A stretch of DNA of 64,000 nucleotides from Parasphingopyxis sp. Lineage in GTDB: Bacteria; Pseudomonadota; Alphaproteobacteria; Sphingomonadales; Sphingomonadaceae. The notes beneath the pieces were generated by a model that saw only the letters and a list, made by a program, of their open reading frames with translations, was not told where the DNA came from and did no database searches. Location of the stretch: assembly GCF_028279465.1 (NCBI RefSeq), contig NZ_JANQNS010000018.1, positions 1-64,000 of the forward strand, in the 5' to 3' direction. Made by a program: the position numbers and the translations under genes. Shown here piece after piece: positions 1 through 64,000 of this stretch. Positions within the stretch are counted from its first letter, which is position 1. Each line of letters starts with the position of its first letter.

Positions 1-1
1 A

Positions 2-1609
2 CACCGCATGATCGCCGAAGCCGTCGACTATGCCAACGCCATCGAAGACTATGAACTCAGCAGACAAATCATCAACGATAACTGCGAATGGATGCGGGCG
101 CTAAGATTCGGCGGCGTCGGTTATCTCAACGGTCTCCTCGCGAATATTCCCGAGGAGGAGATCGCCAAAGATCCACGCATGCTCTTCTCCAAGGGCTATG
201 CCTGTATGCTCGCAGGATACCAAAAAAAGGCGTTTCACTACCATAACCTGGCTGAAGCCATAATCGAGAGGGACGGAATCACTCCCGAACTCTTACGAGA
301 TAGATTGCATGTTGGAACGCTGATCATCGCCCGTGCCGAGATTGCCTCGGATAGAAGCGGCGGATGGTTGAAAGAGCGTCTCAATCAGGCCTCAACCTAC
401 GCAGAGGAACATCCCGAGGCCCGGGTTCTCTGTGCCGTGATCGGGAACACACTTGCGATGTATAGTTTGGCTTACGGCGATTTCGATATTGCTCGGGATC
501 AGATCGCTGCAGCTTATGCCGACTGCAAGGATATCGTAGGCGTTACGCCTGTCTATTCTCAGCTTGGTTTCGGTACGATCGCCCTGTGGACAAACCGTTG
601 GGATGAAGCGCGCCGCTATCTCCAACATGCAGCGAATACTGTGATTCAATTCGCTGGCGAGCAGAGCAATCTGAAATTCATTTGCGACAGTTTTCTGCAA
701 ACGATCAATTATTGGCAGAGCAAAACTGAAGATACTCCACCTGATGAGCTCGAACACGCCCTTCTAAACATGTTGGAAGGTGACGCATGGGCTGACATCT
801 ACTGCAGCGGTTTCGACGCGATTATCCATGACAAAATCTGCCGCAGTGAGTTCGACGAAGCAGAGCAGCTTATAGAGAAACTCAAAAAGTGTAATGAGAG
901 ACTGGGCAACGAACGCGTAGCGCAGTTCGCGCAATTTCTGCGGCTAAATTGCGCTGTTGCACGCAAAAACCTGGACGAAGCTAGGCCGATCTTCAAAAAA
1001 GTGTGCGGCTGGCTTGATACTGATGAAAAGACACTGGACAAATATGGTTGGTTCCACCGAACCACAGCCGCGTACGCACTTGCGCGCTATCTACTGGAAA
1101 CAGGCCGATATGAAGAAGCGCAACGTCAAGTCGCAGAGGGTTTGGAAGATGTCAATCAGATCGATGTCGTCCTCTTAAGCGTCAGAGGCAGGATTCTGAA
1201 AGCTTCGCTATTGGTGCGTATGCAGCGAGACGAAGAGGCAATCCAAACACTGGCAAGCGCAATCGAAGATGCAGCGCGGATCGGCTGTTCGAGACCATTT
1301 ACCCGCGATGTTACACCCGATCTCGTGCGGGAGGCCGCCAACCGGATTGTTAGCGGAAACCAAAGCGTAGTTGTGAAGGATTTTGCCCGGAAGCTCACGG
1401 CATCCTATTCTAAAGAGCTTTTCACGGTCCGTGAGAAAGAGGTCCTGCAGGGTTTGGCCGATGGGCAATCCAACAAAGAGATCGCGCGCGACCTCGATCT
1501 CACCGACAACACGGTCAAGTTTCACGTCCGGAATATCTACCGCAAGTTGGAGGTGACCAAGCGGGTCCAGGCAGTGGAGAAAGCCAAGGAATTGAGCCTG
1601 ATACCTTGA
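2..1609 (+). CDS. LuxR-type transcriptional regulator, C-terminal part (5' end outside window)
   Basis: The reading frame is open to the left edge, so the protein begins outside the window; 535 residues are visible. The last ~65 residues form a LuxR/GerE helix-turn-helix, with TVREKEVLQGLADGQSNKEI followed by a TDNTVKFHVRNIYRKL recognition segment. The preceding ~450 residues are helical and repeat-like (many A/E/R/Y-rich helices), as in the TPR-like arm of MalT/LAL regulators, which are usually ~900 residues with an N-terminal STAND ATPase. No ATPase motif is in the visible part. It is therefore probably the effector-sensing arm and DNA-binding domain of a MalT-like activator. Its codon use is less GC-biased than the cobalamin genes that follow. 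Target genes are unknown. Confidence 0.85.
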   Translation, partial: HRMIAEAVDYANAIEDYELSRQIINDNCEWMRALRFGGVGYLNGLLANIPEEEIAKDPRMLFSKGYACMLAGYQKKAFHYHNLAEAIIERDGITPELLRDRLHVGTLIIARAEIASDRSGGWLKERLNQASTYAEEHPEARVLCAVIGNTLAMYSLAYGDFDIARDQIAAAYADCKDIVGVTPVYSQLGFGTIALWTNRWDEARRYLQHAANTVIQFAGEQSNLKFICDSFLQTINYWQSKTEDTPPDELEHALLNMLEGDAWADIYCSGFDAIIHDKICRSEFDEAEQLIEKLKKCNERLGNERVAQFAQFLRLNCAVARKNLDEARPIFKKVCGWLDTDEKTLDKYGWFHRTTAAYALARYLLETGRYEEAQRQVAEGLEDVNQIDVVLLSVRGRILKASLLVRMQRDEEAIQTLASAIEDAARIGCSRPFTRDVTPDLVREAANRIVSGNQSVVVKDFARKLTASYSKELFTVREKEVLQGLADGQSNKEIARDLDLTDNTVKFHVRNIYRKLEVTKRVQAVEKAKELSLIP

Positions 1610-1714
1610 ACCAAAACCGATCATTATCGACGTTACCGTAGCATATGAGCACCAGCACAAACCAAGAAAACTGGGTGCTCAGCGGGCGGTCATGAGCTAT
1701 CAAGCAAGATGAGT

Positions 1715-1833
1715 TGGCGGAGAGAGTGGAATTCGCAATTGCAGATTAAAGCATTGACATAATAAGAATATTCCCACTGCAATCCACCAGATACCACCTT
1801 CAATGCCATGCCAAACTTTTTCCTAGTGATGAG
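1715..1833 (-). repeat. tRNA-Ser 3'-end repeat, copy 1 (attachment-site-like)
   Basis: On the minus strand this starts with an acceptor-arm sequence ending CTCTCCGCCA (G discriminator then CCA), the 3' end expected of a tRNA-Ser. No tRNA body follows. Going right on the plus strand, three blocks match copies at 22243 and 63350: the tRNA end, a CATTGACATA block 37 bases in (1752), and GATACCAC at 1790, then a T-rich stretch and TGATGAG near 1827. The left flank has no similarity to the other copies. The tRNA-like part is the most diverged of the three. A weak hairpin (1647-1653 with 1674-1680) lies just before it and lacks a T-run. Confidence 0.6.
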
Positions 1834-2176
1834 GCCGCTTTCGGCCAATCACAACGTGTCGGCTTCTGGTCGAAAGCGGACGCACTCGGCTGATAACAGA
1901 GGCCCGCGATGCATCTCCAGCGCTTCCTCACCTCCGCACGAGATTCACGATTGTTTTGTAGAGAGTTAGCAGCTCCATCGATTGCTCCGATAACGTTTGC
2001 CGTCGGGACGCGCGCAAGTTTTCGAGGTCGAACAGCAATTAGCGCTGGGCCTGATCGAAAACCATGCTTTCGATCCAGCCGACACAGACGATCCGTTCCC
2101 TTCTCAGTCACCATTTCCACGATCTGGATTCGCTCATAATGTTGCATAGCAAGCTAGGCGCTCTACGAACTAAGAT
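1834..2176. other. Intergenic stretch between repeat copy 1 and cobT
   Basis: No recognisable gene, RNA or riboswitch is seen here. A 115-codon minus-strand frame covers most of it, but it matches nothing I know, runs into the repeat, and its base use does not look coding. The cobT promoter must lie here; I see no clear ribosome binding site for cobT and no second cobalamin riboswitch. Confidence 0.5.
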
Positions 2177-3175
2177 ATGAGATCAAAGCAGCTCCAAGCA
2201 ATTCTGGACGCGAAGACAAAGCCGATCGGCGCGCTCGGACGGCTCGAAAACCTGGCTGTCCATGCTGCCTCCATTCTCGGCCGGACCGGCAAAGTGCCAT
2301 CGGCTTCCCTAACAATCTTCGCAGCGGATCACGGTATTGCCGAAGAGGGTGTTTCGGCCTTCCCCCAAGAAGTCACTGGGCAGATGGTGCTCAATTTCCT
2401 GGCCGGCGGGGCGGCAGCGAATGTGATGGCTGCAGAGCTTGGTGTGCCGGTAACGATTGTCGATTGCGGGGTGGCGCGTCCACCGCCAGCAGCAGATCGT
2501 CTGGTCGACATGCGTCTCGGGCCTGGCACGGCGAACAGCGCGCACAAGCCAGCAATGTCTGTCGAATGTGCGCACAAGGCAGTCCTGCAGGGTCGCGCCT
2601 ATGGTGCGGCAATCGAGAACGGCATCGCCTGCTTCGGCGAGATGGGCATCGCCAACAGTTCAGCTGCGACGCTGCTGGCGCACAAGCTGAGCGCGATACC
2701 CGTTGCCGATCTTGTCGGCCGCGGAACGGGAATCGACAATGAGCGTCTGGCACACAAACAAACAATACTTGAACGCGCCGCGGCACGAACCGGCCTGCTA
2801 ACGCCGATCGAGGCCTTGGCCGAGGTGGGCGGCTTCGAGATAGGAACGATGGCCGGCGCCATGATCGGCGCGGGTGGCGCGAGAAGAATCGTCTTGGTCG
2901 ACGGATTTATCGCAACTGCTGCGGCGGCGCTGGCACGAGCCATAGAACCCACTTGTGCCAGTGCGTTCATTTACGCACACCGTTCAGTAGAACATGGTCA
3001 TGGCGCTCTGCTCGACTGGCTTGGGGCAGAACCGCTACTGGATATGGATATGCGCCTCGGCGAAGGAACCGGAGCATTGCTCGCGGTTCCAATCGTGCGC
3101 GCTGCCTTGTCGCTCTTCGACATGGCGAGTTTCGCCGACGCCGGGGTGTCTACCAGCACCGCGGACGCTTCATGA
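2177..3175 (+). CDS. cobT: Nicotinate-nucleotide--dimethylbenzimidazole phosphoribosyltransferase
   Basis: This enzyme makes alpha-ribazole phosphate from nicotinate mononucleotide and 5,6-dimethylbenzimidazole, the lower ligand of cobalamin. At 332 residues it is close to the usual 340-350. Near the N-terminus is the family's TKPIGALGRLE segment (residues 14-24), then FAADHGIAEEGVSAFP. Near the C-terminus is RLGEGTGALLA, the segment that carries the family's catalytic glutamate. It is the first gene of cobT-cobS-cobC-cobO and its stop overlaps the cobS start by 4 bases. No bluB gene for making the base is present, so the base must come from elsewhere in the genome or from outside the cell. 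Confidence 0.95.
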   Translation: MRSKQLQAILDAKTKPIGALGRLENLAVHAASILGRTGKVPSASLTIFAADHGIAEEGVSAFPQEVTGQMVLNFLAGGAAANVMAAELGVPVTIVDCGVARPPPAADRLVDMRLGPGTANSAHKPAMSVECAHKAVLQGRAYGAAIENGIACFGEMGIANSSAATLLAHKLSAIPVADLVGRGTGIDNERLAHKQTILERAAARTGLLTPIEALAEVGGFEIGTMAGAMIGAGGARRIVLVDGFIATAAAALARAIEPTCASAFIYAHRSVEHGHGALLDWLGAEPLLDMDMRLGEGTGALLAVPIVRAALSLFDMASFADAGVSTSTADAS

Positions 3176-3924
3176 ACAGATCTTTCGCCCGTTTTTGCGC
3201 TGCATGGATATTTCTGACCCGTATCCCTTTGCCGCGTTTGGCGCTTGACGACGCCGATTTCGCTGAGGCGCCGCGCCATTATCCGCTAGTCGGTCTGATT
3301 ATCGGCGCGCTCGCTGCCGCGGCCTATGTCGTCGGGAACTGGCTGGCCGGACAAACCGTCGCCGCCTTTGCCGCGCTGGCGGCAACGCTTCTCGCAACCG
3401 GCGCTTTCCACGAAGATGGGCTTGCCGATCTGTTCGACGGCCTTGGCGCATCGAGCCGCGAGCATATGCTCGAAATAATGCGCGACAGCCGGCTGGGGAC
3501 GTTCGGCACCTCCGCCCTGTTCGTCGTGCTTGGCTTAAAGGTTGCGGCACTGGCTTCCATGCCTTTCTTGCTTGCGATCGCGGTATTGCCGCTCGCCCAT
3601 GGTCTCTCTCGCTTGTCGGCCGTCGTCGCGATTGCCACCAGTCGCTATGTGCGAGAGGAAGGGGCGGCAAAACCTGTCGCGTGGGGCATTTCGCGCGGCG
3701 CGCTAGCGGTGGCAATGGTAACGGGCATCATTGCGTTCGTTGCTTTCGCCTTGGCGATGTCGGGCGGTCTCGCTCTTGTCGCCTTGGCTGGACTGATACT
3801 GGGGCATGTTGCTACGCGCCTATTGTTCGAGAGGAAGCTCGGCGGCTACACCGGCGACTGCCTCGGCGCGGTCCAGCAGCTTTCGGAGCTCGGCATCTAT
3901 CTCGCGATCATCGCGTGGCTCTGA
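3172..3924 (+). CDS. cobS: Adenosylcobinamide-GDP ribazoletransferase (cobalamin synthase)
   Basis: CobS joins alpha-ribazole (phosphate) to adenosylcobinamide-GDP, the last assembly step, in the inner membrane. The product is a 250-residue hydrophobic protein. The start used is ATG 3172, which overlaps the cobT stop, and the protein then reads MNRSFARFCAAWIFLTRIPL, typical of the family; the longer upstream frame has no such sequence. The conserved acidic FHEDGLADLFDGLGA segment is near residue 80. Several membrane segments follow. The 3' end overlaps the following phosphatase by 10 bases, indicating translational coupling. Confidence 0.94.
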   Translation: MNRSFARFCAAWIFLTRIPLPRLALDDADFAEAPRHYPLVGLIIGALAAAAYVVGNWLAGQTVAAFAALAATLLATGAFHEDGLADLFDGLGASSREHMLEIMRDSRLGTFGTSALFVVLGLKVAALASMPFLLAIAVLPLAHGLSRLSAVVAIATSRYVREEGAAKPVAWGISRGALAVAMVTGIIAFVAFALAMSGGLALVALAGLILGHVATRLLFERKLGGYTGDCLGAVQQLSELGIYLAIIAWL

Positions 3925-4448
3925 TCCTGCTCCGTCACAACGCGCCTGAAGTCGAGCCCGGGATCTGCTATGGCCGATCGGACATTGCCGCGCGCAGTGT
4001 CGATGATGCCAGGCTGGCAAAGCTAATTGCCTCGCTGCCCCGTCCTATCAGCGATATCCATACGAGTCCGCTTGCGCGCTGTGCGACCCTCGCCGACCAA
4101 ATCGGCATGGTGCTGGGTCTCGACGTTCGGCGTGAGCCACGCCTTCTCGAACTCGATTTCGGTAAATGGGAAATGCGAGCTTGGGATCAAATTCCACGTC
4201 ATGAGATCGACCTTTGGGCGGCAGACGTCCGAGGAGCTCGGCCGCATGACGGCGAGACGGTTCGGGAGATGACACATCGCGTGCGGGCATATCTCGAAGA
4301 CTATGCTAACGCGAAAGGGAATATTCTCTGCGTTACTCATCTTGGCGTGGTCCGGTGCGCCAATGCAGCTCTCGGGCAAACGAATGCATTTGAGCTAATG
4401 CTGGGCTATGGCGAATTTCTAGCTATCGAACCGAAAGTAGGAAGATGA
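3915..4448 (+). CDS. cobC: Histidine phosphatase family protein, probable alpha-ribazole phosphatase
   Basis: This is a 177-residue histidine (phosphoglycerate mutase-like) phosphatase. The GTG start at 3915 is chosen because the catalytic segment ALILLRHNAPE follows at once; it overlaps the cobS end. The catalytic histidine is kept (RHN in place of the usual RHG), and TSPLARC, the LLELDFGKWE segment and the second histidine in CVTHLGVVR are present. In this operon its job is most likely removal of the 5'-phosphate from alpha-ribazole phosphate or from adenosylcobalamin phosphate. Substrate choice within the family cannot be proved from sequence, but the context is strong. Confidence 0.85.
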   Translation: MALILLRHNAPEVEPGICYGRSDIAARSVDDARLAKLIASLPRPISDIHTSPLARCATLADQIGMVLGLDVRREPRLLELDFGKWEMRAWDQIPRHEIDLWAADVRGARPHDGETVREMTHRVRAYLEDYANAKGNILCVTHLGVVRCANAALGQTNAFELMLGYGEFLAIEPKVGR

Positions 4449-5050
4449 GTAGCTCAACCCCAGACACACACAAGGCCAAAATGCGCAAGCTACAACAGGC
4501 TCAGGCGGAGCGCAGGCGCGAGCTTCGTGATCCCGAGCGCGGACTGGTGCTGGTCCATACCGGGAACGGCAAAGGAAAATCGAGTTCTGCCTTCGGTGTC
4601 ATCGCTCGGGCACTCGGCTGGGGAAAAAAGGTCGCCGTGGTTCAGTTCATCAAGGGCAAGTGGAAAACCGGGGAGAAGCAATTCTTCACCCGTTTCCCCG
4701 ATCTTATCGACTGGCATGTCATGGGTGACGGGTTCACATGGGACACACAAGACCGAAAACGGGACATAGAAGCGGCTGAAAAAGCATTGGGCAAGGCGCA
4801 GGAATTGATTGCCAGCGGTGAATATGCGCTCATCGTGCTCGATGAAGTCCACATAGCGATGCGCTACGATTATCTCGACACATCGGCGGTGATCGACGCC
4901 CTGGAGCAGCGTGGGCCGACACACGTCATCCTGACCGGACGCGATGCGAAACTGGAACTGATCGAATATGCAGATACCGTCACCGAGATGACCGAAAACA
5001 AGCATGCTTTCCATGCCGGAATTCGTGCCCAGCAAGGCATCGACTTCTGA
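4445..5050 (+). CDS. cobO: Cob(I)yrinic acid a,c-diamide adenosyltransferase
   Basis: The protein transfers the adenosyl group of ATP to cobalt in corrinoids (CobO/CobA/BtuR family). It is 201 residues, the usual size. The N-terminal P-loop VHTGNGKGKSSSAFG and the LIVLDEVHIAMRYDYL segment identify it. The start ATG 4445 overlaps the cobC stop by 4 bases and follows an AGGAAG ribosome site. It closes the first cobalamin operon, and the riboswitch of the second operon begins about 45 bases after its stop. Confidence 0.95.
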   Translation: MSSSTPDTHKAKMRKLQQAQAERRRELRDPERGLVLVHTGNGKGKSSSAFGVIARALGWGKKVAVVQFIKGKWKTGEKQFFTRFPDLIDWHVMGDGFTWDTQDRKRDIEAAEKALGKAQELIASGEYALIVLDEVHIAMRYDYLDTSAVIDALEQRGPTHVILTGRDAKLELIEYADTVTEMTENKHAFHAGIRAQQGIDF

Positions 5051-5095
5051 ACCAAGAATATTGACAAGCCAGTCCGCTGAAAGCATGAGCGCTGG

Positions 5096-5283
5096 CAGAC
5101 GGTGCTGCAGGTGCGAACGCGCTTGGAGCTAAGAGGGAAGCCGGTGCGAAACCGGCGCTGTGCCCGCAACTGTGAGCCAGGAGCCTCGAACCAATCATAG
5201 TCACTGGCAAAGGTCCCGTTCGGACCAAGCCGGGAAGACGGTTCGCAGGCGATGATCGGCAAGCCAGGAAACCTGCCGTCGCG
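5096..5283 (+). ncRNA. Cobalamin (AdoCbl) riboswitch
   Basis: The sequence has the order of elements of a cobalamin riboswitch: an opening GGTGC, AAGAGGGAAGCCGGTGCGAA with its pairing ACCGGCGCTGTGCCCGCAAC, a GTCACTGG-like segment, CCGGGAAGACGG, and a B12-box-like GCCAGGAAACCTGCC at 5264-5278. It lies about 175 bases before btuB. The btuB start has no clear ribosome site, which fits control by base-pairing in the leader. It should repress btuB-btuFCD-cobQ-cbiB-cobD when cobalamin is plentiful. No copy is visible before cobT. Confidence 0.93.
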
Positions 5284-5458
5284 TCGTTCGTCCGAGGCCG
5301 GGTCCAGCCAGCGGGACAGGAAACACGCTTTTCCGAAGTAACGACAGCAACAAGGGCCGGTTGCCGGCGCTCGCCGTTTCGTGCGGTGGAGCGGGGCCCG
5401 AACTGTCATGCCTTGCGGAACCCGGGACCTCCGCCAGGCTGCACTTTGGATATATATT

Positions 5459-7393
5459 ATGAAGTCTGTACCTATTCTTCTTGCCGCAGTGTCATTTTCC
5501 GCACTGTCGGCAACTTCCGCCTATGCGCAGTCAGCCGATCTCCGGGCAGATCAGGAAAACCGTTCGGAGATTATCGTGGTCACGGCCAACCGCACGGCGC
5601 GCGCCATTTCGCAGGTCGGCGAGTCCGTAACGGTCGTCGACGAAGAAGAAATCGTCAATCGCCAGCCGAGCGACGCGATCGATATCCTGCGGACGATTCC
5701 GGGGGTCACCTTCAACCGGAATGGCGGGATCGGAACGAATGCCGGTGTTTCGATTCGCGGTGCGGAGAGCGACCAGACCGTGGTCCTGATCGACGGAATA
5801 AAACTCAATGACCCCGCCTCGCCCGGGGGCGGCTTTAATTTCGGACCTTTGCTCACCGGCAACATCGCCCGGGTCGAGGTCGTTCGCGGCTCGCAATCCG
5901 TCCTGTATGGCAGCCAGGCGATCGGCGGCGTGGTCAACCTGATCACCCGTGAGCCGACCGAGGAGCTTGGCGTCTTCGCCCGCGCGGAATATGGCGGGCG
6001 CGATACCGCACAGTTTGTCGGCAACGTGTCGGGGCGCCTTGGGCCCGTCGGAGCCAGCATTGGCACGACCTATCTGCGGACGGACGGCATATCCGCGTTC
6101 AGCGAGGCGCGCGGCGGCACCGAGCGGGACGGTTTCGAAAGCCTGGGCTTCAACGGCACGCTCGACATCGCCATTACCGACAATGTTTCGCTCGACCTGC
6201 GCGGCTTCTATGCCGATAGCGAAACAGATATTGACGGTTTTCCGCCACCTTTATTCGCCTTCGCCGACACGCCAGAGGTTTCTTACCGCGAGGATTTCGT
6301 GGGATATGTCGGGATCAATGCCTCTTTCCTGGACGGTCGCTTTCGTAACCGCCTCGGCTTTGCCTACACAAATATCGACCGGCGCAACGTCGATTTTACC
6401 GGCGGGACGGAAACGGAGACCTTCGATGCCAATGGCGAGAATCGCCGTTTCGAATATCAGGGCGTGTTTGATGCCGCAGAATTCGCCGAGCTTGTTTTCG
6501 GTGCGGAACGCGAAGAGTCGGAATATCGCAGCTCAAGCTTCGGCGCGCCCGCAACTGGCGATGATGTATGGATCAATTCCGTATATAGCCAGCTCAACCT
6601 GACCCCCTTAGACGGCCTCTCTTTGACCGGCGGTATTCGATACGACGATCACGAAACCTATGGTGGGGAGACAACCTTCGCAGCGAGCGGAGCCTATTCG
6701 CCAAACGGTGGCGATACCGTGCTGCGGGCGAGTTTCGGCGAGGGTTTCAAGGCACCCGCATTGTTTCAGCTGTTCAGCGATTTTGGCAACACCGCGCTTC
6801 TGCCAGAAGAGTCCGAAAGCTGGGATGTTGGTGTCACGCACAGCTTTCTCGATGGCCGAGCACAGGTTGGCGTGACCTATTTCGAGCGTGATTCCGAGAA
6901 CTTAATTGCTTTCGTATCCTGTTTCCAGAATCCCCTTCCGCCCTGCCAAGTCGCCAATCCGCCTTTTGGAACGTACGACAACATCGCGCTGGCGAGCGCA
7001 GACGGCTGGGAATTCGGCTTGGCCTTGAGACCGGTGGACGGATTCGACGTTGCGCTCAACTACACGATTATCGACGCTTTTGACGAGACAACCGGCAATC
7101 GGCTTGCGCGGCGCGCCAAGAACACGGTGAGTCTTGTCGCGGACTACAGGATGACGAACGGGCTTGGCTTGGGGATGACGATCCTGATGGTTGGTGACAG
7201 CTTTGACAACGCTTCGAACACTCGTGCACTAGATGGCTATGTTGTTGCCGATGTAAGAGCGAGCTACGGTATCACCGAAAGTATCGAAATCTTTGGACGC
7301 ATAGAGAATCTGTTCGATGCGGAATATGAAACGATCTTTCGTTATGGACAGCCCGGACGCGCTGTGTTCGGGGGTCTGCGGTTCCGGATGTGA
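5459..7393 (+). CDS. btuB: TonB-dependent vitamin B12 outer-membrane receptor
   Basis: This is the outer-membrane gate for cobalamin. It has 644 residues from ATG 5459, where a signal peptide begins (MKSVPILLAAVSFSALSATS, ending AYAQ). An in-frame GTG at 5381 would add 26 residues without signal character and was not used. The TonB box region IIVVTANR, the plug (PGVTFNRNGG, VVLIDGIKLNDP, VEVVRGSQSVLYGSQAIGGV) and a beta-barrel ending in GLRFRM follow. The size fits BtuB (~600). The riboswitch in front and the btuFCD genes behind, with a 4-base GTGA overlap, settle the substrate class. Confidence 0.93.
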   Translation: MKSVPILLAAVSFSALSATSAYAQSADLRADQENRSEIIVVTANRTARAISQVGESVTVVDEEEIVNRQPSDAIDILRTIPGVTFNRNGGIGTNAGVSIRGAESDQTVVLIDGIKLNDPASPGGGFNFGPLLTGNIARVEVVRGSQSVLYGSQAIGGVVNLITREPTEELGVFARAEYGGRDTAQFVGNVSGRLGPVGASIGTTYLRTDGISAFSEARGGTERDGFESLGFNGTLDIAITDNVSLDLRGFYADSETDIDGFPPPLFAFADTPEVSYREDFVGYVGINASFLDGRFRNRLGFAYTNIDRRNVDFTGGTETETFDANGENRRFEYQGVFDAAEFAELVFGAEREESEYRSSSFGAPATGDDVWINSVYSQLNLTPLDGLSLTGGIRYDDHETYGGETTFAASGAYSPNGGDTVLRASFGEGFKAPALFQLFSDFGNTALLPEESESWDVGVTHSFLDGRAQVGVTYFERDSENLIAFVSCFQNPLPPCQVANPPFGTYDNIALASADGWEFGLALRPVDGFDVALNYTIIDAFDETTGNRLARRAKNTVSLVADYRMTNGLGLGMTILMVGDSFDNASNTRALDGYVVADVRASYGITESIEIFGRIENLFDAEYETIFRYGQPGRAVFGGLRFRM

Positions 7394-8220
7394 AACCTTG
7401 GGGCGCAATTGCCGTGGCGCTCGCCGCGCTCCTGCTCCACGCCTGTACTGAGGCGCGGCAGCCCGAGCGCGGCGATGCGCAGCGGATCGTAAGTCTCGAT
7501 TATTGCGCCGACCAATATGTCCTTCGCTTCGCCGATCGCGAGGATATATTGGCCCTTTCTCCAGATGCAGCAAAACGCTTTTCTTATATGCGGGAAGCGG
7601 CGACCGGCCTTCCGACAGTTCGCCCGCGCACCGCAGACGTTCTGGCATTGCAGCCCGATCTCGTCGTGCGATCCTATGGTGGCGGACCGGGCGTGACGGA
7701 TTTCATGGAACGCTCGGGGGTACGGGTAGTTCAGATCGGTTTCCCGCAAACAATCGGTGAAGTAAGGGAAGAGGTGCTTCGCGTCGGCGCGGAGCTTGGA
7801 TCTGCGGACACCGCACAGCGCGTCGCAACCGAGATGGACCGCCGGCTCGCGGCGATTTCGGAGCGGCGCGGCACGCCAGCTGCAACGCTCTATATGACAT
7901 CAGCGGGCGTGACGACGGGCGAAGGCACGTTGGTACATGAGTTATTGCTGGCTGCTGGCGTTACAAATTTCCAGGATCGACCGGGCTGGAATCCGATCCC
8001 TCTCGAGCGGCTCGCCTATGATCGTCCGGCCCTCATCGCACTGGCCTTTTTTGGTGCCACCAATCATGTCGATAGTTGGAGCGCGGCGCAGCATCCTGTC
8101 GCCCAGGCGCAGATTGAACAATTGCCTGTCGTGCCAATCGAAGGGGCATGGACATCGTGCGGCGGCTGGTTCCTCATCGATGCGGTCGAAGCGCTCGCCC
8201 AGTGGGAATCCGCACAGTGA
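7390..8220 (+). CDS. btuF: Cobalamin ABC transporter, periplasmic binding protein
   Basis: The 276-residue protein carries vitamin B12 from BtuB to the BtuCD permease. It starts at GTG 7390, overlapping the btuB stop. The N-terminus is hydrophobic and ends in LLLHAC, so it may be a lipoprotein, though the lipobox is not ideal. RIVSLDYCADQYVLRFAD and the two-lobe pattern of class III binding proteins (PF01497 type) are visible. The order btuB-F-C-D and 4-base overlaps indicate one transcript. Confidence 0.9.
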   Translation: MKPWGAIAVALAALLLHACTEARQPERGDAQRIVSLDYCADQYVLRFADREDILALSPDAAKRFSYMREAATGLPTVRPRTADVLALQPDLVVRSYGGGPGVTDFMERSGVRVVQIGFPQTIGEVREEVLRVGAELGSADTAQRVATEMDRRLAAISERRGTPAATLYMTSAGVTTGEGTLVHELLLAAGVTNFQDRPGWNPIPLERLAYDRPALIALAFFGATNHVDSWSAAQHPVAQAQIEQLPVVPIEGAWTSCGGWFLIDAVEALAQWESAQ

Positions 8221-9197
8221 CACTTCGGATCAACGCTCTCATCGGCGCTGCACTGCTGGCCGCCATTTTACTTGCTTTGCTGATCGGCTCCGTTTCTCTG
8301 CCGCTGGATAGAGTGATTGCTGCGCTCGCGGGACAAGCCGTACCAGGAGACATGCTTGTCGTCTGGCAAATCCGGCTCCCGCGCGCGCTGGCGGCTGCTC
8401 TGGTTGGTGCGGCATTGGGCATGAGCGGCGCCGCATTACAGGGCCTTTTGCGCAACCCGCTCGCTGAACCCGGCATTCTCGGTGTGTCCGCTACGGCAGC
8501 GCTGTTCGCCACATTCACGATCTATTTTGGTATTGCGACCGCAGGGCCGCTCGTCCTTCCGTTAGCGGCGGTCGGCGGCGCGCTGATCGCGACGCTGCTG
8601 GTCGCTGCCGCTGCTCTGCGAACACGTTCGGTGGTCACGCTGATCCTGATCGGCGTCGGTCTATCGAGCTTTTCGGTGGCGGTCATGGCGCTTCTGATGA
8701 ACCTCGCGCCCAATCCCTTCAGCCTCGCCGATATGGTCAACTGGATGCTCGGGACGGTCGCCAATCGCAGTTTCGAAAACCTCGCCTTCGCTGCGCCGTT
8801 TCTTGTCGCGGGCGTCGCGATCCTGCTCGCGGCGGGACGCGGCCTCGCTGCGCTGTCTCTCGGTGATGAGGCAGCCGAAGGATTGGGTCTCAATTTGAAG
8901 AAGCAGCGTCTTGCGATCATCCTCGGTGCGGGCCTTGCAACCGGTGCCGCTGTCGCGATAGCTGGCTCGATCGGTTTTGTCGGCATCGTAGCGCCGCATA
9001 TCGTTCGACCTTTTCTGCGTTACGATCCGGCGCGACTGCTGGTTCCCTCAGCGCTGCTTGGCGCGTTCATACTCGTCGTTGCCGATATCGGCGTTCGGCT
9101 CCTTCCGACCGATTCTGAATTGAAGCTCGGGGTCGTCGCCTCGCTAATCGGCGCCCCGATTTTCGTCTGGATCGCGGCAAGGAGGAGGTTGGCGTGA
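8217..9197 (+). CDS. btuC: Cobalamin ABC transporter permease
   Basis: A FecCD/BtuC-type permease of 326 residues with about ten membrane segments. The GTG start at 8217 overlaps the btuF stop; 23 codons of open frame further upstream lie inside btuF and are not expected to be used. Family segments are visible: LPRALAAALVGAALGMSGAA, GLLRNPLAEPGILGVS, and near the C-terminus IAGSIGFVGIVAPHIVR. It forms the membrane channel of the B12 importer together with btuD. Confidence 0.92.
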   Translation: MTLRINALIGAALLAAILLALLIGSVSLPLDRVIAALAGQAVPGDMLVVWQIRLPRALAAALVGAALGMSGAALQGLLRNPLAEPGILGVSATAALFATFTIYFGIATAGPLVLPLAAVGGALIATLLVAAAALRTRSVVTLILIGVGLSSFSVAVMALLMNLAPNPFSLADMVNWMLGTVANRSFENLAFAAPFLVAGVAILLAAGRGLAALSLGDEAAEGLGLNLKKQRLAIILGAGLATGAAVAIAGSIGFVGIVAPHIVRPFLRYDPARLLVPSALLGAFILVVADIGVRLLPTDSELKLGVVASLIGAPIFVWIAARRRLA

Positions 9198-9967
9198 GTC
9201 TGCTCAGAGCCGAAGTCCTCAGCTATGCGGTCGAAGATCGTCACCTCGTAGCGGATGCGAGTTTCGATTTGGAGCGCGGTATGGTGACCGCGCTGATCGG
9301 ACCAAACGGCTCGGGCAAGACAACGCTGCTTCGTCTGGCGCTCGGCCTCCTCGCTGCCGATGACGGCACGGCGCTGATCGACGGTTTGTCGGTAACCGAA
9401 CTGACGCCGGTGGCGCGGGCCCGCCAGATCGCCTACTTGCCGCAAATGCGGCCGCTCGTCTGGCCCCAGCCAGTACGTGATATCGTCGCTCTCGGCCGGT
9501 TCGCTTACGGCGCGGCGCCCGGTCGGCTATCGGCCACCGATTCAGCGGCTGTCAATCAGGCCATCGCGTCCTGCAGCCTTGAGGGTTTTGAGGAACGCGC
9601 GGCTGACACTCTGTCGGGCGGCGAATTGTCGCGGGTGCATCTGGCCCGCGCGCTGGCTGGCGAGACACCGCTGATCGTCGCCGACGAGCCGGTGGCAGCC
9701 CTCGATCCGCGTTTCCAGCATGAAGCCATGCGGATATTCCGCAAAGTCGCCGCCGAAGGACGCGGCGTGTTGACCGTCGTGCACGATCTTGCCCTTGCAG
9801 CGCGATATGCCGATCATGTCTTGTGGATGAAGGAGGGGCGGATTGTCGCCGAGGGCTCACCGCTCGACACCTTCTCCACCGATCGTCTGGACGCAGTATT
9901 CGGCGTTAACGCGGAGGTGCGCAGAGAGGGAAGCGCCGTGCGGCTCGATATCTCCGGTCCCGCATAG
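9194..9967 (+). CDS. btuD: Cobalamin ABC transporter ATP-binding protein
   Basis: The ATPase subunit, 257 residues. It starts at GTG 9194, overlapping btuC. The Walker A is GPNGSGKTT near residue 36, the signature is LSGGELSRVHLARAL, the Walker B is LIVADEPVAALDP and the switch histidine is in VVHDLALAARYADH. This is the FecE/BtuD subfamily. It powers uptake through BtuC. CobQ starts 7 bases after its stop. Confidence 0.92.
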   Translation: MSLLRAEVLSYAVEDRHLVADASFDLERGMVTALIGPNGSGKTTLLRLALGLLAADDGTALIDGLSVTELTPVARARQIAYLPQMRPLVWPQPVRDIVALGRFAYGAAPGRLSATDSAAVNQAIASCSLEGFEERAADTLSGGELSRVHLARALAGETPLIVADEPVAALDPRFQHEAMRIFRKVAAEGRGVLTVVHDLALAARYADHVLWMKEGRIVAEGSPLDTFSTDRLDAVFGVNAEVRREGSAVRLDISGPA

Positions 9968-9974
9968 AAAGGCT

Positions 9975-11435
9975 ATGATGTCCGGCGCACTGATGTTGCA
10001 AGGCACTGGCTCCGATGTCGGCAAATCGCTGCTCGTGGCCGCATTGTGCCGGATTGCTCGAAAGCGCGGCATTCGCGTGGCCCCATTCAAGCCGCAGAAC
10101 ATGTCGAACAATGCTGCCGCCTGCCCCGGCGGTGGTGAGATCGGGCGTGCTCAAGCGCTGCAGGCGCGGGCGGCGGGCCTCGATCCGACCACGGACATGA
10201 ATCCGGTGCTCCTGAAACCCGAAACCGATCGCTGCGCCCAAATCATTCTCAATGGCTTCGCGCTGCGGCGGGCAGAGGCAGCGCGCTACATGGCCGAGCG
10301 CGGCAGTCTGCTTCCGCATGTTCTGGATGCATTTGAGCGGCTTCGCGAAACGTACGACCTCGTTATTGTGGAAGGAGCCGGGAGCCCATCCGAGGTTAAT
10401 CTACGCCGGGGCGACATCGCCAATATGGGTTTCGCGCGGGCGGCGGACGTTCCGGTCGTGCTTGTCGGCGATATCGATCGTGGCGGCGTGATTGCATCGA
10501 TCGTCGGAACAAAGGCGGTTATCGCACCCGAAGACGCGGCGATGATCGCCGGATTTGCAATCAACCGTTTTCGCGGCGACATGGCTTTGTTTTCGGATGG
10601 CATAGATTTTCTCGAGCGCAAGACGGGCTGGCCCTGTTTCGGCGTCGTGCCCTGGCTGTCATGTGCTGCGCGCCTGCCAGCCGAAGACGCTGTCGTGCTC
10701 GATCTTCGGCAAAGCGCGAGCGGCGATATTCTTGTTGCCGTACCCATGCTGTCGCGGATCAGCAATTTCGACGATCTTGATCCGTTACGCGCCGAAAATA
10801 AGGTCGAGGTCCGCTTCATACCGCCGGGCCAAGCCTTGCCACGCGACGCGGATGCAGTCGTCGTCACGGGCACGAAATCCACCATTGCCGATCTCGCGAT
10901 GCTCCGCGCGGAAGGATGGGATCATGATGTTATCGCAGCCTATCGGTCTGGAGCGCACATCATCGGTCTGTGCGGAGGTTTTCAGCTTCTCGGCACGCGG
11001 GTCGAGGATCTCGATGGCGCGGATGGCGCGCGAGGCAGCGCCGAGGGGTTGGGACTGTTCGACATGGTCACCACGATGAGCGGGGAAAAATGCGTCCGAC
11101 CAGCCCGGGGGACAACGCTTGCGCATGGAGATTCCGTCAGAGGATACGAGATCCATACAGGACGTTCGCATGGGAGAGCGCTCGCCAAGCCCTTTTGTAG
11201 ATTGGATAGCGGCGAACCCGATGGCGCCATCGGCGCCGGCGGGCGGTTGATCGGGACCTATCTCCATGGCGTTTTCGCCAGCGATGCCTTTCGAACACGG
11301 TGGCTGGGCAGTCTCAGGAAAGGCTGGACAAGCACGTTGGACTACGAACACGGCGTCGAGCGCGCGCTCGACGAACTCGCTGACGGAGTGGAAGAGGCGC
11401 TCGATATCGATGCTCTGTTCGCGCTGGCGCGATGA
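9975..11435 (+). CDS. cobQ: Cobyric acid synthase (glutamine-hydrolysing)
   Basis: CobQ adds four amide groups to adenosyl-cobyrinic acid a,c-diamide, using glutamine and ATP. The product is 486 residues, as usual for the family. The start is ATG 9975, after AAAGG; the frame runs 44 codons further back into btuD but those are shadow. The N-terminal synthetase domain shows QGTGSDVGKSLLVAALCRI and FKPQNMSNNA. The class I glutaminase domain has its nucleophile in IGLCGGFQLLG and its histidine in TYLHGVF. It is coupled to cbiB by a 4-base overlap. Confidence 0.95.
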   Translation: MMSGALMLQGTGSDVGKSLLVAALCRIARKRGIRVAPFKPQNMSNNAAACPGGGEIGRAQALQARAAGLDPTTDMNPVLLKPETDRCAQIILNGFALRRAEAARYMAERGSLLPHVLDAFERLRETYDLVIVEGAGSPSEVNLRRGDIANMGFARAADVPVVLVGDIDRGGVIASIVGTKAVIAPEDAAMIAGFAINRFRGDMALFSDGIDFLERKTGWPCFGVVPWLSCAARLPAEDAVVLDLRQSASGDILVAVPMLSRISNFDDLDPLRAENKVEVRFIPPGQALPRDADAVVVTGTKSTIADLAMLRAEGWDHDVIAAYRSGAHIIGLCGGFQLLGTRVEDLDGADGARGSAEGLGLFDMVTTMSGEKCVRPARGTTLAHGDSVRGYEIHTGRSHGRALAKPFCRLDSGEPDGAIGAGGRLIGTYLHGVFASDAFRTRWLGSLRKGWTSTLDYEHGVERALDELADGVEEALDIDALFALAR

Positions 11436-12379
11436 TGGCGCTTTGGATCATGCTGGCCGCATTGGCGTTGGAAGTGTTTTTCACATGGCCTGACGCCCTC
11501 GATCGGCGGATCGGCCATCCGGTACGCTGGTTCGGTTGGCTGGTTTCGCAAGCCGAACAGCTAACCAACCACGATCAGTTTCCAAGATATGCGCGGATCG
11601 CCTTGGGCGCTGTCGCCGCACTCGTGCTGGTGGCATTGGCGGGAACTATTGGAGTGGCTCTCGCTCGTCTTTTGCCAGACGGGATCGCGGGTTTCGCGCT
11701 TGCGGTTCTGGTAGCATGGAGCTTGATTGCCGCACGCTCGCTGCACGAACATGTCTCGGCCGTCTGCACGGGGTTCGCAAATGAAGGACTTGAGGCCGCA
11801 CGCAACGCGCTCGGGGATATCGTCGGTCGCGAAACAGCCTCGCTTGATGAAGCGGGCGTCGCGCGCGCTGCGATCGAAAGCCTTGCCGAGAACGCCTCCG
11901 ATGGCGTGACCGCGCCACTTTTCTGGGGGGCTTTGCTCGGGCTTCCGGGCCTGTTCGCCTATAAGGCGATCAATACGCTCGACTCGATGATCGGCCACAA
12001 AAACGAGCGCTACGAAGCATTCGGCAAGGCAGCGGCGATGCTCGATGATATCGCCAACCTCATCCCTGCACGCCTTACGGGGCTGTTGTTCGCCCTTTGT
12101 GCGCGCTCCTCACACGCATTTTGGACCATGGCGCGCGACGCCGGCAAGCATCGCTCGCCGAACGCCGGCTGGCCCGAGGCCGCGATGGCGGGCGCACTCA
12201 ATGTGCGTCTTTCGGGGCCGCGCTGCTATGGTGACGGAATGACGGGTGACCCTTGGCTGAATGAAGGCGCGCGCGATCCTGCGATGACGGACCTTGCATC
12301 GGGTCTGTCGTTATACCGCCGGGTCGTCTTCATGATTGCCCTCCTGCTCGCAATCGCCGGTTTGACGCTATTTCTATGA
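11432..12379 (+). CDS. cbiB: Adenosylcobinamide-phosphate synthase
   Basis: The membrane enzyme that attaches (R)-1-amino-2-propanol phosphate to cobyric acid (CbiB; called CobD in Pseudomonas). It has 315 residues with several hydrophobic segments. Family signatures seen are WPDALDRRIGHPVRWFGWLV near the N-terminus, ASDGVTAPLFWGALLGLPG in the middle, and KAINTLDSMIGHKNERY. The start overlaps cobQ and the end overlaps the next gene, which makes its side-chain substrate. Confidence 0.94.
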   Translation: MMALWIMLAALALEVFFTWPDALDRRIGHPVRWFGWLVSQAEQLTNHDQFPRYARIALGAVAALVLVALAGTIGVALARLLPDGIAGFALAVLVAWSLIAARSLHEHVSAVCTGFANEGLEAARNALGDIVGRETASLDEAGVARAAIESLAENASDGVTAPLFWGALLGLPGLFAYKAINTLDSMIGHKNERYEAFGKAAAMLDDIANLIPARLTGLLFALCARSSHAFWTMARDAGKHRSPNAGWPEAAMAGALNVRLSGPRCYGDGMTGDPWLNEGARDPAMTDLASGLSLYRRVVFMIALLLAIAGLTLFL

Positions 12380-13377
12380 CAGAAGATGACCTGATCACCG
12401 GGCATGGCGGCCGGATCAACGCGATGGCCAGAGCGTTTCCGGATGCCCCCCTGCCCTGGATCGACCTTTCGACCGGGATCAGTCCATTTACCTATCCGTT
12501 GCCGGCGATCGCGCAAGACGCATGGGAACGCCTGCCGACGGCTTCGGCGCGCGACGCTTGCGAGCGATCTATGGTATCGACCTTTGGTTGCGATCCGGCA
12601 GTATGCCGAGCCGTTGCGGGAACCGAGATCGTCATCCGGCAGTTACCTGCGGTCCTCGGCGCGCGCCGGGTAGCGCTGCGCACGCCGAGTTATATCGATC
12701 ATGCTTTGGCTTGGGGCGCGGCCGGGGCCGAGATCCTGTCGGTATCGGAGCCGCTCGCCATGGCCAGTGAAGTGGATGCGATCGTGATCGTCAATCCCAA
12801 CAATCCGGACGGGTATCGATGGCCGCTGGATCGGATCGAGGCTGCACGTGAAACCCTCGCCGCACGGAATGGTTGGCTGATCGTTGACGAGGCTTATGCC
12901 GATCTCGAACCGAAAAGGAGCATGGCGGCAGCCGCTGGAAAGGAAGGCCTTGTCGTTCTTCGCTCCTTTGGCAAGTTCTTCGGCCTGGCCGGCATCCGCC
13001 TCGGCGCGGTGCTCGCGCCGTCCGGGCTGTTGGAACGGCTCGATGCGCGGCTTGGCGACTGGGATGTTTCGGGACCCGCGCTCAGCGTGGGCGCTGCCGC
13101 ATATAGGGATCGTGACTGGCAAGAAGCGACCCGTGAACGGCTTCGCGACGCATCGCTCTCTTTGCGTGAAATGTTGGCATCGACCGAACTTCGAGACATT
13201 GGCGGCACCGACCTGTTTCGATTTGCGTTTACTTCAGATGCCGGGTTGTTGTGGCGGCAACTTGCGGAACAGGGCATTGCAATCCGACGGTTCGCCGGAG
13301 ATCTACATCATGTTCGCATCGGCCTGCCCGGAACCGACCGCTCCTTGGCCCGCCTTCGTGCAGCACTCAGCCTTTGA
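12376..13377 (+). CDS. cobD: Threonine-phosphate decarboxylase (PLP-dependent)
   Basis: A class I/II aminotransferase-fold enzyme of 333 residues, related to Salmonella CobD (CobC in Pseudomonas). It makes aminopropanol phosphate, the substrate of CbiB. GHGGRINAMARAFP near the N-terminus and LDLSTGI-like IDLSTGISPF are family hallmarks. The PLP-binding lysine is in RSFGKFFGLAGIRLG, and VNPNNPDG binds the cofactor. It overlaps cbiB by 4 bases. Its 3' end overlaps the end of the opposing cobU by 11 bases, so no terminator fits between them. Confidence 0.92.
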   Translation: MTEDDLITGHGGRINAMARAFPDAPLPWIDLSTGISPFTYPLPAIAQDAWERLPTASARDACERSMVSTFGCDPAVCRAVAGTEIVIRQLPAVLGARRVALRTPSYIDHALAWGAAGAEILSVSEPLAMASEVDAIVIVNPNNPDGYRWPLDRIEAARETLAARNGWLIVDEAYADLEPKRSMAAAAGKEGLVVLRSFGKFFGLAGIRLGAVLAPSGLLERLDARLGDWDVSGPALSVGAAAYRDRDWQEATRERLRDASLSLREMLASTELRDIGGTDLFRFAFTSDAGLLWRQLAEQGIAIRRFAGDLHHVRIGLPGTDRSLARLRAALSL

Positions 13378-13861
13378 TGCGGAGCGGAATCCCAGCAACG
13401 ACCAGTTCGACTGTTTCGCTTATCTCGGCAAGACGTTGGTTCATGCGTCCATGGACATCGCGGAAGCGCCGACCCAGCGGCGTATCCGGGACTATGCCGT
13501 AACCGACCTCGTTGCTTACCATGACGATCGGATTGGCGGAGCCGCGAATAGCTGCAATGAGCCTTTTCATATCGCCATCTGTATCCCGCCCCGCGAGCAT
13601 GATGTTGGACAGCCAGATTGTGCAGCAATCGATCAAGACGGTGGCTGTTGGCGCTTGGTCAATCGCGTCTGCCAACGCGATGGGAGCCTCGATCGTTCGC
13701 CATTCACTGCCGCGTTCGGAGCGATGACGGCATATTCTTTCCTTCATTTCAGCATCATGCGCTTCGGCGGTAGCCACAAATACGTACGGAGCAGGCATTT
13801 TTTTCGCAAGCTCTAGCGCATGACGGCTCTTTCCGGACCGAGCTCCACCGAGAATCAACAC
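13367..13861 (-). CDS. cobU: Adenosylcobinamide kinase / adenosylcobinamide-phosphate guanylyltransferase
   Basis: CobU/CobP phosphorylates adenosylcobinamide and then links it to GMP. The P-loop ILGGARSGKSRHALEL stands at the very N-terminus, and the guanylyltransferase segment VSNEVGYGIVPDTPLGRRFRD is present. The GTG at 13861 is taken as start because the protein then begins directly with the P-loop strand (164 residues; family 170-185). The open frame reaches to 14029 but that part is DUF1289 coding in another frame. It lies 8 bases behind the DUF1289 gene in the same direction. The exact start is uncertain by a few codons. Confidence 0.9.
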   Translation of the reverse strand: MLILGGARSGKSRHALELAKKMPAPYVFVATAEAHDAEMKERICRHRSERGSEWRTIEAPIALADAIDQAPTATVLIDCCTIWLSNIMLAGRDTDGDMKRLIAAIRGSANPIVMVSNEVGYGIVPDTPLGRRFRDVHGRMNQRLAEISETVELVVAGIPLRIKG

Positions 13862-13869
13862 CGGCCCGA

Positions 13870-14064
13870 TTATGTTTTCTCCCTCAGGGCAAGGCGTACG
13901 GCTGCCAGTCGGGCGATTTCCTGTTGCTCGGCCAAACCGGCCTGCGACCAACGACCGATTTCGTCGAGTGTACGTCCGCACCCAATGCAGATCGATCCGT
14001 CTTGCGACAAGCGGCACACGGCTTGGCATGGCGAAGTCACAGGTTGCTCAATCGGCGGTGACAT
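13870..14064 (-). CDS. DUF1289 domain-containing small protein
   Basis: A 64-residue protein with the DUF1289 cysteine pattern, SPCQAVCRLSQDGSICIGCG, followed by RTLDEIGRWSQAG. Four cysteines in this arrangement suggest metal or Fe-S binding. Its function in the family is not established. It is the first gene of a two-gene unit with cobU, which is a common place for it in alphaproteobacteria as far as I recall. The promoter must lie in the 250 bases upstream. Confidence 0.85.
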   Translation of the reverse strand: MSPPIEQPVTSPCQAVCRLSQDGSICIGCGRTLDEIGRWSQAGLAEQQEIARLAAVRLALREKT

Positions 14065-14073
14065 AGTGAAACG

Positions 14074-14247
14074 CTAGCTGTAACGAGCCGTCAGAGCAAA
14101 GTTCTCGTTTACTTGTCGAGATTTTGTGACCAGCCCACCCTCTTCTGCTACCAGCAAACCTCGGCTTCCGACCGCATCTGCGCAGCTCTCCACCGCAAAA
14201 TTTCCATACATCGCAAAGTTGGAAGACGCACCGCGCGAAAGCGTTAC
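14074..14247 (-). pseudogene. Possible 3' remnant of an outer-membrane or surface protein gene
   Basis: Reading the minus strand, an open stretch of about 57 codons ends at a TAG (14074-14076). It reads like structured protein (LSRGASSNFAMYGNFAVES, then a segment ending RQVNENFALTARYS). The alternation of polar and aromatic residues suggests beta strands. No plausible start with a ribosome site exists, and stops interrupt the frame upstream. I cannot name the family; it may equally be chance coding potential in the promoter of the DUF1289-cobU unit. Confidence 0.25.
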
Positions 14248-14314
14248 CCGCGATCAAGCAGGCATTCTGTCACACAGATCCGTCTTGGTTCGAGTTAGTG
14301 CTTCGCGTCCGCCA

Positions 14315-16783
14315 TTATTGCGATTCGTTCACGTCATCCAAGGCATAGGCGATCACATACCCGCCCTCACCATCGCGGATGCTCTGGGAATCGAGATATT
14401 CGCCCGTCGCCGGATCGCGTGGATAGCGCCAACTGGGATTGGGGACGGTGACGATCAGAATCTGGCGGCCGGACCGTTCCGAAACGTATGTCATCGGCGT
14501 CGCCTGGCCATGGCCTGGCAAGTCGGCTGACCAGCGCACTTCGCCCGTCCGCAGATCGAAGGCGCGCACGGTCCGGTCCATGGTCGAGCTGATAAAGGTG
14601 AGCCCGCCGCGGGTCGTCATGGTACCGGCGCGGACCGCGGTGCCGACCTGGAAAGGCAGGCCGAGCCGCATGTTGAACGGCCCGGAATCGCGCATGCTGC
14701 CGACCGGGCGGCTCCACAGTAGTTCCTGGGTGTTGAGATCGATGACTGCGATCCGCGACCAGGGCGGTTCGAAACAGGGGGTCATGGTCCCCAGCCGCGA
14801 CATGAACGGCATAGGCAGACCGAAATAGCGGATCCGCGCATGGTCATAAGGATCGTCGGCCCGCGGTTCGCGCGGTTCAGGCATCGGCGCATCCTCGTCC
14901 ATCCGCACGGCCGGATGCTGCTCGCCGAGGAGCAGTGCACCGCGCGGCCCCGCTTCGGCGATCTGCTCGGGCGTGATGAGTAGCAGCCGGTGCGCGAGCA
15001 GCATCGGGGCGGCAACGAGCAGGCCATTGTCCGCATCGACCGAGACGCTGCCCCAGTTGAAACCGCCGAAATTCCCGGGAGCGATCAACGTACCGCCGCG
15101 CGTCGGTGGCGTGTACATCCCTTCGTAGCGCATCATGCGATATTCGATCCGGCAGACCATCTGGTCGATCGGCGTAAGGCCCCACATGTCCCGCTCATGC
15201 CGATAGGGATGGAAATTGGGTAAGGACGAGAAGGGCTGGGTCGGCGACAGATATTCGCCGATTTCGGGGTCCTGCGGAACGGGGCGTTCCTCGATCGGGA
15301 AGACCGGCGTTCCGTCGCGCCGGTCGAGCAGGAATATCTCGCCCATTTTCGTCGGGACGACGACGGACGGGACGCGCTCGCCGTCGCGGGTCACATCGAC
15401 CAGAACCGGCTGCGCGGGAAGATCGTAATCCCAGATATCGTGATGCACGGTCTGGAAGCGCCAGCGCGCCTCGCCGGTGCTACCGTCGATGGCGACGATC
15501 GCGGAGGACCATTCATCGTCGAACGGTCGCCGCGCGCCGCCGAAATAGTCAGGATTGGCATTGCCGGTCGGCGCATAGATCAGGTCGAGCTCGGGATCGT
15601 AGCTCATGATCGACCAGACATTAGGCGTGCCGGGCGTATAAGTCTCGCCCTCTTCGGGTGCGCCGCGATTGTCCGGGTTGCCCAGATCCCACGCCCATGC
15701 GAGTTCGCCGCTCATGGCATCGAAGGCGCGCACGACGCCGGACGGCAGGCCGAGATCCTGCGAATCGAGGACGAGGCCGCCGACCACCAGATTGTCGCCG
15801 GCGACCAGCGGGGGCGAGGTATGGTAATATTCCTTGCGCAGATGCTCGCCCATGCCCTCGCGCAGATTGACGATGCCGTTCGCGCCGAAATCCTCGCACG
15901 GTTCGCCGGTTTCAGCATCGACGGCAATCAGGCTGGCATCCACTGTGGCAGTCACGATCCGGGTCGGACACTGGCCTTCATAATCTTCCGGTGCTTGGTG
16001 ATAGGCGACGCCGCGGCAGGTGATCGCATATTGATGATTGTCGGGCGGGGTGATGTCGGGCGTGTGCCGCCACACCTCTTCGCCGGTTTCCGCGTCGAGC
16101 GCGATCATCACGTTGAGAGCCGCGCAGAGATAAAGCCGGTCGCCGATCGCAAGTGGTGTCGCTTTGAAATCTTCCTCGACACCCGTGCGGTAGCGCCAGA
16201 TTTCCCGCAGATCGCCGACCGTTTCCGTGTTGATCTGTTCGATCGCGGCGAAGCGCGTGCCGCCGGCCGTGTTGCCATAATGCGGCCAATCCGTGGTGAG
16301 TTGTTCCGGCTCGCCGTCGCGCACCGTACCGGTGCCATTCTGGACATAGCCCTGCAGGCTGGCGATCAGCAGCAGGGCGACTGCGGCGAGGCTTGGGCCG
16401 CCGACAAACCAGCGATTGGGGGTTTTGGGCTCGCTATCGGCATCATCCCCTCCACGCGCGAGCGACTGGCGGTACCATGGGGTGAGGAACCACAGGCCGA
16501 GGACCAGCCAAGCTGCGATGCGCGGTAGAAGCGCGAGGAAATCGAAGCCCGCCTCGAACAGCGACCAGATGACAGTGAGGGCGAGAATGGTACTGTAAAC
16601 CGCGATGGCAGACGGTTTGCGCCGGATCATCAGCACGGCAGTGGTAAGTGTCGCGATGCCGGCCAGGACGTAATAGGGGCTGCCGCCGAGATAGACGAGA
16701 AATCCGCCGGGCACGGTCAAGAGCAGGCCGATAAGCAGCAGCAGGACGATATAAATCCAATGCGCGATTTTGGAGAAGATCAT
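14315..16783 (-). CDS. Membrane-bound PQQ-dependent dehydrogenase, glucose/quinate/shikimate family
   Basis: An 822-residue quinoprotein. The first ~130 residues hold four to five membrane segments, as in Gcd/QuiA, and the rest is the periplasmic eight-bladed PQQ propeller with repeated tryptophan-docking segments such as DAETGEEVWRH, DAMSGELAWAWD, DLNTQELLWSRPVG and DLRTGEVRWSADLPG. It oxidises a sugar or cyclic alcohol and passes electrons to ubiquinone. The exact substrate cannot be read from sequence. It is the last gene of VOC-SDR-PQQ dehydrogenase (62 bases after the SDR), which suggests a special alcohol substrate rather than housekeeping glucose oxidation. Confidence 0.9.
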   Translation of the reverse strand: MIFSKIAHWIYIVLLLLIGLLLTVPGGFLVYLGGSPYYVLAGIATLTTAVLMIRRKPSAIAVYSTILALTVIWSLFEAGFDFLALLPRIAAWLVLGLWFLTPWYRQSLARGGDDADSEPKTPNRWFVGGPSLAAVALLLIASLQGYVQNGTGTVRDGEPEQLTTDWPHYGNTAGGTRFAAIEQINTETVGDLREIWRYRTGVEEDFKATPLAIGDRLYLCAALNVMIALDAETGEEVWRHTPDITPPDNHQYAITCRGVAYHQAPEDYEGQCPTRIVTATVDASLIAVDAETGEPCEDFGANGIVNLREGMGEHLRKEYYHTSPPLVAGDNLVVGGLVLDSQDLGLPSGVVRAFDAMSGELAWAWDLGNPDNRGAPEEGETYTPGTPNVWSIMSYDPELDLIYAPTGNANPDYFGGARRPFDDEWSSAIVAIDGSTGEARWRFQTVHHDIWDYDLPAQPVLVDVTRDGERVPSVVVPTKMGEIFLLDRRDGTPVFPIEERPVPQDPEIGEYLSPTQPFSSLPNFHPYRHERDMWGLTPIDQMVCRIEYRMMRYEGMYTPPTRGGTLIAPGNFGGFNWGSVSVDADNGLLVAAPMLLAHRLLLITPEQIAEAGPRGALLLGEQHPAVRMDEDAPMPEPREPRADDPYDHARIRYFGLPMPFMSRLGTMTPCFEPPWSRIAVIDLNTQELLWSRPVGSMRDSGPFNMRLGLPFQVGTAVRAGTMTTRGGLTFISSTMDRTVRAFDLRTGEVRWSADLPGHGQATPMTYVSERSGRQILIVTVPNPSWRYPRDPATGEYLDSQSIRDGEGGYVIAYALDDVNESQ

Positions 16784-16845
16784 AGGCTGGCGCCGCCTTG
16801 TTTCGCGGGACGATCGACAGAGTGCGGGGTATCGCTCGTCATCGG

Positions 16846-17607
16846 TTACATCGGGAAAATCGTGTGCCCGCCATCGAGCACAATGCTCTGGCCGGTCATA
16901 AAATCGCTATGGTCGGAGGCGAGAAACACGGCCACGCCTTCCATATCTTCGAGTACGCCGATCCGGCCGATGACCGATCGTCTGCGGCAGGCGTCCTGGA
17001 ATTCCTGCGGCGTGTCCGTCGACATTTCGGTCTCGATAAAGCCGGGCAGGATCGCGTTCACGCGGATTCCCGCTTGGCCGAGCTCCACGGCGAGCGCCTG
17101 TACGAGGCCGCGCACCGCCGCCTTGGTGGTCGAATAACCGGCGGCTCCGCCCGTTCCCATCAGTGCGGCGACCGAGGACGTGACGACGAGCCGCCCGCCC
17201 GATTGCCGCGCGAGAAGATGCTCGGTAACGGGCCGCCAGGTCTGCACCACGCTCATCAGATTGAGATCGATGGTGCGCAACCAGGTCTCCCGATCGGTCA
17301 GGTGGGACATGCCGCGAAATCCGCCGCCCCCCGCATTGGCGAAGCAACTGTCGACCTGGCCGAAGCGCGTGATCGTCTGCGTGAATGCCTCGGCGATCTG
17401 GCTTTCGTCGGTAACGTCGCATGCGAAAGCCTCGGCGTCGCCACCCATCGCCCGCAATTCTTCAGCGGCGCCCTGATTCTTGTCGGCATTCCGCCCCCAG
17501 AGCGCGACCTTGGCGCCGCATTTCACGAGGCCTCGGCCATAGGCAAGGCCCAGTCCGCCATTGCCGCCCGTTACGAGGGCGACCTTGCCCGCAAGATCGA
17601 ACATCAT
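16846..17607 (-). CDS. SDR family NAD(P)-dependent oxidoreductase
   Basis: A classical short-chain dehydrogenase of 253 residues. The cofactor motif is ALVTGGNGGLGLAYG (TGxxxGxG), NAG is in FANAGGGGF, the catalytic serine is in VVTSSVAAL and the YxxxK pair in YSTTKAA. DGGHTIFPM ends the protein. It should interconvert an alcohol and a ketone in the pathway served by this operon. It begins 5 bases after the VOC gene stop, so both are co-transcribed. Confidence 0.93.
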   Translation of the reverse strand: MMFDLAGKVALVTGGNGGLGLAYGRGLVKCGAKVALWGRNADKNQGAAEELRAMGGDAEAFACDVTDESQIAEAFTQTITRFGQVDSCFANAGGGGFRGMSHLTDRETWLRTIDLNLMSVVQTWRPVTEHLLARQSGGRLVVTSSVAALMGTGGAAGYSTTKAAVRGLVQALAVELGQAGIRVNAILPGFIETEMSTDTPQEFQDACRRRSVIGRIGVLEDMEGVAVFLASDHSDFMTGQSIVLDGGHTIFPM

Positions 17608-17612
17608 GATTC

Positions 17613-18671
17613 CTATGTTCCGTTGTCCGGGAAGTTCTGCGCCGAAAAGACCGAATCCGCCGGAAGCGTTTGCAGACCGATCAGATTGCCGTCCGGATCG
17701 CGGCCGAAGATTATCTCCCCGCCGTCGAGCGGCGCCGCTTCGGTAACGATCTCGCCGCCCGCGTCTACCAGGCGCTCACGCGCGGCGTCGATGTCCGAAA
17801 CATCGAACACGATCATGTTGTAACCGGGTGCGTCCAGCGGCCGGGGTTCAGACGGCCGCTCGGTAGGGTGGCTATGATATTGGAAAATCTCGATTTCGAG
17901 GTTGCGCAGCTGGAACCAAGCCATTTCCAGCTCGCTGCCCGCGAGGCCCGACACCATGTCTATGGTCTCGCCCGAAACGGCCCGGAGCCAGCCGACATGG
18001 CGCGGCTCCTGCCCGCCGAGAAAGGCCGAATAGAAATCGATCATGCGATCGAGGTCGGGGGTGGCCAGCGAAACATGCCGCACGCGATAGTCGTTTCTCG
18101 GCGGCTCGGGCAGGGCCAGGGCCGCGAGATCAACCTCTTCGATCTCGGTGATGATCCCGCTGGGGTCCGTGACATAGCCGTAGCGGACCGGGTTCTCGTC
18201 GTTGAGCTGGACAAGGTCCTCATGTCCGATCGGTGTAGCGCCGGCCGCGAGAATGCGTGCATAGACGTTAGTTTCCTGGGCGACCTGAAAGCATATATGG
18301 GCGATGCCGGGGCCTTGCACCGGCACTGCGGATGCAGCTGCGCCCTCGCGTGAGCGCCCAGTAAAGGCCATCAGGCGCAACTGGGTGTTGGTCCTGCGCA
18401 GCAGTCGCGTTTCGATCGCTCCATCGCCGGCGCCCGGCAGGCTCGCCAGCGCATTGCCCGCCGCCAAACTGCTGTCGTCGAGCGTCTCGGCTGACACGGA
18501 GTCCCGATAATAGGCTTCGGCCGCGTCGAGATCGTCCACGGTCACGCCGATATAGCTGACGCCGCGAATAACCGGATCCGGTTCCCATGGCGCGGGCTGG
18601 CCGCTCAGCATTCCGCATCCTGCGAGCACGAAGCTCGCGGAAAGAGCGATCGCCTTTCTCAAAATAGTCAT
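17613..18671 (-). CDS. Exported VOC-family (glyoxalase-fold) lipoprotein
   Basis: The protein has 352 residues from ATG 18671, which follows GAGAGGGACAGA. The N-terminus is a lipoprotein signal ending in VLAGC. Two VOC modules follow: about residues 45-165 (SYIGVTVDDLDAAEAYYRDS) and about 190-340 (VRHVSLATPDLDRMIDFYSA, with FGRDPDGNLIGL at the end). VOC enzymes use a metal to isomerise, cleave or open rings, and are usually cytoplasmic, so a membrane-anchored one outside the cytoplasm is unusual. It is first in VOC-SDR-PQQ dehydrogenase and is divergent from a TonB receptor. The reaction is unknown. Confidence 0.85.
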   Translation of the reverse strand: MTILRKAIALSASFVLAGCGMLSGQPAPWEPDPVIRGVSYIGVTVDDLDAAEAYYRDSVSAETLDDSSLAAGNALASLPGAGDGAIETRLLRRTNTQLRLMAFTGRSREGAAASAVPVQGPGIAHICFQVAQETNVYARILAAGATPIGHEDLVQLNDENPVRYGYVTDPSGIITEIEEVDLAALALPEPPRNDYRVRHVSLATPDLDRMIDFYSAFLGGQEPRHVGWLRAVSGETIDMVSGLAGSELEMAWFQLRNLEIEIFQYHSHPTERPSEPRPLDAPGYNMIVFDVSDIDAARERLVDAGGEIVTEAAPLDGGEIIFGRDPDGNLIGLQTLPADSVFSAQNFPDNGT

Positions 18672-18783
18672 TCTGTCCCTCTCCCCGCCCTTCCTGTCTG
18701 TCGAGGCCGCCATGCCGGTCTGCGCCGGACGGGCAAATTTCGCAACGGGCTGCGCAAACCGCGTCTCAATAATCATGAAATGC

Positions 18784-18854
18784 ACTATTAGTCAAATTAA
18801 AAGCTTTTCAAACCGGTAAAAATGTATATAGACCGACTTAAAGGGACAAATAGT
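18784..18854. promoter_or_regulatory. Inverted pair of 17-bp sites between the VOC operon and the TonB receptor gene
   Basis: ACTATTAGTCAAATTAA (18784-18800) and, on the other strand, ACTATTTGTCCCTTTAA (18838-18854) agree at 13 of 17 positions and point towards each other. A TATATA stretch near 18825 lies between them. The second site ends 23 bases before the receptor start. The TetR gene at 21405, encoded beyond the receptor, is the natural candidate to bind them. This is my reading; no binding is shown. Confidence 0.45.
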
Positions 18855-18877
18855 CCATTAAGATTCTGGGAGGGGTC

Positions 18878-21313
18878 ATGACCATCATCGGCAAAAAAAC
18901 AGCGAAATTTTCTCTACTTGGCAGTGCCGCAGCGCTGTCCTTCACCGCCTATGCGACGCCTGCATTTGCGCAGACCGGCGGCGCCGATGTAGCGGATTCA
19001 TCGCTCGCATCGGCAAATTCCAACGTCATCATCGTGACGGCGCAGAAACGGGATGAGGACATTCAGGATGTTCCGATCGCGATTTCCGCGTTCAGCAGCG
19101 ATATCATCGATGACAAAGTGATCGATGATGCGGTCGATCTGAGCTTTTCGGTTCCGAATCTCACGCTCGACACGTTCGGCGCTTCGCTTCGCGGTGTCGG
19201 CAATCTGGCGATCTCCGCGACGTCGGAATCCGGCCTCGGCTACCATGTCAACGGCGTCTATATCGGCAACGCCGCCACCGAGGCCGAATATTTCGATATC
19301 GAGCGGATCGAGGTGCTGCGCGGGCCGCAGGGCACGCTCTACGGCCGCAATACGACAGCCGGCGTTCTCAACATCATCACACGTCGGCCGACCGACGAGT
19401 TCGAAGGCTATGTCACGGCCGGCTATGGCAATTTCAACTCGGTCGATGTCCGTGGTGCGATCAACGTGCCGCTGGCCGACGGGTTCGCGACGCGCGTCGC
19501 GGGCTTCTATCTGAACCGGGACGGCTATGCGACGAACCTGTTTACCGGCAACGATGTGGACGATCGGGACATGTACGGTATTCGCAGCAGCACCCGGCTT
19601 GAGTTCGGTGACACGCGCGCCGACCTGATCGTCTCCTATTTCCGAGAGAATGACCGGCGGCTGCCGCGCACCAAGGTTCTGTGCGAACCCGATCTGGCGC
19701 TCGGTTGTTCACCCCTGCAGGTCGGGTTCGGTGTACCCGATTCGCGTAACACACTGTACAACACATTGGGTGCGCTCACGGGCACCATCGCTACGGGCTT
19801 TGGGCCGGCCGCAGTCAATTTCTACGCGGACAGCTTCAACCCCTCCGATACCCGATTGCTCAACGAGGATGTCGATCCGACTTATTTCGTCGAGGAGTGG
19901 AACGCATCGCTTGAGATCAGCCATGATTTCGGCGACCTCACCCTGACCTCTTTGACGGGCTATCAGGAAATCGAACGCGAAGCGTTTAAGGATTTCGACC
20001 GGTTCGTTCCGTCGCTGGGTTTGACGGGGCCGGTCACATTCGACTTTTTCGCCAATGGCAACCCGATCACCACGAACAGCATTCTGGCGGGCCGCCGAGA
20101 CATGAGCGAGGGGCGGCAATATTTTCAGGAACTGCGCCTGGCTTCCGATTTCACCGGGCCGTTTAACTTCCTGATCGGCGGCAACTATTATGACCGGCGC
20201 AGCTCGTCTTCAGCGGACTTTACGCATGTGACGATCGCCGCCCGGCAGCAGCAGCTCGGCCTCAGCGATGTGTTCGATTCCGTACTGATCGAATCCAATC
20301 CAGTCACAACCGAATCCTTTGGGATCTTCGGCGAAATCTATGTCGACCTGTCCGACGACACCCGTTTCACCGGAGGTCTGCGCTATTCGCATGACGACAA
20401 GACGATCCAGACCCGCCAGATCTTCTTCAACCCGCAACCCGATGGCAGCGCGCCGCCCTTCACTTTCGGCGAGTTCCAGCGCGGCGTGTTCACGGGTCGC
20501 GCCGTGCTCGATCACCGCTTCTCACCCGATTTGCTCGGCTATGTAAGCCTGTCGCGCGGCTACAAGGCGGGCGGTATCAACCCGGGCGAAGTCGGCGTGG
20601 AAACCGCCGGTTTCGACCCCGAGTTCCTCAATGCCTTCGAAGTCGGGCTGCGCGGCACGACGAGCGACGGTTCGTTCAGCGCCAATGTCTCGGCCTTCTA
20701 CTATGACTATGAAGACCTGCAGATCGGCCAGACATCCCGGTCGGCGGCACTGACCGTCAACAGCGACGCCGAGGTCTTCGGCGTGGAAGCGGAGTTCGTC
20801 GTCCGCCCCAGCGATCGTTGGCAGTTGGACGGCAGCATCTCCTATCTCAATACCGAGGTGATCGATTTTCAGTCGATCGACGAGACCGATCCGCTCGCGA
20901 CAGCACCCGGAGCGGTTGTTGCGGAGGTCACACCGGCCGGCGCGCTACAGAATCTCGATGGCAACGCGCTACCATTCTCGCCGGACTTTTCGCTCGCGAT
21001 CGGCGTGCAATATGAGATACCGATCGGCGACTGGACGCTGACGCCGCGTATCGACCATTATATGCAAAGCGCGTTCACCTCTTCGATATTCAACAAGCCT
21101 GTCGATGAATTCGACGGGTACAGCCAGACTGACGTCAAGCTGCTGCTGGCTTCGAACGACGGGCGATGGGAAATTCGCGGCTATGTGAAGAATCTCTTCA
21201 ACAATGACGACATCACGCGGGTCCTGCCTGCCGGCCGGCTGGTCGGGCGGTTCCGCGAAGTCGTGATCCTCGAACCGCGCACCTATGGCATCGAGGCGAC
21301 GATCCGCTTCTGA
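18878..21313 (+). CDS. TonB-dependent receptor
   Basis: An 811-residue outer-membrane receptor with a signal peptide (to about residue 30, ending AFAQ), a TonB-box-like VIIVTAQKRDEDIQDVPIAI, a plug with VLRGPQGTLYGRNTTAGVLN, and a barrel ending in EATIRF. This is the large sphingomonad receptor subfamily whose members import varied carbon compounds rather than siderophores only. It is divergent from the VOC-SDR-PQQ dehydrogenase operon, so it probably takes up the compound that this operon processes. It is preceded by a strong GGGAGGGG ribosome site and followed by a terminator. Confidence 0.93.
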   Translation: MTIIGKKTAKFSLLGSAAALSFTAYATPAFAQTGGADVADSSLASANSNVIIVTAQKRDEDIQDVPIAISAFSSDIIDDKVIDDAVDLSFSVPNLTLDTFGASLRGVGNLAISATSESGLGYHVNGVYIGNAATEAEYFDIERIEVLRGPQGTLYGRNTTAGVLNIITRRPTDEFEGYVTAGYGNFNSVDVRGAINVPLADGFATRVAGFYLNRDGYATNLFTGNDVDDRDMYGIRSSTRLEFGDTRADLIVSYFRENDRRLPRTKVLCEPDLALGCSPLQVGFGVPDSRNTLYNTLGALTGTIATGFGPAAVNFYADSFNPSDTRLLNEDVDPTYFVEEWNASLEISHDFGDLTLTSLTGYQEIEREAFKDFDRFVPSLGLTGPVTFDFFANGNPITTNSILAGRRDMSEGRQYFQELRLASDFTGPFNFLIGGNYYDRRSSSSADFTHVTIAARQQQLGLSDVFDSVLIESNPVTTESFGIFGEIYVDLSDDTRFTGGLRYSHDDKTIQTRQIFFNPQPDGSAPPFTFGEFQRGVFTGRAVLDHRFSPDLLGYVSLSRGYKAGGINPGEVGVETAGFDPEFLNAFEVGLRGTTSDGSFSANVSAFYYDYEDLQIGQTSRSAALTVNSDAEVFGVEAEFVVRPSDRWQLDGSISYLNTEVIDFQSIDETDPLATAPGAVVAEVTPAGALQNLDGNALPFSPDFSLAIGVQYEIPIGDWTLTPRIDHYMQSAFTSSIFNKPVDEFDGYSQTDVKLLLASNDGRWEIRGYVKNLFNNDDITRVLPAGRLVGRFREVVILEPRTYGIEATIRF

Positions 21314-21344
21314 CAGCTGGGCGCCCCGAAAAATGCTCCCCTCG

Positions 21345-21374
21345 GACCCGGCCTTTGTAGCCGGGTTCTTTTTT
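21345..21374 (+). terminator. Rho-independent terminator after the TonB receptor gene
   Basis: An inverted repeat GACCCGGC / GCCGGGTT with a 7-base loop is followed by TTCTTTTTT. It lies about 30 bases after the receptor stop and before the convergent TetR gene. Confidence 0.85.
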
Positions 21375-21404
21375 GGACGATAGCGGTCACGTGCGCCGGC
21401 GTGG

Positions 21405-22034
21405 CTAGCGTTTCAACTTGCGTTTGCGGATCATGTAATCGTCGCGGATACCGTTGACGGAGCCGATGATCATCGAGACCGTGATGTCCACCAGCTCCTC
21501 CATGTCGATCTCGTGGCGCAGCAGATAGGATCCCGCTGCGGATGGCACACCGAAAGAAATATCGGTCACCGCACGGGCCGTCGCCATCGGAATATCGAAG
21601 TTCTTGTTCACGATCGTTGCGAGATATTCGACCGACGTTTCGCGATCGAAATCGGTTGGATCGGCGGTTTCCGATATGGCGGGATCGGCCTGAAGCCGTT
21701 CGATCAACAGGCCCTTTTTTGCGATATTACCAAGATAGGTTTTAGTGATGCCGCGAACGAGTTCCTCGAAGGTTTCAGCTGCTTCGGCGGCGGCGAACTG
21801 CGTCCGGCGCAGCACCGACAATTCCCGCTCGAGCAACTCTCTTAGCAGTTCGTTGATACTCTCGAAATACTTGTAGATCAGAGATTTGCTTACACCCGCA
21901 TGTTTTGCCACACGCTCCATGGTCAGTTGCCAGATACCCTCCCGCTCGACCATATCGGCTGCGGCGTCAAGGATCATCGAGCGCCTGACTTCCGGCGAGA
22001 ATCGCCTCTGCGGTTTCGCTTTACTGCTAGCCAT
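21405..22034 (-). CDS. TetR/AcrR family transcriptional regulator
   Basis: A 209-residue regulator. ATG 22034 is chosen because the protein then starts with a short basic tail and RRSMILDAAADMVEREG; the frame extends 23 codons further up without family character. The helix-turn-helix is VAKHAGVSKSLIYKYFESIN. The ligand domain is unassigned. Its position next to the receptor and the VOC operon makes it the likely repressor of that divergent pair. Its recognition helix (KSLIYKYF) differs from that of the two TetR proteins further right (KPVVYSHF). Confidence 0.9.
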   Translation of the reverse strand: MASSKAKPQRRFSPEVRRSMILDAAADMVEREGIWQLTMERVAKHAGVSKSLIYKYFESINELLRELLERELSVLRRTQFAAAEAAETFEELVRGITKTYLGNIAKKGLLIERLQADPAISETADPTDFDRETSVEYLATIVNKNFDIPMATARAVTDISFGVPSAAGSYLLRHEIDMEELVDITVSMIIGSVNGIRDDYMIRKRKLKR

Positions 22035-22242
22035 CAACAGTAGGTTCTGATTGCCATTCCGATGATGAGTCAATCGGTAGCACTCGGCAGAACTTGTTGG
22101 CAATATGACCGTTGATTGACCCGCCTATCGAACAGCCCATCAATGGCCGGCGGATCGGAACAAATGCTATTTCTGATGCAGGACCCGCTTGAGCATATGG
22201 CTCGCGTTAGGATTACGCGGTGATACCGAAATGATAAGGGTC

Positions 22243-22360
22243 TGGCGGAGAGGGTGGGATTCACAATTGGCAGCTACACCATTGAAATAGAACCGCTATC
22301 TATATCTACTGTTGGCTCAATGCCATATTCGATACCACGTTAGACTTTTTTTGGTGAGAC
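22243..22360 (-). repeat. tRNA-Ser 3'-end repeat, copy 2 (attachment-site-like)
   Basis: The minus strand reads GAATCCCACCCTCTCCGCCA, a clean tRNA-Ser 3' end with G discriminator and CCA, but no tRNA body. To the right on the plus strand come CATTGAAATA at 22280 (37 bases in, as in copy 1), GATACCAC at 22331 and a T-rich stretch ending TGAGAC at 22355. The sequence to its left bears no similarity to that left of the other copies. Confidence 0.65.
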
Positions 22361-22677
22361 CGTGATGTTCCCTTCCGCAAGATGAGAACCAATTGTTGAT
22401 GTGCCTCGGTTTAACGCTGTTTGACTAAAGACGGATAAACACTCTACCACTTTGGACAGAAACTACCTAAGCCAGATACTTCCGGCTTCCGGGCGCGGAT
22501 GAGTTCGGCAAGCAAGGCTCATGTGCGTAGTATCTCCGTGCTCAACGTCGAGTTTTCCAGAATAGTAGATTGTCGCGGATGACGATTGTCAACTTCACCA
22601 GCGTTAGAACAATATAATCAAACGCGATGATCCGCGTGCGGATGTAACGGCCCCAGTTTCAGTGCCATGGCCTTCCG
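22361..22677. other. Intergenic, AT-richer stretch before the end of yeiH
   Basis: I see no gene or RNA here. Base composition falls towards AT compared with both flanks, and the AT-rich character continues into the 3' end of the yeiH-type gene. The TetR gene on the left side (start 22034) has its promoter in 22035-22242. Confidence 0.4.
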
Positions 22678-23691
22678 TCAGTGAATGTTAAAAACATACA
22701 CAAAGATGATAGAACAGAATAAAGAAAAAAGCGAAACTATGCTGATTTGTATAAGTATTTTTGAACTTGAAAACAAAGAATTCCTTATATCCATTCTCAA
22801 GCCAATTCCTGCTATAGCCATCAGAAAGCAAAAATGCGCGACTTCTCGGAGAAAATACAGAAGCTCCGTTGGCACCTTTCCTGTCGAGGAAATCCCCGCC
22901 ATTATAAGAAATCCGACTAAGAAACTGGGAATCGGGTATCGAAACTGCACATGGTTCGAGGAGTGGCCAGAGCGCTGAATAAAAAAATAGAGAATGGGCG
23001 CAAGCCACAGTATCCGCAGTAACTTGGCGGTAGTTGATATCTCCTCCGTGCCGCTTCCGAAAATCAGGCCTGCGCCGACAGCGTGTACCATTTCATGCAG
23101 AGAGGTACCGAAGAACAGTCCCGCCGATGTCGGGTTCAGTGACAGAGCTTCAGCTATCTCCGGATATGCAAGCATCGCGATGCTGCCGACGATCGTTACG
23201 ATAGCAATGATGACCGCAATTTCATTCTGGCGGTTGCGACTGTTTTTCAATGTAGCCGATACGGCAAGAATCGCCGAAGCCCCGCAGATCGCTACCCCTA
23301 CGGAGCCCAAGAGTGATGTCGAATAGTCCAGTTTCAATCGCCGCCCAATCGCCATACCGAGACCAAGCGACATCAATGTCGTCAACGAAATGACGACAAT
23401 GGCTAGCGGACCGATGCCAACAATCTCACCCACGGTAAGCTGGGCGCCTAGCAGCACGATACCAAGGCGCAAAATCGTCGTGCCGGAGAGATCGAATCCC
23501 TCTTGTAGAGACTGACGAGAAACCAGCGGAGCCAGCAGTATTGCCAGGGCAAGCGCAGCGGGAATAGCAGGCCAGCTCGTCAGCCGATCGAATAACTCGG
23601 CAAGCAGCGCTATGCCAGCGCAGACAGTCAGTCCGGGAAGGACTCTCACAGGATGGCGCGCTGCTTGCAAAGCTGCGGGGATTGAGGGCAT
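22678..23691 (-). CDS. yeiH: YeiH/UPF0324-family putative sulfate exporter
   Basis: A 337-residue polytopic membrane protein with about ten hydrophobic segments. GTTILRLGIVLLGAQLT, LLGSVGVAICGASAILAVSA and GTSLHEMVHAVGAG are the conserved stretches of the UPF0324 family, members of which are proposed to export sulfate or sulfite-derived anions (for example next to taurine and cysteate degradation genes). The last ~90 residues are encoded in strikingly AT-rich DNA, unlike the rest of the window. The start ATG 23691 lies inside the upstream small gene and has no good ribosome site, so translation may depend on that gene. Confidence 0.85.
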   Translation of the reverse strand: MPSIPAALQAARHPVRVLPGLTVCAGIALLAELFDRLTSWPAIPAALALAILLAPLVSRQSLQEGFDLSGTTILRLGIVLLGAQLTVGEIVGIGPLAIVVISLTTLMSLGLGMAIGRRLKLDYSTSLLGSVGVAICGASAILAVSATLKNSRNRQNEIAVIIAIVTIVGSIAMLAYPEIAEALSLNPTSAGLFFGTSLHEMVHAVGAGLIFGSGTEEISTTAKLLRILWLAPILYFFIQRSGHSSNHVQFRYPIPSFLVGFLIMAGISSTGKVPTELLYFLREVAHFCFLMAIAGIGLRMDIRNSLFSSSKILIQISIVSLFSLFCSIIFVYVFNIH

Positions 23692-23954
23692 TCGCGTTTT
23701 TTGGAGAACGAGCCGGAGACCTGGAACACATCGGGGGCGTCAAGAAAAGAGCCGGCTTTGTCGCAAAAGCTACCCAGCAACCTGACTACAGGAGGGCGAT
23801 TGGGGACCGCGAAGCCAGGTCCGCCGACTGCAAGCGTCTCAACCTCTGGCTTGACCGTGCGGATATGGCCAAATCCGCATGGCACGCCCTTGAGCGCTTC
23901 AAATGACTTGATATGCTTATCAGGCCACAAGACATCGCCGGATATATAATCCAT
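23646..23954 (-). CDS. Hypothetical protein of 102 residues
   Basis: The ATG at 23954 follows AGAGGAG at ideal distance, the best sign that this is a gene. The product begins MDYISGDVLWPDKHIKSFEA and ends in a cysteine-containing basic tail. I recognise no domain, signal or membrane segment. It overlaps the yeiH start by 46 bases, so the pair is probably translated in a coupled way. Its C-terminus reads less like folded protein than its N-terminus, so it could be the stump of a longer gene cut by the arrival of yeiH. Confidence 0.45.
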   Translation of the reverse strand: MDYISGDVLWPDKHIKSFEALKGVPCGFGHIRTVKPEVETLAVGGPGFAVPNRPPVVRLLGSFCDKAGSFLDAPDVFQVSGSFSKKRECPQSPQLCKQRAIL

Positions 23955-24053
23955 TTGTCGACTCCTCTCAGACCACATTGGCCGGCTCTCTAACCTTCGA
24001 AGTGGTCCGCTTTTCCGGGATATGTTGGAATATGATGCTCTGGCAGGATGGCT

Positions 24054-25448
24054 TTAGGACGGCATGAGTGGCTCGATCGCGGGCAGTCGGAAACCGCCGT
24101 CTAGCAACGTGCCACGCGGCCGATAAGCTCGGAAAACAAGGCGGAACGGACCATCCGGCGCCGGCAACCACAGGCTGTTGGCATCGGCTGGCTGATCGGT
24201 TTGTATGCGGATGTCGATCGGTCCCTCGCCGGTGTTGCCGGCACCCGGAGTAAACGAGCCTATCGCATATCGGTCGAGCGGATTTTCGACGAAGAATAGC
24301 CGGCCGCCCGGCTCGATCCGATACATGCTCATCGACCAGAAGGCGTCGACCGGAATATCTCGCGGCAGGCGCAACCGGTAACGGCGCTCGCCATCCAATG
24401 CGACCCCGCCGGCGTCCTCGGTCGAGGATATGTAGATTGCCTCCTCACGCGGCAATGCACCGAGGCCACCAAGGGCAACACGCGCACGGTAGAGATCATC
24501 CTCGCCGAAGTCGCCCATACCAGGTGCCGGATAAAGCCAGCCGCGATCAGACGTACCGGTCGCCGCTATCCCACCGGATATCTCGTCATGGAGTTGCGGC
24601 AGCAAGGTGCGCCACATGACCTGTAGTTCGCCATCCAGCCCACCGAAGCCGGCGCCGCGCGGATCAAGGCCGACATGTGCGAGCGGCGCCAGCCGATCGA
24701 TCCAGCCGGACGGCAAAGGGGCACGGGCAAGTGCGGCGTTGAAGATGGCGAGCAGATTTTCCGGATCCCGGCTATCGACCGGCAATGGCATATCCCAATC
24801 TGTCTGCGCAGTCCGTTCTCCGACTGGCGCCAACGCGATGCGCGTCTGCGCGGACAGTGCCGCATCGAGATCGTCCGTACCGCGCACAAGCACGCGCCAG
24901 ATCGCCCAAACATCGTTGGTCCGCGCACGAACGATGGCACGGTCTTCAGGAAACGGCCCACGCCATTCGGGACCAACGATGAGATAGCGCCCGCCCTCTT
25001 CCGGGTCATGGCGCAGCACGGCGAAGTTGTCGGTCGACAGGTCAAGCAGTGCGAGCGAATGGTAACGATCGAGCGGCGGAATCGTTACCGCGACCGGCCC
25101 GTCGCGCAGGTCCAACCACCCACCTGCATAGAGCGTGTCGTTATTCGGTGTCGTAACGTTGCGGTGGCGATGGTCGGCGAGAACGCGCCGATGGGCGAGA
25201 AAGTTGATCGCGGGACGGCCGACATCCAGCGCGCGGCGATAGGCGCGGTATTTCGTCCTGACCATCTCGTAGACAGGAAAGCCGAACAGGAAGGCGTCTC
25301 GTATCGCTTCGCGCGGATCGGTCGATGTCGCCGCCCGGAGTTTTCGTACATGAGCCAGCATCAGCATGGCAGTGGCACAGCCGATGACACCGCGCCGCGA
25401 CAACGAAAACGCCCGACCTGTATCCGTCACTTGGAAGTTACCGGTCAT
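24054..25448 (-). CDS. DUF1254/DUF1214 domain-containing exported protein
   Basis: A 464-residue protein starting at ATG 25448 after GGCAGGAGATGCC. The N-terminus carries SRRGVIGCATAMLMLAHV, a twin-arginine-like export signal. The DUF1254 part begins around residue 50 (AIRDAFLFGFPVYEMVRTKY, TPNNDTLYAGGWLDL) and the DUF1214 part occupies the C-terminal third (SMYRIEPGGRLFFVENPLDR). The function of these domains is not established. It is divergent from the hydrolase-like gene at 25670, and the operator at 25618-25639 lies between them, nearer the latter. Confidence 0.85.
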   Translation of the reverse strand: MTGNFQVTDTGRAFSLSRRGVIGCATAMLMLAHVRKLRAATSTDPREAIRDAFLFGFPVYEMVRTKYRAYRRALDVGRPAINFLAHRRVLADHRHRNVTTPNNDTLYAGGWLDLRDGPVAVTIPPLDRYHSLALLDLSTDNFAVLRHDPEEGGRYLIVGPEWRGPFPEDRAIVRARTNDVWAIWRVLVRGTDDLDAALSAQTRIALAPVGERTAQTDWDMPLPVDSRDPENLLAIFNAALARAPLPSGWIDRLAPLAHVGLDPRGAGFGGLDGELQVMWRTLLPQLHDEISGGIAATGTSDRGWLYPAPGMGDFGEDDLYRARVALGGLGALPREEAIYISSTEDAGGVALDGERRYRLRLPRDIPVDAFWSMSMYRIEPGGRLFFVENPLDRYAIGSFTPGAGNTGEGPIDIRIQTDQPADANSLWLPAPDGPFRLVFRAYRPRGTLLDGGFRLPAIEPLMPS

Positions 25449-25617
25449 CTGGCATCTCCTGCCGAAAACCGAAAGATCACAGAACCCATCTTTTTCCACA
25501 CAGCACTACGTCCACCAGCCAATGACCCCGGTCCGTCAATATCTACGAGTCGAACTAACCGGTCACCAGTTCGGTCACATACGAACCGATCGGGCTCGGG
25601 CGGCTGCCCCCCCTTCA

Positions 25618-25639
25618 CTATATACGTATACGTATATAG
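25618..25639. promoter_or_regulatory. Regulon operator A (perfect palindrome)
   Basis: A perfect 22-bp inverted repeat with core ATATACG-TATA-CGTATAT (25620-25637). It lies 30 bases before the hydrolase-like gene and in the same divergent region as the DUF1254 gene. It is the most symmetrical of nine related sites. Two ACCGGTCAC-type repeats flank it (about 25558 and 25644), of unknown meaning. Confidence 0.75.
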
Positions 25640-25669
25640 ATGTAACCGGTCACAGGCAAGGAGAAGGGC

Positions 25670-26491
25670 ATGACCAGCGCAGAAATCAAATTGACGGAAG
25701 AAACTGGCAATCCGGTGCTGGCCCTTGTTCGGATGGCGGCACCCGAGATGGGTCTGTGGGAGCGTGCGGCGACGTTACTCGAACGCGATTTCCGGCTCGC
25801 TTTTGTAGAGCTGGCACCCGCGGTCCTGCTTGATCCCGCTGAAGCAGACCCGCTCGCGCGCTATGCGGACGACCTTTGCGCCTCGCTCGCCGAGAGGGGT
25901 ATCGACCAGTTCCATCTTTATGGCTGGACCGGCGGCGCCCAAGTGGCGCTCAAATGCGCGCTTCGCCATGCCGGAGCGGTGCGGACCGTTGTGTCGACAG
26001 GCGGGCTTTTCGAACCCGCACAATCGCCGATGATGACGCTCGCCGCCGATGTCGTGCGGCTCGTCCTGCGGGAGGCTTCGCTCGAATTTTATACGCGGTA
26101 CTGGATCGCTTCGGGCCTCACTCCTGATTTTTACGACCGCAATACCGAACTGATCGACACCCTTGTTCGCCGGCGGCTTGAGGCAGACGAGGGTCGCCTC
26201 GACGGAGAGCGAGTCATCCATTGGATCGACGCACAACTCGCGACGACCATTGCACGCGAGGAAGCAAATCGGATCGGCTGCCCGGTGCTGCTGCTCGAAC
26301 CCGGTTTCGGTGTCTGGCCGCCGCTCAGCGTTGCCCACAACCTTGCAGCTGAATTACCCGATGCCGAACTGGCTGTTGTAGAGGGGCTCGGCGCAATGAT
26401 GCTATTCGAAGATCCCGACGCAGCTCTTGCTCCAGCCTTCGATTTCTGGCGCCGAAATGATGCGACCGGCGTCCGGGACGCAAACCCATAG
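25670..26491 (+). CDS. Alpha/beta-hydrolase-fold protein lacking the catalytic triad
   Basis: A 273-residue cytoplasmic protein with the strand-helix pattern of an alpha/beta hydrolase. The nucleophile elbow reads YGWTGGAQ, threonine where serine is expected. The usual histidine segment (GxGHxxxxExP) reads GLGAMMLFEDP with alanine in its place, and the acid-turn segment LLLEPGFGVWPP has no aspartate at the usual position. It is therefore probably not a normal esterase. It is followed after 38 bases by a TetR gene in the same direction and preceded by operator A. A role as ligand-binding or sensory partner is possible but unproven. Confidence 0.75.
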   Translation: MTSAEIKLTEETGNPVLALVRMAAPEMGLWERAATLLERDFRLAFVELAPAVLLDPAEADPLARYADDLCASLAERGIDQFHLYGWTGGAQVALKCALRHAGAVRTVVSTGGLFEPAQSPMMTLAADVVRLVLREASLEFYTRYWIASGLTPDFYDRNTELIDTLVRRRLEADEGRLDGERVIHWIDAQLATTIAREEANRIGCPVLLLEPGFGVWPPLSVAHNLAAELPDAELAVVEGLGAMMLFEDPDAALAPAFDFWRRNDATGVRDANP

Positions 26492-26529
26492 CTGGCATGG
26501 ATCGGGCTATGCGCCTATAAAACAGCGCC

Positions 26530-27138
26530 ATGCCCAAGACCAGGCTACGTGGTGAACCGCCTAAAAAACGCCAGCGCATGCTGCGCGAGGATCGCTACGC
26601 ACAGCTCATAGAGGTTGCCAGCCGGATCGTTGTTGAAGACGGGATTGGGGCACTGACGATGGAAGGACTTGCAACCAAAGCCAAAATTTCCAAGCCGGTC
26701 GTGTATAGCCATTTCGTCGATCGCAACGACTTACTAGGCCAGCTCATTCAGGCTTATTGGCGCGAACACGACGCCTATGTGCCGAGCGAGCCCGAACCAG
26801 GAGAGAATATCGCGGACTTCACCCGACGATCGACCGACGCCCATTTCGAGTTCGTCACCAGTCGCAGTCATCCGATCCGGCAACTGATCCGCCGTTCGTT
26901 CGACGATCCGGCAATCGCCCATATCGTCGCACAGCGCGAAAACGAGGTGGTCGCACAGTTGGCCACCTTCGCCGTTGAGCATGGTGGGCTGAACGAAACC
27001 GAGGCCCAGGCGGCGGCAACGGTATCGCTTGGAGCACTACGGGCGGCATCGGTCGCCGCCGCCGCGGACCCGGCCCGTACCGAGACACTCAAAGCCGCTT
27101 ACATTGCAGTGAGCGACCGGCTGCTAAGGCTCAACTGA
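26530..27138 (+). CDS. TetR/AcrR family transcriptional regulator (first of two sisters)
   Basis: A 202-residue regulator. The helix-turn-helix reads LATKAKISKPVVYSHFVDRN and is followed by a helical ligand domain. The start ATG 26530 gives a basic N-terminal tail (MPKTRLRGEPPKKRQRM). The TetR at 30779 has nearly the same recognition helix (SISKPVVYSHFGNR), so the two may read the same DNA. Nine operators of one type lie around them. It is probably co-transcribed with the hydrolase-like gene before it and therefore under operator A. Which of the two sisters controls the cluster cannot be told. Confidence 0.9.
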   Translation: MPKTRLRGEPPKKRQRMLREDRYAQLIEVASRIVVEDGIGALTMEGLATKAKISKPVVYSHFVDRNDLLGQLIQAYWREHDAYVPSEPEPGENIADFTRRSTDAHFEFVTSRSHPIRQLIRRSFDDPAIAHIVAQRENEVVAQLATFAVEHGGLNETEAQAAATVSLGALRAASVAAAADPARTETLKAAYIAVSDRLLRLN

Positions 27139-27250
27139 CTTTAGCATGGTCTCGTACCACTCGAGGGCCCGGGCACCTGACCAAGCACAGGGGCAATCAG
27201 GAAGATAGCTCGGTCGGTTAAGCAATCGCCTGCCTCTTCAATCTTGCTCA

Positions 27251-27268
27251 ATATACGGTAACGTATAT
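27251..27268. promoter_or_regulatory. Regulon operator B
   Basis: ATATACG-GTAA-CGTATAT, both half-sites perfect. It stands 31 bases before the TauD-like remnant at 27299, at a distance similar to that in front of the intact TauD gene (operator H). Confidence 0.7.
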
Positions 27269-27298
27269 ATTGATGGCACTTGGTTTGGATTGCAGAAT

Positions 27299-27484
27299 AT
27301 GAATATTCCGAAACGGCCGGTCAGCGATGAAGCGGCGTGGCATGTTCGCGATCTGGAAGAGTACCGCTACTGGATGGTGGAGGTCGGTCCAGCCGTCGCT
27401 GAAACTGGCGTACAGCGGTTGGCAGACGATGATAGCGATATCTAGGACGGCCCAAGCGTGGGGTTCGATTTTGGTGCGCTTAAC
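27299..27484 (+). pseudogene. 5' remnant of a TauD/TfdA-type dioxygenase gene
   Basis: An ATG frame of 48 codons reads PKRPVSDEAAWHVRDLEEYR and on to a TAG at 27443. It resembles the N-terminus of the intact dioxygenase at 42163 (PKSPITDKSAWTVYDLQENN): the shared pattern is P-x2-D-x2-AW-x-V-x-DL-x-E. After the TAG the same frame continues with DGPSVGFDFGALN, which still looks family-like, and then meets the end of the convergent TonB receptor gene. No iron-binding residues are left. It is an inactivated, 3'-truncated paralogue that has kept its operator. Confidence 0.65.
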
Positions 27485-27519
27485 GTCGCGCGGCAAGGCC
27501 AGACCGCGCGACGTGCCGG

Positions 27520-29754
27520 TTAATAGTCGAAGCGGATTTCGAGCCCGAAGGTACGCGGCCGGTTCAGGAAGAAGGTGCTGACCCCGCCCAGTTGCAGGTC
27601 TTCGGTGATATAGATCTGGTTGAACACGTTGCGGACGAACGCTGTGGCGCGCCAGTTGTCGCCGCGAAGGCCGGCCGTCAGATCAAGTATCTCAAAATCA
27701 TCAAACTCTTGCGTATTGCCGGGATTTTCGAACCCTCCCCCATCGGCGGAGAAGTTCGCGTTCAAGAAAAGCCGTGGGCCGTTATCGCTAAGTGGCACCG
27801 AATAGTTGGCGCTGACGGTGAAAGAATAGTCGCGCGTCCGCGGCAACCGGTTTCCGGCCTGCGGACCATCCTGCATCTTGCCATAGGTGAAGGCATAGCC
27901 GACGTTGAAACCAAGGCGACCGTTGCCGACATTCCAGGCCGTCCTGATCGCCGCTTCACCACCCACTGTCCAGGCATCGCCGACATTGGTGATTGAGACA
28001 GTCGGCGTGCCGGTGTCGGGATCAAGGATCGTGGACTGGGCCTGGAAATTGCTGTGATCTGTATAGAAGGCCGCGATCTCATAGCGGATACGCCGATCAA
28101 GAAACTCTCCTTTAGCGCCGACTTCATAGGCCCGCAAAGTCTCAGCGCCGAATACACCCGCTTCCGACGGCGAGCGCTGATCGAAGCCGCCCGGTCTGAA
28201 ACCGGTCGCGAACCGCCCGTAGAAAAGGTGGCCGGCATGAGTGTTGTAGGACAGCGTCACCACCGGACTGATCTCGTCGTCGATAACGGTTCCCCGTGGA
28301 CGATCTACGAGCACATTTTCGAAGAAGAACGGAATCCGTGTGATGTCGACCCGCAATATAGACCCATCGGTCTCGTTGCGTGTCCACCGCGCTTCGCCCG
28401 TCAGGTTCAAATTAGGCGTGATATCCCAGCCGAGCGAACCGAAAGCCGAGTAGGATTCCGCCTCGAAGCGCGACCGGCGGATCGAGTTACGCAAAAAACT
28501 GTCGGCCGGGTTGTTAAGCACGATCTCATCCTGAAAAACGTCCGACGAGATCTGGTAATCGGCACCTATCAGCCATTGGATCGGCCCATCATCTGCCGAA
28601 GAGAGGATCAACTCGGCACCGGACTTCGAATAATCGGTGGCACGCGAAAAGGTCGACGTGGTGAGGCCAAAGGGCAGGAAGCTGCTCGGAAAGGCCGCGT
28701 CGGCATCGGTCAAAGAGAAGAAATCGCGCGCAAGATGCAGGCCGACCAGACTAAGCGTCGCGAAATCAAAATCATATTCGCCCTCGAGAATTACAGTCGT
28801 CTGCTCGACATGCGTCCCCTGTCCGATATCGTCGATATTGCGTTTGCCGTCGAACCGGCTGGTATCGCCGCGCGCTGGCACGAAAGAGGTAAAATCATAG
28901 GATGGCGTATCCTGATCGAGATGCTCGATCGTGGCAACGAACTGGAACCGGTCGCTCGGCTCCATTAAGATCGAACCGCGGATTCCCAGATATTCCGCCT
29001 GATCCACGGCGCGGCCGTCCAGAGGGCTGCCGGGATCGTCGACGCGATACAGGCCGCCTTGCACGTCCTCGTAGAAACCGCCAACACGGATCGCCATGCT
29101 GTCTTCGACCAGCGGTACGTTGACGATGGCCTCGAAGAGCCGTGCGTCCTGTTCGACTTCATAGCGGGCACGGCCACGCATCTCGAACCGATGCCTGGGC
29201 CGCGTTGACACTATATTGACGGCGCCGCCCGCAGCATTGCGGCCGAACAGCGCGCCCTGCGGCCCGCGCAACACCTCGAAACGCTCGAAGTCGAAATAGT
29301 CGAGACGGGTCAGGCGGCGGCCGAATACGCCGCCGGCAATGAATATGCCGTTGCGATACAGCCCGGTGGCGGACGGAGATACCTCTATCCGGCCCACGCC
29401 AGCACCGCGAATGACGATGTCGTCCTGAAACTCACCCGCGCTGGTGACATAGGCAACGCCGGGTATTTGCCGCAGCACCTCGCTCAACTCGTCTGCTTGG
29501 GCAGCGAACAGATCGTCGTTGGTGACCGCAAAGGCCGATACCGGCACATCCGACAGCCGTTCTTCGCGGCGCCGTGCAGTCACGACGATATCGGGCACCT
29601 CTGCCGAAACGGCTTCTTGATTGGCACGCGTACGGGTCTCGTCCTGCGAATTGCTTTCTGCGTCCGCCTGGTCATCAGCTTGTGCGGCAACGGGACTCGT
29701 CAGAACCGTCGCTGCCAGCAACCCTGTGCCCAATAGGTATTTGAAACCTGTCAT
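27520..29754 (-). CDS. TonB-dependent receptor of the catabolic cluster
   Basis: A 744-residue outer-membrane receptor. ATG 29754 follows a strong GGGGAGGAGAGGGGGA. The signal peptide ends near VAAQA; the TonB-box-like DIVVTARRREERLSDVPVSA, the plug (VLRGPQGALFGRNAAGGAVN) and a barrel ending in FGLEIRFDY follow. It is controlled by operator C in the 70-88 bases upstream, so it belongs to the same regulon as the MFS permease and the degradation enzymes. It is the probable entry port for the cluster's substrate, which by subfamily need not be an iron chelate. Confidence 0.93.
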   Translation of the reverse strand: MTGFKYLLGTGLLAATVLTSPVAAQADDQADAESNSQDETRTRANQEAVSAEVPDIVVTARRREERLSDVPVSAFAVTNDDLFAAQADELSEVLRQIPGVAYVTSAGEFQDDIVIRGAGVGRIEVSPSATGLYRNGIFIAGGVFGRRLTRLDYFDFERFEVLRGPQGALFGRNAAGGAVNIVSTRPRHRFEMRGRARYEVEQDARLFEAIVNVPLVEDSMAIRVGGFYEDVQGGLYRVDDPGSPLDGRAVDQAEYLGIRGSILMEPSDRFQFVATIEHLDQDTPSYDFTSFVPARGDTSRFDGKRNIDDIGQGTHVEQTTVILEGEYDFDFATLSLVGLHLARDFFSLTDADAAFPSSFLPFGLTTSTFSRATDYSKSGAELILSSADDGPIQWLIGADYQISSDVFQDEIVLNNPADSFLRNSIRRSRFEAESYSAFGSLGWDITPNLNLTGEARWTRNETDGSILRVDITRIPFFFENVLVDRPRGTVIDDEISPVVTLSYNTHAGHLFYGRFATGFRPGGFDQRSPSEAGVFGAETLRAYEVGAKGEFLDRRIRYEIAAFYTDHSNFQAQSTILDPDTGTPTVSITNVGDAWTVGGEAAIRTAWNVGNGRLGFNVGYAFTYGKMQDGPQAGNRLPRTRDYSFTVSANYSVPLSDNGPRLFLNANFSADGGGFENPGNTQEFDDFEILDLTAGLRGDNWRATAFVRNVFNQIYITEDLQLGGVSTFFLNRPRTFGLEIRFDY

Positions 29755-29824
29755 TCCCCCTCTCCTCCCCTGTGCCGGACATTTCCTTTTTCAGGAATTT
29801 CTCACTGCGGCAGCAATAACCATA

Positions 29825-29842
29825 ATATACGTAGGCGTAGAT
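29825..29842. promoter_or_regulatory. Regulon operator C
   Basis: ATATACG-TAGG-CGTAGAT, with symmetry continuing outwards (ATA before, TAT after). It lies 71 bases upstream of the TonB receptor start and 43 bases after the SDR stop, so it serves the receptor. Confidence 0.7.
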
Positions 29843-29885
29843 TATCAAGCAAAAAATGCCCGCCGGTGTCAATTACCTGCTCCGG

Positions 29886-30653
29886 CTAAACCCCGGAGGC
29901 AGACAAGCCGCCGTCGATCACCAGCGTCTGACCGGTGATGAAGCTGGCTGCATCGGACGCCAGAAAGGTCACCGCACCGGCAATGTCGGCGGGCTCGCCC
30001 AAACGTCCCAGCGGGGTCGCCGCCAACATCGGCGCCGCGCGCTGGCGGTCATCCCACATCGGGCGAGCGAATTCGGTTTTCACGACCCCTGGAGCAATGG
30101 CGTTGGCGCGAATATTATGTTCGCCCAGCTCGACTGCGAGGTGCTGGACCAGCGAGATATCCGCAGCTTTGGAAAGGCCATAAGGGCCGAGGTCGCGAAA
30201 GCCGAACAGGCCTGCTAAACTGCTAATCAGGATGATGACACCGTCGCGCTGCGCCTTCATGGCCGGCACACATAGCTTGGCAAGCGTCAGGGCGCTTGCA
30301 ACATTATTGTCCATCATCTTGCGAAAGGCCTCGGCATTGAAATCGAGCAGCGAACCGAAATGGCTGTTGCTGGCAGCATTGCATATGAGGATGTCTATCG
30401 TACCGAATTCCCGCTCAACCTGCTGGACGAGCAGTTCGAGCGACGGCTCGTCACCGATATCGGCGGTCGCAGCCATCGCATGCCCGCCATCTTCGCGGAT
30501 CGACCGGGCAACCGATTCGCAGGTATCGACGTTGCGCCCGCTGATCACGGTCCGTGCCCCAGCCTCGGCCATCGACACCGCGATGGCCTGTCCTATGCCC
30601 CGGCTCGAACCAGTTACGAGTGCGGTCTTTCCGTCGAGGCAAAAAACCGCCAT
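29886..30653 (-). CDS. SDR family NAD(P)-dependent oxidoreductase
   Basis: A 255-residue short-chain dehydrogenase, start ATG 30653; the open frame extends 59 codons further but without homology. The cofactor site is ALVTGSSRGIGQAIAVSM, then NAAS (NAG variant) in ILICNAASNSHFG, catalytic serine in LISSLAGL and YGLSKAA. The C-terminus is VIDGGLSASGV. It lies on the minus strand upstream of the TonB receptor but is separated from it by operator C. No operator is visible before the SDR itself, which is divergent from the second TetR gene. Confidence 0.92.
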   Translation of the reverse strand: MAVFCLDGKTALVTGSSRGIGQAIAVSMAEAGARTVISGRNVDTCESVARSIREDGGHAMAATADIGDEPSLELLVQQVEREFGTIDILICNAASNSHFGSLLDFNAEAFRKMMDNNVASALTLAKLCVPAMKAQRDGVIILISSLAGLFGFRDLGPYGLSKAADISLVQHLAVELGEHNIRANAIAPGVVKTEFARPMWDDRQRAAPMLAATPLGRLGEPADIAGAVTFLASDAASFITGQTLVIDGGLSASGV

Positions 30654-30778
30654 CAGCGTTTTCCGAACCGTATAGCTGATCGCCCAAAGCGATATGGCGA
30701 CATCATTGGTTGACGTGCCTGTGTCGCTGAACCACAGTAAAGGATCAAAGGGGCTGAGGCGTCGAAACCTCGGATGAT

Positions 30779-31408
30779 ATGGCAGCCACGAAGCAGAACG
30801 ATATCCGGAAACGATCGCGGACTCGCCCACGCATGGCGCGCGAGAAACGTCGCGATCAGCTTATGCGCGCCGCCAACACCATACTCATACGTGAGGGCGC
30901 CAAGGGTTTGACCATGGAGCGGCTGGCCGAAGCCGCTTCGATCAGCAAGCCTGTAGTCTATAGTCATTTCGGCAATCGCAGCGAGCTTCTCGTCGCTCTT
31001 TTCGAACAATATTGGGCGACAATGGATCGGAAAATCCCACAAGAGCCTGACAACGGAGAGAGTTTCGAGGAATATACGAAACGGTCAACAGGAATGTATT
31101 TTTCGCTGGTGCTGTCCAACGACACCCCGCTTCGCGAGATGATGCACAAGATCACCGAGGATCCCCTAGTCGATGAAAAGCTACAACAGCGTGAAAAAGC
31201 AGTCGTTGATCGCTCGGCCGATCTGATAACGAAATTCTACGATATCGATCGCGAGGACGCCGAATATATCGGCTATATCTATCGAGCGTCACTGGAAGCA
31301 GCAGCGTCATATCTGATCAAACACCCCGAGAAAGAAGCATTCGTCCGATCGATGCAGATGGAGATGGCGATCTCGTTGCTGCAGGGTATTCAGAACAAGC
31401 CTTCCTAA
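30779..31408 (+). CDS. TetR/AcrR family transcriptional regulator (second of two sisters)
   Basis: A 209-residue regulator with a very basic N-terminal tail (RKRSRTRPRMAREKRRDQL) and helix-turn-helix LAEAASISKPVVYSHFGNRS. The ligand domain is helical and otherwise unassigned. The recognition segment SKPVVYSHF is identical to that of the TetR at 26530. No operator of the cluster type is seen in its own upstream region, so it is probably made constitutively. It is divergent from the SDR gene and convergent with the DUF1501 gene. Confidence 0.9.
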   Translation: MAATKQNDIRKRSRTRPRMAREKRRDQLMRAANTILIREGAKGLTMERLAEAASISKPVVYSHFGNRSELLVALFEQYWATMDRKIPQEPDNGESFEEYTKRSTGMYFSLVLSNDTPLREMMHKITEDPLVDEKLQQREKAVVDRSADLITKFYDIDREDAEYIGYIYRASLEAAASYLIKHPEKEAFVRSMQMEMAISLLQGIQNKPS

Positions 31409-31480
31409 ACAAAGCGCGGCTATCGGCCTGGTCGTTGTGGCCGATTGCCTGGCACATCACGCACGATGACGGCATGTGCT

Positions 31481-32743
31481 TTAAACTCGCACCAGATCCC
31501 GCATAGGCCTGACGTCAGCGCTGTTCGGGAAGACATGCTGATTGATATCGGCGATGGGCAACCCGATATGCTCTGCCAGCACCGCCTTGAAGATTGAGTT
31601 GGTGTTGGTGGTCGGCGCCAGATCGCGTCCTTCATACTGATTGGTGACCGAGAGGCCCGGCCAGTCCGCAAGCACACGGCCGCCTTCAATCGCACCACCG
31701 AACATCAACGCGACGCCGCCCGTCCCGTGGTCGGTGCCCGCACTGCCATTGATATGTACGGTCCGCCCAAACTCTGTTGCCGCAACGATCACGGTATCGC
31801 TCCACGCGTCACCAAGACCTTCCCGCATTCCGAGCATTGCCGATGCGAACACTTCGAGATTGGCGGAAAGACGGCCACGGAACGCACCTTGCTGGGAATG
31901 TGTGTCCCAACCGCCCATCTCGAACGTCGCGATACGCGCGCCATCCGGCGCCGCCATCAACCGACCGCCGGCATGAGCCAGACTACTGATTACCTCGGAA
32001 TTGGGTGTATTCGCGTTCATCATCATACCAGACATCGCGTCACCGCTGCCGATCGCCGTTTCCGCCATTTCTGCCGCGATGAGCCCTTCGTCGAGCGGCG
32101 CGGATAGCAGCGGATCTTCGCTGTACATACGCTCCACACGTTCGAAGAAGTCCTTGCCCGGATCGGGGTTAGTCGGCGGCGCCCAAGAAGCAACGCGCAC
32201 ATCGCCGCGCATCGCGAGCGGCGTGTTCAGACCCATGACTAGGCCGTTGCGCCGACCGTCCGGCTGTTCCATCATGCCCAGTGCCCGGTTGAGCCAGCCG
32301 GTATGGAGACCGCGTACACGGCCTGAACCGTTTTCAAGCAAGTCCTGGCCGTCAAAGTGTGACCGGTCCCGATAATCGGATGCAACGGCATGGACAGCCA
32401 TCATCGAGCCTTCGTCATACCAGGCCTTGAGCGGTTCGAGAGCTGGCTGGAGTCCGAAAAAGCCGTCAAGGTCGATCGGGCCGCCACGCTCCGCTGGGTC
32501 CGGCATGGCCAAACCGCCATCATAGAATTCATCGAGATTGGGCGGGCCGCCGCGGGCCTCCTGATAATCGGGGTCGGCATAAGGTACGATGACGCCAAGT
32601 CCGTCCATCCCGCCGCGCAGGATGACGAAGATGAAGCGCTTTTCCGTCGGTGCGGCGGCGAATGCGAAGTTCATAGGCAGGCCGGCCAGCAGAGCCGTTG
32701 CTGCCACGCCCTTGACCAGTGATCTGCGGTTGGTGTGCATCAC
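31481..32743 (-). CDS. DUF1501 family exported protein
   Basis: A 420-residue protein with a twin-arginine-like signal (NRRSLVKGVAATALLAGLPM, then AFAA). The body has the DUF1501 layout: FVILRGGMDGLGVIVPY, THSQQGAFRG, VIVAATEFGRTVHINGSAGT and DHGTGGVALMFGG. The family is related to the alkaline phosphatase/sulfatase fold, and no reaction is established. It directly follows the DUF1800 gene, with the start next to that gene's last base; the pairing of DUF1800 with DUF1501 is common in bacteria. Both are under operator D. Confidence 0.88.
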   Translation of the reverse strand: MMHTNRRSLVKGVAATALLAGLPMNFAFAAAPTEKRFIFVILRGGMDGLGVIVPYADPDYQEARGGPPNLDEFYDGGLAMPDPAERGGPIDLDGFFGLQPALEPLKAWYDEGSMMAVHAVASDYRDRSHFDGQDLLENGSGRVRGLHTGWLNRALGMMEQPDGRRNGLVMGLNTPLAMRGDVRVASWAPPTNPDPGKDFFERVERMYSEDPLLSAPLDEGLIAAEMAETAIGSGDAMSGMMMNANTPNSEVISSLAHAGGRLMAAPDGARIATFEMGGWDTHSQQGAFRGRLSANLEVFASAMLGMREGLGDAWSDTVIVAATEFGRTVHINGSAGTDHGTGGVALMFGGAIEGGRVLADWPGLSVTNQYEGRDLAPTTNTNSIFKAVLAEHIGLPIADINQHVFPNSADVRPMRDLVRV

Positions 32744-34108
32744 TTATCTCCTTTGGAACTCGGGGCTGACGAGTAGCAACGCAATGCCCTCGGCCCGGTC
32801 GGCAGCGCGAGCGATTTCGCTGAGCGAACTCACCGAGGCCAGCGGCCCGATAGTCTGTTCGGCAAGCGCGCGCGGATCGGGGGGGCTCGCCATGCGATAG
32901 GCGAATTCATGCGCCCAGCTTATTCGCCGCACCGTCGCCTCGGGTGCGATCCACGCATCGGCCGTATCTTTCCAGCCGTCCGGACCGGGCTGGCGAAAGG
33001 CCGGCTGGTTCAGCGAAGTCAACGCGTCGAAGGCGATGCTTGTATAGTCATCGCGAATCTCGTCCTCGGCCCCGGTGGCCCGGAACGCCGCGATCACGAA
33101 ATCGTTGGGCGGCCTGATTTTCACATTCTCGCGATCCCAGGCCTCGTCGAGCCCAACGACCGCCTGCGCAAGCCGCCGTAGATCACCACCCGTTTCGACG
33201 AAAACGGCCTTCAGTTGCTCGACCGCCGAACGCGGCGGATCGTCAGACACAAAATGCTGAGCGAGCTTGAACGAGACGAATTCCACCGTCGACGGATGTC
33301 GGGCGAGATCACGTAATGCCTCTTCGCCAGCTGCAGGCGAACCGATCGTTTGCTCATATGTCTTGCCGAGCAGTTCGATCTCTCCGGGCTCCTGCGCGTC
33401 GGCAAGCACCCTGAACTCTCCCGGCCGCGCGTCGGTCGGTGTGCCGACGCCCCAGCCGCTGATCAACATCGCCAGCGCGCGGACATCTCTCTGGGTATAG
33501 CCGCCCTCAACGCCGAGCGTGTGGAGTTCGAGTATCTCGCGCCCAAGATTCTCGTTCAGACCGTATGCGCCGGTTCTGGCGATTGGCGAATTCGGACCGG
33601 CGCTGACGATATTATCGAGATAGGTCAGCATGCCAACGCTCTGGCTGACCGCTAACAGCATGTCGGTGAATGAACCATAGATATGCGGCCTGATGGTCTC
33701 GTGCTCGTATCCACCGGCGATGTTGACCATCACGGCACGGGTCGCGGCGGCTGTGAAATGATTGGACCAGAAATGAACCCAACGCTCCTCGAAGGGCTTG
33801 TCGCTCTGCACCGCTGCATGGGTGCGCAGAAAGGTATCGGTGCGCCGGCGCGGGCCCGATGTTGTCATGAGCAAGTTGCGAACCGCCTCGGGATCCTGCG
33901 AGCCATCGGGCCTGTTGCGCACCTCGACATAATCTAACCAGCGCCTACCCTGGGCCGGTGTGGACGCGAGCTCGGTTGGAATATGCGGCTCGCCCGCCAC
34001 CTGTTCGAGTAACCAGCCTCTCGGGTCTCCCGAGACCGCGCGCAACTCGCCAGGCTGTGCGCCATAGCCGAACCGGTTACAGGCAATCGCCGCCAACACG
34101 AGACTCAT
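32744..34108 (-). CDS. DUF1800 family protein
   Basis: A 454-residue protein. ATG 34108 follows AAAGGAGAGG. The N-terminus has the family's IACNRFGYGAQPGELRAV, then WVHFWSNHFT, NENLGREILELHTLGVEGGY and ISGWGVG. There is no clear cleavable signal, although its partner DUF1501 is exported; some DUF1800 proteins travel with or without their own signal. Function is unknown. It is first in the DUF1800-DUF1501 pair and lies 75 bases behind operator D. Confidence 0.88.
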   Translation of the reverse strand: MSLVLAAIACNRFGYGAQPGELRAVSGDPRGWLLEQVAGEPHIPTELASTPAQGRRWLDYVEVRNRPDGSQDPEAVRNLLMTTSGPRRRTDTFLRTHAAVQSDKPFEERWVHFWSNHFTAAATRAVMVNIAGGYEHETIRPHIYGSFTDMLLAVSQSVGMLTYLDNIVSAGPNSPIARTGAYGLNENLGREILELHTLGVEGGYTQRDVRALAMLISGWGVGTPTDARPGEFRVLADAQEPGEIELLGKTYEQTIGSPAAGEEALRDLARHPSTVEFVSFKLAQHFVSDDPPRSAVEQLKAVFVETGGDLRRLAQAVVGLDEAWDRENVKIRPPNDFVIAAFRATGAEDEIRDDYTSIAFDALTSLNQPAFRQPGPDGWKDTADAWIAPEATVRRISWAHEFAYRMASPPDPRALAEQTIGPLASVSSLSEIARAADRAEGIALLLVSPEFQRR

Positions 34109-34182
34109 CGATCCTCTCCTTTCGGCTTCAGCGCGAGCGATCGGCCATTTTCATGACCCCATTTCACGATCGGCTGTCTTTG

Positions 34183-34206
34183 ATATACATATACGTATGC
34201 GTAGTG
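34183..34206. promoter_or_regulatory. Regulon operator D (double, staggered)
   Basis: Two registers offset by 6 bases overlap: ATATACA-TATA-CGTATGC (34183-34200) and ATATACG-TATG-CGTAGTG (34189-34206). Each matches the consensus imperfectly in one half. It precedes the DUF1800-DUF1501 pair. Confidence 0.6.
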
Positions 34207-34235
34207 TTGTTGGTCAAGTAAAAAAGCGGAGCCTT

Positions 34236-35540
34236 CTAGACACTGTCCTCTCCAGCCAAAACGGCGATCTCAGCGATGAGCGAAATGTCGAAATCGGGTG
34301 GGAAGAGCAGTTGGTGATCATCGAAATGGCTGATCGATTCGTCGAGAAGACGCCGCAGATATAACAGCGTCGCTTGCCGATTGTCGCCAAGGTTGAACGC
34401 CATGCTCAACGGATCAAAGGGTAACCCCGCGCCCCGTTTTGGCATTTCCCTGGCGAGCGACCATAGCGGCCCCTGCATAAGCTGCCGGGAAAGTACGAGT
34501 GCGGCCTCGCCCGCCTGCCCGCGATAGGCGAGATCGAGCAGCAAGAGCATTGCCCAGTAGCAAAGGTTTCCTTGCCAGGCGAGATTACGGACATCGGGGT
34601 CAGTCAGCGAATTGGGATGGCCGCTATAGGCGGTCGGATTAAACGGGATGCCGGACCGGACCGGATAATCGTCATCGTCCGGCGACAGGTCCCAGACCGT
34701 TTTGCGATTACCCAGCAAGCGATGGCGACCGAGAAACAGGTCACGGAAGAAGCCATAATGGTCTTCTTCACCCTCTTCGCGAATATGGGCGATGACCTCG
34801 AGCCAGTGCGCAGTATCGGTGAGCGGACTCTCACCGCTCTCATTCATCTCGATTAACAGATCGGCCACAGCAGCGTAGAGGCTGCCGACATGGTTCGGAC
34901 GCGGATCGCCGTCCAGCGCGCGGATCACGTCTGCGGTGTAGGCGGGATCCGTGCCGCTGCCGTCGTCAAACGCCCCGGGCGGCGCCTCGCAATAGAGATA
35001 TTTGGCCAGGCTATGCCGACTGAGCGGTTCGAGCATGAACGGAAACGGATATATGTCGACTTCATAGGGAAAGTCCTGGCGGCGAAGGACCGGCGAAGCG
35101 CCCAGCGCGACGAGCAGTTCGTTCACGGCCTTGAGATGCTGCATCTCCTGGATGGCGACGCCCAACAGGCTGTGGCTGTCAGGCAAACCGTAACCGAGAA
35201 TATCCTCATAACCGGGTTTGAGCGAATAGGCTGCATAGATATATTGCAGCATCAGATCATGTTCGATCTCGGCAGCCTCGTTAAGCAGCCGCACCACTTC
35301 GAGCAACGGATCGGCGAAGTCGCGGACGATACCCCGCGGAACAACACCGGAATGTTCTAACGAAGATTCGGCATCTTGTGATTCGATGACCGAGCGGGTC
35401 ACTAATGAGGAGACGGTCGCGGCGCCTGCGGCCACCGCAGTACCACCAGCGGCCAACAGCAGGAGATCTCGTCTCTTGCGGTCCGGCTCTGCAGACCCGA
35501 CCCTGGGTCGTCCCGGATTACTGCGCGTCTCGTCGGCCAT
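34236..35540 (-). CDS. Ferritin-like (VioB-type domain) exported protein
   Basis: A 434-residue protein. A twin-arginine-like signal DRKRRDLLLLAAGGTAVAAG is near residue 25. The ferritin-like four-helix domain follows with carboxylate/histidine ligands in EAAEIEHDLMLQYIYAAY and IQEMQHLKAVNELLVALGA. These resemble the domain in VioB (iminophenylpyruvate dimer synthase) and in many stand-alone proteins of unknown reaction. A di-metal oxidase role is plausible. It is alone on the minus strand behind operator E. Confidence 0.82.
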   Translation of the reverse strand: MADETRSNPGRPRVGSAEPDRKRRDLLLLAAGGTAVAAGAATVSSLVTRSVIESQDAESSLEHSGVVPRGIVRDFADPLLEVVRLLNEAAEIEHDLMLQYIYAAYSLKPGYEDILGYGLPDSHSLLGVAIQEMQHLKAVNELLVALGASPVLRRQDFPYEVDIYPFPFMLEPLSRHSLAKYLYCEAPPGAFDDGSGTDPAYTADVIRALDGDPRPNHVGSLYAAVADLLIEMNESGESPLTDTAHWLEVIAHIREEGEEDHYGFFRDLFLGRHRLLGNRKTVWDLSPDDDDYPVRSGIPFNPTAYSGHPNSLTDPDVRNLAWQGNLCYWAMLLLLDLAYRGQAGEAALVLSRQLMQGPLWSLAREMPKRGAGLPFDPLSMAFNLGDNRQATLLYLRRLLDESISHFDDHQLLFPPDFDISLIAEIAVLAGEDSV

Positions 35541-35607
35541 CAGATTCAGATCGGGTCGGTGAGTTGCATGAGAGGCCTGGAGCTATTGGCTGCGAAACAC
35601 ATCCAAT

Positions 35608-35625
35608 ACCTACGGCTACGTATAT
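35608..35625. promoter_or_regulatory. Regulon operator E
   Basis: ACCTACG-GCTA-CGTATAT; one half-site is perfect and the other differs at two positions. It lies 68 bases before the ferritin-like protein gene and just behind the end of the acyl-CoA ligase gene. Confidence 0.6.
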
Positions 35626-35659
35626 GTCAAGTTTGTGTCCGTATGAAGGTGGCTGAACC

Positions 35660-37225
35660 TTAGTTCACCTGACGGCTTGCATCACCCCAATGTTCGGCGC
35701 GCAACCGCTTCTTGTCGATCTTGCCCACTGCCGTCATCGGCAGGCTGTCGACCCTGACCATGGTTTTCGGCGCATGGACCGCCCCCTTCTCACGGCGGAC
35801 GAGATCGATGATTTCATTATCGGCAATCTCGGCGCCGTCCTCGACCACGATGACGGCATGGACCATCTCGCCCCAGCGACTGTCCGGAACGCCGATGACC
35901 GCTGCCTGACGAACCGCGTGGTGCGATGTCAGGACATCCTCGACCTCGCGTGAATAGACGTTGAAGCCGCCCGATATGATCATGTCCTTCTTGCGGTCGA
36001 CGATGTAGACATAACCTTCGTCATCCTGCTTCGCGACGTCGCCGGTGCGCAGCCAGCCGCCGCGCAACGCAGCAGCGGTCTCCTCGGACCGCTTCCAATA
36101 TCCATCCATCACCAGATCGCCTTGCACGCAAATCTCGCCTTCCTCTCCGGCAGGAACGGGATCGCCCTCATCATCGAGCAACGCCAGCCGAGTGCCGATG
36201 GTCGGCGTACCGCAGGATCTCAGCAGTTCGGGGCGATCGAGGTCGTGATCCTCTTTTGGCAGCATCGTTACCGTCATTGGCGCTTCGCCCTGGGCATAAT
36301 GCTGCATGAACACATTGCCGAAACGCTCGATCCCCTCCGCAAGCCGCGCCGGCGAGACAGGAGCGGAACCATAGGCAAAGGTTTCAAGCCCGCTGATATC
36401 GCGGTCCTCTGCCTTGAGCGCATCGAGCAAGGCATAGAGCATGGTCGGCACACCGATCAGCATGTTCACGCCATCATTTTCAATCGCGTCGAGAACCGCG
36501 CCCGGATCGAACTTCTCGTGCACATGAACGGTGCCACCCCGAATCATCGTCGGGATGACCAGCGCTCCGGCAGCATGGCTGAGCGGAGAGCAGAGCAGGA
36601 TGCGGATGTTCGCGGGCAGTTGCCATTCGCTGAGCATGGTGGTGACACTGCGGGTCACGGCGCGATGCGAGAGCATGATCCCCTTAGGGGTGCCCGTTGT
36701 TCCACCGGAATAGTTGAGCACGGCCAGTTCGTCGGGATGTCTCGTGCCAGCGATAGGCGAGTCCGACTCCTGCCGCGCCTGCTCGACCAGACCCGTCCGC
36801 CGGTCGTCTGTTTCGAACGGAACGAAGGCCGCCTCCACGCCAAGCTCGCGCAATTCTTCAGCGCGCTCGGCGAGGCTGGAATGATAAACGACGATCCGCG
36901 CTTCAGAATCATCGAGGATAAACGCCTGGTCGGCGGCCGACGCATAGGGGTTCAGCGGCGTATATCGGCCGCCGGCAAACTGCACCGCCGCCGAGATGGC
37001 GAAAACTTCCGGCCGGTTGGGGCTGAGGATGGACACGCTATCGCCAGAGCCGAGTCCGATGGTTCGCAAGGCGCGCGCAAAGGCATAGGTCGTCGCGGCA
37101 ATTTCACCATAGGTTGTCCGCGTCGCCCCGTGAACGAAAGCGACATCGTCCTTCCGGTGCGCGAAAGCGCGCCTCAGAAGTTCTACCATAGAAACACTGG
37201 TCCCTGGTCCGTAATCCGCGTTCAT
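35660..37225 (-). CDS. AMP-dependent acyl-CoA synthetase/ligase
   Basis: A 521-residue ANL-superfamily enzyme that joins a carboxylic acid to coenzyme A using ATP. ATG 37225 (MNADYGPGTSV) is taken as start, after AGGACAAGG; the frame reaches 56 codons further, through operator F, and that part has no homology. Core motifs are YSGGTTGTPKGIMLSH, YGSAPVSPARL, GEICVQGDLVMDGYW, and the C-terminal LRTGDVAKQDDEGYVYIVDR with the catalytic lysine in TAVGKIDKKRL. In this cluster it should activate the imported acid for the thiolase and MaoC steps. Confidence 0.92.
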   Translation of the reverse strand: MNADYGPGTSVSMVELLRRAFAHRKDDVAFVHGATRTTYGEIAATTYAFARALRTIGLGSGDSVSILSPNRPEVFAISAAVQFAGGRYTPLNPYASAADQAFILDDSEARIVVYHSSLAERAEELRELGVEAAFVPFETDDRRTGLVEQARQESDSPIAGTRHPDELAVLNYSGGTTGTPKGIMLSHRAVTRSVTTMLSEWQLPANIRILLCSPLSHAAGALVIPTMIRGGTVHVHEKFDPGAVLDAIENDGVNMLIGVPTMLYALLDALKAEDRDISGLETFAYGSAPVSPARLAEGIERFGNVFMQHYAQGEAPMTVTMLPKEDHDLDRPELLRSCGTPTIGTRLALLDDEGDPVPAGEEGEICVQGDLVMDGYWKRSEETAAALRGGWLRTGDVAKQDDEGYVYIVDRKKDMIISGGFNVYSREVEDVLTSHHAVRQAAVIGVPDSRWGEMVHAVIVVEDGAEIADNEIIDLVRREKGAVHAPKTMVRVDSLPMTAVGKIDKKRLRAEHWGDASRQVN

Positions 37226-37312
37226 CGCCTTGTCCTCTTCTTCGGCCGACGACGTGCTTGCCACATCTATGACGGCACCGCGTCCTGCCCACTTGCATCC
37301 GAAGACCTCATT

Positions 37313-37330
37313 ATCTACGGTTACGTAGAT
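37313..37330. promoter_or_regulatory. Regulon operator F
   Basis: ATCTACG-GTTA-CGTAGAT: both half-sites carry the same symmetrical change (C/G at the third position), so the site is still palindromic. It sits in the divergent region between the acyl-CoA ligase (start 37225) and the carboxylesterase (start 37357). Confidence 0.7.
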
Positions 37331-37356
37331 TAGCAATAACAGCGGCGGGAACTGAT

Positions 37357-39042
37357 ATGGCAAATTCTTTCGACTTGGGACCCGTCCGGACATTTACGAT
37401 GTTGCGCGCTGGCCGAAAGGCAGCAGCCGTGGTCCTGTTCGGGCTATCGCTGCTTACAGCTGTCGGATTCGGCGTCCTGCACAGCAGCGCATCGGCGGCG
37501 ATGTCATTCGATCAGCTCGAAACGCGTGATCCTCAGGTTTCGGCTCCGGCCGGTACGTTTCAGGGCTTGAGGCAGGACGGAGTCGATGCGTTTTTGGGCA
37601 TCCCCTATGCGCGATCACCAGTGGGCTCGCTCCGTTGGCGCACACCCGAAGCGCTGCCGCGGATCGAGACGGTCTATCGGGCCCAGTCATTCGGCGATTC
37701 CTGTCCGCAACGCACGATAGTACGATCATTCGCTCCGCCGAACGACATTTCGGAGGATTGCCTCCATCTCAACATATGGCGACCCGCCAATGCCCCGGAC
37801 GGACCGCTGCCGGTCCTGTTCTGGATCTATGGTGGCGGCTTCTATATCGGCACCTCGGCAACCGAGACCTATGATGGCGCGCGGCTGGCGAGCCGCAACG
37901 CGATAGTGGTGACGATCAACTACCGGATCGGCCGGCTTGGCTTCCTCGCGCATCCGGCGCTCAGTGCCGAATCGCCTGATGGCGTATCAGGCAATTATGG
38001 CCTGCACGACGTGATAGCGGCTTTGCAGTGGGTTGAAGACAATGTCGCCAGTTTCGGCGGCGACGCAGACAATGTGACGATCTTCGGCCAGTCGGCAGGT
38101 GCCGTCATCGTCGGCACGATGATGGCGCTGCCCGAAGCCGACGGGCTGTTCGACAAGGCTTTCATCTTGAGCGGCGGCCCTTCGTTGAGCCTGCGTCACC
38201 GAAGCCGTAACGGCGGCCCCGGTTTCGAATCGCTGGAGACGCTCGGCCAGCGCTTCGCACAAGCGCTGGTCGGCGAGGAGGACAGTCCCGATATTCTCGA
38301 GCAGATGCGCCGCGCAACACCCGATGAGGTTCTGGAAGCTTCCTTCGCCTCCGGTCGAAATCTGGGCGACGGAACGCGCGACCATCTTGCTATCGACGGA
38401 ACTCTGATCACCGAAGCGCCGGGACAAGCTTTGCAACAGGGACGGTTTCGCTCCGTGCCATTGCTGATTGGTGCCACCGCCGACGAAGGCACCGCGTTCC
38501 TCAATGCGGCGCAGATCGATTCGCCTGCCCGCTACGAAGAGGTCATGCGCAATCTGCTGGGCGACGATGCCGAGACGGCACTACGGCTCTACCCAGCCGG
38601 CGTCGACACAGACAGCGCCAAGGCTGCCTATGCGGAATTTCTCACCGACGTGCTCAACTGCCAGATGCGCCTCGTCGCCCGCGCCAATGCCGGGCGCGAA
38701 CAAAGCACCTTTTTCTACGAATTCGCCCGCGTGCCCGACTATGCCGCCGAGATCGGCATCGACGCCTCGCACGGCGTTGATCTCGGATACTGGTTCGGCA
38801 ATTTTGCCGAACGCCATCAGCTCAATGCAGATGACCGCCGGGTCAGCGACTTGATGATTGGTTATCTGATTTCCTTCGCCGCCGACGGCGATCCTAACCA
38901 TGAGGGCGCGCCGCATTGGCCCGGCTTCGTTTCGGCGGACGGCGAACGACACATGGAGTTCGATATCGTTTCCGCGGCGCAACCCTTTCGCCGGCAGGAG
39001 CAATGTGACTTCATAAATCCGCGGCTGTTGAACCAGAACTGA
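37357..39042 (+). CDS. Carboxylesterase/lipase family (type B) protein
   Basis: A 561-residue exported type B carboxylesterase. ATG 37357 follows GGCGGGAACTGAT; a later ATG at 37399 is possible. A hydrophobic signal runs from about residue 20 to 48 (AVVLFGLSLLTAVGFGVL). The oxyanion motif is YGGGFYIG, the nucleophile is in FGQSAGAVIV, the acid in GATADEGTAF and the histidine in SHGVDLGYWFG, so the triad is complete. It probably hydrolyses an ester of the substrate outside the cytoplasm, feeding the acid to the CoA ligase encoded on the other side of the shared operator F. Confidence 0.9.
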   Translation: MANSFDLGPVRTFTMLRAGRKAAAVVLFGLSLLTAVGFGVLHSSASAAMSFDQLETRDPQVSAPAGTFQGLRQDGVDAFLGIPYARSPVGSLRWRTPEALPRIETVYRAQSFGDSCPQRTIVRSFAPPNDISEDCLHLNIWRPANAPDGPLPVLFWIYGGGFYIGTSATETYDGARLASRNAIVVTINYRIGRLGFLAHPALSAESPDGVSGNYGLHDVIAALQWVEDNVASFGGDADNVTIFGQSAGAVIVGTMMALPEADGLFDKAFILSGGPSLSLRHRSRNGGPGFESLETLGQRFAQALVGEEDSPDILEQMRRATPDEVLEASFASGRNLGDGTRDHLAIDGTLITEAPGQALQQGRFRSVPLLIGATADEGTAFLNAAQIDSPARYEEVMRNLLGDDAETALRLYPAGVDTDSAKAAYAEFLTDVLNCQMRLVARANAGREQSTFFYEFARVPDYAAEIGIDASHGVDLGYWFGNFAERHQLNADDRRVSDLMIGYLISFAADGDPNHEGAPHWPGFVSADGERHMEFDIVSAAQPFRRQEQCDFINPRLLNQN

Positions 39043-39063
39043 TCGCGGCAGGGCGGCGGCGTC

Positions 39064-40206
39064 CTAGCCGGCTTCGAGGACGAAGACCGAACAGACATTG
39101 CCGTCAATCTGGAAGTCGCTCGCACCCATATTGTGCGCGGCGCCGAGACGCGCACCTTCCTTCTGACGCGCGCCCGCTTCACCGCGCAGTTGCAATACGA
39201 TCTCGTTGATCATGGCGAGGCCGCTGGCAGCGAGCGGATGACCGCGAGACAGTAGCCCACCGCTTGTGTTGATTGCAGTCCTGTCGGTCGAGGGGAGTGA
39301 ATGGCCGGCCTCCACATAGTGGCCCGCCTCCCCTTCGCCGCAGATGCCGAGCGCTTCGGTGTAGAGTATCTCACCGATGCTGAAGGCGTCGTGGACCTCG
39401 GCAACGTCAAGGTCCGTTGGCTCGACCCCGGCTTCCTCAAGCGCCATCTGCGCCGAGCGCCGTGCAGTCCCGATCTCGATCGGATGATCGGAATAGACGG
39501 CTGTACCCGATTGCAGCTTCGCTCCACGGATCCATACCGGGCGATGATCGCCCTTCCGCACGACCCGCTCCGAGGCCAGGATGACAGCGGACGCGCCGTC
39601 CGTCTTCGGACAACATTGGAACAGGGTAAGTGGGTCGGCAATCAGCGCGGAGCCGAGCACCTCCTCCACGCTCGTCGGTTCGCGGAAATGCGCCACTTCG
39701 TTATGCTGGGCGACCGTGCGGCTCTTGACGACGACCTGCGCGAGCTGTTCGCGAGTGAGACCATATTCATGCATATGCCGATGCGCCTGCATCGCATACC
39801 ACATCGGCAGATTCATTCCCGCCGCGAACATCCAGTTTTCCTTGGACACTTCGAGCGGCCCCTTGGGCGCGGGAGAGAGCACTTCCGCGCCCAGCGCGAG
39901 CGCCACGTCGCAAAGCCCGGCCTTGATCCAGGCACAGGCCTCGATCATCGCCGAACTGCTCGACGCACAGGCATTCTCGATATTCGTCACGGGCACACCG
40001 CCAAAGGCGAAGTCCTTGAGCATACGCTGGCCGGCACCTATCCCGGCGATGGTTTCGCCGCAGAAGATCGCCTCGATCGCTCCAGTTTCCAGCCCGGCAT
40101 CGTCGAGTGCCTTGGTCACGGCTTCGCGCGCCATGCCGTCATAACCGCGTTCCGACTGACGCGTGAAGCGCGTCATGCCCACACCGATCACCGCTACATT
40201 AGTCAT
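39064..40206 (-). CDS. Thiolase-family protein, SCP-x/lipid-transfer type
   Basis: A 380-residue thiolase-fold protein of the sterol-carrier-protein-x branch. The N-terminus is VAVIGVGMTRFTRQ, the nucleophilic cysteine is in ENACASSSSAMIEA, and the histidines lie in AEVHDAFSIGE and LLSRGHPLAASG. Members of this branch act as thiolases or, when paired with DUF35 proteins, as retro-aldolases in steroid side-chain breakdown (Ltp2-type). Here the gene overlaps its DUF35 partner by 8 bases, which supports a complex. Whether it cleaves by thiolysis or retro-aldol chemistry is not decided by sequence. Confidence 0.88.
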   Translation of the reverse strand: MTNVAVIGVGMTRFTRQSERGYDGMAREAVTKALDDAGLETGAIEAIFCGETIAGIGAGQRMLKDFAFGGVPVTNIENACASSSSAMIEACAWIKAGLCDVALALGAEVLSPAPKGPLEVSKENWMFAAGMNLPMWYAMQAHRHMHEYGLTREQLAQVVVKSRTVAQHNEVAHFREPTSVEEVLGSALIADPLTLFQCCPKTDGASAVILASERVVRKGDHRPVWIRGAKLQSGTAVYSDHPIEIGTARRSAQMALEEAGVEPTDLDVAEVHDAFSIGEILYTEALGICGEGEAGHYVEAGHSLPSTDRTAINTSGGLLSRGHPLAASGLAMINEIVLQLRGEAGARQKEGARLGAAHNMGASDFQIDGNVCSVFVLEAG

Positions 40207-40582
40207 CCATCACAAACCTTATGATCCGCCCATCTTCGGTTTCGAGTGGCGTCAATGTCACCGGCACGCCAACAGCTAGCCGCTCAGGATCGAGCGGCTC
40301 TATTCGCCCGAAAACGGTAATCCCGTCGAGGAGTTCAACATCGCCAATGGCGAATTGCCGATCGAAGGAGAAAGCCTTGACCTTGCCAGTCTTCGCGAGG
40401 ACGATCTCGTCCAGCTCGTCATGACCGCAATAACGGCAGATCGCTGTCGGCGGAAACTGCCTGACACCGCACTGTTTGCACTGCGAGCCCAGCAATTGCC
40501 CGCCATCATCGGTGAAGAGCTGCTTGCGCTCAAAAAATTCCGGCACGCTATCGACCGATCCGCAGACAGACGCCCGGTACAA
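40199..40582 (-). CDS. Zn-ribbon/OB-fold (DUF35) protein, partner of the thiolase
   Basis: The protein has an N-terminal rubredoxin-like zinc ribbon (CKQCGVRQFPPTAICRYCG, four cysteines) and a C-terminal OB-fold (about residues 60-127). Such proteins bind SCP-x thiolases and acyl-CoA. The long frame begins with TTG 40582; GTG 40546, giving VPEFFERKQLF, is an alternative start, and neither has a strong ribosome site. It is first in the DUF35-thiolase unit and is controlled from operator G. Confidence 0.85.
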   Translation of the reverse strand: MYRASVCGSVDSVPEFFERKQLFTDDGGQLLGSQCKQCGVRQFPPTAICRYCGHDELDEIVLAKTGKVKAFSFDRQFAIGDVELLDGITVFGRIEPLDPERLAVGVPVTLTPLETEDGRIIRFVMDD

Positions 40583-40665
40583 AGGCAGAGCTGCCAGCCC
40601 GGCCGTGGAGAAGAATATCAGCTTGGGTCGAGAAACGACAATAAGATTGACAGGCCATGCGATTG

Positions 40666-40689
40666 ATATACGAATACGTAGCCGTATAT
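40666..40689. promoter_or_regulatory. Regulon operator G (double, staggered)
   Basis: A 24-bp element opens with a perfect ATATACG and closes with a perfect CGTATAT, with a third CG step between, so two 18-bp registers (40666-40683 and 40672-40689) are offset by 6 bases. It lies between the DUF35-thiolase unit and the MFS gene and can serve both. Confidence 0.65.
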
Positions 40690-40776
40690 GTCAACGGTGG
40701 CGGATGGGAATAAAGCCGATGGGAACAGCCTTACGGCGACCGCGCGAAGACCGCACCGCATGGAGTGCCAGCTAGC

Positions 40777-42078
40777 ATGGCAAGCCGTACCCTTTGGTAT
40801 CCCTATTACCTGCTCGGTCTGATCTTCCTGATCAACATTCTGAATGTCGCCGACAAGATGATCCTCGGTGTGTTAATCGAGCAGATCAAAGCCGAATTCG
40901 GCCTGTCCGATACCCAGCTCGGCTTCCTGTCGGGCTTGGCGTTTGCCGTCGTCTACAGCATTCTAGGCCTTCCGCTCGCGCGGCTTGCAGACCGCTCTAA
41001 CCGTCGCAACCTGATCTCCGCATGCCTCGGCCTGTGGAGTCTCTCGACGGCACTATGCGGGATGGCGTTGAATTTCCTCCAACTACTCGGCGGGCGGCTT
41101 GGCGTAGCGGTCGGCGAGGCCGGTTTCACACCGGCCACCCATTCGCTGATCGCCGACTATTTTCCGCGCACGCGCCGCGGTTTCGCCATGGCCGTCTATT
41201 CGCTCGGATCGCCCTTCGGTCAGTTTGCCGCGGTAACGATCGGCGGCATGATCGCCGCGACCTATGGCTGGCGGGTGGCCTTTTTCGCTTTCGGCATTCC
41301 GGGCCTGTTGCTCGCATTGCTTTTCCGTTTGTCGGTCAAGGAGCCGAAACGCGGCGCGATCGACGGTCTGACGGCACGCGATGATCCGCCACCGATCGGC
41401 GTCGTCGCGCGCACAGTCTGGCAAATGAAAACGTTTCGAAACCTGATGTTCGCAAGCAGTTTACACGCCTTTATACTTTATGGCGTTGGCATCTGGGCAA
41501 TCCCTTTCTTTCTGCGCAGTCATGACTGGGATCTGGCGACGATCGGATTGTGGTTTGGCAGTCTGACAGCGATCTTTGGCGGGATCGGGGCCTTCGCCGG
41601 CGGCGCGCTCGCCGACCGACTCGGGCGCAGCGACATCGCCTGGTATCTGAAACTGCCAGCGTGGAGTATATTTGCCGGGCTGCCACTCGCCATAGCCGGT
41701 TTCCTGGTCCCTCAGACGATGCATGCACTCTTGCTCCTCGCCATCGTATCGCTGTTCTGGTCCGCGTGGCAGGCTCCGACCTTCGCGATCATTCAGACTG
41801 TTGCGCCGCTACGCATGCGCGCCACCGCCGCCGCAGTGCTGATTTTCACCATCAACCTCGTGGGTTTCGGCCTCGGACCACTCGCTGTTGGTGCTCTGAG
41901 CGACCTGATCCAGCCTTTGGCTGGAGAAGACTCGTTGCGCTTCGCATTGTTGGCAACGTTGGCGCTGGCGCCCTTGTCGGTCATCCTTTTCTTTCGTGCG
42001 GCGCATGCCTTGGCCAGCGATACCGCTATTCAAGAGCGTGGCGATACCGAAACACGGAATCCTCCGGCGCCAGTTTGA
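40777..42078 (+). CDS. MFS transporter, spinster-like
   Basis: A 433-residue permease with twelve predicted membrane segments. ATG 40777 (MASRTLWYPYYLLGLIFLIN) is chosen because GGAG lies 11 bases before it; GTG 40765 is an alternative. Family motifs are LADRSNRRNLISACLGLWSL after segment 2 and GEAGFTPATHSLIADYFP. Spinster-like MFS proteins are frequent next to TonB receptors in sphingomonad catabolic clusters and probably move the substrate or a product over the inner membrane. It is divergent from the DUF35-thiolase unit. Confidence 0.9.
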   Translation: MASRTLWYPYYLLGLIFLINILNVADKMILGVLIEQIKAEFGLSDTQLGFLSGLAFAVVYSILGLPLARLADRSNRRNLISACLGLWSLSTALCGMALNFLQLLGGRLGVAVGEAGFTPATHSLIADYFPRTRRGFAMAVYSLGSPFGQFAAVTIGGMIAATYGWRVAFFAFGIPGLLLALLFRLSVKEPKRGAIDGLTARDDPPPIGVVARTVWQMKTFRNLMFASSLHAFILYGVGIWAIPFFLRSHDWDLATIGLWFGSLTAIFGGIGAFAGGALADRLGRSDIAWYLKLPAWSIFAGLPLAIAGFLVPQTMHALLLLAIVSLFWSAWQAPTFAIIQTVAPLRMRATAAAVLIFTINLVGFGLGPLAVGALSDLIQPLAGEDSLRFALLATLALAPLSVILFFRAAHALASDTAIQERGDTETRNPPAPV

Positions 42079-42096
42079 CCTTCGCGCGCACGCTAT

Positions 42097-42114
42097 ATAT
42101 ACGTATACGTATAT
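42097..42114. promoter_or_regulatory. Regulon operator H
   Basis: ATATACG-TATA-CGTATAT, identical in the 18-base core to operator A. It lies 49 bases before the TauD-type dioxygenase and 19 bases after the MFS gene. Confidence 0.75.
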
Positions 42115-42162
42115 TATAGTGACGGCGTCTTCCAAGGCGGAGCGTCGAGCGAGGAGAAACAA

Positions 42163-43206
42163 ATGACAGACTATCCGAAATCGCCGATCACCGACAAGTC
42201 GGCCTGGACGGTCTACGATCTGCAAGAAAACAATAGCTGGCAGAAGTCCCTGTCAGCGCGGGCAATAGAGGATCTGGATCGCATCGTCGGCGATCCAACC
42301 ATCAACTTTGACGACTGGTCGGCACTACGCGACTATGAATGGGACTCCGATGCCGCACTGCCCGACCTGTGCAAGAAGGTACTTGCCGAGGTCGAGGATG
42401 GCTTGGGCTTCGTCATATTGTCGGGTTTGCCGGTCGATCGCTATTCGGTTGGCGAATGTGAGCGCGCGCTCACTGCACTCGGATCGTGCATGGGCGATGC
42501 GACCAGCCAGAATGCCAACGGCGACATCGTCGGCCATGTAACCGACCTCAATTCGGACTTCGCCGGTGATCCCGACGCACGCGGCTATACCTCCTCACAG
42601 GAGTTAATGCCGCATGCCGATGCCTGCGACGTCCTCGCGCTTTTTTGCGTTCGGCAAGCCAAACAGGGTGGCGAAAGCATGCTCGTCAGCTCGATGTCGA
42701 TCTATAACGAAATCCTGAGCCAGAGACCCGATCTTTTGCCGATTGCCTTTCGCGGCTTCCACCACGACCTAAGACAGGAATCGGTGGTCGAGAATGAAGG
42801 GCGGTATTCGCGCGAGAAATGGCCGGTATTCGTTTACGAGCAAGGCTGGCTTTCGGCAGGCTATAACGCCAAGACGATCCGCAACGCGCCGCTGAAAGGG
42901 GCGCCGGCGCTGGGCGAGGACGAAATCGCCTTTCTTGACCTGTTCGAAGAGACATCGAAACGCGACGATCTCGAATTAGAAACCACACTCAGGCCGGGAG
43001 ACATTCTGTTTGCGAATAACCGCACCGTCCTGCATTCGCGCCATGCCTATACCGATTATGACGATGCGGACCGGAAGCGGCTGATGTTGCGACTATGGCT
43101 TAATGTCGACGAGCCGAGACCGCTTCCCGAAAGTGTGCTCGGCATCGCACGCGGCGGGGTTCCGGCGACGAAGACGTCATCAACCAAGATACATGCAGCT
43201 GAGTGA
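42163..43206 (+). CDS. TauD/TfdA-family 2-oxoglutarate/Fe(II)-dependent dioxygenase
   Basis: A 347-residue dioxygenase; the start follows GCGAGGAGAAACAA. The iron triad is visible as H and D in LMPHADACDVLALF and a distal H in TVLHSRHAY, with a 2-oxoglutarate-binding arginine in KRLMLRLWLNVDE. The enzyme would hydroxylate the substrate or split off a group next to a heteroatom. It is directly under operator H and followed after 4 bases by the EF-hand gene. A dead paralogue with its own operator lies at 27299. Confidence 0.9.
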   Translation: MTDYPKSPITDKSAWTVYDLQENNSWQKSLSARAIEDLDRIVGDPTINFDDWSALRDYEWDSDAALPDLCKKVLAEVEDGLGFVILSGLPVDRYSVGECERALTALGSCMGDATSQNANGDIVGHVTDLNSDFAGDPDARGYTSSQELMPHADACDVLALFCVRQAKQGGESMLVSSMSIYNEILSQRPDLLPIAFRGFHHDLRQESVVENEGRYSREKWPVFVYEQGWLSAGYNAKTIRNAPLKGAPALGEDEIAFLDLFEETSKRDDLELETTLRPGDILFANNRTVLHSRHAYTDYDDADRKRLMLRLWLNVDEPRPLPESVLGIARGGVPATKTSSTKIHAAE

Positions 43207-43210
43207 GACA

Positions 43211-43618
43211 ATGATACATTTGAAACACATCCTCGCCGGCATCGCGCTTGTCACCTTCGCCGAGGACGCTCCGGCGCAGACATCACTGGAGGCCGGCTTC
43301 AACGCGCTTGACCAGGATAGCGACGGCAATGTCAGTATCCGCGAATATCTCGGCTATCGCCTCGGCCAGCTCGCCAGGGCCGATGCCGACGGCGATGGCA
43401 GCCTGACGGCCGAGGAGTTTCGCGGTACCCAGCGCCAGGGAGCAGCGAACAATGCCGCTGCGGTATTCCGTTCCTTCGACCGCGACGAGGACGGGCTGCT
43501 CGGCCGGAACGAGTTTATCCTGTTCAATGCTTATGTATTTCGCACCCATCTCGATCAGGACGAGAATGATGCGCTGACCTTCGAGGAATATCGACAGATT
43601 ATGCAGCGCCGCCGATAA
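43211..43618 (+). CDS. Exported EF-hand calcium-binding protein
   Basis: A 135-residue protein starting at ATG 43211. It has a short signal (LKHILAGIALVTFAEDAPAQ) and four EF-hand loops: DQDSDGNVSIRE, DADGDGSLTAEE, DRDEDGLLGRNE and DQDENDALTFEE (the last lacks the usual glycine). It likely binds calcium in the periplasm. The gene follows the dioxygenase gene after 4 bases, so they are co-expressed. What it contributes to the pathway is unclear. Confidence 0.85.
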   Translation: MIHLKHILAGIALVTFAEDAPAQTSLEAGFNALDQDSDGNVSIREYLGYRLGQLARADADGDGSLTAEEFRGTQRQGAANNAAAVFRSFDRDEDGLLGRNEFILFNAYVFRTHLDQDENDALTFEEYRQIMQRRR

Positions 43619-43682
43619 CGGGCATCGACAGAACATAATAAAACACGGCCCGCGCGAATAGGTTCGCATTTCTTGTGGCGCG

Positions 43683-44747
43683 TCAGCGATTGTCCTCGAG
43701 CAAGGTGTGGAGCATCTCCAGCGCGGCTATCGGATGGACGATCGCGTCATACTCGATGATCTCGAAGCCGATGCCAACCTCACCACCACTCGCCACGAGT
43801 GCGACGTCTCGGACGGGCGTGTTGCGAGTCAGAAACGGTTCGACACCGCGAGCCGCAAGCACATTCATTGCCTGACGGTAATCGCCAACGCGCACGGAAA
43901 CTGCGTCGATCCCCTCGCCGGAAAGATCGCCGTTGCGCCGTTCACGAACAAGGCGATTGATCCGCGCATCGGCGCCAGCCGCGCTGATGAACTCAACACC
44001 TAGACCATCGACGCTGAGCCGATGGTTATTAGGTCGGTCATGCGGGCCGGAGAAGCTCGATCCCAAAAAACGCTGGAAAAGCGATGTGGCTCCATCAATG
44101 TCCGACACATAGATGAGGACATGATCAACCTCGATTGCGCCGATCGAACTGGCCGGCGGATCATAGGCGCCGGGCCCTTCGAGACCCTCGCGCTGGCGCC
44201 AAAGCCCGGCGATGTCTGAGTTCGCAACTGGATAGTTCGCCCGGTAGGTGACGAGCGCGACGAGTACGCCATAAGTCGCGCGCGGATCGAAAATAGCAAC
44301 TTCACGCGTAGTGCCGCTCTCCCTTGCGAGCAGCGGTATATTGTGCGCCGCCATCGCGGTGACTGCACGATCCATATTGGGGACTCTGAACGCCAAGCCA
44401 ATCGGAGCATGACCGTCACTGTCGATCATCCGGCTCAGCAGGCCGCCATCATCCGCAATCTCGGCCAGTGCGAACCCGCTGCTGTCGATCCGCATATCCG
44501 CGATGCCGAGCGGCGTCATTCCAACCGGTACGATTGAGTAGAAACTGGTGCCTAGCAGCTCCGCGAACGCCCCACTCGCTGCGTCGATATCGCGCACCCC
44601 GATGATGACGTGATCAATAGCCGATGCCTCGACCGATGGCTCATCCTGGGCCGCAGCCGGACTGGAAGGCCAAGCAAAGACCAGCAACAGCAGCACCGCC
44701 ACAGCCCTTGTCTTTGCCAATATGTCGGCAAATCGATCGAAGATCAT
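43683..44747 (-). CDS. Exported VOC-family (glyoxalase-fold) protein
   Basis: A 354-residue protein with a signal peptide (AVAVLLLLVFAWPSSPAAAQ). Two VOC halves follow: about residues 40-170 (IDHVIIGVRDIDAASGAFAE) and about 205-330 (VDHVLIYVSDIDGATSLFQR). It is not closely similar to the VOC lipoprotein at 17613 but has the same plan, two VOC halves sent out of the cytoplasm. ATG 44747 follows AGGGAGAGAGAAT. It is divergent from a hydrolase, with operator I between. The reaction is unknown. Confidence 0.85.
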   Translation of the reverse strand: MIFDRFADILAKTRAVAVLLLLVFAWPSSPAAAQDEPSVEASAIDHVIIGVRDIDAASGAFAELLGTSFYSIVPVGMTPLGIADMRIDSSGFALAEIADDGGLLSRMIDSDGHAPIGLAFRVPNMDRAVTAMAAHNIPLLARESGTTREVAIFDPRATYGVLVALVTYRANYPVANSDIAGLWRQREGLEGPGAYDPPASSIGAIEVDHVLIYVSDIDGATSLFQRFLGSSFSGPHDRPNNHRLSVDGLGVEFISAAGADARINRLVRERRNGDLSGEGIDAVSVRVGDYRQAMNVLAARGVEPFLTRNTPVRDVALVASGGEVGIGFEIIEYDAIVHPIAALEMLHTLLEDNR

Positions 44748-44845
44748 ATTCTCTCTCCCTATGCGCCGCGGCGGGCCGATACAGGCGGCCGAGCCTTCGA
44801 AATATCACGCAGAGGCGCAATATCCGCCATTTGCAATATCATATA

Positions 44846-44863
44846 ATATACGTATACGTAGAT
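44846..44863. promoter_or_regulatory. Regulon operator I
   Basis: ATATACG-TATA-CGTAGAT, one substitution from a perfect site. It lies between the exported VOC gene (start 44747) and the alpha/beta hydrolase gene (start 44957 or 44882). Confidence 0.72.
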
Positions 44864-44956
44864 TATCGCTTCAGTGCCGAGATGTCCACAAGACCGAATG
44901 CAGCAATGTCATTGCAACAGGCAAACGGCCAAGTCGCGTGCCAAGGAGAATCGATT

Positions 44957-45763
44957 TTGACCATTCACGACGTGAAAACCGACAATAACCTGTCGACACC
45001 GGTCGAAATTACGGGCTCGGGCGAGGCAGTCATATTTCTTCACGGCTTTCTGATGTCGCCCACCATGTGGCAACACAGTGCCAACCATTTACCGGACGGC
45101 TTCAGTGCGGTCGTGCCGGCCCAACCGGGACATGGCGATGCTGACGCCGCGCCGGATGGTTTTGCAATGGACGATTGGGTTCGCTGGCTGGTCGACATCC
45201 TCGACGCAACCGGGAGCGAGGCTGCCCATCTCGTCGGCCATTCGATGGGCGGCCTGCTGGCGCTCGAAGCGTCGGTGCAGTTTCCGGAGCGCGTCAGATC
45301 GCTATGCCTGATTGGCATGCATGGCGCGCCATGGAGCGAGGAAGAGCGCTCGGGGTTTGTCGATTTCGTCAAAGCGATCGGCGGCGACTGGTCAGACGAG
45401 ATCGCGCAAGGCGTCGCCGCGGCGATGTTTTCGCCCGTCTTTACCGAGAGCCGACCGGACGAGATCCGCAAATGGTCCGCAACTGTTGCGGCGTCGAATC
45501 GCGCGGGCCTCTTGTCGATTGCCAAAGCGCTGGCAGAAAGGCCTGATCGAAGCACCGAGTTATCAGCGATCGCCGCGCCGGCACTGGTCGTACGTGGCGA
45601 AGACGATGATAACATCCCGGAGGAGTCTGCCATGACTTTGGCCGAGGAAATGCAGAACGCGCGCTACCAAAGTATGGCCAAGGTCGGCCATTGTCCGCCA
45701 ATCGAAAGGCCTCGCCGCTTCTCGGCTCTGCTGAACAAGCAGCTCAACAGAATTGTCGATTAA
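44957..45763 (+). CDS. Alpha/beta hydrolase
   Basis: A cytoplasmic alpha/beta hydrolase with intact triad: oxyanion HGFLMSPTMW, nucleophile LVGHSMGGLLAL, acid in RGEDDDNIPEE and histidine in KVGHCPPIERP. TTG 44957 is taken as start because AAGGAG lies 8 bases before it (268 residues). ATG 44882 in the same frame would add 25 residues but lacks a ribosome site and lies close to the operator. It is divergent from the exported VOC protein. It likely cleaves an ester, thioester or C-C bond in the pathway. Confidence 0.88.
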   Translation: MTIHDVKTDNNLSTPVEITGSGEAVIFLHGFLMSPTMWQHSANHLPDGFSAVVPAQPGHGDADAAPDGFAMDDWVRWLVDILDATGSEAAHLVGHSMGGLLALEASVQFPERVRSLCLIGMHGAPWSEEERSGFVDFVKAIGGDWSDEIAQGVAAAMFSPVFTESRPDEIRKWSATVAASNRAGLLSIAKALAERPDRSTELSAIAAPALVVRGEDDDNIPEESAMTLAEEMQNARYQSMAKVGHCPPIERPRRFSALLNKQLNRIVD

Positions 45764-45897
45764 CGCACGCACAGCCTTGCATGCCCTCCGGCATAGCCTG
45801 CTGGGTTTCCTAGGTTACACCGTAAGACGGTAGAACACCATCTACAATCGCTCGAGATGCGATCAGCTCGTCTAGCGCATGGCGCACACCGCAAAGA

Positions 45898-46731
45898 TCA
45901 GCTGCGCAACCGCGCCTCACCATCCGCGATGACCGTGCTGCCCTGAGCATCGACGACCGCGAACACAATAGCGCCGTCCGACGATGGCGATACATAGTGC
46001 AGGCGCAGCATCGAACCGGGAAAAGCCATGCCCGTGAAGCGGCCAGACAGCGCTTCGAGCACGCCCGTGTGAGTATCGGCGAAATGCGCGGCGATAGCCT
46101 TGCCTGCAAGCGCCCAGGTCGCCGTCCCATGCACAATAATGCCCGGCAGACTGGCCGCACGGGCGATGGCGGGTTCAGTATGGATCGGGTTCCAGATGCC
46201 CGAACACTCCGTGTAGCGATGCGGCAGCCAGCGGTCGATCGGCAGCGCGATCTCGCCATCGAATTGCCGCGGTGCGGGCCGCTGCCGAACCCTTGTCGGC
46301 TTACCCTGAAAGTCGGAGCCCCGGCACAGGGCGGTGGACACCGTCTCCACCACGATTTCATTCGTCTCGGCATCACAAGTCGTCATCGTCGTTTCGACAA
46401 CGCCGCCCGCACTGCTGTTGTACGCGCCGGTGATCTCAGCCTCAACCCGATAGGTACGCCCGGCATGCAATGTGCCAGGAAAACGCGAGGACTGGCCGGC
46501 ATGGACGATCCGCAGCCGCGCCTCGCCATCGAGCCCGAGATGCGCATGGCCGGCAGCGATGACGAGCCGCCATTCGAGCGCCACGGCCTGGAGCGGCGAA
46601 GCATTTGCCGCGCGCTCCTCCAGCTCGACCACCTCGTCTATGCCAGCCGCGAAAGCGAGTGTCATACGCTGCGTCAGCGCGACTTCGACGGGAACGAGCT
46701 TCGTACCAACGATGTCGGGATTGAGTGGCAT
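45898..46731 (-). CDS. MaoC-like double hot-dog hydratase/dehydratase
   Basis: A 277-residue protein with two hot-dog halves; the C-terminal half carries the hydratase-2-like segment CSGIWNPIHTEPAIARA and LPGIIVHGTATWALAG. The catalytic histidine is kept, but the aspartate of the classical SGDxNPxH motif is isoleucine here, a variant also seen in other MaoC-like proteins. It would hydrate an enoyl-CoA in chain shortening. No regulon operator is seen upstream, so it is assigned to the cluster by position and chemistry only. Confidence 0.82.
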   Translation of the reverse strand: MPLNPDIVGTKLVPVEVALTQRMTLAFAAGIDEVVELEERAANASPLQAVALEWRLVIAAGHAHLGLDGEARLRIVHAGQSSRFPGTLHAGRTYRVEAEITGAYNSSAGGVVETTMTTCDAETNEIVVETVSTALCRGSDFQGKPTRVRQRPAPRQFDGEIALPIDRWLPHRYTECSGIWNPIHTEPAIARAASLPGIIVHGTATWALAGKAIAAHFADTHTGVLEALSGRFTGMAFPGSMLRLHYVSPSSDGAIVFAVVDAQGSTVIADGEARLRS

Positions 46732-47244
46732 CTAGACCCTTATGGCTGAACAGAAGATATCAACGCTGCACTTGTTCGAAAATTTAAGCTCAAGACGCAA
46801 CAGCGCATCGTCGTAAAGTCACCATGCAATAACCCGACGATCGCCTGAAGTGATGCACGCAAAGGTCTGCTTGCCGGCTTCCAGTAGACATTGGCAAGGC
46901 CGCCAAAGGATTGCGCGCGAGCGTCGCACCCGTTTATCGCCTCAGGCATTATACCATCGGCGAAACAGGGTCACGAAGCTGTCGCCAAGGTTCGCCTGCA
47001 ACGGGTTTGATGCTTCCCATCATAGGCGATCATCAACGGACCAAAACCCGATGAAACATTATCTCAGGCTAGAGGGCAATTCCCACACCAAAATCGTGCC
47101 TAAAAGAAGATCCGCCAGAATCCTTGATGAGGCCCTTAGGATCGCCAGTTCGAAGCACCCGAGCACGGTTCCGGATACTTGATAGTGCAGCACTCGAACC
47201 CGCACCTTAACCTGCTGATATGATCAGCTGACGCGGCCGTTGGA
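46732..47244. other. Intergenic stretch without a recognised gene
   Basis: Short frames exist (for example 43 codons from ATG 47051 and 69 codons on the minus strand from 46949), but none has a family, a good ribosome site or sustained coding character. No terminator, RNA or operator is evident. It marks the right edge of the catabolic cluster and may hold decayed sequence. Confidence 0.4.
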
Positions 47245-49722
47245 CTATTGTCCTTGTAGCAATTCTTGAATTGATCCCCTCCGACTGAAGCTGCCAGCAA
47301 GCGCCATGAAGATGAACAACATGAGAGCGATCGCCGCCAATGTCCCTGCTACCCAGAGGGGCGAGAAGCGGAAGGGCAAGCCGAACTGACTTTCGAAGAT
47401 CAGCGTCCCGGCAAGCCACGCGCCGCCGATCGCGCCGAAAGCCGCCAGCGCACCGGTCAGGGACCATTCTGACAAGCTGAGCCGCGCGACGTCGCGCCTG
47501 TCAAAACCCATCGTTTGCAGCAGACCGTCGCGCAGGCGGTCATCGGCTTCGAACCCTCTCACCGACGCGGCGATGACAAGCATGGTGAGCAGCAGCACGA
47601 AGGCGGAAAAACCGACCGATACCCGTTTGACCAACGCAACGATGCGATCGAAGCGTTCGGTTATCTCCTGAATTGGCTCGAGTATCAGCTCCGGATGCTG
47701 CACCCACAGGCCGGGCAACGCGTCCCATGCGGTTTCGGGCAATTCCATCGTGCCCATGAACAGTGTGGTGCCGGGAATGTGCGGGCGTGCGGTTTCGGGA
47801 ACTTGGAACCAGAATGTGATCGAGCTGGCACCCGGTTGGTAGACATGGCTGGAGACCAAGGTGAAGCGGCGCATTTCGCCGTCCACGCTGAAGTCCAGCG
47901 CATCGCCCAGTTCGAGACGCAGGTCGGTCATGACCTCCTCCTCCACCGAAATCCGGTCCCACGAGGCAGTGCCCGCATCCCACCACGATCCGGCGACCAC
48001 GCGATTGTTAGCAGGCAGCGGATCGGTCCAGTGGAGGCGAATGGGCTCCTGCATCGTCGCAAGCGTCTCGCTCGGCCCGCCGGCATGATCGGCAAGCGGG
48101 CGATCGTTGACGCGAACGAGCTGGGCGCGGACAAAGGGGCGCAGGCTGCGTATCTCGCTGCCGGTCTCGCGCGCCCATTCGTTCAGCGCCGCCACATGCG
48201 CCTCGCTCGCCTCGGCGATGACGAGATTGCCGTCATGCGTGCGGCGCTGCTCTTCGAGCCGTTCGCCGATCTGACCGAGCAACATTAGTGTGACAAGCAA
48301 TAGCAGCGCGCTCGCTCCAAGCCCGACGACTTGCGCGGTCTTCGATGTGATCCTGCGCCGCATGAGGAACACGACGAAGGGCAGCAATCCGCCCCTGCGG
48401 CCAAACAGGCGATCTCCCAGCCACAGTGCGGACCAGGTCACGAGGACGAGCAACACGATCCCGGCGGCAACGGCGGCAAGGATCATCACCGTCAGCAACC
48501 AGTTGTCGGTATAGGCCAGCGCGACGGCCGACACGGCGGCAGCCCCTGAAACCAAACGCAGCGTGGCCGGTGTCAACCGGCCTTCGGAGCGAATCAGGCT
48601 CGAGACAGAGGCGCGCATCAGGGGGAGGATGAAAGGCAACTGTAAAAGGATGGCGAGCAGGGCCAGCAAGCCAACCGTCTGCGCCAGCGCGGCAACCGGC
48701 CAGACTGGCGCGATGCCGGGGAAGGTATCGTCAAGGATGTCGAGCAGCGCCAGCTGCCCGACCGCCGCGAGAACGGCTGCGACCAGGCAGGCGCAGAGAA
48801 AGCCGATCGCCCATTGCGCCAGCATCATCGCTATACCGCAGCGGAGTGTCACGCCGAAGCTCTGGTAGAGCGCGAGGCGATATTGCATCGCTTCGAGCCA
48901 GCGCCTGTTGGTCATGTCGAGCGCGACCGCGCCGAGAATGACGAAAGTGACCGAAAGCAAGCCGAAGAGGTTTTCGACGCGCTGCCAGAAACTGGCGAGC
49001 GGATGGTCTCCGCCGCGTTTACTGAGGAGGCGTGCGGCCGACAATTCACTGCGCTGCCAGTCGCGAATGGCCGATTCCTGCGCCTCGCTCGCACCGATCA
49101 GATAGCGAAACCGCTCGCCTTGCATACCGGCCGATGCGCTATCGAAGGTGCGTTCGTGCACCATGGCGCGCATCGCCACGCTATGACCTTCCATCAGCCG
49201 GTCCGGTTCGTGTTCGAGGATCGCATCGACCCGAAGGGCGGTATCGCCGAACGTGATCGTCTCTCCGACCCGTGCCCGTAGTACCCCTGCAAGCCGCGGA
49301 CCGAGCCATATCGCTCCGGGCTGCGGATGGGTGGCCCGATCGGTGGCGCCACCGAGGACACGGCTGACGGTGACTTCGCCTTGCACCGGATAGGCATCGT
49401 CGACGATCTTGAGCTGCGCGCGCTCCCATTGCTCGCCATGGGTCAACACGACTTGCATGGTCGCCGTGCGCGACAGGCTTTCGGTGTGCCGGGCAAGCTC
49501 TTCCATTTGGACAGTGGAAAGCGGCACGAAGCTCTCCAGCACGACGTCCGCGCCGAGCATCTGATCGAGATTGTCATTGAGATAGGACTGGATCGAGGCG
49601 CTGGCGAGCGTGAGCGAGAGCAGGAAGAATGCGATCAACCCCTGCACTGCGAAAGCGATCCGCCCATCGCCGCTCTTCAGGTCGCTGCGCACATTTTCCA
49701 GGATGAGCGATGCCGAGGTCAT
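47245..49722 (-). CDS. ABC transporter permease, FtsX-like, YbbP-sized
   Basis: An 825-residue permease. It has one membrane segment at the N-terminus, an extracytoplasmic domain (about 45-245), an FtsX-type three-segment core (about 250-370), further segments to about 500, a second extracytoplasmic domain, and a last FtsX core (about 690-815). Size and plan match E. coli YbbP (804 residues), which works with YbbA and the esterase TesA. It overlaps the ATPase gene by 4 bases. With an exported hydrolase controlled by the same operator nearby, extraction or clearance of a lipophilic compound is a reasonable guess. Confidence 0.88.
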   Translation of the reverse strand: MTSASLILENVRSDLKSGDGRIAFAVQGLIAFFLLSLTLASASIQSYLNDNLDQMLGADVVLESFVPLSTVQMEELARHTESLSRTATMQVVLTHGEQWERAQLKIVDDAYPVQGEVTVSRVLGGATDRATHPQPGAIWLGPRLAGVLRARVGETITFGDTALRVDAILEHEPDRLMEGHSVAMRAMVHERTFDSASAGMQGERFRYLIGASEAQESAIRDWQRSELSAARLLSKRGGDHPLASFWQRVENLFGLLSVTFVILGAVALDMTNRRWLEAMQYRLALYQSFGVTLRCGIAMMLAQWAIGFLCACLVAAVLAAVGQLALLDILDDTFPGIAPVWPVAALAQTVGLLALLAILLQLPFILPLMRASVSSLIRSEGRLTPATLRLVSGAAAVSAVALAYTDNWLLTVMILAAVAAGIVLLVLVTWSALWLGDRLFGRRGGLLPFVVFLMRRRITSKTAQVVGLGASALLLLVTLMLLGQIGERLEEQRRTHDGNLVIAEASEAHVAALNEWARETGSEIRSLRPFVRAQLVRVNDRPLADHAGGPSETLATMQEPIRLHWTDPLPANNRVVAGSWWDAGTASWDRISVEEEVMTDLRLELGDALDFSVDGEMRRFTLVSSHVYQPGASSITFWFQVPETARPHIPGTTLFMGTMELPETAWDALPGLWVQHPELILEPIQEITERFDRIVALVKRVSVGFSAFVLLLTMLVIAASVRGFEADDRLRDGLLQTMGFDRRDVARLSLSEWSLTGALAAFGAIGGAWLAGTLIFESQFGLPFRFSPLWVAGTLAAIALMLFIFMALAGSFSRRGSIQELLQGQ

Positions 49723-50378
49723 CGAATTGGCTCCAGCCGCTTATCGCGCAGCATCCAGCCGGTATCCGTGCGGCTGGCGAGCGCCTCGCTATGAGTGACG
49801 ACGACCATGCAGCAGCCGCTCTCACGTGCGCAGTCGAACATCAGGTCGCTCACCGCGGTGGACGTCACCGCATCGAGATTTCCGGTCGGTTCGTCGGCGA
49901 AGAGGAAGGCTGGCTCGCTGATGAAAGCGCGCGCGATGGCCGCGCGCTGCTGTTCGCCGCCGCTCAGCCGAGAGGGCTGGTGTCCGGCCCGACCCTCCAG
50001 CCCGACCCGCGCCAGCCAGTTGCGTGCCTTGTCCTGCGCATCGGGATCCCCCTTGAGGCGCAGCGGCAGGGCAAGATTGGCGAGCGCGTCGAGCTCGGGC
50101 ATCAGGTGGAATTGCTGGAACACAAAGCCGCTGCGCGCCCTCAGGCCAACCGCATCGACCTGCCTGCCATCGACATGGAAGGTGACCGCGCCCCGTCTCG
50201 GCTCGTCGAGCCCGGCCATGATCGTGAGCAGGCTGGACTTGCCCGCGCCCGACGGGCCCACGATCGCATGGCTGCGGCCCGCTTGAAGTTCGAGCGACAC
50301 ATTCTCGAACAGGTCGATGCGATCGGTCCCGGTGTCGAAGAAATGGCCGACATCGGACAGTTTGATGCGATTCTGCAT
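49719..50378 (-). CDS. ABC transporter ATP-binding protein (LolD/YbbA type)
   Basis: A 219-residue ATPase, start ATG 50378 after GGAAGGGAAGTCACC; the frame extends 13 codons up without support. Walker A is VGPSGAGKSSLLTIMAGLDE, signature LSGGEQQRAAIARAF, Walker B FLFADEPTGNLD and switch histidine VVVTHSEAL. This is the LolD/MacB/YbbA branch that works with FtsX-like permeases. The gene is divergent from the response regulator, and a TTTGAC-N5-TTTGAC site lies upstream at 50418. Confidence 0.92.
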   Translation of the reverse strand: MQNRIKLSDVGHFFDTGTDRIDLFENVSLELQAGRSHAIVGPSGAGKSSLLTIMAGLDEPRRGAVTFHVDGRQVDAVGLRARSGFVFQQFHLMPELDALANLALPLRLKGDPDAQDKARNWLARVGLEGRAGHQPSRLSGGEQQRAAIARAFISEPAFLFADEPTGNLDAVTSTAVSDLMFDCARESGCCMVVVTHSEALASRTDTGWMLRDKRLEPIR

Positions 50379-50417
50379 GGTGACTTCCCTTCCCGGAAAG
50401 CGGTTAGCCGGGGCCAT

Positions 50418-50434
50418 GTCAAATGCGCGTCAAA
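50418..50434 (-). promoter_or_regulatory. Response-regulator operator before the ABC operon
   Basis: On the minus strand the site reads TTTGACGCGCATTTGAC, a direct repeat of TTTGAC at one helical turn, as OmpR-family regulators use. The same 17 bases occur at 52416. It lies 40 bases before the ATPase start. Confidence 0.7.
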
Positions 50435-50452
50435 GCCGTGAGGTTGACGGTT

Positions 50453-50469
50453 TTTGACATGTATTTGAC
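50453..50469 (+). promoter_or_regulatory. Response-regulator operator before its own gene
   Basis: TTTGAC-ATGTA-TTTGAC in the plus direction, the same layout as the other two sites with a different spacer. A further GTTGAC lies 10 bases to the left. It is 45 bases upstream of the regulator start and suggests autoregulation. Confidence 0.65.
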
Positions 50470-50513
50470 ATTCGATCCGACAGCGTGGGACTGCTTGTCT
50501 GGGGAGAAGGCGC

Positions 50514-51191
50514 ATGCGAGTGCTCGTGGTCGAGGACAATCTCGATCTGCAGGCGAATATCGCCGAATATCTCGAGCATGAGATGGATCTCGATTTTGCC
50601 TATTCAGGGGATCAGGGGCTCGATCTGGCAACGACGAATTTCTACGATGTCATCGTCCTCGACCTGAAGCTGCCGGGACGCGACGGGATCGATGTGTGCC
50701 AGGCATATCGCCGGGCTGCGTGCCAGCAGGCGGCGATCATCATGTTGACTGCACGTGACACGATCGAGGACAAGGAGGCCGGTTTTGCAGCTGGCGCTGA
50801 CGATTATCTCGTCAAGCCCTTCTCGCTCAGGGAATTGCGCATACGGATCGAGGCGCTGGCCCGCCGTCCGAAGCCCCAAGCCTCCACGAAATTGACCGTC
50901 GATGACCTGACGCTCGATCGCACGCGCAACACGGTCTCAGGCCCCGCCGGTTCGGTGCATCTACACGCGAAGGCAGCGCAGATGCTGGAACTGATGATGG
51001 AAAACGCACCTGATCCGGTGGCAAGCGATCGTATCGCTTATGCCTTGTGGAAGGACGAACCGCCCGATTCCGGGGCACTGCGGACGCATGTCTACCACCT
51101 GCGTCGCGCGCTTGCGCAGATCGGCATGGCCGACCGGATCGAGACCGTGCGCGGCAAGGGTTACGCGCTTGCGCCCGAGAGGAGCGGATAA
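50514..51191 (+). CDS. Two-component response regulator, OmpR/PhoB type
   Basis: A 225-residue regulator. The receiver domain (1-120) has the acidic pair in VVEDN, the phospho-acceptor aspartate in VIVLDLKLPG, T in MLTAR and the lysine in YLVKPFSL. The winged-helix DNA-binding domain (about 130-222) has HLHAKAAQMLELMM and RTHVYHLRRALAQIG. It shares one base with the start of the kinase gene, so the two are made together. Three operator-like direct repeats close by are its likely targets. Confidence 0.95.
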   Translation: MRVLVVEDNLDLQANIAEYLEHEMDLDFAYSGDQGLDLATTNFYDVIVLDLKLPGRDGIDVCQAYRRAACQQAAIIMLTARDTIEDKEAGFAAGADDYLVKPFSLRELRIRIEALARRPKPQASTKLTVDDLTLDRTRNTVSGPAGSVHLHAKAAQMLELMMENAPDPVASDRIAYALWKDEPPDSGALRTHVYHLRRALAQIGMADRIETVRGKGYALAPERSG

Positions 51192-52420
51192 TGCGCCGTC
51201 CCGTCCGCCGACTTGTCTTCGCCACATTCCTTGCCTCGGCTCTCACCAATGCCATAATTTTCCTGTTGCTGATCGCGCTGTTCGGGTTCGATCTCGAGGA
51301 CGACATTTTCGACGACCAGGTCGCGAGCGCGGCCGACCGTCTCGCCGCAAGCGACATGCGGGAATTGCAAGGCTCAGGAACGGTCTCCGCACTCGACATG
51401 ACCTATTATGTGGGGCGTGTGGATATGCCCGAATGGTTGCTGGAGAGCGCTCCGGTGAGGCAGGACGCCGAACGCGGCGAGATATTTGCCGAGGAGCGGG
51501 GTCATTTTCACCTTGTCACGCGCACGTTGGAAAACGGCCAGCGGCTTTACGTGCTGTTCGATGCGCGCCCCTTCATTCGTTCGACACCGCAGCTCGCTTC
51601 CTATTTGTTGATCGCACTGGTGATGGCGCTCTTGGCATTCCTCGTATCGCTGCTGTTCCTGCGCCGGATGATCGCCAGCCTTTCCGAGCCCCTGGAAAAG
51701 CTGTCCTCGCGCATATCCTGGACCACTGCGGATCTCGCCGTGCCCTACCCGGTTGCGGACAAGGCGCCCGAAGAAGTGCACCTTCTCGCCGAAGCGCTGC
51801 ATGCGCGCGATCGGCGCATTGCGGGCCTGCTGGACCGCGAACGTGCCTTCAACCGTGACGCCAGCCACGAATTGCGCACGCCTCTCGCGGTGGCGGTGGG
51901 AGCATTGGAGTTGATCGAGGAAAAATCAGACGAGTCGAGAGCTTTGTCGCGTCTGCGAACCGCACTTGCCGACATGCAACGTCTCGTCGACGGTATCCTT
52001 TGGCTGGGGCGGGAGCCGAACGGCGGCGAGAGATGCGACGCCCGCTCGGCAGTGCAAGCCTCGATCGACGCGCATCGCCATCTGCTGCGCGATCGTCCAT
52101 GCGATATCCGCGACGACGGGGGCAACGCGGTCTCGATGCCTGTTCCTCTGGAGGTCGGCCTTGTCCTGATCGGGAACCTCGTGCGCAATGCCGTGAGCTA
52201 TTCGCAAGATGGACCGATCAAAGTGCTGATCGAAACCCGTAGCATCACGGTGCGTGACAGCGGTAGCGGGTTCGGCCAGACCGACAAGGGACAGGAAGGC
52301 TTCGGCATCGGCCTCTCGCTGGTGCAACGCCTCGGCGACCATTTCGGCGTGACCCTGTCGATCCGCGCGCGCCCCGAAGGCGGGACCGACGCGGTGCTGC
52401 AATGGCCACCCGCCATTTGA
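51191..52420 (+). CDS. Two-component sensor histidine kinase
   Basis: A 409-residue membrane kinase from ATG 51191, behind AGGAGCGG. There are two membrane segments (about residues 12-32 and 138-160) with a periplasmic sensor of about 100 residues between them. The H box is FNRDASHELRTPLAVAVGAL. The ATPase part has N in LIGNLVRNAVSYS, DSGSGFG and the GFGIGLSLVQRLGDHFG box. It should phosphorylate the adjoining regulator. The stimulus is unknown; co-location with a YbbAP-like transporter suggests envelope or lipid stress. Its stop lies within the operator of the next gene. Confidence 0.93.
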   Translation: MRRPVRRLVFATFLASALTNAIIFLLLIALFGFDLEDDIFDDQVASAADRLAASDMRELQGSGTVSALDMTYYVGRVDMPEWLLESAPVRQDAERGEIFAEERGHFHLVTRTLENGQRLYVLFDARPFIRSTPQLASYLLIALVMALLAFLVSLLFLRRMIASLSEPLEKLSSRISWTTADLAVPYPVADKAPEEVHLLAEALHARDRRIAGLLDRERAFNRDASHELRTPLAVAVGALELIEEKSDESRALSRLRTALADMQRLVDGILWLGREPNGGERCDARSAVQASIDAHRHLLRDRPCDIRDDGGNAVSMPVPLEVGLVLIGNLVRNAVSYSQDGPIKVLIETRSITVRDSGSGFGQTDKGQEGFGIGLSLVQRLGDHFGVTLSIRARPEGGTDAVLQWPPAI

Positions 52421-52432
52421 CGCGCATTTGAC
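52416..52432 (+). promoter_or_regulatory. Response-regulator operator before the exported hydrolase
   Basis: TTTGACGCGCATTTGAC, identical over 17 bases to the site before the ABC operon (opposite strand, 50418-50434). It overlaps the kinase stop codon and lies 39 bases before the hydrolase start. Confidence 0.7.
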
Positions 52433-52471
52433 CGCACGACCGCTAGGCCGCTCTCCAGAAGGAGATTTGCC

Positions 52472-53278
52472 ATGCGTTTACTGATTAGCCTTTTCCTGTT
52501 TCTCGCCCCCGCGTTGGTCGCGGTAACGCCGGCCTCGGCGCAAACCCGTATCCTGCAGCTAGCCTATGAAGCCGAAGACGGCGCGCCCGTCACCGGCTTC
52601 TTCTACCGCGACGCCGAAACCCCCGACGACGCTCCCGTCGCCCTGCTGATGCACGGCCTTACCGGCTCGGCCCTGCAATGGCTCGCCACCGACAATCGCA
52701 GCTATGGCGATGAACTGGCGCTGATGCTGCTGCGGCGCGGCTATCGGGTTGCCGCGCTCGATGCCCGCGCGCACGGCGCGCGTCCCGAAAGCGCCAACCC
52801 CATCGCCCGCGTCATGGCTGCGCGCGAAGGCGACACCGGAGCCTATCGCGAAATGATCACTGAAACGATCGGCGATTACCGCCAGTTGCTCGACTTGATG
52901 GACGAAGAGGCGGGCGGGCCGACCAATGTCCTTGTGGTCGGCTACAGCATGGGCGCGCAGATGGCGACTTGGCTGGCCGCCGAGGATCCACGCGTCACCC
53001 ATGTCGTCACTCTCGTGCCCCCGGCCGTCGCGAATGTGCCCGAGGTCGCCCCGCTGGCCGCCGCGCCCCGTGTCGATCGACCGTGGCTGCTGATAACAGC
53101 GACCGACGATGTCTTCGCAACCCCGGAACAGAACATGGCCCTGGCCGAAGCGGGCGGGGAAATGGTCACGCAGGTGTCCTTCGAAAGCGGACATCGCCTG
53201 CCCCAGACCTATATCGGCGTCATCGAAGCATGGTTGCACGAGCATGACCCGCGGTCGAATATTGACAGCAACGATTAG
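52472..53278 (+). CDS. Exported alpha/beta hydrolase
   Basis: A 268-residue hydrolase after AGAAGGAGATTTGCC. The signal peptide ends in TPASAQ. The triad is intact: oxyanion LLMHGLTGSALQW, nucleophile VVGYSMGAQMATW, acid in ITATDDVFATPEQ, histidine in FESGHRLPQTY. It acts in the periplasm on an unknown ester or lipid. It is transcribed like the two-component genes and has its own copy of their operator, so it belongs to that stress response; the arrangement recalls YbbA-YbbP-TesA. Confidence 0.88.
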   Translation: MRLLISLFLFLAPALVAVTPASAQTRILQLAYEAEDGAPVTGFFYRDAETPDDAPVALLMHGLTGSALQWLATDNRSYGDELALMLLRRGYRVAALDARAHGARPESANPIARVMAAREGDTGAYREMITETIGDYRQLLDLMDEEAGGPTNVLVVGYSMGAQMATWLAAEDPRVTHVVTLVPPAVANVPEVAPLAAAPRVDRPWLLITATDDVFATPEQNMALAEAGGEMVTQVSFESGHRLPQTYIGVIEAWLHEHDPRSNIDSND

Positions 53279-53406
53279 TCCCGGGAGGGCGGAATGCCTG
53301 CTTATCTGGTCAGTAAATTTGCCGCCAATGACCGAAAGCGGACGCTACAACACAATGGCTTCTCCATTCCGTTTCGTCTGCCGCAACCCCGCAGCCTGAA
53401 TTTTCT

Positions 53407-53427
53407 GAAAAATATTTGAGCAGTTTT
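53407..53427 (+). promoter_or_regulatory. Candidate ECF-type promoter element before the autotransporter
   Basis: GAAAAATATTTGA with following T-rich bases resembles the stretch at 60251 before the ECF sigma gene (15 of the first 21 positions agree). It lies 87 bases before the autotransporter start. Between it and the gene, a GCGCC/GGCGC hairpin followed by CGTTTTT (53438-53465) may attenuate transcription. Tentative. Confidence 0.3.
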
Positions 53428-53493
53428 TCCTCCCGATTGCGCCGTTCTTGGTGAGGCGCCGTTTTTCTCGGTGCCGGACCGGGAGGACAAGGC

Positions 53494-56400
53494 ATGATTA
53501 TCGGCGGGAAACTGGGATTTCGGGCATCGCTAAATCAGGGCGCGGCATTGGCGGCGATCGGGGCGGCATTGGCAATCGCGCCGGGCGCGGCGTCGGCGCA
53601 GCAAACGGTGCCCGGAACGAGCGGCAACTGCCCGATCGTCGCCGGCGAAGCGATCTGCGAAGGCGATCTCGAAGACGGCGTGATCAGCAGGCCGACCGAC
53701 CCGGATTTCGACAGGATCGTTGTGCGCAACCCGACAACCCCGATCGCGCCTCCCGGCTATGCGGGCATCGATATCCTCAAAGACAATGGCGATCTCGATA
53801 TCCTGATCGAAGAGGGCGTGGTCATCAATGTGTTCGACGATCCGGGCATTGCCGGCCCGGCGCAGGGCATTGTCGCGATTGCGCAGAACGGGTTCGATCT
53901 GCGCCTTGAGTCAGCGGCCGATATTACGGCGGATGGTAATGGCATGGCAGCACTTGGCATTGAAGCAGTAGCGCAAGGTGGTGGCAGGGTCGATCTGATC
54001 AACCAGAACGGAGATATCGAGGCTGTCACGACGGGTGACAGCGCGATAGCGCTACAGGGGCGTGGGGTAAGCGTATTCGTAAGCAACTCCGGCGGAAACT
54101 TGACTGCAAGATCCAATGGTATTGGAGAGCGTGACGCCGCCACGGCCGGAATTCTTGCAATCGCAAATGGCGGAAACTTTACGATTCTAAATGACCTAGG
54201 CAACATCTCGGTGGAAACCGGAGTGGGCACATTCGATACGGATTTCAACGGTATTGCAGGGGCCATCGTCGGCATTGCATTTGCCACCAATCAGGGCTCG
54301 AGCATCTCGAACACCGGAAATCTATCGGCGATTGGCCCGCAGACTCACGGGATCGTTGGCTTTGTTGAATCAAACGATCTCAACTCGCCTGCCCAGGCTC
54401 TCATTGTCAGCGGTAATGCGCCTGACGATACCTCGATTTCGACCGACGGTATCGGCAGTTTTGGCATTTTGGCGCAGGGGCGCGGCGATATTGTCGTCCT
54501 TTCGGTAACAAACAACAGCGCCATCGACATGACCGCTACGGGCGGCGCATCGACAGGCATATTCCTTCTGAACCAGGCCGATGCGGGCCGGTTGGAAGTT
54601 ATCAACCAAGGCACGATCACCGGCACAGGGGATACGCTGCGCGGCATCGACGCATCGACCGCCGATGCGTCCAATACGGGCGACTACATCTTCGATATCA
54701 CCAATGAGGGCGACATCACGCTCGATGCGCCGCTGGGTTTTGGCATCACCGCCTTTGCGACGCGCGATGATGCCATCGATGCGACCATCAATACTAGCGG
54801 CAATATCGATCTGAGCGCGACGACTGACGTACAATCGATCGGCATCGCCGCCAGCTTTGGCGAGGCTGACGCGACCGCTACGGGCGATGGCGACAGCATA
54901 GTGACGATCACCAATAGCGGCCGGATCGATATGGGCGCGGGCGTGGCGATTGCGGCTCGTGCGGATCAAGTGAACTTGATCGACAACGCCGGAGCGCTGA
55001 TCACGACAGGCGATCAATCCGATATCGTCCGGCTCGGAAGCGCCGGAGGGCCTGCGCAAATTGACGCGACCTTTGTTCAGACCATCCTTGGCGCTGAAGG
55101 CAACGAGTCCAAGGGGATTGTGATCGAACCTCTGACCGACAATTCCAACCTGCGTCTGGTTCTGGACACGGTCGTGCTCACCACCGCGGGCACTGAAAGC
55201 AATGGTGTGTTGGTGGAGCAACTGGATTCCAGAAGCGCCGCTGAATTGGTCATCAACAACTCGATTATCTTTGCCGGTGGCCCCAATGCCAAAGCGGTCA
55301 ATATCGACGCCATCGGCGAAGGCAGCGCCTTTACCTTTAACATCAGCAACTCGACGATCTCCACTGGAGGCGGCCCTAACAGTGACGCGGTGCAGATCGG
55401 AGGAATCGAGGGCCAGACTTCCACGATCAATGTGAACCTGCTCGACAACTCGCTGTCAACACTGGGCGATAACAGCGCGGCCTTCATTATCGAGTCCTTT
55501 ATTCAGAACGATTCTGTCGGGGTTTTGACAATCGGTCGATCGGACTTTTCGACCTCGGGCGATGACAGCGGTGCCATCATTGTTGGCTCCGCCGCTTCGG
55601 GGCCGATCGATCCCTCGGTACAAACCATCACCATCAACGACTCAACCGTGACAACTGACGGGGATCGAAGTGTCGGCATCTCCGTCGACAGCCAGATGGA
55701 CGGCGTGACCGATTCGCTGTTCTCGATCCTCCTGACCGGCACTGAAGCCGCCACTCTTGGCACTGATTCTCACGCGATCGAAATCCTTGGCTTGCGCAAT
55801 CGCGATCCTGGTGCGGTGCGAGACGCGACGGAGATCACGATCGGGGCGAGCGAAAACATCACCGCCGCTGGTGCTAATTCCGACGCTATTCGCATCGTCA
55901 ATGCCGGGCGTACAGCGATTCTGGTCAATAACGGCGCGACCATATCGGGCGGAACAGGCGATGCGGTGGCGATCCGGTTGCTGGAAGCCAGCAACAATGA
56001 CGGGTTGCTCGATGCGGTCGAGGCCGAAACGACTGTCCTGAAAGCGCGGCTTTCCGACCGGGCGATGAACCTGATCACCACCTATATCAACAGTGTTGGT
56101 GTGCAGACGCCCTCTGCCGTCGGTGGCGGCGCATCGGGAGCCGATCCGATTACGGTCGATCCGTTCGACTTCACACCGTTCAACCAACTGATGGAAGTGG
56201 ACGGTGCCACGGTCGAATCCATGATGGGCGCGGGCGCGATTGTCAGCGCGTCTCCACTGGCGCTGGGGACGTCGAATGGTGCGATTATTCGCACGGGCGG
56301 CGATGATGCGGCAGTCATCTCCGCCAGCGAAGCGATTGCGCTGGTCGCCAGCGATACGACCTTCTCCAGCGTGGGCGATAGCGCGCCGCTGTTCCGCCTC

Positions 56401-59400
56401 ACCGAACTCAATGCGGGTGATGGCACCGGCTTCTACGCAGCGATGACCGATATCACGGCCACGACCACCGGCGCGAACAGCGATGCCTTGGCGCTGGGCG
56501 GCGGGGTGTCGGACAGCATTGGCGCGCTGTTCCTGACCGCGAACGACCTTGCCGACCCCAGCGTGGTTTCAACCACGGGCGACGGGTCCTCCGCGATCAG
56601 CTTTGACGCGCCCGATGGTTCGACCTTCACCGGTGCGATCAGCCGCAGCGAGATATCAACGGCTGGCGCTGATGCTGCGGCCATCCTGCTCAACACTGGT
56701 AATGCCGGATCGACCAGTCTGGAACTGCTCGACGCGCTTGTGAGTACGACCGGCAACGGCAGCGACGTGGTGCGGCTCAACACCGGCGGGCTCAGCGACT
56801 ACACCTTCATCGTCGCCGATTCCGAGCTAACCAGCGCAGGTGATGAGAGTGTATTGGTGCGGGTTGCTGGACGTGAAGGAACGAACGTTGGCAGTCTCGT
56901 GATGATCGGAGGAACGCTGAGCAGCTCTGGCGATGGTTCGGGCGGGATTGATGTCGAAAGTGACCAATCGACGGGCGGCTCCTCAATGACATTCTTTATC
57001 GGCGAAAGCAGCATCGCGACCGAAGGAGATGAGGCCGATGCCCTTTCGTTCGAACGCACCGCTGGTGACGCAGGCGGAACGGGTGCCACGTTCATCTCCT
57101 ACACTCTCGACGCAACTGAGTTCTCAACGCTGGGTGCGAACAGCGACGCGTTCTTCGCAGGTTCGATCTTGAGCGACAGTGTCAGCACTACCACCATCAC
57201 CAACAGCAGCTTCAACACCGTCGGCGATAACAGCCGTAGTCTCTTTGCAGAGGCGCTGGGCGAAGGCAGCGCGACATCGCTCTCCATAGTCGACAGTGTC
57301 TTCAGAACGGAGGGCGCAAACAGCACAGCTCTTACGTTCAACGATGGCAGCGTGTTCGATGTGATCGACCCAGCGAATTTGTCGATCTCCACATTCGACA
57401 TTGCGACTAGCACGATCAGAACGCTTGGCGGCAACAGCCGCGGCATAGATGTCGCGACATTAGCGGGCGATAACTCGACGACCGTCATCACGATCAGCGA
57501 CAACCAGGTTTCGACGGCAGGCGCGAACAGCGATGCGATCAGCATCGGCACCCAGGCCGCTGTCGGGAGGGTCGGTTCCTCGCAAACGACATCCATTGGC
57601 CAAACGGAGATCATGACCACCGGAGATGATAGCCGCGGGATTTTCTACGGCGCCATTCGTGATGGCTTTGTCGCCGATGACTTCAACATGGACGGTTTGT
57701 CGACTGGTGATGCGCTGATCTTCACTGGAGACAATGTCATCGTGACATCTGGCGCGCGGTCGCACGGGATGGAATATGCGACGGTCACTGGCGATTTCGT
57801 CGACGGTATTGTCGATATCGTTGAGGCCGGAAGCACGATCCAGACGCGCGGCGACAATGCTATCGGCATCCTATTCGGCGGTGTCGAAGGGGTGTTTGTC
57901 GATAGCGCCGCGACTGATGTAAGGCCGATACTCAGTATGTCCTTTGCACCGCTATCGCTTTCGACTGAGGGCGACGGTTCGCACGGCATCCAGATCGGCG
58001 ATGTTCCGGCGTTTGATGTGGCCGACAATACCTCCCTCACGCTCACAATTCTCTCCCGCACGATCACCACCAGCGGCGATGGCGCGCATGGCGTGGTGAT
58101 CGGCAGCGGTTGGGGCGATGCGAATTCGGACACCAACTTTCTTGAGCCGGGTTCAAACCGCTTTGCTTCGATTAGTGTCGAGGGGATTATCGACGTCTCC
58201 GGCGCAGGATCGGACGGGATTGTCTCCTCAAGCCTCATCAACGACTTCCAAATCACCGAGGATGGCAGCGTCACGTCCGCCAATGGCTTTGCGCTCAACT
58301 TCTCCGCGGTGGATGAGGGGCAAACCGTCCTCAACGCAGGCGAAATCGACGGTGATGTGATCTTCGGCGGCGGCGACGATGTGTTCGACAGCTCGGGTAT
58401 CTTCACCGGCAATATCGATATGGGCGGCGGCGCGAATGCGATCTTCGTGCGCGCGGGCGGAGTTTTCAACTCGCTCGACGAGATTCTGCTCGGCGATGGC
58501 AATGCGATCACCATCGAAGGCGATATCGCGCCGGGCGGCGACGGGCCGTTGCAGGTCACTTCGATCGGCAGCGCGCTGGTCTTCGAAGCAGGCTCGCGCT
58601 TCCTCGTCGATATCGACGGCAACCTGGCCGATGGCGCGCTGGCGAATACCGGCGCATCCGACCGGCTGGAGGTGAACGGTAGCGCGAAGCTGAACGGCGG
58701 CACAGTCGTCGTCTCCTCGATGACGCCCGAAGAAGATTTCGGCTCGCGCACCGAGTTCCAGGTCCTTTCGGCGACGGGCGGCGTGACCGGCATGTTCGAC
58801 GGTATCGAGGACGATCTTCCCTTTCTGACACTGAGCCTTGAGCATGGTGCGGACAATGTGCGGCTCGCCGCCGAACGCGCGATGACACCAACACCGCCTC
58901 CGCCGCCGCCAACGGGCGGACCGACACCCCCGCCCCCTGCCCCGGTCGCCTTTGCCAGCGTCGCGCAAACGCCGAACCAGGCATCGGTCGCCGGCGCGTT
59001 CGACCGGCTGGAAGCGGGTGCGACAGGCGATCTCGCCGCTGTCATCGACCAGCTGATCTTCTCGAACACGAGCCAGGCGCTGACCGCGTTCGATACGGCC
59101 TCAGGCGAGATTTACGCCGCGCTGCTCAGCCAGGCGGCGAGCGACGGGCTGACGCGGTCGCAGCGGCTGGTCGCCCGGGCGCACGAACCCTATGGCGAAG
59201 GCTGGGGCCTGTGGACGAGCATCGTCGGCAGCGACGGTTCGGTCGATGGCGACGGCAATGGCGCGGATGTCGAGCATAATGATTACGGCTTCGATATCGG
59301 CATCGATTATCGTGGCGCGGGCAATCGCTGGGCGGCGGGCGCGGCGCTTGGTTATATCGATGGCGGCGTCGATGTCGACGATCGGCTCAGCGATGCCGAA

Positions 59401-60024
59401 TATGATGGCTGGCATCTCGGCGCCTATGCGCGCTACGGCAGTGGCGGCGCGGGTGTCACCATCGCCGGCGCAATCGACTATGCAGAGACCGATGCGAGCG
59501 TCGATCGCCGTATCCGCGTCAACACGTTCGACCGCCACGCGCGTGCGAGCGTCGATGTCGAGACCTTCGCGATTTCCGGCGAGGCTCGCTACGGTATCCC
59601 GATCGGCAATGGCTGGACAGCGGGACCGATCGCCTCGATCCACCATGCGAGCGCCGATCTCGGCCGGTTCGCAGAAACAGGCGCAGGCGATATCAGCCTG
59701 GTCAGCGCCGATGCTTCGGATGAGATCACGCGCTTCGGCGGCGGCCTCTTCGCCAACTGGCAGGGTGCGCGCGGCGGCGTCGATTTCAGCGCGCAATATG
59801 TCGACGGCCACAGCAATGTCGCGCAGGCGAACATGGCGTTTGCAGGCGGGCCCGGCACGATCTTTTCGGTCCGTAATCCGCGCGTCAACGGCTCGGCCGG
59901 GCTATTCACGGCCGCGGGTCGCTACGAAATCGGCAATGGATGGTCGATCGGCGGCGAGTTGCGTGGCCTGCTCGGCGAAGAACAGAGCATCGCCGGTTCG
60001 GCCACTATCGACTGGCGGTTCTGA
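53494..60024 (+). CDS. Giant autotransporter with repetitive beta-helix passenger
   Basis: A 2176-residue protein after GGGAGGACAAGGC. A signal peptide ends near AASAQQ (residue 36). The passenger (to about residue 1780) is a long run of degenerate ~25-35-residue units. Many contain S-T/S-x-G-D/A-N/D-S-x-A/G, for example LSTLGDNSAAFII, FSTSGDDSGAIIV and ITAAGANSDAIRI, as expected of a beta-helix. A proline-rich linker (PTPPPPPPTGGPTPPPP, about residue 1800) is followed by a beta-barrel from about residue 1895 (GEGWGLWTSIVGSDGS) ending in ATIDWRF with the terminal phenylalanine. It is a surface adhesin or shield. The small gene, sigma factor and kinase follow in the same direction. Confidence 0.93.
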   Translation: MIIGGKLGFRASLNQGAALAAIGAALAIAPGAASAQQTVPGTSGNCPIVAGEAICEGDLEDGVISRPTDPDFDRIVVRNPTTPIAPPGYAGIDILKDNGDLDILIEEGVVINVFDDPGIAGPAQGIVAIAQNGFDLRLESAADITADGNGMAALGIEAVAQGGGRVDLINQNGDIEAVTTGDSAIALQGRGVSVFVSNSGGNLTARSNGIGERDAATAGILAIANGGNFTILNDLGNISVETGVGTFDTDFNGIAGAIVGIAFATNQGSSISNTGNLSAIGPQTHGIVGFVESNDLNSPAQALIVSGNAPDDTSISTDGIGSFGILAQGRGDIVVLSVTNNSAIDMTATGGASTGIFLLNQADAGRLEVINQGTITGTGDTLRGIDASTADASNTGDYIFDITNEGDITLDAPLGFGITAFATRDDAIDATINTSGNIDLSATTDVQSIGIAASFGEADATATGDGDSIVTITNSGRIDMGAGVAIAARADQVNLIDNAGALITTGDQSDIVRLGSAGGPAQIDATFVQTILGAEGNESKGIVIEPLTDNSNLRLVLDTVVLTTAGTESNGVLVEQLDSRSAAELVINNSIIFAGGPNAKAVNIDAIGEGSAFTFNISNSTISTGGGPNSDAVQIGGIEGQTSTINVNLLDNSLSTLGDNSAAFIIESFIQNDSVGVLTIGRSDFSTSGDDSGAIIVGSAASGPIDPSVQTITINDSTVTTDGDRSVGISVDSQMDGVTDSLFSILLTGTEAATLGTDSHAIEILGLRNRDPGAVRDATEITIGASENITAAGANSDAIRIVNAGRTAILVNNGATISGGTGDAVAIRLLEASNNDGLLDAVEAETTVLKARLSDRAMNLITTYINSVGVQTPSAVGGGASGADPITVDPFDFTPFNQLMEVDGATVESMMGAGAIVSASPLALGTSNGAIIRTGGDDAAVISASEAIALVASDTTFSSVGDSAPLFRLTELNAGDGTGFYAAMTDITATTTGANSDALALGGGVSDSIGALFLTANDLADPSVVSTTGDGSSAISFDAPDGSTFTGAISRSEISTAGADAAAILLNTGNAGSTSLELLDALVSTTGNGSDVVRLNTGGLSDYTFIVADSELTSAGDESVLVRVAGREGTNVGSLVMIGGTLSSSGDGSGGIDVESDQSTGGSSMTFFIGESSIATEGDEADALSFERTAGDAGGTGATFISYTLDATEFSTLGANSDAFFAGSILSDSVSTTTITNSSFNTVGDNSRSLFAEALGEGSATSLSIVDSVFRTEGANSTALTFNDGSVFDVIDPANLSISTFDIATSTIRTLGGNSRGIDVATLAGDNSTTVITISDNQVSTAGANSDAISIGTQAAVGRVGSSQTTSIGQTEIMTTGDDSRGIFYGAIRDGFVADDFNMDGLSTGDALIFTGDNVIVTSGARSHGMEYATVTGDFVDGIVDIVEAGSTIQTRGDNAIGILFGGVEGVFVDSAATDVRPILSMSFAPLSLSTEGDGSHGIQIGDVPAFDVADNTSLTLTILSRTITTSGDGAHGVVIGSGWGDANSDTNFLEPGSNRFASISVEGIIDVSGAGSDGIVSSSLINDFQITEDGSVTSANGFALNFSAVDEGQTVLNAGEIDGDVIFGGGDDVFDSSGIFTGNIDMGGGANAIFVRAGGVFNSLDEILLGDGNAITIEGDIAPGGDGPLQVTSIGSALVFEAGSRFLVDIDGNLADGALANTGASDRLEVNGSAKLNGGTVVVSSMTPEEDFGSRTEFQVLSATGGVTGMFDGIEDDLPFLTLSLEHGADNVRLAAERAMTPTPPPPPPTGGPTPPPPAPVAFASVAQTPNQASVAGAFDRLEAGATGDLAAVIDQLIFSNTSQALTAFDTASGEIYAALLSQAASDGLTRSQRLVARAHEPYGEGWGLWTSIVGSDGSVDGDGNGADVEHNDYGFDIGIDYRGAGNRWAAGAALGYIDGGVDVDDRLSDAEYDGWHLGAYARYGSGGAGVTIAGAIDYAETDASVDRRIRVNTFDRHARASVDVETFAISGEARYGIPIGNGWTAGPIASIHHASADLGRFAETGAGDISLVSADASDEITRFGGGLFANWQGARGGVDFSAQYVDGHSNVAQANMAFAGGPGTIFSVRNPRVNGSAGLFTAAGRYEIGNGWSIGGELRGLLGEEQSIAGSATIDWRF
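55100..58300 (+). repeat. Degenerate intragenic repeats of the autotransporter passenger
   Basis: The coding units repeat at roughly 75-105 bases with recurring GGCGATAACAGC, GGCGATGACAGC and GGCGCGAACAGCGATGC-like blocks. They are in frame and diverged, so they arose from old internal duplications. The base use of this middle part appears less GC-rich than that of the signal and barrel ends of the same gene, an impression that needs a count. Confidence 0.7.
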
Positions 60025-60051
60025 TTGATCGGGCACGAGCGGAGAACGGGC

Positions 60052-60225
60052 ATGGCCGCACCCAATCCAACGATCGAACGAGAGGTTCTCAAGCTGCTCG
60101 AGGAGGCGCTCGAACAACCCGAGGATAAGCGCAAGACATGGCTGGCGCTGAAGTTGAAGGAGCGGGAGCTGGTCGGGCAGCGGGTCGAGGACCTGGTGGC
60201 CTTTGCCAAGCGCAGAGGGTTGTAG
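60052..60225 (+). CDS. Small 57-residue protein resembling the N-terminus of the nearby kinase
   Basis: ATG 60052 follows GGAGAACGGGC. The product is charged and helical (NPTIEREVLKLLEEALEQPE). It matches the first residues of the kinase at 60839 (DPEIEREAMAAVEEALDRPS) in pattern: P-x-IERE-x5-EEAL-x2-P, then a WL/YL and a leucine-rich end. It has no signal or membrane segment. It may be a free copy of the kinase's N-terminal helical module and act in the sigma-kinase interaction. The function is inference; the gene lies 27 bases after the autotransporter. Confidence 0.7.
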   Translation: MAAPNPTIEREVLKLLEEALEQPEDKRKTWLALKLKERELVGQRVEDLVAFAKRRGL

Positions 60226-60250
60226 GGCGCGCTAAATCCCTTGGAATCTC

Positions 60251-60271
60251 GAAAAATCTCTGATTATTCTT
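60251..60271 (+). promoter_or_regulatory. Candidate ECF-type promoter element before the sigma factor gene
   Basis: GAAAAATCTCTGATTATTCTT resembles the stretch at 53407 before the autotransporter. It lies 49 bases before the sigma gene start, in the only non-coding gap of the unit. If the sigma factor drives both, these would be its -35 regions. Tentative. Confidence 0.3.
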
Positions 60272-60299
60272 GTAAAGGTCGCGATTCAGGGGGGTGTTC

Positions 60300-60836
60300 A
60301 TGGATCACAGCGCGCTCATGGCCGACTGGCAGTCCGGCGATACCGATGCCGGCGACTCCGTCATTCGCGATATCCATCGCGAACTGGAAGCCATTGCCGC
60401 GGCCAAGCTGGCGCAGGAAGCCCGCTCGTCGCTGTCCACGGGCGACCTAATAAACGAAGCGGTGATCCGCCTTTCCCGTCTCGACCGGATGGAATTCAAA
60501 AGCCGCGCGCATATCCTCGCTCTGGCGTCGCGGATCATGCGGCAGATCCTTGTCGACCAGGCCCGCCGCCGCGATGCCGACAAGCGCTATCACACCAAGG
60601 TGACGCTGCAGACCAATATCGGCGAATGGCAGTTGCCGGTCGAACTGCTGGCGCTCGATATGCATTTGGAGGAGCTGCGGGCCATCGATCCGCAACGCGC
60701 CAATATCGTGGAGATGCGCTTTTTCGGCGGCATGTCGATGACGGACATTTCAACCGTGCTCGATATCTCTGTGGCGACGGTAAGGCGGCGATGGCAGGTT
60801 TCGCGCATCTGGCTCCATGACAGGCTCAGTCACTGA
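60300..60836 (+). CDS. ECF sigma factor, TIGR02999/ECF43-like
   Basis: A 178-residue sigma factor. ATG 60300 follows AGGGGGG; GTG 60294 is an alternative. Region 2 contains LINEAVIRLSRLDRMEFKSR and the basic IMRQILVDQARRRDADKRYH typical of the TIGR02999 group. Region 4 has the helix-turn-helix FGGMSMTDISTVLDISVATV. There is no anti-sigma factor; instead a membrane serine/threonine kinase starts 2 bases after its stop. In the studied Vibrio EcfP-PpkA2 pair of this kind, phosphorylation of the sigma factor by the kinase switches it on. The same is likely here. Confidence 0.88.
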   Translation: MDHSALMADWQSGDTDAGDSVIRDIHRELEAIAAAKLAQEARSSLSTGDLINEAVIRLSRLDRMEFKSRAHILALASRIMRQILVDQARRRDADKRYHTKVTLQTNIGEWQLPVELLALDMHLEELRAIDPQRANIVEMRFFGGMSMTDISTVLDISVATVRRRWQVSRIWLHDRLSH

Positions 60837-60838
60837 CG

Positions 60839-63181
60839 ATGGATCGCCGCGATCCGGAAATCGAGCGGGAGGCGATGGCCGCTGTCGAAGAGGCGCTGGA
60901 TCGGCCATCGAATGAACGCGGCGATTATCTGCAATCCCATGGAAGTATAAGCAAACGCGCCCGCTCGCGCGCCATCGAACTGCTCGCGAAGAAACCGGTG
61001 GCAACAGGCAGGCTGATGACGGGCGGCGCGGCTTTGCTCGACGATGAAGACGAAGACCCCGAAGATATCGGGTCATACCGAGTGCTGCGCCTTATCGGTC
61101 GCGGCGGGATGGGTAATGTCTATCTAGCCGAAAGGGCGACGGACGATTTCGATTTCGTCGTCGCAATCAAGCTGATCAAACAGCGGCTCACAACGCGAGA
61201 AATGGTCGAGCGCTTTCGACGCGAGCGGCAAATTCTGGCTGATCTGAATCATCCCAATATCGCCCGGCTTTTCGATGGAGGCGAAACCGAAGACGGCGCG
61301 CCCTATTTCGTGATGGAATATATCGATGGCGAGCCTGTAGACCAGTGGCTCGAAGGGACTGACAGGCCGATCGAAAGCCGGATCGCTGTCTTCGAGCAGA
61401 TTTGCGACGCCGTAGAAGCGGCCCATCAGCGCCTCGTCATTCATCGGGATCTGACACCGCCCAATGTGCTGATCACGGATGCCGGAATCGTGAAGCTGAT
61501 CGATTTCGGCATCGCGCGCCCAGATGATGGAGATGCGGCGCAAGATGGCGCCAATTCGGCTTATACGCCTGGCTTTGCTGCGCCCGAACAGCGCGATGGC
61601 GGCGAGGCAACGACGCTTTCGGATATCTATGCACTTGGAAAGCTTCTTGAATTGCTCGCCGGTGCCGATGCACCGCGCGAGCTGATAGCGATCGCGAACA
61701 AAGCTGCATCCGAGAATACCGATAGGCGCTACCCGTCAGTTTCCGCTCTCACCGAAGATATTGAAAACCATCGAACATCGAGACCTGTTTCCGCCATGCA
61801 TGGCGGGCCAGCCTATCTGTTCGGCAAATTCGTGCGGCGGCAGCGCCTGGTTGCAATTGCAACTTTAGTGGTGGCGCTGGCTGTTTTGACAGCGCTCATC
61901 CTTGTTAGTCTGGCTTATCGGCAGACCGAGCTGGCCAGGGCGGAAGCCGAAGCGAACCTTGCCGATACCCGCGAACTGGCGAGCGCGATGATGTTCGACG
62001 TGTTCGACGAAGTCAGCAATCGACCAGGGAATTCAGAGGCGCGCTTGATGCTCGCCAGAAATGCGCAGCGCCATCTCGAGGCGTTGGCAAGCGATCCGGA
62101 CGCGTCTTATGAAGCGCGGCTTGCGGCAGGGCGAGGCTTTTACCGTCTTGCCACCGCGACAGGTACTTTGGGTGCAGCCAATGCCGGCGATCTGTCAGGC
62201 GGCATAGCGCTGTACGAACGGTCCGCATCAATACTCGAGGATCTTTATGAAGAAAGGCAGAGCGACGCTGTTCGCCTCGCCCTTGCGCGCAGCCATATCG
62301 GACTCGCGCGCGACAAGTTGCTTACTTTTATCGATACGCAGGCAGCCCCGGCGCACGCCGAACGGGCTCGCGCACTGTTGCTGGAGATTGCCTCACCGTC
62401 TGCGGAGGTGATCGCCGAGTATACACGCGCAGAGCGATACCTTGCCAATGCACTGGCCTGTTGCAACGACGATGTAGTAGGCGGCAATCGCGCGATCCAG
62501 CATGCTATCTCGCGTATCGAGAACGCGCCCGCCGACGTTCGTGCCGACATAGATGTTCGGCGCGCCTATAATGATCTTGTGAATATGTCGGCTGGTTTCC
62601 GGATCGTCATGGGCAGCTATGCGGATGGTGTCGCGCCGTTCCGAAGGGCGTTGGCTGCTCAGCGGCGACTCGCCACCGAGACGGGACTGCCCGTCGATCA
62701 CCGGCTGGAGGCGACCATAGCAACCAATCTGGCGCGAACATTGCTGCAGCTGGATCGCAGCGAGGAAGCTGGTCGTATCATCGAACCGACCTATCAGCGC
62801 GCACTGCGTTCGTATCGAGCCGATCCCGAAGACAATGACCTGCAACGCCGGCTGGCGATAACAAGTATAGCGCGCGGCTGGGTTACAGCGGAGAACGGCG
62901 AACGCGAGGCGGCAACGCGCGACATCGAGCAGGGCCTCAGACTGGCACGGCTGAGCGAGAGGTCAGGCGGCCCGGGCACAGGGCCAACGCTCAACTATGC
63001 ACACCGGCTACAGGAGGCTTCGGAAGCCTATTGGGCTAACGGCCAAATGGCGCAGGCCTGCAACACAATGCGTCGCGCAGCATCTCTCTATCGCGGCTAT
63101 GCCGAGCACAACGACCTGCCGATGACATCGCTCCGATATCGCATTGCGCCGATGGAAGAGCGGCTTGCATCATGCTCGTGA
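60839..63181 (+). CDS. Membrane serine/threonine protein kinase with helical-repeat C-terminal domain
   Basis: A 780-residue kinase. There is an N-terminal helical module (1-60), then a kinase domain of about residues 80-320: glycine loop IGRGGMGNVYLAE, K111 in VVAIKLIKQ, HRD at 202-204, DFG at 222-224 and the TPGFAAPEQ activation end. The catalytic loop reads HRDLTPPN, with threonine 206 where most kinases have lysine. One membrane segment (about 340-362, LVAIATLVVALAVLTALILV) is followed by a TPR-like region outside the cytoplasm to the end. It is the likely activator of the sigma factor encoded 2 bases upstream, sensing through the TPR part. Confidence 0.92.
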   Translation: MDRRDPEIEREAMAAVEEALDRPSNERGDYLQSHGSISKRARSRAIELLAKKPVATGRLMTGGAALLDDEDEDPEDIGSYRVLRLIGRGGMGNVYLAERATDDFDFVVAIKLIKQRLTTREMVERFRRERQILADLNHPNIARLFDGGETEDGAPYFVMEYIDGEPVDQWLEGTDRPIESRIAVFEQICDAVEAAHQRLVIHRDLTPPNVLITDAGIVKLIDFGIARPDDGDAAQDGANSAYTPGFAAPEQRDGGEATTLSDIYALGKLLELLAGADAPRELIAIANKAASENTDRRYPSVSALTEDIENHRTSRPVSAMHGGPAYLFGKFVRRQRLVAIATLVVALAVLTALILVSLAYRQTELARAEAEANLADTRELASAMMFDVFDEVSNRPGNSEARLMLARNAQRHLEALASDPDASYEARLAAGRGFYRLATATGTLGAANAGDLSGGIALYERSASILEDLYEERQSDAVRLALARSHIGLARDKLLTFIDTQAAPAHAERARALLLEIASPSAEVIAEYTRAERYLANALACCNDDVVGGNRAIQHAISRIENAPADVRADIDVRRAYNDLVNMSAGFRIVMGSYADGVAPFRRALAAQRRLATETGLPVDHRLEATIATNLARTLLQLDRSEEAGRIIEPTYQRALRSYRADPEDNDLQRRLAITSIARGWVTAENGEREAATRDIEQGLRLARLSERSGGPGTGPTLNYAHRLQEASEAYWANGQMAQACNTMRRAASLYRGYAEHNDLPMTSLRYRIAPMEERLASCS

Positions 63182-63220
63182 CATTGTTTTTCCGGATAAA
63201 CACAATCTGTAGCTAAATGA

Positions 63221-63244
63221 GCCCGCCTCGGGCGCAAAGCGGGC
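63221..63244 (+). terminator. Possible hairpin terminator after the kinase gene
   Basis: GCCCGC pairs with GCGGGC across a 12-base loop, 40 bases after the kinase stop. No T-run follows, so it would be a weak or Rho-assisted terminator. Confidence 0.35.
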
Positions 63245-63349
63245 ACAATGCCAAAGCTGGCGGACATTCGACTAGCGCGCATCAGTGGCGAGTTGACCGA
63301 TGATCAACCGAAAAATTCCATTAAAGTATTGATTTTATTAAATATTTTT

Positions 63350-63468
63350 GGCGGAGAGGGTGAGATTCGAAATAGAAGAACAAGACATTGACATAAAAAA
63401 TTACTCATGTTTCCATACGTCCAGCACCATGTTTGATACCACGCCGGACCTATTCTTCACGATGAGAC
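63350..63468 (-). repeat. tRNA-Ser 3'-end repeat, copy 3 (attachment-site-like)
   Basis: The minus strand reads TTCGAATCTCACC and then CTCTCCGCCA, so T-loop, T-stem and acceptor 3' strand of a tRNA-Ser are recognisable, but no tRNA body follows. On the plus strand CATTGACATA comes at 63386 (36 bases in), TTTGATACCAC at 63432 and GATGAGAC at 63461. The left flank is an AT-rich run (ATTTTATTAAATATTTT) unrelated to the other left flanks. Confidence 0.65.
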
Positions 63469-63794
63469 TATTTCCTGCCATTTCCGTCCACGGATGAAGT
63501 ATCCATCTAGATCGAAAAATCTGCCTTCTTGATTGGCAACCATCGCCTCTCAAACTTTGGCTCCGCCAGCTAGCTTCCCAACGAGGGAAGACTCGTCATA
63601 GCGCATCACCTAACGAACCGGCTTGTACGACACAGACAATCTAGACATCGATCTCAGTTCAATAGCGGCTGGTAACTCAGGGTTTTGCGCATTTCGCATT
63701 ACGGTTTGCGAAAACGGAATTTGAAATGACGACCAATCATGGTGTCTCACGGATCACCGGGTTGCAACTCGTCGACGAATAAGGGGGCAGACGC
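63469..63794. other. Intergenic stretch between repeat copy 3 and the S9 peptidase
   Basis: No gene or RNA is recognised. It presumably holds the peptidase promoter; GGGGGC before its start may be the ribosome site. The AT content is higher than in the flanking genes. Confidence 0.4.
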
Positions 63795-64000
63795 GTGAGC
63801 GTGGTCATTTCGATTCAATATCATTACTGGATCGCCATCGCAGCGATTGCAGGCGCCTCACAGATGGCACTGGCGGAGGCCCGGCCTTTGGATACAAGTG
63901 CAGTATTGTCCGAGCCTCGGCCGATGACAGCCGTCGACATGGTCGAGATCTCACGGCTGGGTACGCCGACGCTATCGAGTGATGGTCGCTGGCTAGCCTA
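63795..64000 (+). CDS. Exported S9 family (prolyl oligopeptidase-like) peptidase, N-terminal part
   Basis: Only 68 codons lie in the window. The GTG at 63795, after AAGGGGGC, opens a signal-peptide-like stretch (YWIAIAAIAGASQMALAEA). Then comes MTAVDMVEISRLGTPTLSSD and GRWLA, matching the usual start of the S9 peptidase propeller (DLLxLxRLSxPxLSPDGRWVAY). The catalytic domain would be several hundred residues further on. It is outside the second repeat-bounded segment. Confidence 0.7.
   Translation, partial: MSVVISIQYHYWIAIAAIAGASQMALAEARPLDTSAVLSEPRPMTAVDMVEISRLGTPTLSSDGRWLA

Follow-up and report, generated by a model that had tools for sequence, protein, structure and literature searches.

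Tandem integrase-less segments behind tRNA-Ser(CGA) in Parasphingopyxis, bounded by repeats that resemble tyrosine-integrase attachment sites

Introduction

The stretch analysed here (the window) comprises the first 64,000 nucleotides of contig C16 in a 3.3 Mb Parasphingopyxis genome (G000), the window start being base 1 of the contig. It contains three similar elements, each opening at a tRNA-Ser 3' end, and the question raised is what placed them there and what moved the segments that they bound. A preliminary description proposed repeated site-specific insertion into tRNA-Ser, and suggested an undescribed family of islands. The genome principally used for comparison was that of a related species of the same genus (G001); the collections searched held one genome per species.

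Organisation and cargo of the array

The junctions and segments are as follows.

1715..1853, + strand: junction R1; tRNA-Ser 3' core (1715-1734), then right arm; outer end of segment 1
1715..22242, no strand: segment 1 (20.5 kb), ending at 22242 without a clear left arm
5083..5294, + strand: cobalamin riboswitch (Rfam RF00174, E 3.4e-26), upstream of a segment 1 TonB receptor gene
22243..22375, + strand: junction R2; tRNA-Ser 3' core (22243-22262), then right arm; outer end of segment 2
22243..63348, no strand: segment 2 (41.1 kb), with right arm at R2 and left arm at R3
63219..63348, + strand: left arm of R3; tRNA-proximal end of segment 2, seen also at G001 junctions
63349..63486, + strand: junction R3; tRNA-Ser 3' core (63349-63368), then right arm; outer end of segment 3
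63349..64000, no strand: start of segment 3, which runs on past the window to C16:73339 (10.0 kb in all)

The three same-orientation elements were thus recovered where first described, save that the last starts at 63349 rather than 63350. Each element opens with TGGCGGAGAGNGTGNNATTC, which is the tRNA-Ser(CGA) 3' end in reverse complement, and a whole-genome pattern search of G000 returned only four copies of TGGCGGAGAGNGTGNNATTC, all on the + strand of C16, and none in reverse. The fourth copy is the intact tRNA-Ser(CGA) itself (C16:73340-73429, minus strand), 9.3 kb beyond the window. Behind this gene lie three tandem segments of 20.5, 41.1 and 10.0 kb, and not the two originally counted; segment 3 ends at the intact tRNA, the next gene being HspQ-like (named by eye), while the outer border of the array is at or beyond the contig end.

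Segment 1 carries a cobalamin late-pathway and uptake cluster, a PQQ-type dehydrogenase, an SDR (named by eye), a glyoxalase-domain protein, TonB receptors and TetR. Segment 2 encodes a YeiH-type protein, a TonB receptor, an acyl-CoA ligase, a DUF1501/DUF1800 pair, a TauD dioxygenase, an FtsX-type permease, a two-component system, a 2176-aa autotransporter, an ECF sigma factor and a Ser/Thr kinase; segment 3 contributes an S9-type peptidase and LysR (both named by eye), a TonB receptor and a D-threonine-aldolase-like protein. No close orthologs of the marker genes of segments 1 and 2 were found in the nine other genus genomes, a result that bears out, for these two, the proposed accessory nature of the segments. 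Conjugation genes were absent from the 40 G000 proteins subjected to a Pfam scan (39 from the 52 genes predicted on the left side of the tRNA, and one that the gene caller had missed).

Parts of the repeats

The repeat is two-sided, with a left arm of ~130 bp present at R3 and at G001 junctions, so the earlier statement that the left flanks are unrelated fails at R3. A search for the left arm detected it only once in G000, at R3; none was found at R1, no clear one at R2, and a clear left arm is likewise absent from both tRNA(CGA) junctions. Among the G000 segments, both standard ends are therefore seen in segment 2 alone, segments 1 and 3 having the outer end only. The left arm starts with a hairpin-like GCCCGC/GCGGGC stretch.

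Further features were located within the arms.

1790..1809, + strand: paired arm-type motif GATACCAC-N4-AATGCCAT, at +75 in R1
22319..22338, + strand: paired arm-type motif AATGCCAT-N4-GATACCAC, at +76 in R2
63423..63442, + strand: paired arm-type motif with two mismatches, at +74 in R3
63322..63334, + strand: putative IHF site, a perfect match to YAANNNNTTGATW (which we take to be the IHF consensus), 27 bases left of the R3 core

RATRCCAYNNNNRATRCCAY was found at distances of 75 (R1), 76 (R2) and 74 (R3, two mismatches) from the repeat start; at up to two mismatches the window holds five matches against 1.05 expected, a number reached in 0 of 100 shuffles. The arm pair recurs at +74 to +76 in all 11 right arms scanned, exactly so in nine (the 11 include neither the 3341528 copy, which is weak, nor that at 398620), and an equivalent scan of left arms found none. 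The IHF consensus, at one mismatch or fewer, occupies -26 to -28 at seven of eight left-arm junctions and at none of seven junctions without a left arm, against a background of 0.6% of 3000 random 60-mers, the motif itself helping to define the left arm. These parts, a tRNA core, an IHF-consensus match near -27 and paired RATRCCAY near +75, fit a tyrosine-integrase att site, the predicted motifs being candidates for binding by Int and IHF. Excision could be weak or even impossible because the left arms have no arm pair.

Pairwise identity of single arms is a weak statistic: since it takes no account of gap columns, even shuffled arms gave a mean of 61% and a maximum of 73% in 55 comparisons. 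Profile and column tests were used instead. A profile built from five G001 copies only, and run on C16:1-101999, recovered G000 positions 1714-1839 (E 1e-21), 22235-22361 (2e-17) and 63220-63468 (3e-49), together with the tRNA end (1e-5); no further match fell below E 8, and the best E value in ten Markov-simulated copies was 0.3. When the profile was restricted to the right arm, using seven G001 copies and leaving out the core, it still matched 1748-1839, 22266-22356 and 63380-63468 with E values of 1.5e-11, 3.1e-6 and 5.4e-8, respectively, and gave no match in the simulated copies. Mean pairwise identity across 12 right arms was 0.92 in the core, 0.81 in the arm motifs, 0.66 in the IHF-like columns and 0.49 in the 74 other columns, the mean for the arm plus IHF-like columns being matched by 0 of 20000 random column sets.

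The equivalent array in G001

G001 possesses a longer array of the same architecture behind its own tRNA at 3180113, with copies on C1 at 3269466, 3288288, 3292845, 3300176, 3310260, 3324603, 3341528 (weak) and 3361918; every copy is on the opposite strand to the tRNA. In addition, its tRNA-Ser(GGA) harbours a 4.6 kb unit complete with both arms and a core copy, in which neither PF00589 nor the P4-type profile found a match. Six units in all (segment 2 and five from G001), which differ in cargo, are bounded by a right arm and, at the opposite end, by a left arm; such standard-ended units are present in two of the ten genus genomes. In most pairs the end blocks extend left to about -93 to -139 and right to about +107 to +168, limits that are not uniform across units, and the longer alignable end pairs are mostly about 67-81% identical.

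Search for a cognate integrase

A whole-genome PF00589 search, combined with P4-type tblastn and profile searches of the array, found no recombinase in the G000 segments, in agreement with the original observation, and the same searches found no intact integrase in the G001 array, where decayed pieces are confined to two junctions (one beside the tRNA and one, weak at E 0.03, at the outermost junction). The internal junctions showed no integrase remnant. The expectation that an intact tRNA-Ser and a tyrosine recombinase would close the series was realised for the tRNA, but not for the recombinase at the G000 tRNA end. Nor was a P4-type integrase found anywhere in G000: a PF00589 match on C7 lacks PF13356, and a stretch of C9 shows no similarity to P4-type integrases.

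When the same Pfam search was applied to ten genus genomes, matches adjoined tRNA-Ser(CGA) in G004, G005 and G008, and the commonest gene in 85 left flanks of tRNA-Ser(CGA) was a P4-type integrase (12 of 85, G004 counted twice). In G118, a member of another genus, an exact arm pair lies between an Arm-DNA-bind_3 (P4-type) integrase and tRNA-Ser. Exact arm pairs occurred at 26 of 227 loci, many of which overlap, and these included nine junctions, the G118 integrase-tRNA stretch and four viral contigs that had been chosen by the arm-pair pattern. One of the latter, L225, has a TGGCGGAGAGGGTGG core with the arm pair on its right and, starting 145 bases to the left of that core, a P4-type integrase; this shares 55% identity with the integrase next to the tRNA in G005 and 57% with that in G004. 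The other three contigs (L224, L226, L227) have the arm pair, but no P4-type integrase matched in the pieces of them that were fetched. The tRNA-Ser islands of G005, G194 and G275 have, by eye, other repeats.

Two near-identical G001 units of P4-type integrase plus AlpA-like gene (C1:357950-359119 and ~1739069-1740220) were considered as the cognate source and rejected, their flanks having no tRNA-Ser core by eye. Xer-type recombinases were set aside as the mover by inference, because the repeat core is a tRNA end.

Origin of the segments

The observed anatomy, the tandem place behind an intact tRNA, the lack of an integrase match and the agreement of motifs with P4-type att sites are very probably to be explained by successive insertion of the segments into the 3' end of tRNA-Ser(CGA), with the repeats as tyrosine-integrase att sites and the segments as integrase-less cargo blocks. 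The proposal of repeated site-specific insertion is thereby upheld, by the specificity of the pattern, its single orientation and the intact tRNA at the end. Each repeat would be an attachment site left behind by a tyrosine integrase and composed of a 20-base tRNA core flanked on one side, where kept, by an IHF-type bending site ~27 bases off, and on the other by a degenerate IHF-like site at +32 and an arm-type pair (RATRCCAY, 12-base period) at ~+75. The enzyme would most likely be of the Arm-DNA-bind_3 plus Phage_integrase (P4-type) class found beside the same tRNA in other sphingomonads. Since no integrase was found in the segments, the mover would have acted in trans or have since been lost, leaving what is now integrase-less cargo. 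We infer both the order of insertion and travel of the units without an integrase, as opposed to its loss after arrival; six units of different cargo with common integrase-less ends hint at movement in trans. Against this explanation stands the fact that in G000 only segment 2 is complete, R1, R2 and both tRNA(CGA) junctions having no clear left arm; the left arms without an arm pair, the failure to find a P4-type integrase in G000 and the three viral contigs in which none matched also count against it, as does an outer border at or past the contig end.

The strongest alternative, to which we would give somewhat less than an even chance, is decay in place, whereby autonomous islands each lost their own integrase and the array is a graveyard rather than a set of non-autonomous cassettes. 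The decayed G001 pieces beside the tRNA and, weakly, at the outermost junction are as such decay would leave them, autonomous P4-type islands sit in the same tRNA in other species, the limits of the end blocks are non-uniform, and the course envisaged is the three-step scenario set out in the available text of PMC5704250. However, the internal junctions have no detected remnant, six units of different content retain, where scanned, both end blocks, and in two adjacent G001 units that differ in cargo the left ends are 92% identical across 160 bases. The common ends and lack of internal remnants argue against separate losses, and are compatible with one ancestral loss.

More tentatively, and with less than an even chance, the units may constitute a non-autonomous family with standard ends and no integrase, whose cargo ranges over B12 genes, RND efflux, catabolic operons and sensor-regulator pairs. 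P4-type integrases belonging to visiting phages or islands would move such units in trans, and the units would accumulate in stacks at tRNA-Ser genes; the standing of this reading is slightly lowered by the non-uniform limits of the common ends. Were it true, the relation of the units to site-specific integrases would be much like that of MITEs to transposases, with the difference that the units could carry whole operons. If the ends are functional, whole metabolic operons could spread without their own recombinase, given a passing P4-type integrase; this would help account for the growth of integrase-less additive islands, and hidden islands could be mapped by end motif instead of by integrases.

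Homologous recombination or duplication within the array, with cargo swapped by crossover between repeats and no integrase involved, is an improbable source of the common ends. Direct repeats of ~250 bp could recombine, and the 92% identity of two G001 left ends is in keeping with this, but the 67-81% identity of most longer alignable pairs is low for RecA exchange, and this reading accounts neither for the unit in the second tRNA-Ser nor for the way in which arm and IHF-like columns are conserved in excess. A dispersed REP/SINE-type repeat with a tRNA fragment by chance is very unlikely. In its favour are the hairpin-like start of the left arm and the off-junction matches given below, but the whole-genome pattern and left-arm searches did not reveal many unrelated copies, the G000 pattern occurs only at or behind tRNA-Ser(CGA), the left arm only at R3, and the longer matches sit at tRNA-Ser junctions.

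Relation to known systems

The closest kinds are CIME accretion arrays, additive flexible islands and Dehalococcoides ssrA islands, and successive insertion into tRNA-Ser is a variation on a known mode of bacterial gene collection. The term undescribed family was too strong, because tandem integrase-less islands between tRNA or ssrA fragments are already described in the accessible portions of these accounts. CIMEs (cis-mobilizable elements, described as decayed) and the tandem accretion of ICE/IME are covered in the available text of PMC5704250, and the likeness lies in blocks that have no integrase, are bounded by att sites and pile up at a tRNA 3' end: judged by sequence resemblance, segment 2 and five G001 units have an att site at either end, and no integrase was found inside, decayed pieces being limited to two G001 junctions. 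What sets the present case apart is that six units of different cargo share the same two integrase-less ends, and that yet another unit occupies a second tRNA-Ser. The Dehalococcoides islands are tandem, with 20-bp ssrA 3' repeats, 15 of them without an integration module, and share with the array repeat-bounded organisation, some conserved sequence around the repeats and metabolic cargo; they involve serine recombinases and ssrA, whereas tyrosine-integrase/IHF-like sites in tRNA-Ser are proposed here (PMC3146451, accessible part).

Additive flexible islands gain gene cassettes at tRNAs in Methylopumilus (PMC10872708), Actinomarinales (PMC7771536) and Alteromonas (PMC5217437), with partial-tRNA direct repeats marking cassettes in the first two; similarly, tRNA 3' direct repeats here separate variable cargo (segments 1 and 2) behind an intact tRNA. 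The available text of these three papers describes neither arms beyond the repeat nor the enzyme class, both of which are proposed here from sequence. A tycheposon, as defined in the accessible part of PMC10872708, is a tRNA-bounded cargo element with a tyrosine recombinase, and none was found in the G000 array. The P4-type islands at tRNA-Ser(CGA) in G004, G005, G008 and G118 occupy the same tRNA and carry an integrase, whereas none was found in the G000 segments and no Arm-DNA-bind_3 plus Phage_integrase gene was found beside the tRNA of that array; the att design of a tRNA-Ser core with a paired arm motif is the same in G118 and L225. The literature searched contained no paper pairing Parasphingopyxis with a genomic island.

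Wider distribution of the repeat parts

The family-wide model search, with four candidates scored per genome, matched 202 of 397 genomes at E 0.001; among the matches listed, most lay around a tRNA 3' end and the full two-sided element occurred only in G000 and G001. Plasmids yielded no match in a distant search. The inner left-arm motif TTGATTTTATTN{7,10}TGGCGG is present in four of the 397 family genomes (once each in G000, G346 and G093, four times in G001), and a form ending TGGCGGAG occurs in 30 IMG/VR stretches. When model R1 was applied to 32 loci (the 30 viral stretches, L189 of G346 and L190 of G093), 12 gave a match, namely 11 viral loci and L189, and ARAGORN detected a tRNA-Ser in six of the 30 viral loci. 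These matches show that the inner left-arm motif is not confined to the cassettes; they favour the att reading and lessen the novelty.

Off the array, model R1 gave one match in G000 (C12:65598-65654, 21.8 bits) and further ones in G001. The left-arm search returned three short matches (20-28 bases) off known junctions: that in G004 (C127:11494; 28 bases) proved to be the inner left-arm motif and lacks a tRNA core, and the others lie at G009 C12:343729 and G001 C1:1190557.

Tandem repeats behind tRNA-Ser(CGA)

The three elements reported in the preliminary description proved to be real. The opening sequence of each, TGGCGGAGAGNGTGNNATTC, is that of the tRNA-Ser(CGA) 3' end in reverse complement, and this pattern occurs four times in the 3.3 Mb source genome (G000), in a single orientation and always on C16, the contig of the window (which begins at contig base 1, so that coordinates coincide), at 1715, 22243, 63349 and 73340. 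The intact tRNA-Ser sought at the end of the series was found as the last of these occurrences, and three segments were delimited rather than the two cassettes originally proposed:

1715 to 22243: segment 1, 20.5 kb, between repeats
22243 to 63349: segment 2, 41.1 kb, between repeats
63349 to 73340: segment 3, 10.0 kb, from the repeat to the tRNA, passing the window end
C16:73340-73429, minus strand: intact tRNA-Ser(CGA)

To avoid circularity, profiles were made only from copies in G001, a related species with an array of the same kind, and searched against C16:1-101999. The full profile matched 1714-1839 (E = 1e-21), 22235-22361 (2e-17), 63220-63468 (3e-49) and the tRNA end (1e-5), with no further match below E 8, while the right-arm profile, with the tRNA core left out, recovered all three repeats (1.5e-11, 3.1e-6 and 5.4e-8); ten simulated versions of the region, which enlarged the search space tenfold, yielded a best E of only 0.23. 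The left flanks had been described as unrelated, but the left-arm profile gave a sole match below E 2 at 63220-63345 (8e-26), establishing a clear left arm at junction 63349. As this is the only such arm in G000, segment 2 is its only complete unit. Elsewhere in G000, a weak junction-model match at C12:65598-65654 (21.8 bits, model positions 104-164) is perhaps another tRNA-Ser end.

A gene named by eye as HspQ-like lies to the right of the G000 tRNA, and of the nine other genus genomes eight show the two in this order, the contig of the ninth (G006) ending there; tRNA-Ser(CGA) was present in all 60 HspQ loci scanned from 80 fetched (the best 80 of 549). No predicted gene crosses any of the 13 junctions checked (four in G000, nine in G001, tRNAs included).

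Arrays in the genus

Among ten genus genomes (completeness 66-100%), the core pattern was present in four copies in G000 and five in G001, the other eight containing intact tRNA-Ser genes only (two different ones in G007). A deeper model search of G001 contig C1 located copies at 3269466, 3288288, 3292845, 3300176, 3310260, 3324603, 3341528 (weak) and 3361918, in an array stretching ~180 kb behind the tRNA at 3180113, with an additional degenerate match near 3181.9 kb; matches at 398620 and 359524 lie outside it. Five G001 units are complete, one with an insertion within the left arm. A second gene of this species, tRNA-Ser(GGA), holds a 4.6 kb unit (L085:14029-18777, C1 near 1869 kb) with the left arm directly at the tRNA, a core copy plus right arm 4.6 kb off and, in between, ORFs that by eye resemble a pair of LytS-type sensor kinase and LytTR regulator, together with two more.

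Anatomy of the sites

Two RATRCCAY motifs 4 bases apart (the arm pair) lie at +74 to +76 in all 11 right arms scanned, nine being exact. A degenerate IHF-like site at +32, with 1-3 mismatches, is the best match of the arm in 9 of 12 right arms, a match with at most two mismatches arising in 6% of random 60-mers. The left arm, ~130 bp long, carries the IHF consensus, YAANNNNTTGATW, between -26 and -28: seven of the eight junctions with a left arm, and none of the seven without, match it there with no more than one mismatch; 0.6% of random 60-mers equal it. Mean pairwise identity across 12 aligned right arms was 0.92 for the core, 0.81 for the arm motifs, 0.66 for the IHF-like site and 0.49 for the 74 other columns, and none of 20000 random column sets equalled the mean of the arm-plus-IHF columns. 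The conserved columns thus cluster where an integrase complex would be expected to bind.

Integrase content and candidate enzyme

That no recombinase lies inside was borne out by a PF00589 (Phage_integrase) search of the ten genomes, which found none in either array. A P4-type integrase (Arm-DNA-bind_3 plus Phage_integrase) profile with tblastn gave no match in G000 and none at internal G001 junctions, and a Pfam scan of 39 of the 52 predicted genes left of the G000 tRNA, plus one missed by the caller, disclosed no recombinase. The G001 tRNA-Ser(GGA) unit matched neither PF00589 nor the P4-type profile. In G001, decayed P4-type pieces were detected next to the tRNA and, as a weak match, at the outermost junction, and nowhere else in the arrays; at L017:10297-11641 one such integrase adjoins tRNA-Ser(CGA), followed by two ORFs resembling, by eye, an Xre/RES-type pair. 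The remaining PF00589 matches in G000 are two genes that appear to be Xer-like, one on C7 in which the P4-type arm domain is missing, and one on C9, in a stretch that shows no similarity to P4-type integrases.

The exact arm pair was present in 26 of 227 loci, corresponding to nine junctions (1715 and 22243 in the window, seven in G001), a stretch of G118, a genome of another genus in which the pair lies between the tRNA and a P4-type integrase, and four viral contigs that had been fetched by that very pattern. On one of these contigs, L225, the start of a P4-type integrase lies 145 bases to the left of a TGGCGGAGAGGGTGG core that has the arm pair to its right; this enzyme shares 55% and 57% identity with the tRNA-Ser(CGA)-adjacent integrases of G005 and G004, respectively. 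In the portions fetched from the other three contigs there was no P4-type match. The integrases of G005, G118, L225 and one from G001 have the domains PF13356, PF22022 and PF00589 in common. P4-type matches fell within the fetched flanks of 10 of 80 HspQ loci (the best 80 of 549), and this integrase was the commonest gene (12 of 85) of the left flanks of tRNA-Ser(CGA), a set of 85 in which G003 and G004 each appear twice. Other tRNA-Ser islands (G275, G194, G005) have, by eye, different repeats that match between their two ends.

The observed part of the mechanism comprises att-like sites in tandem order behind the tRNA, with no integrase matches. In its most likely working, a P4-type integrase with IHF would insert the units one after another at the 3' end of the tRNA, each insertion restoring the tRNA and displacing older units outward.

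Two near-identical mini-units of P4-type integrase plus AlpA-like gene lie at other G001 sites (L082:7950-9639 and L087:8760-10220), with GATACCAC-like repeats close by and, by eye, a different core. In six IMG/VR contigs (L202, L205, L211, L214, L220 and L222), TTGATTTTATT lies 7-10 bases away from where an intact tRNA-Ser has its 3' end; it may be an IHF-type site that is widespread wherever phages attach within tRNA-Ser.

Origin and relation to known islands

Six units, differing in gene content where scanned, retain both end blocks, and the left ends of two neighbouring G001 units are 92% identical over 160 bases, which speaks for a common integrase-less ancestor; the units would then have arrived without integrase and moved in trans. 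Against such an ancestor, the limits of the blocks are not uniform (on the left from about -93 to -139, on the right from about +107 to +168), one right arm can be aligned with that of a neighbour no further than +23, some units have a further common piece past +117 at shifted positions, and the left arms are without the arm pair. Alternatively, the units may have lost their integrase after arrival.

In their working the arrays resemble, and are best grouped with, three kinds of system: CIME accretion arrays (PMC5704250), the Dehalococcoides ssrA islands, 15 of which are without an integration module (PMC3146451), and additive flexible islands (PMC10872708, PMC7771536, PMC5217437); comparison with MITEs and CALINs draws on PMC11389934. 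The island family proposed as possibly undescribed is of a known general kind, and what is new, within the literature searched, is the standard-ended, integrase-less set with its proposed att design.

Cargo

The following cargo blocks were delimited:

Window 2177-13777: island cargo, a cluster of late cobalamin pathway and cobalamin uptake genes that includes a riboswitch
L023:3128-9961 (G001): 7.3 kb unit between two att junctions, RND efflux system and cyclase-domain protein

The accessory nature attributed to segments 1 and 2, the two covered by the comparison, was upheld across the ten genus genomes (three of them <90% complete): CobQ of segment 1 was present in G000 alone, and matches elsewhere to the DUF1800 protein and Ser/Thr kinase of segment 2 reached just 39-43% and 32-45%, respectively. 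Segment 1 encodes CobT-, CobS-, CobO-, CobQ-, CobD- and CobU-type proteins and a TonB/FecCD-type uptake system, with a cobalamin riboswitch. Besides the efflux unit, G001 cargo, from 30 scanned proteins representing part of the total, included a dehydrogenase E1/Rieske/TonB set and dioxygenase plus CoA-transferase genes. Positions 53494-63181 of the window, where segment 2 ends on its tRNA-proximal side, hold a 2176-aa autotransporter and, after it, genes for an ECF sigma factor and the Ser/Thr kinase. A YeiH-like protein lies near a junction in both G000 (window 22681-23691, Cons_hypoth698 by Pfam) and G001 (L082:10476-11522, by eye).
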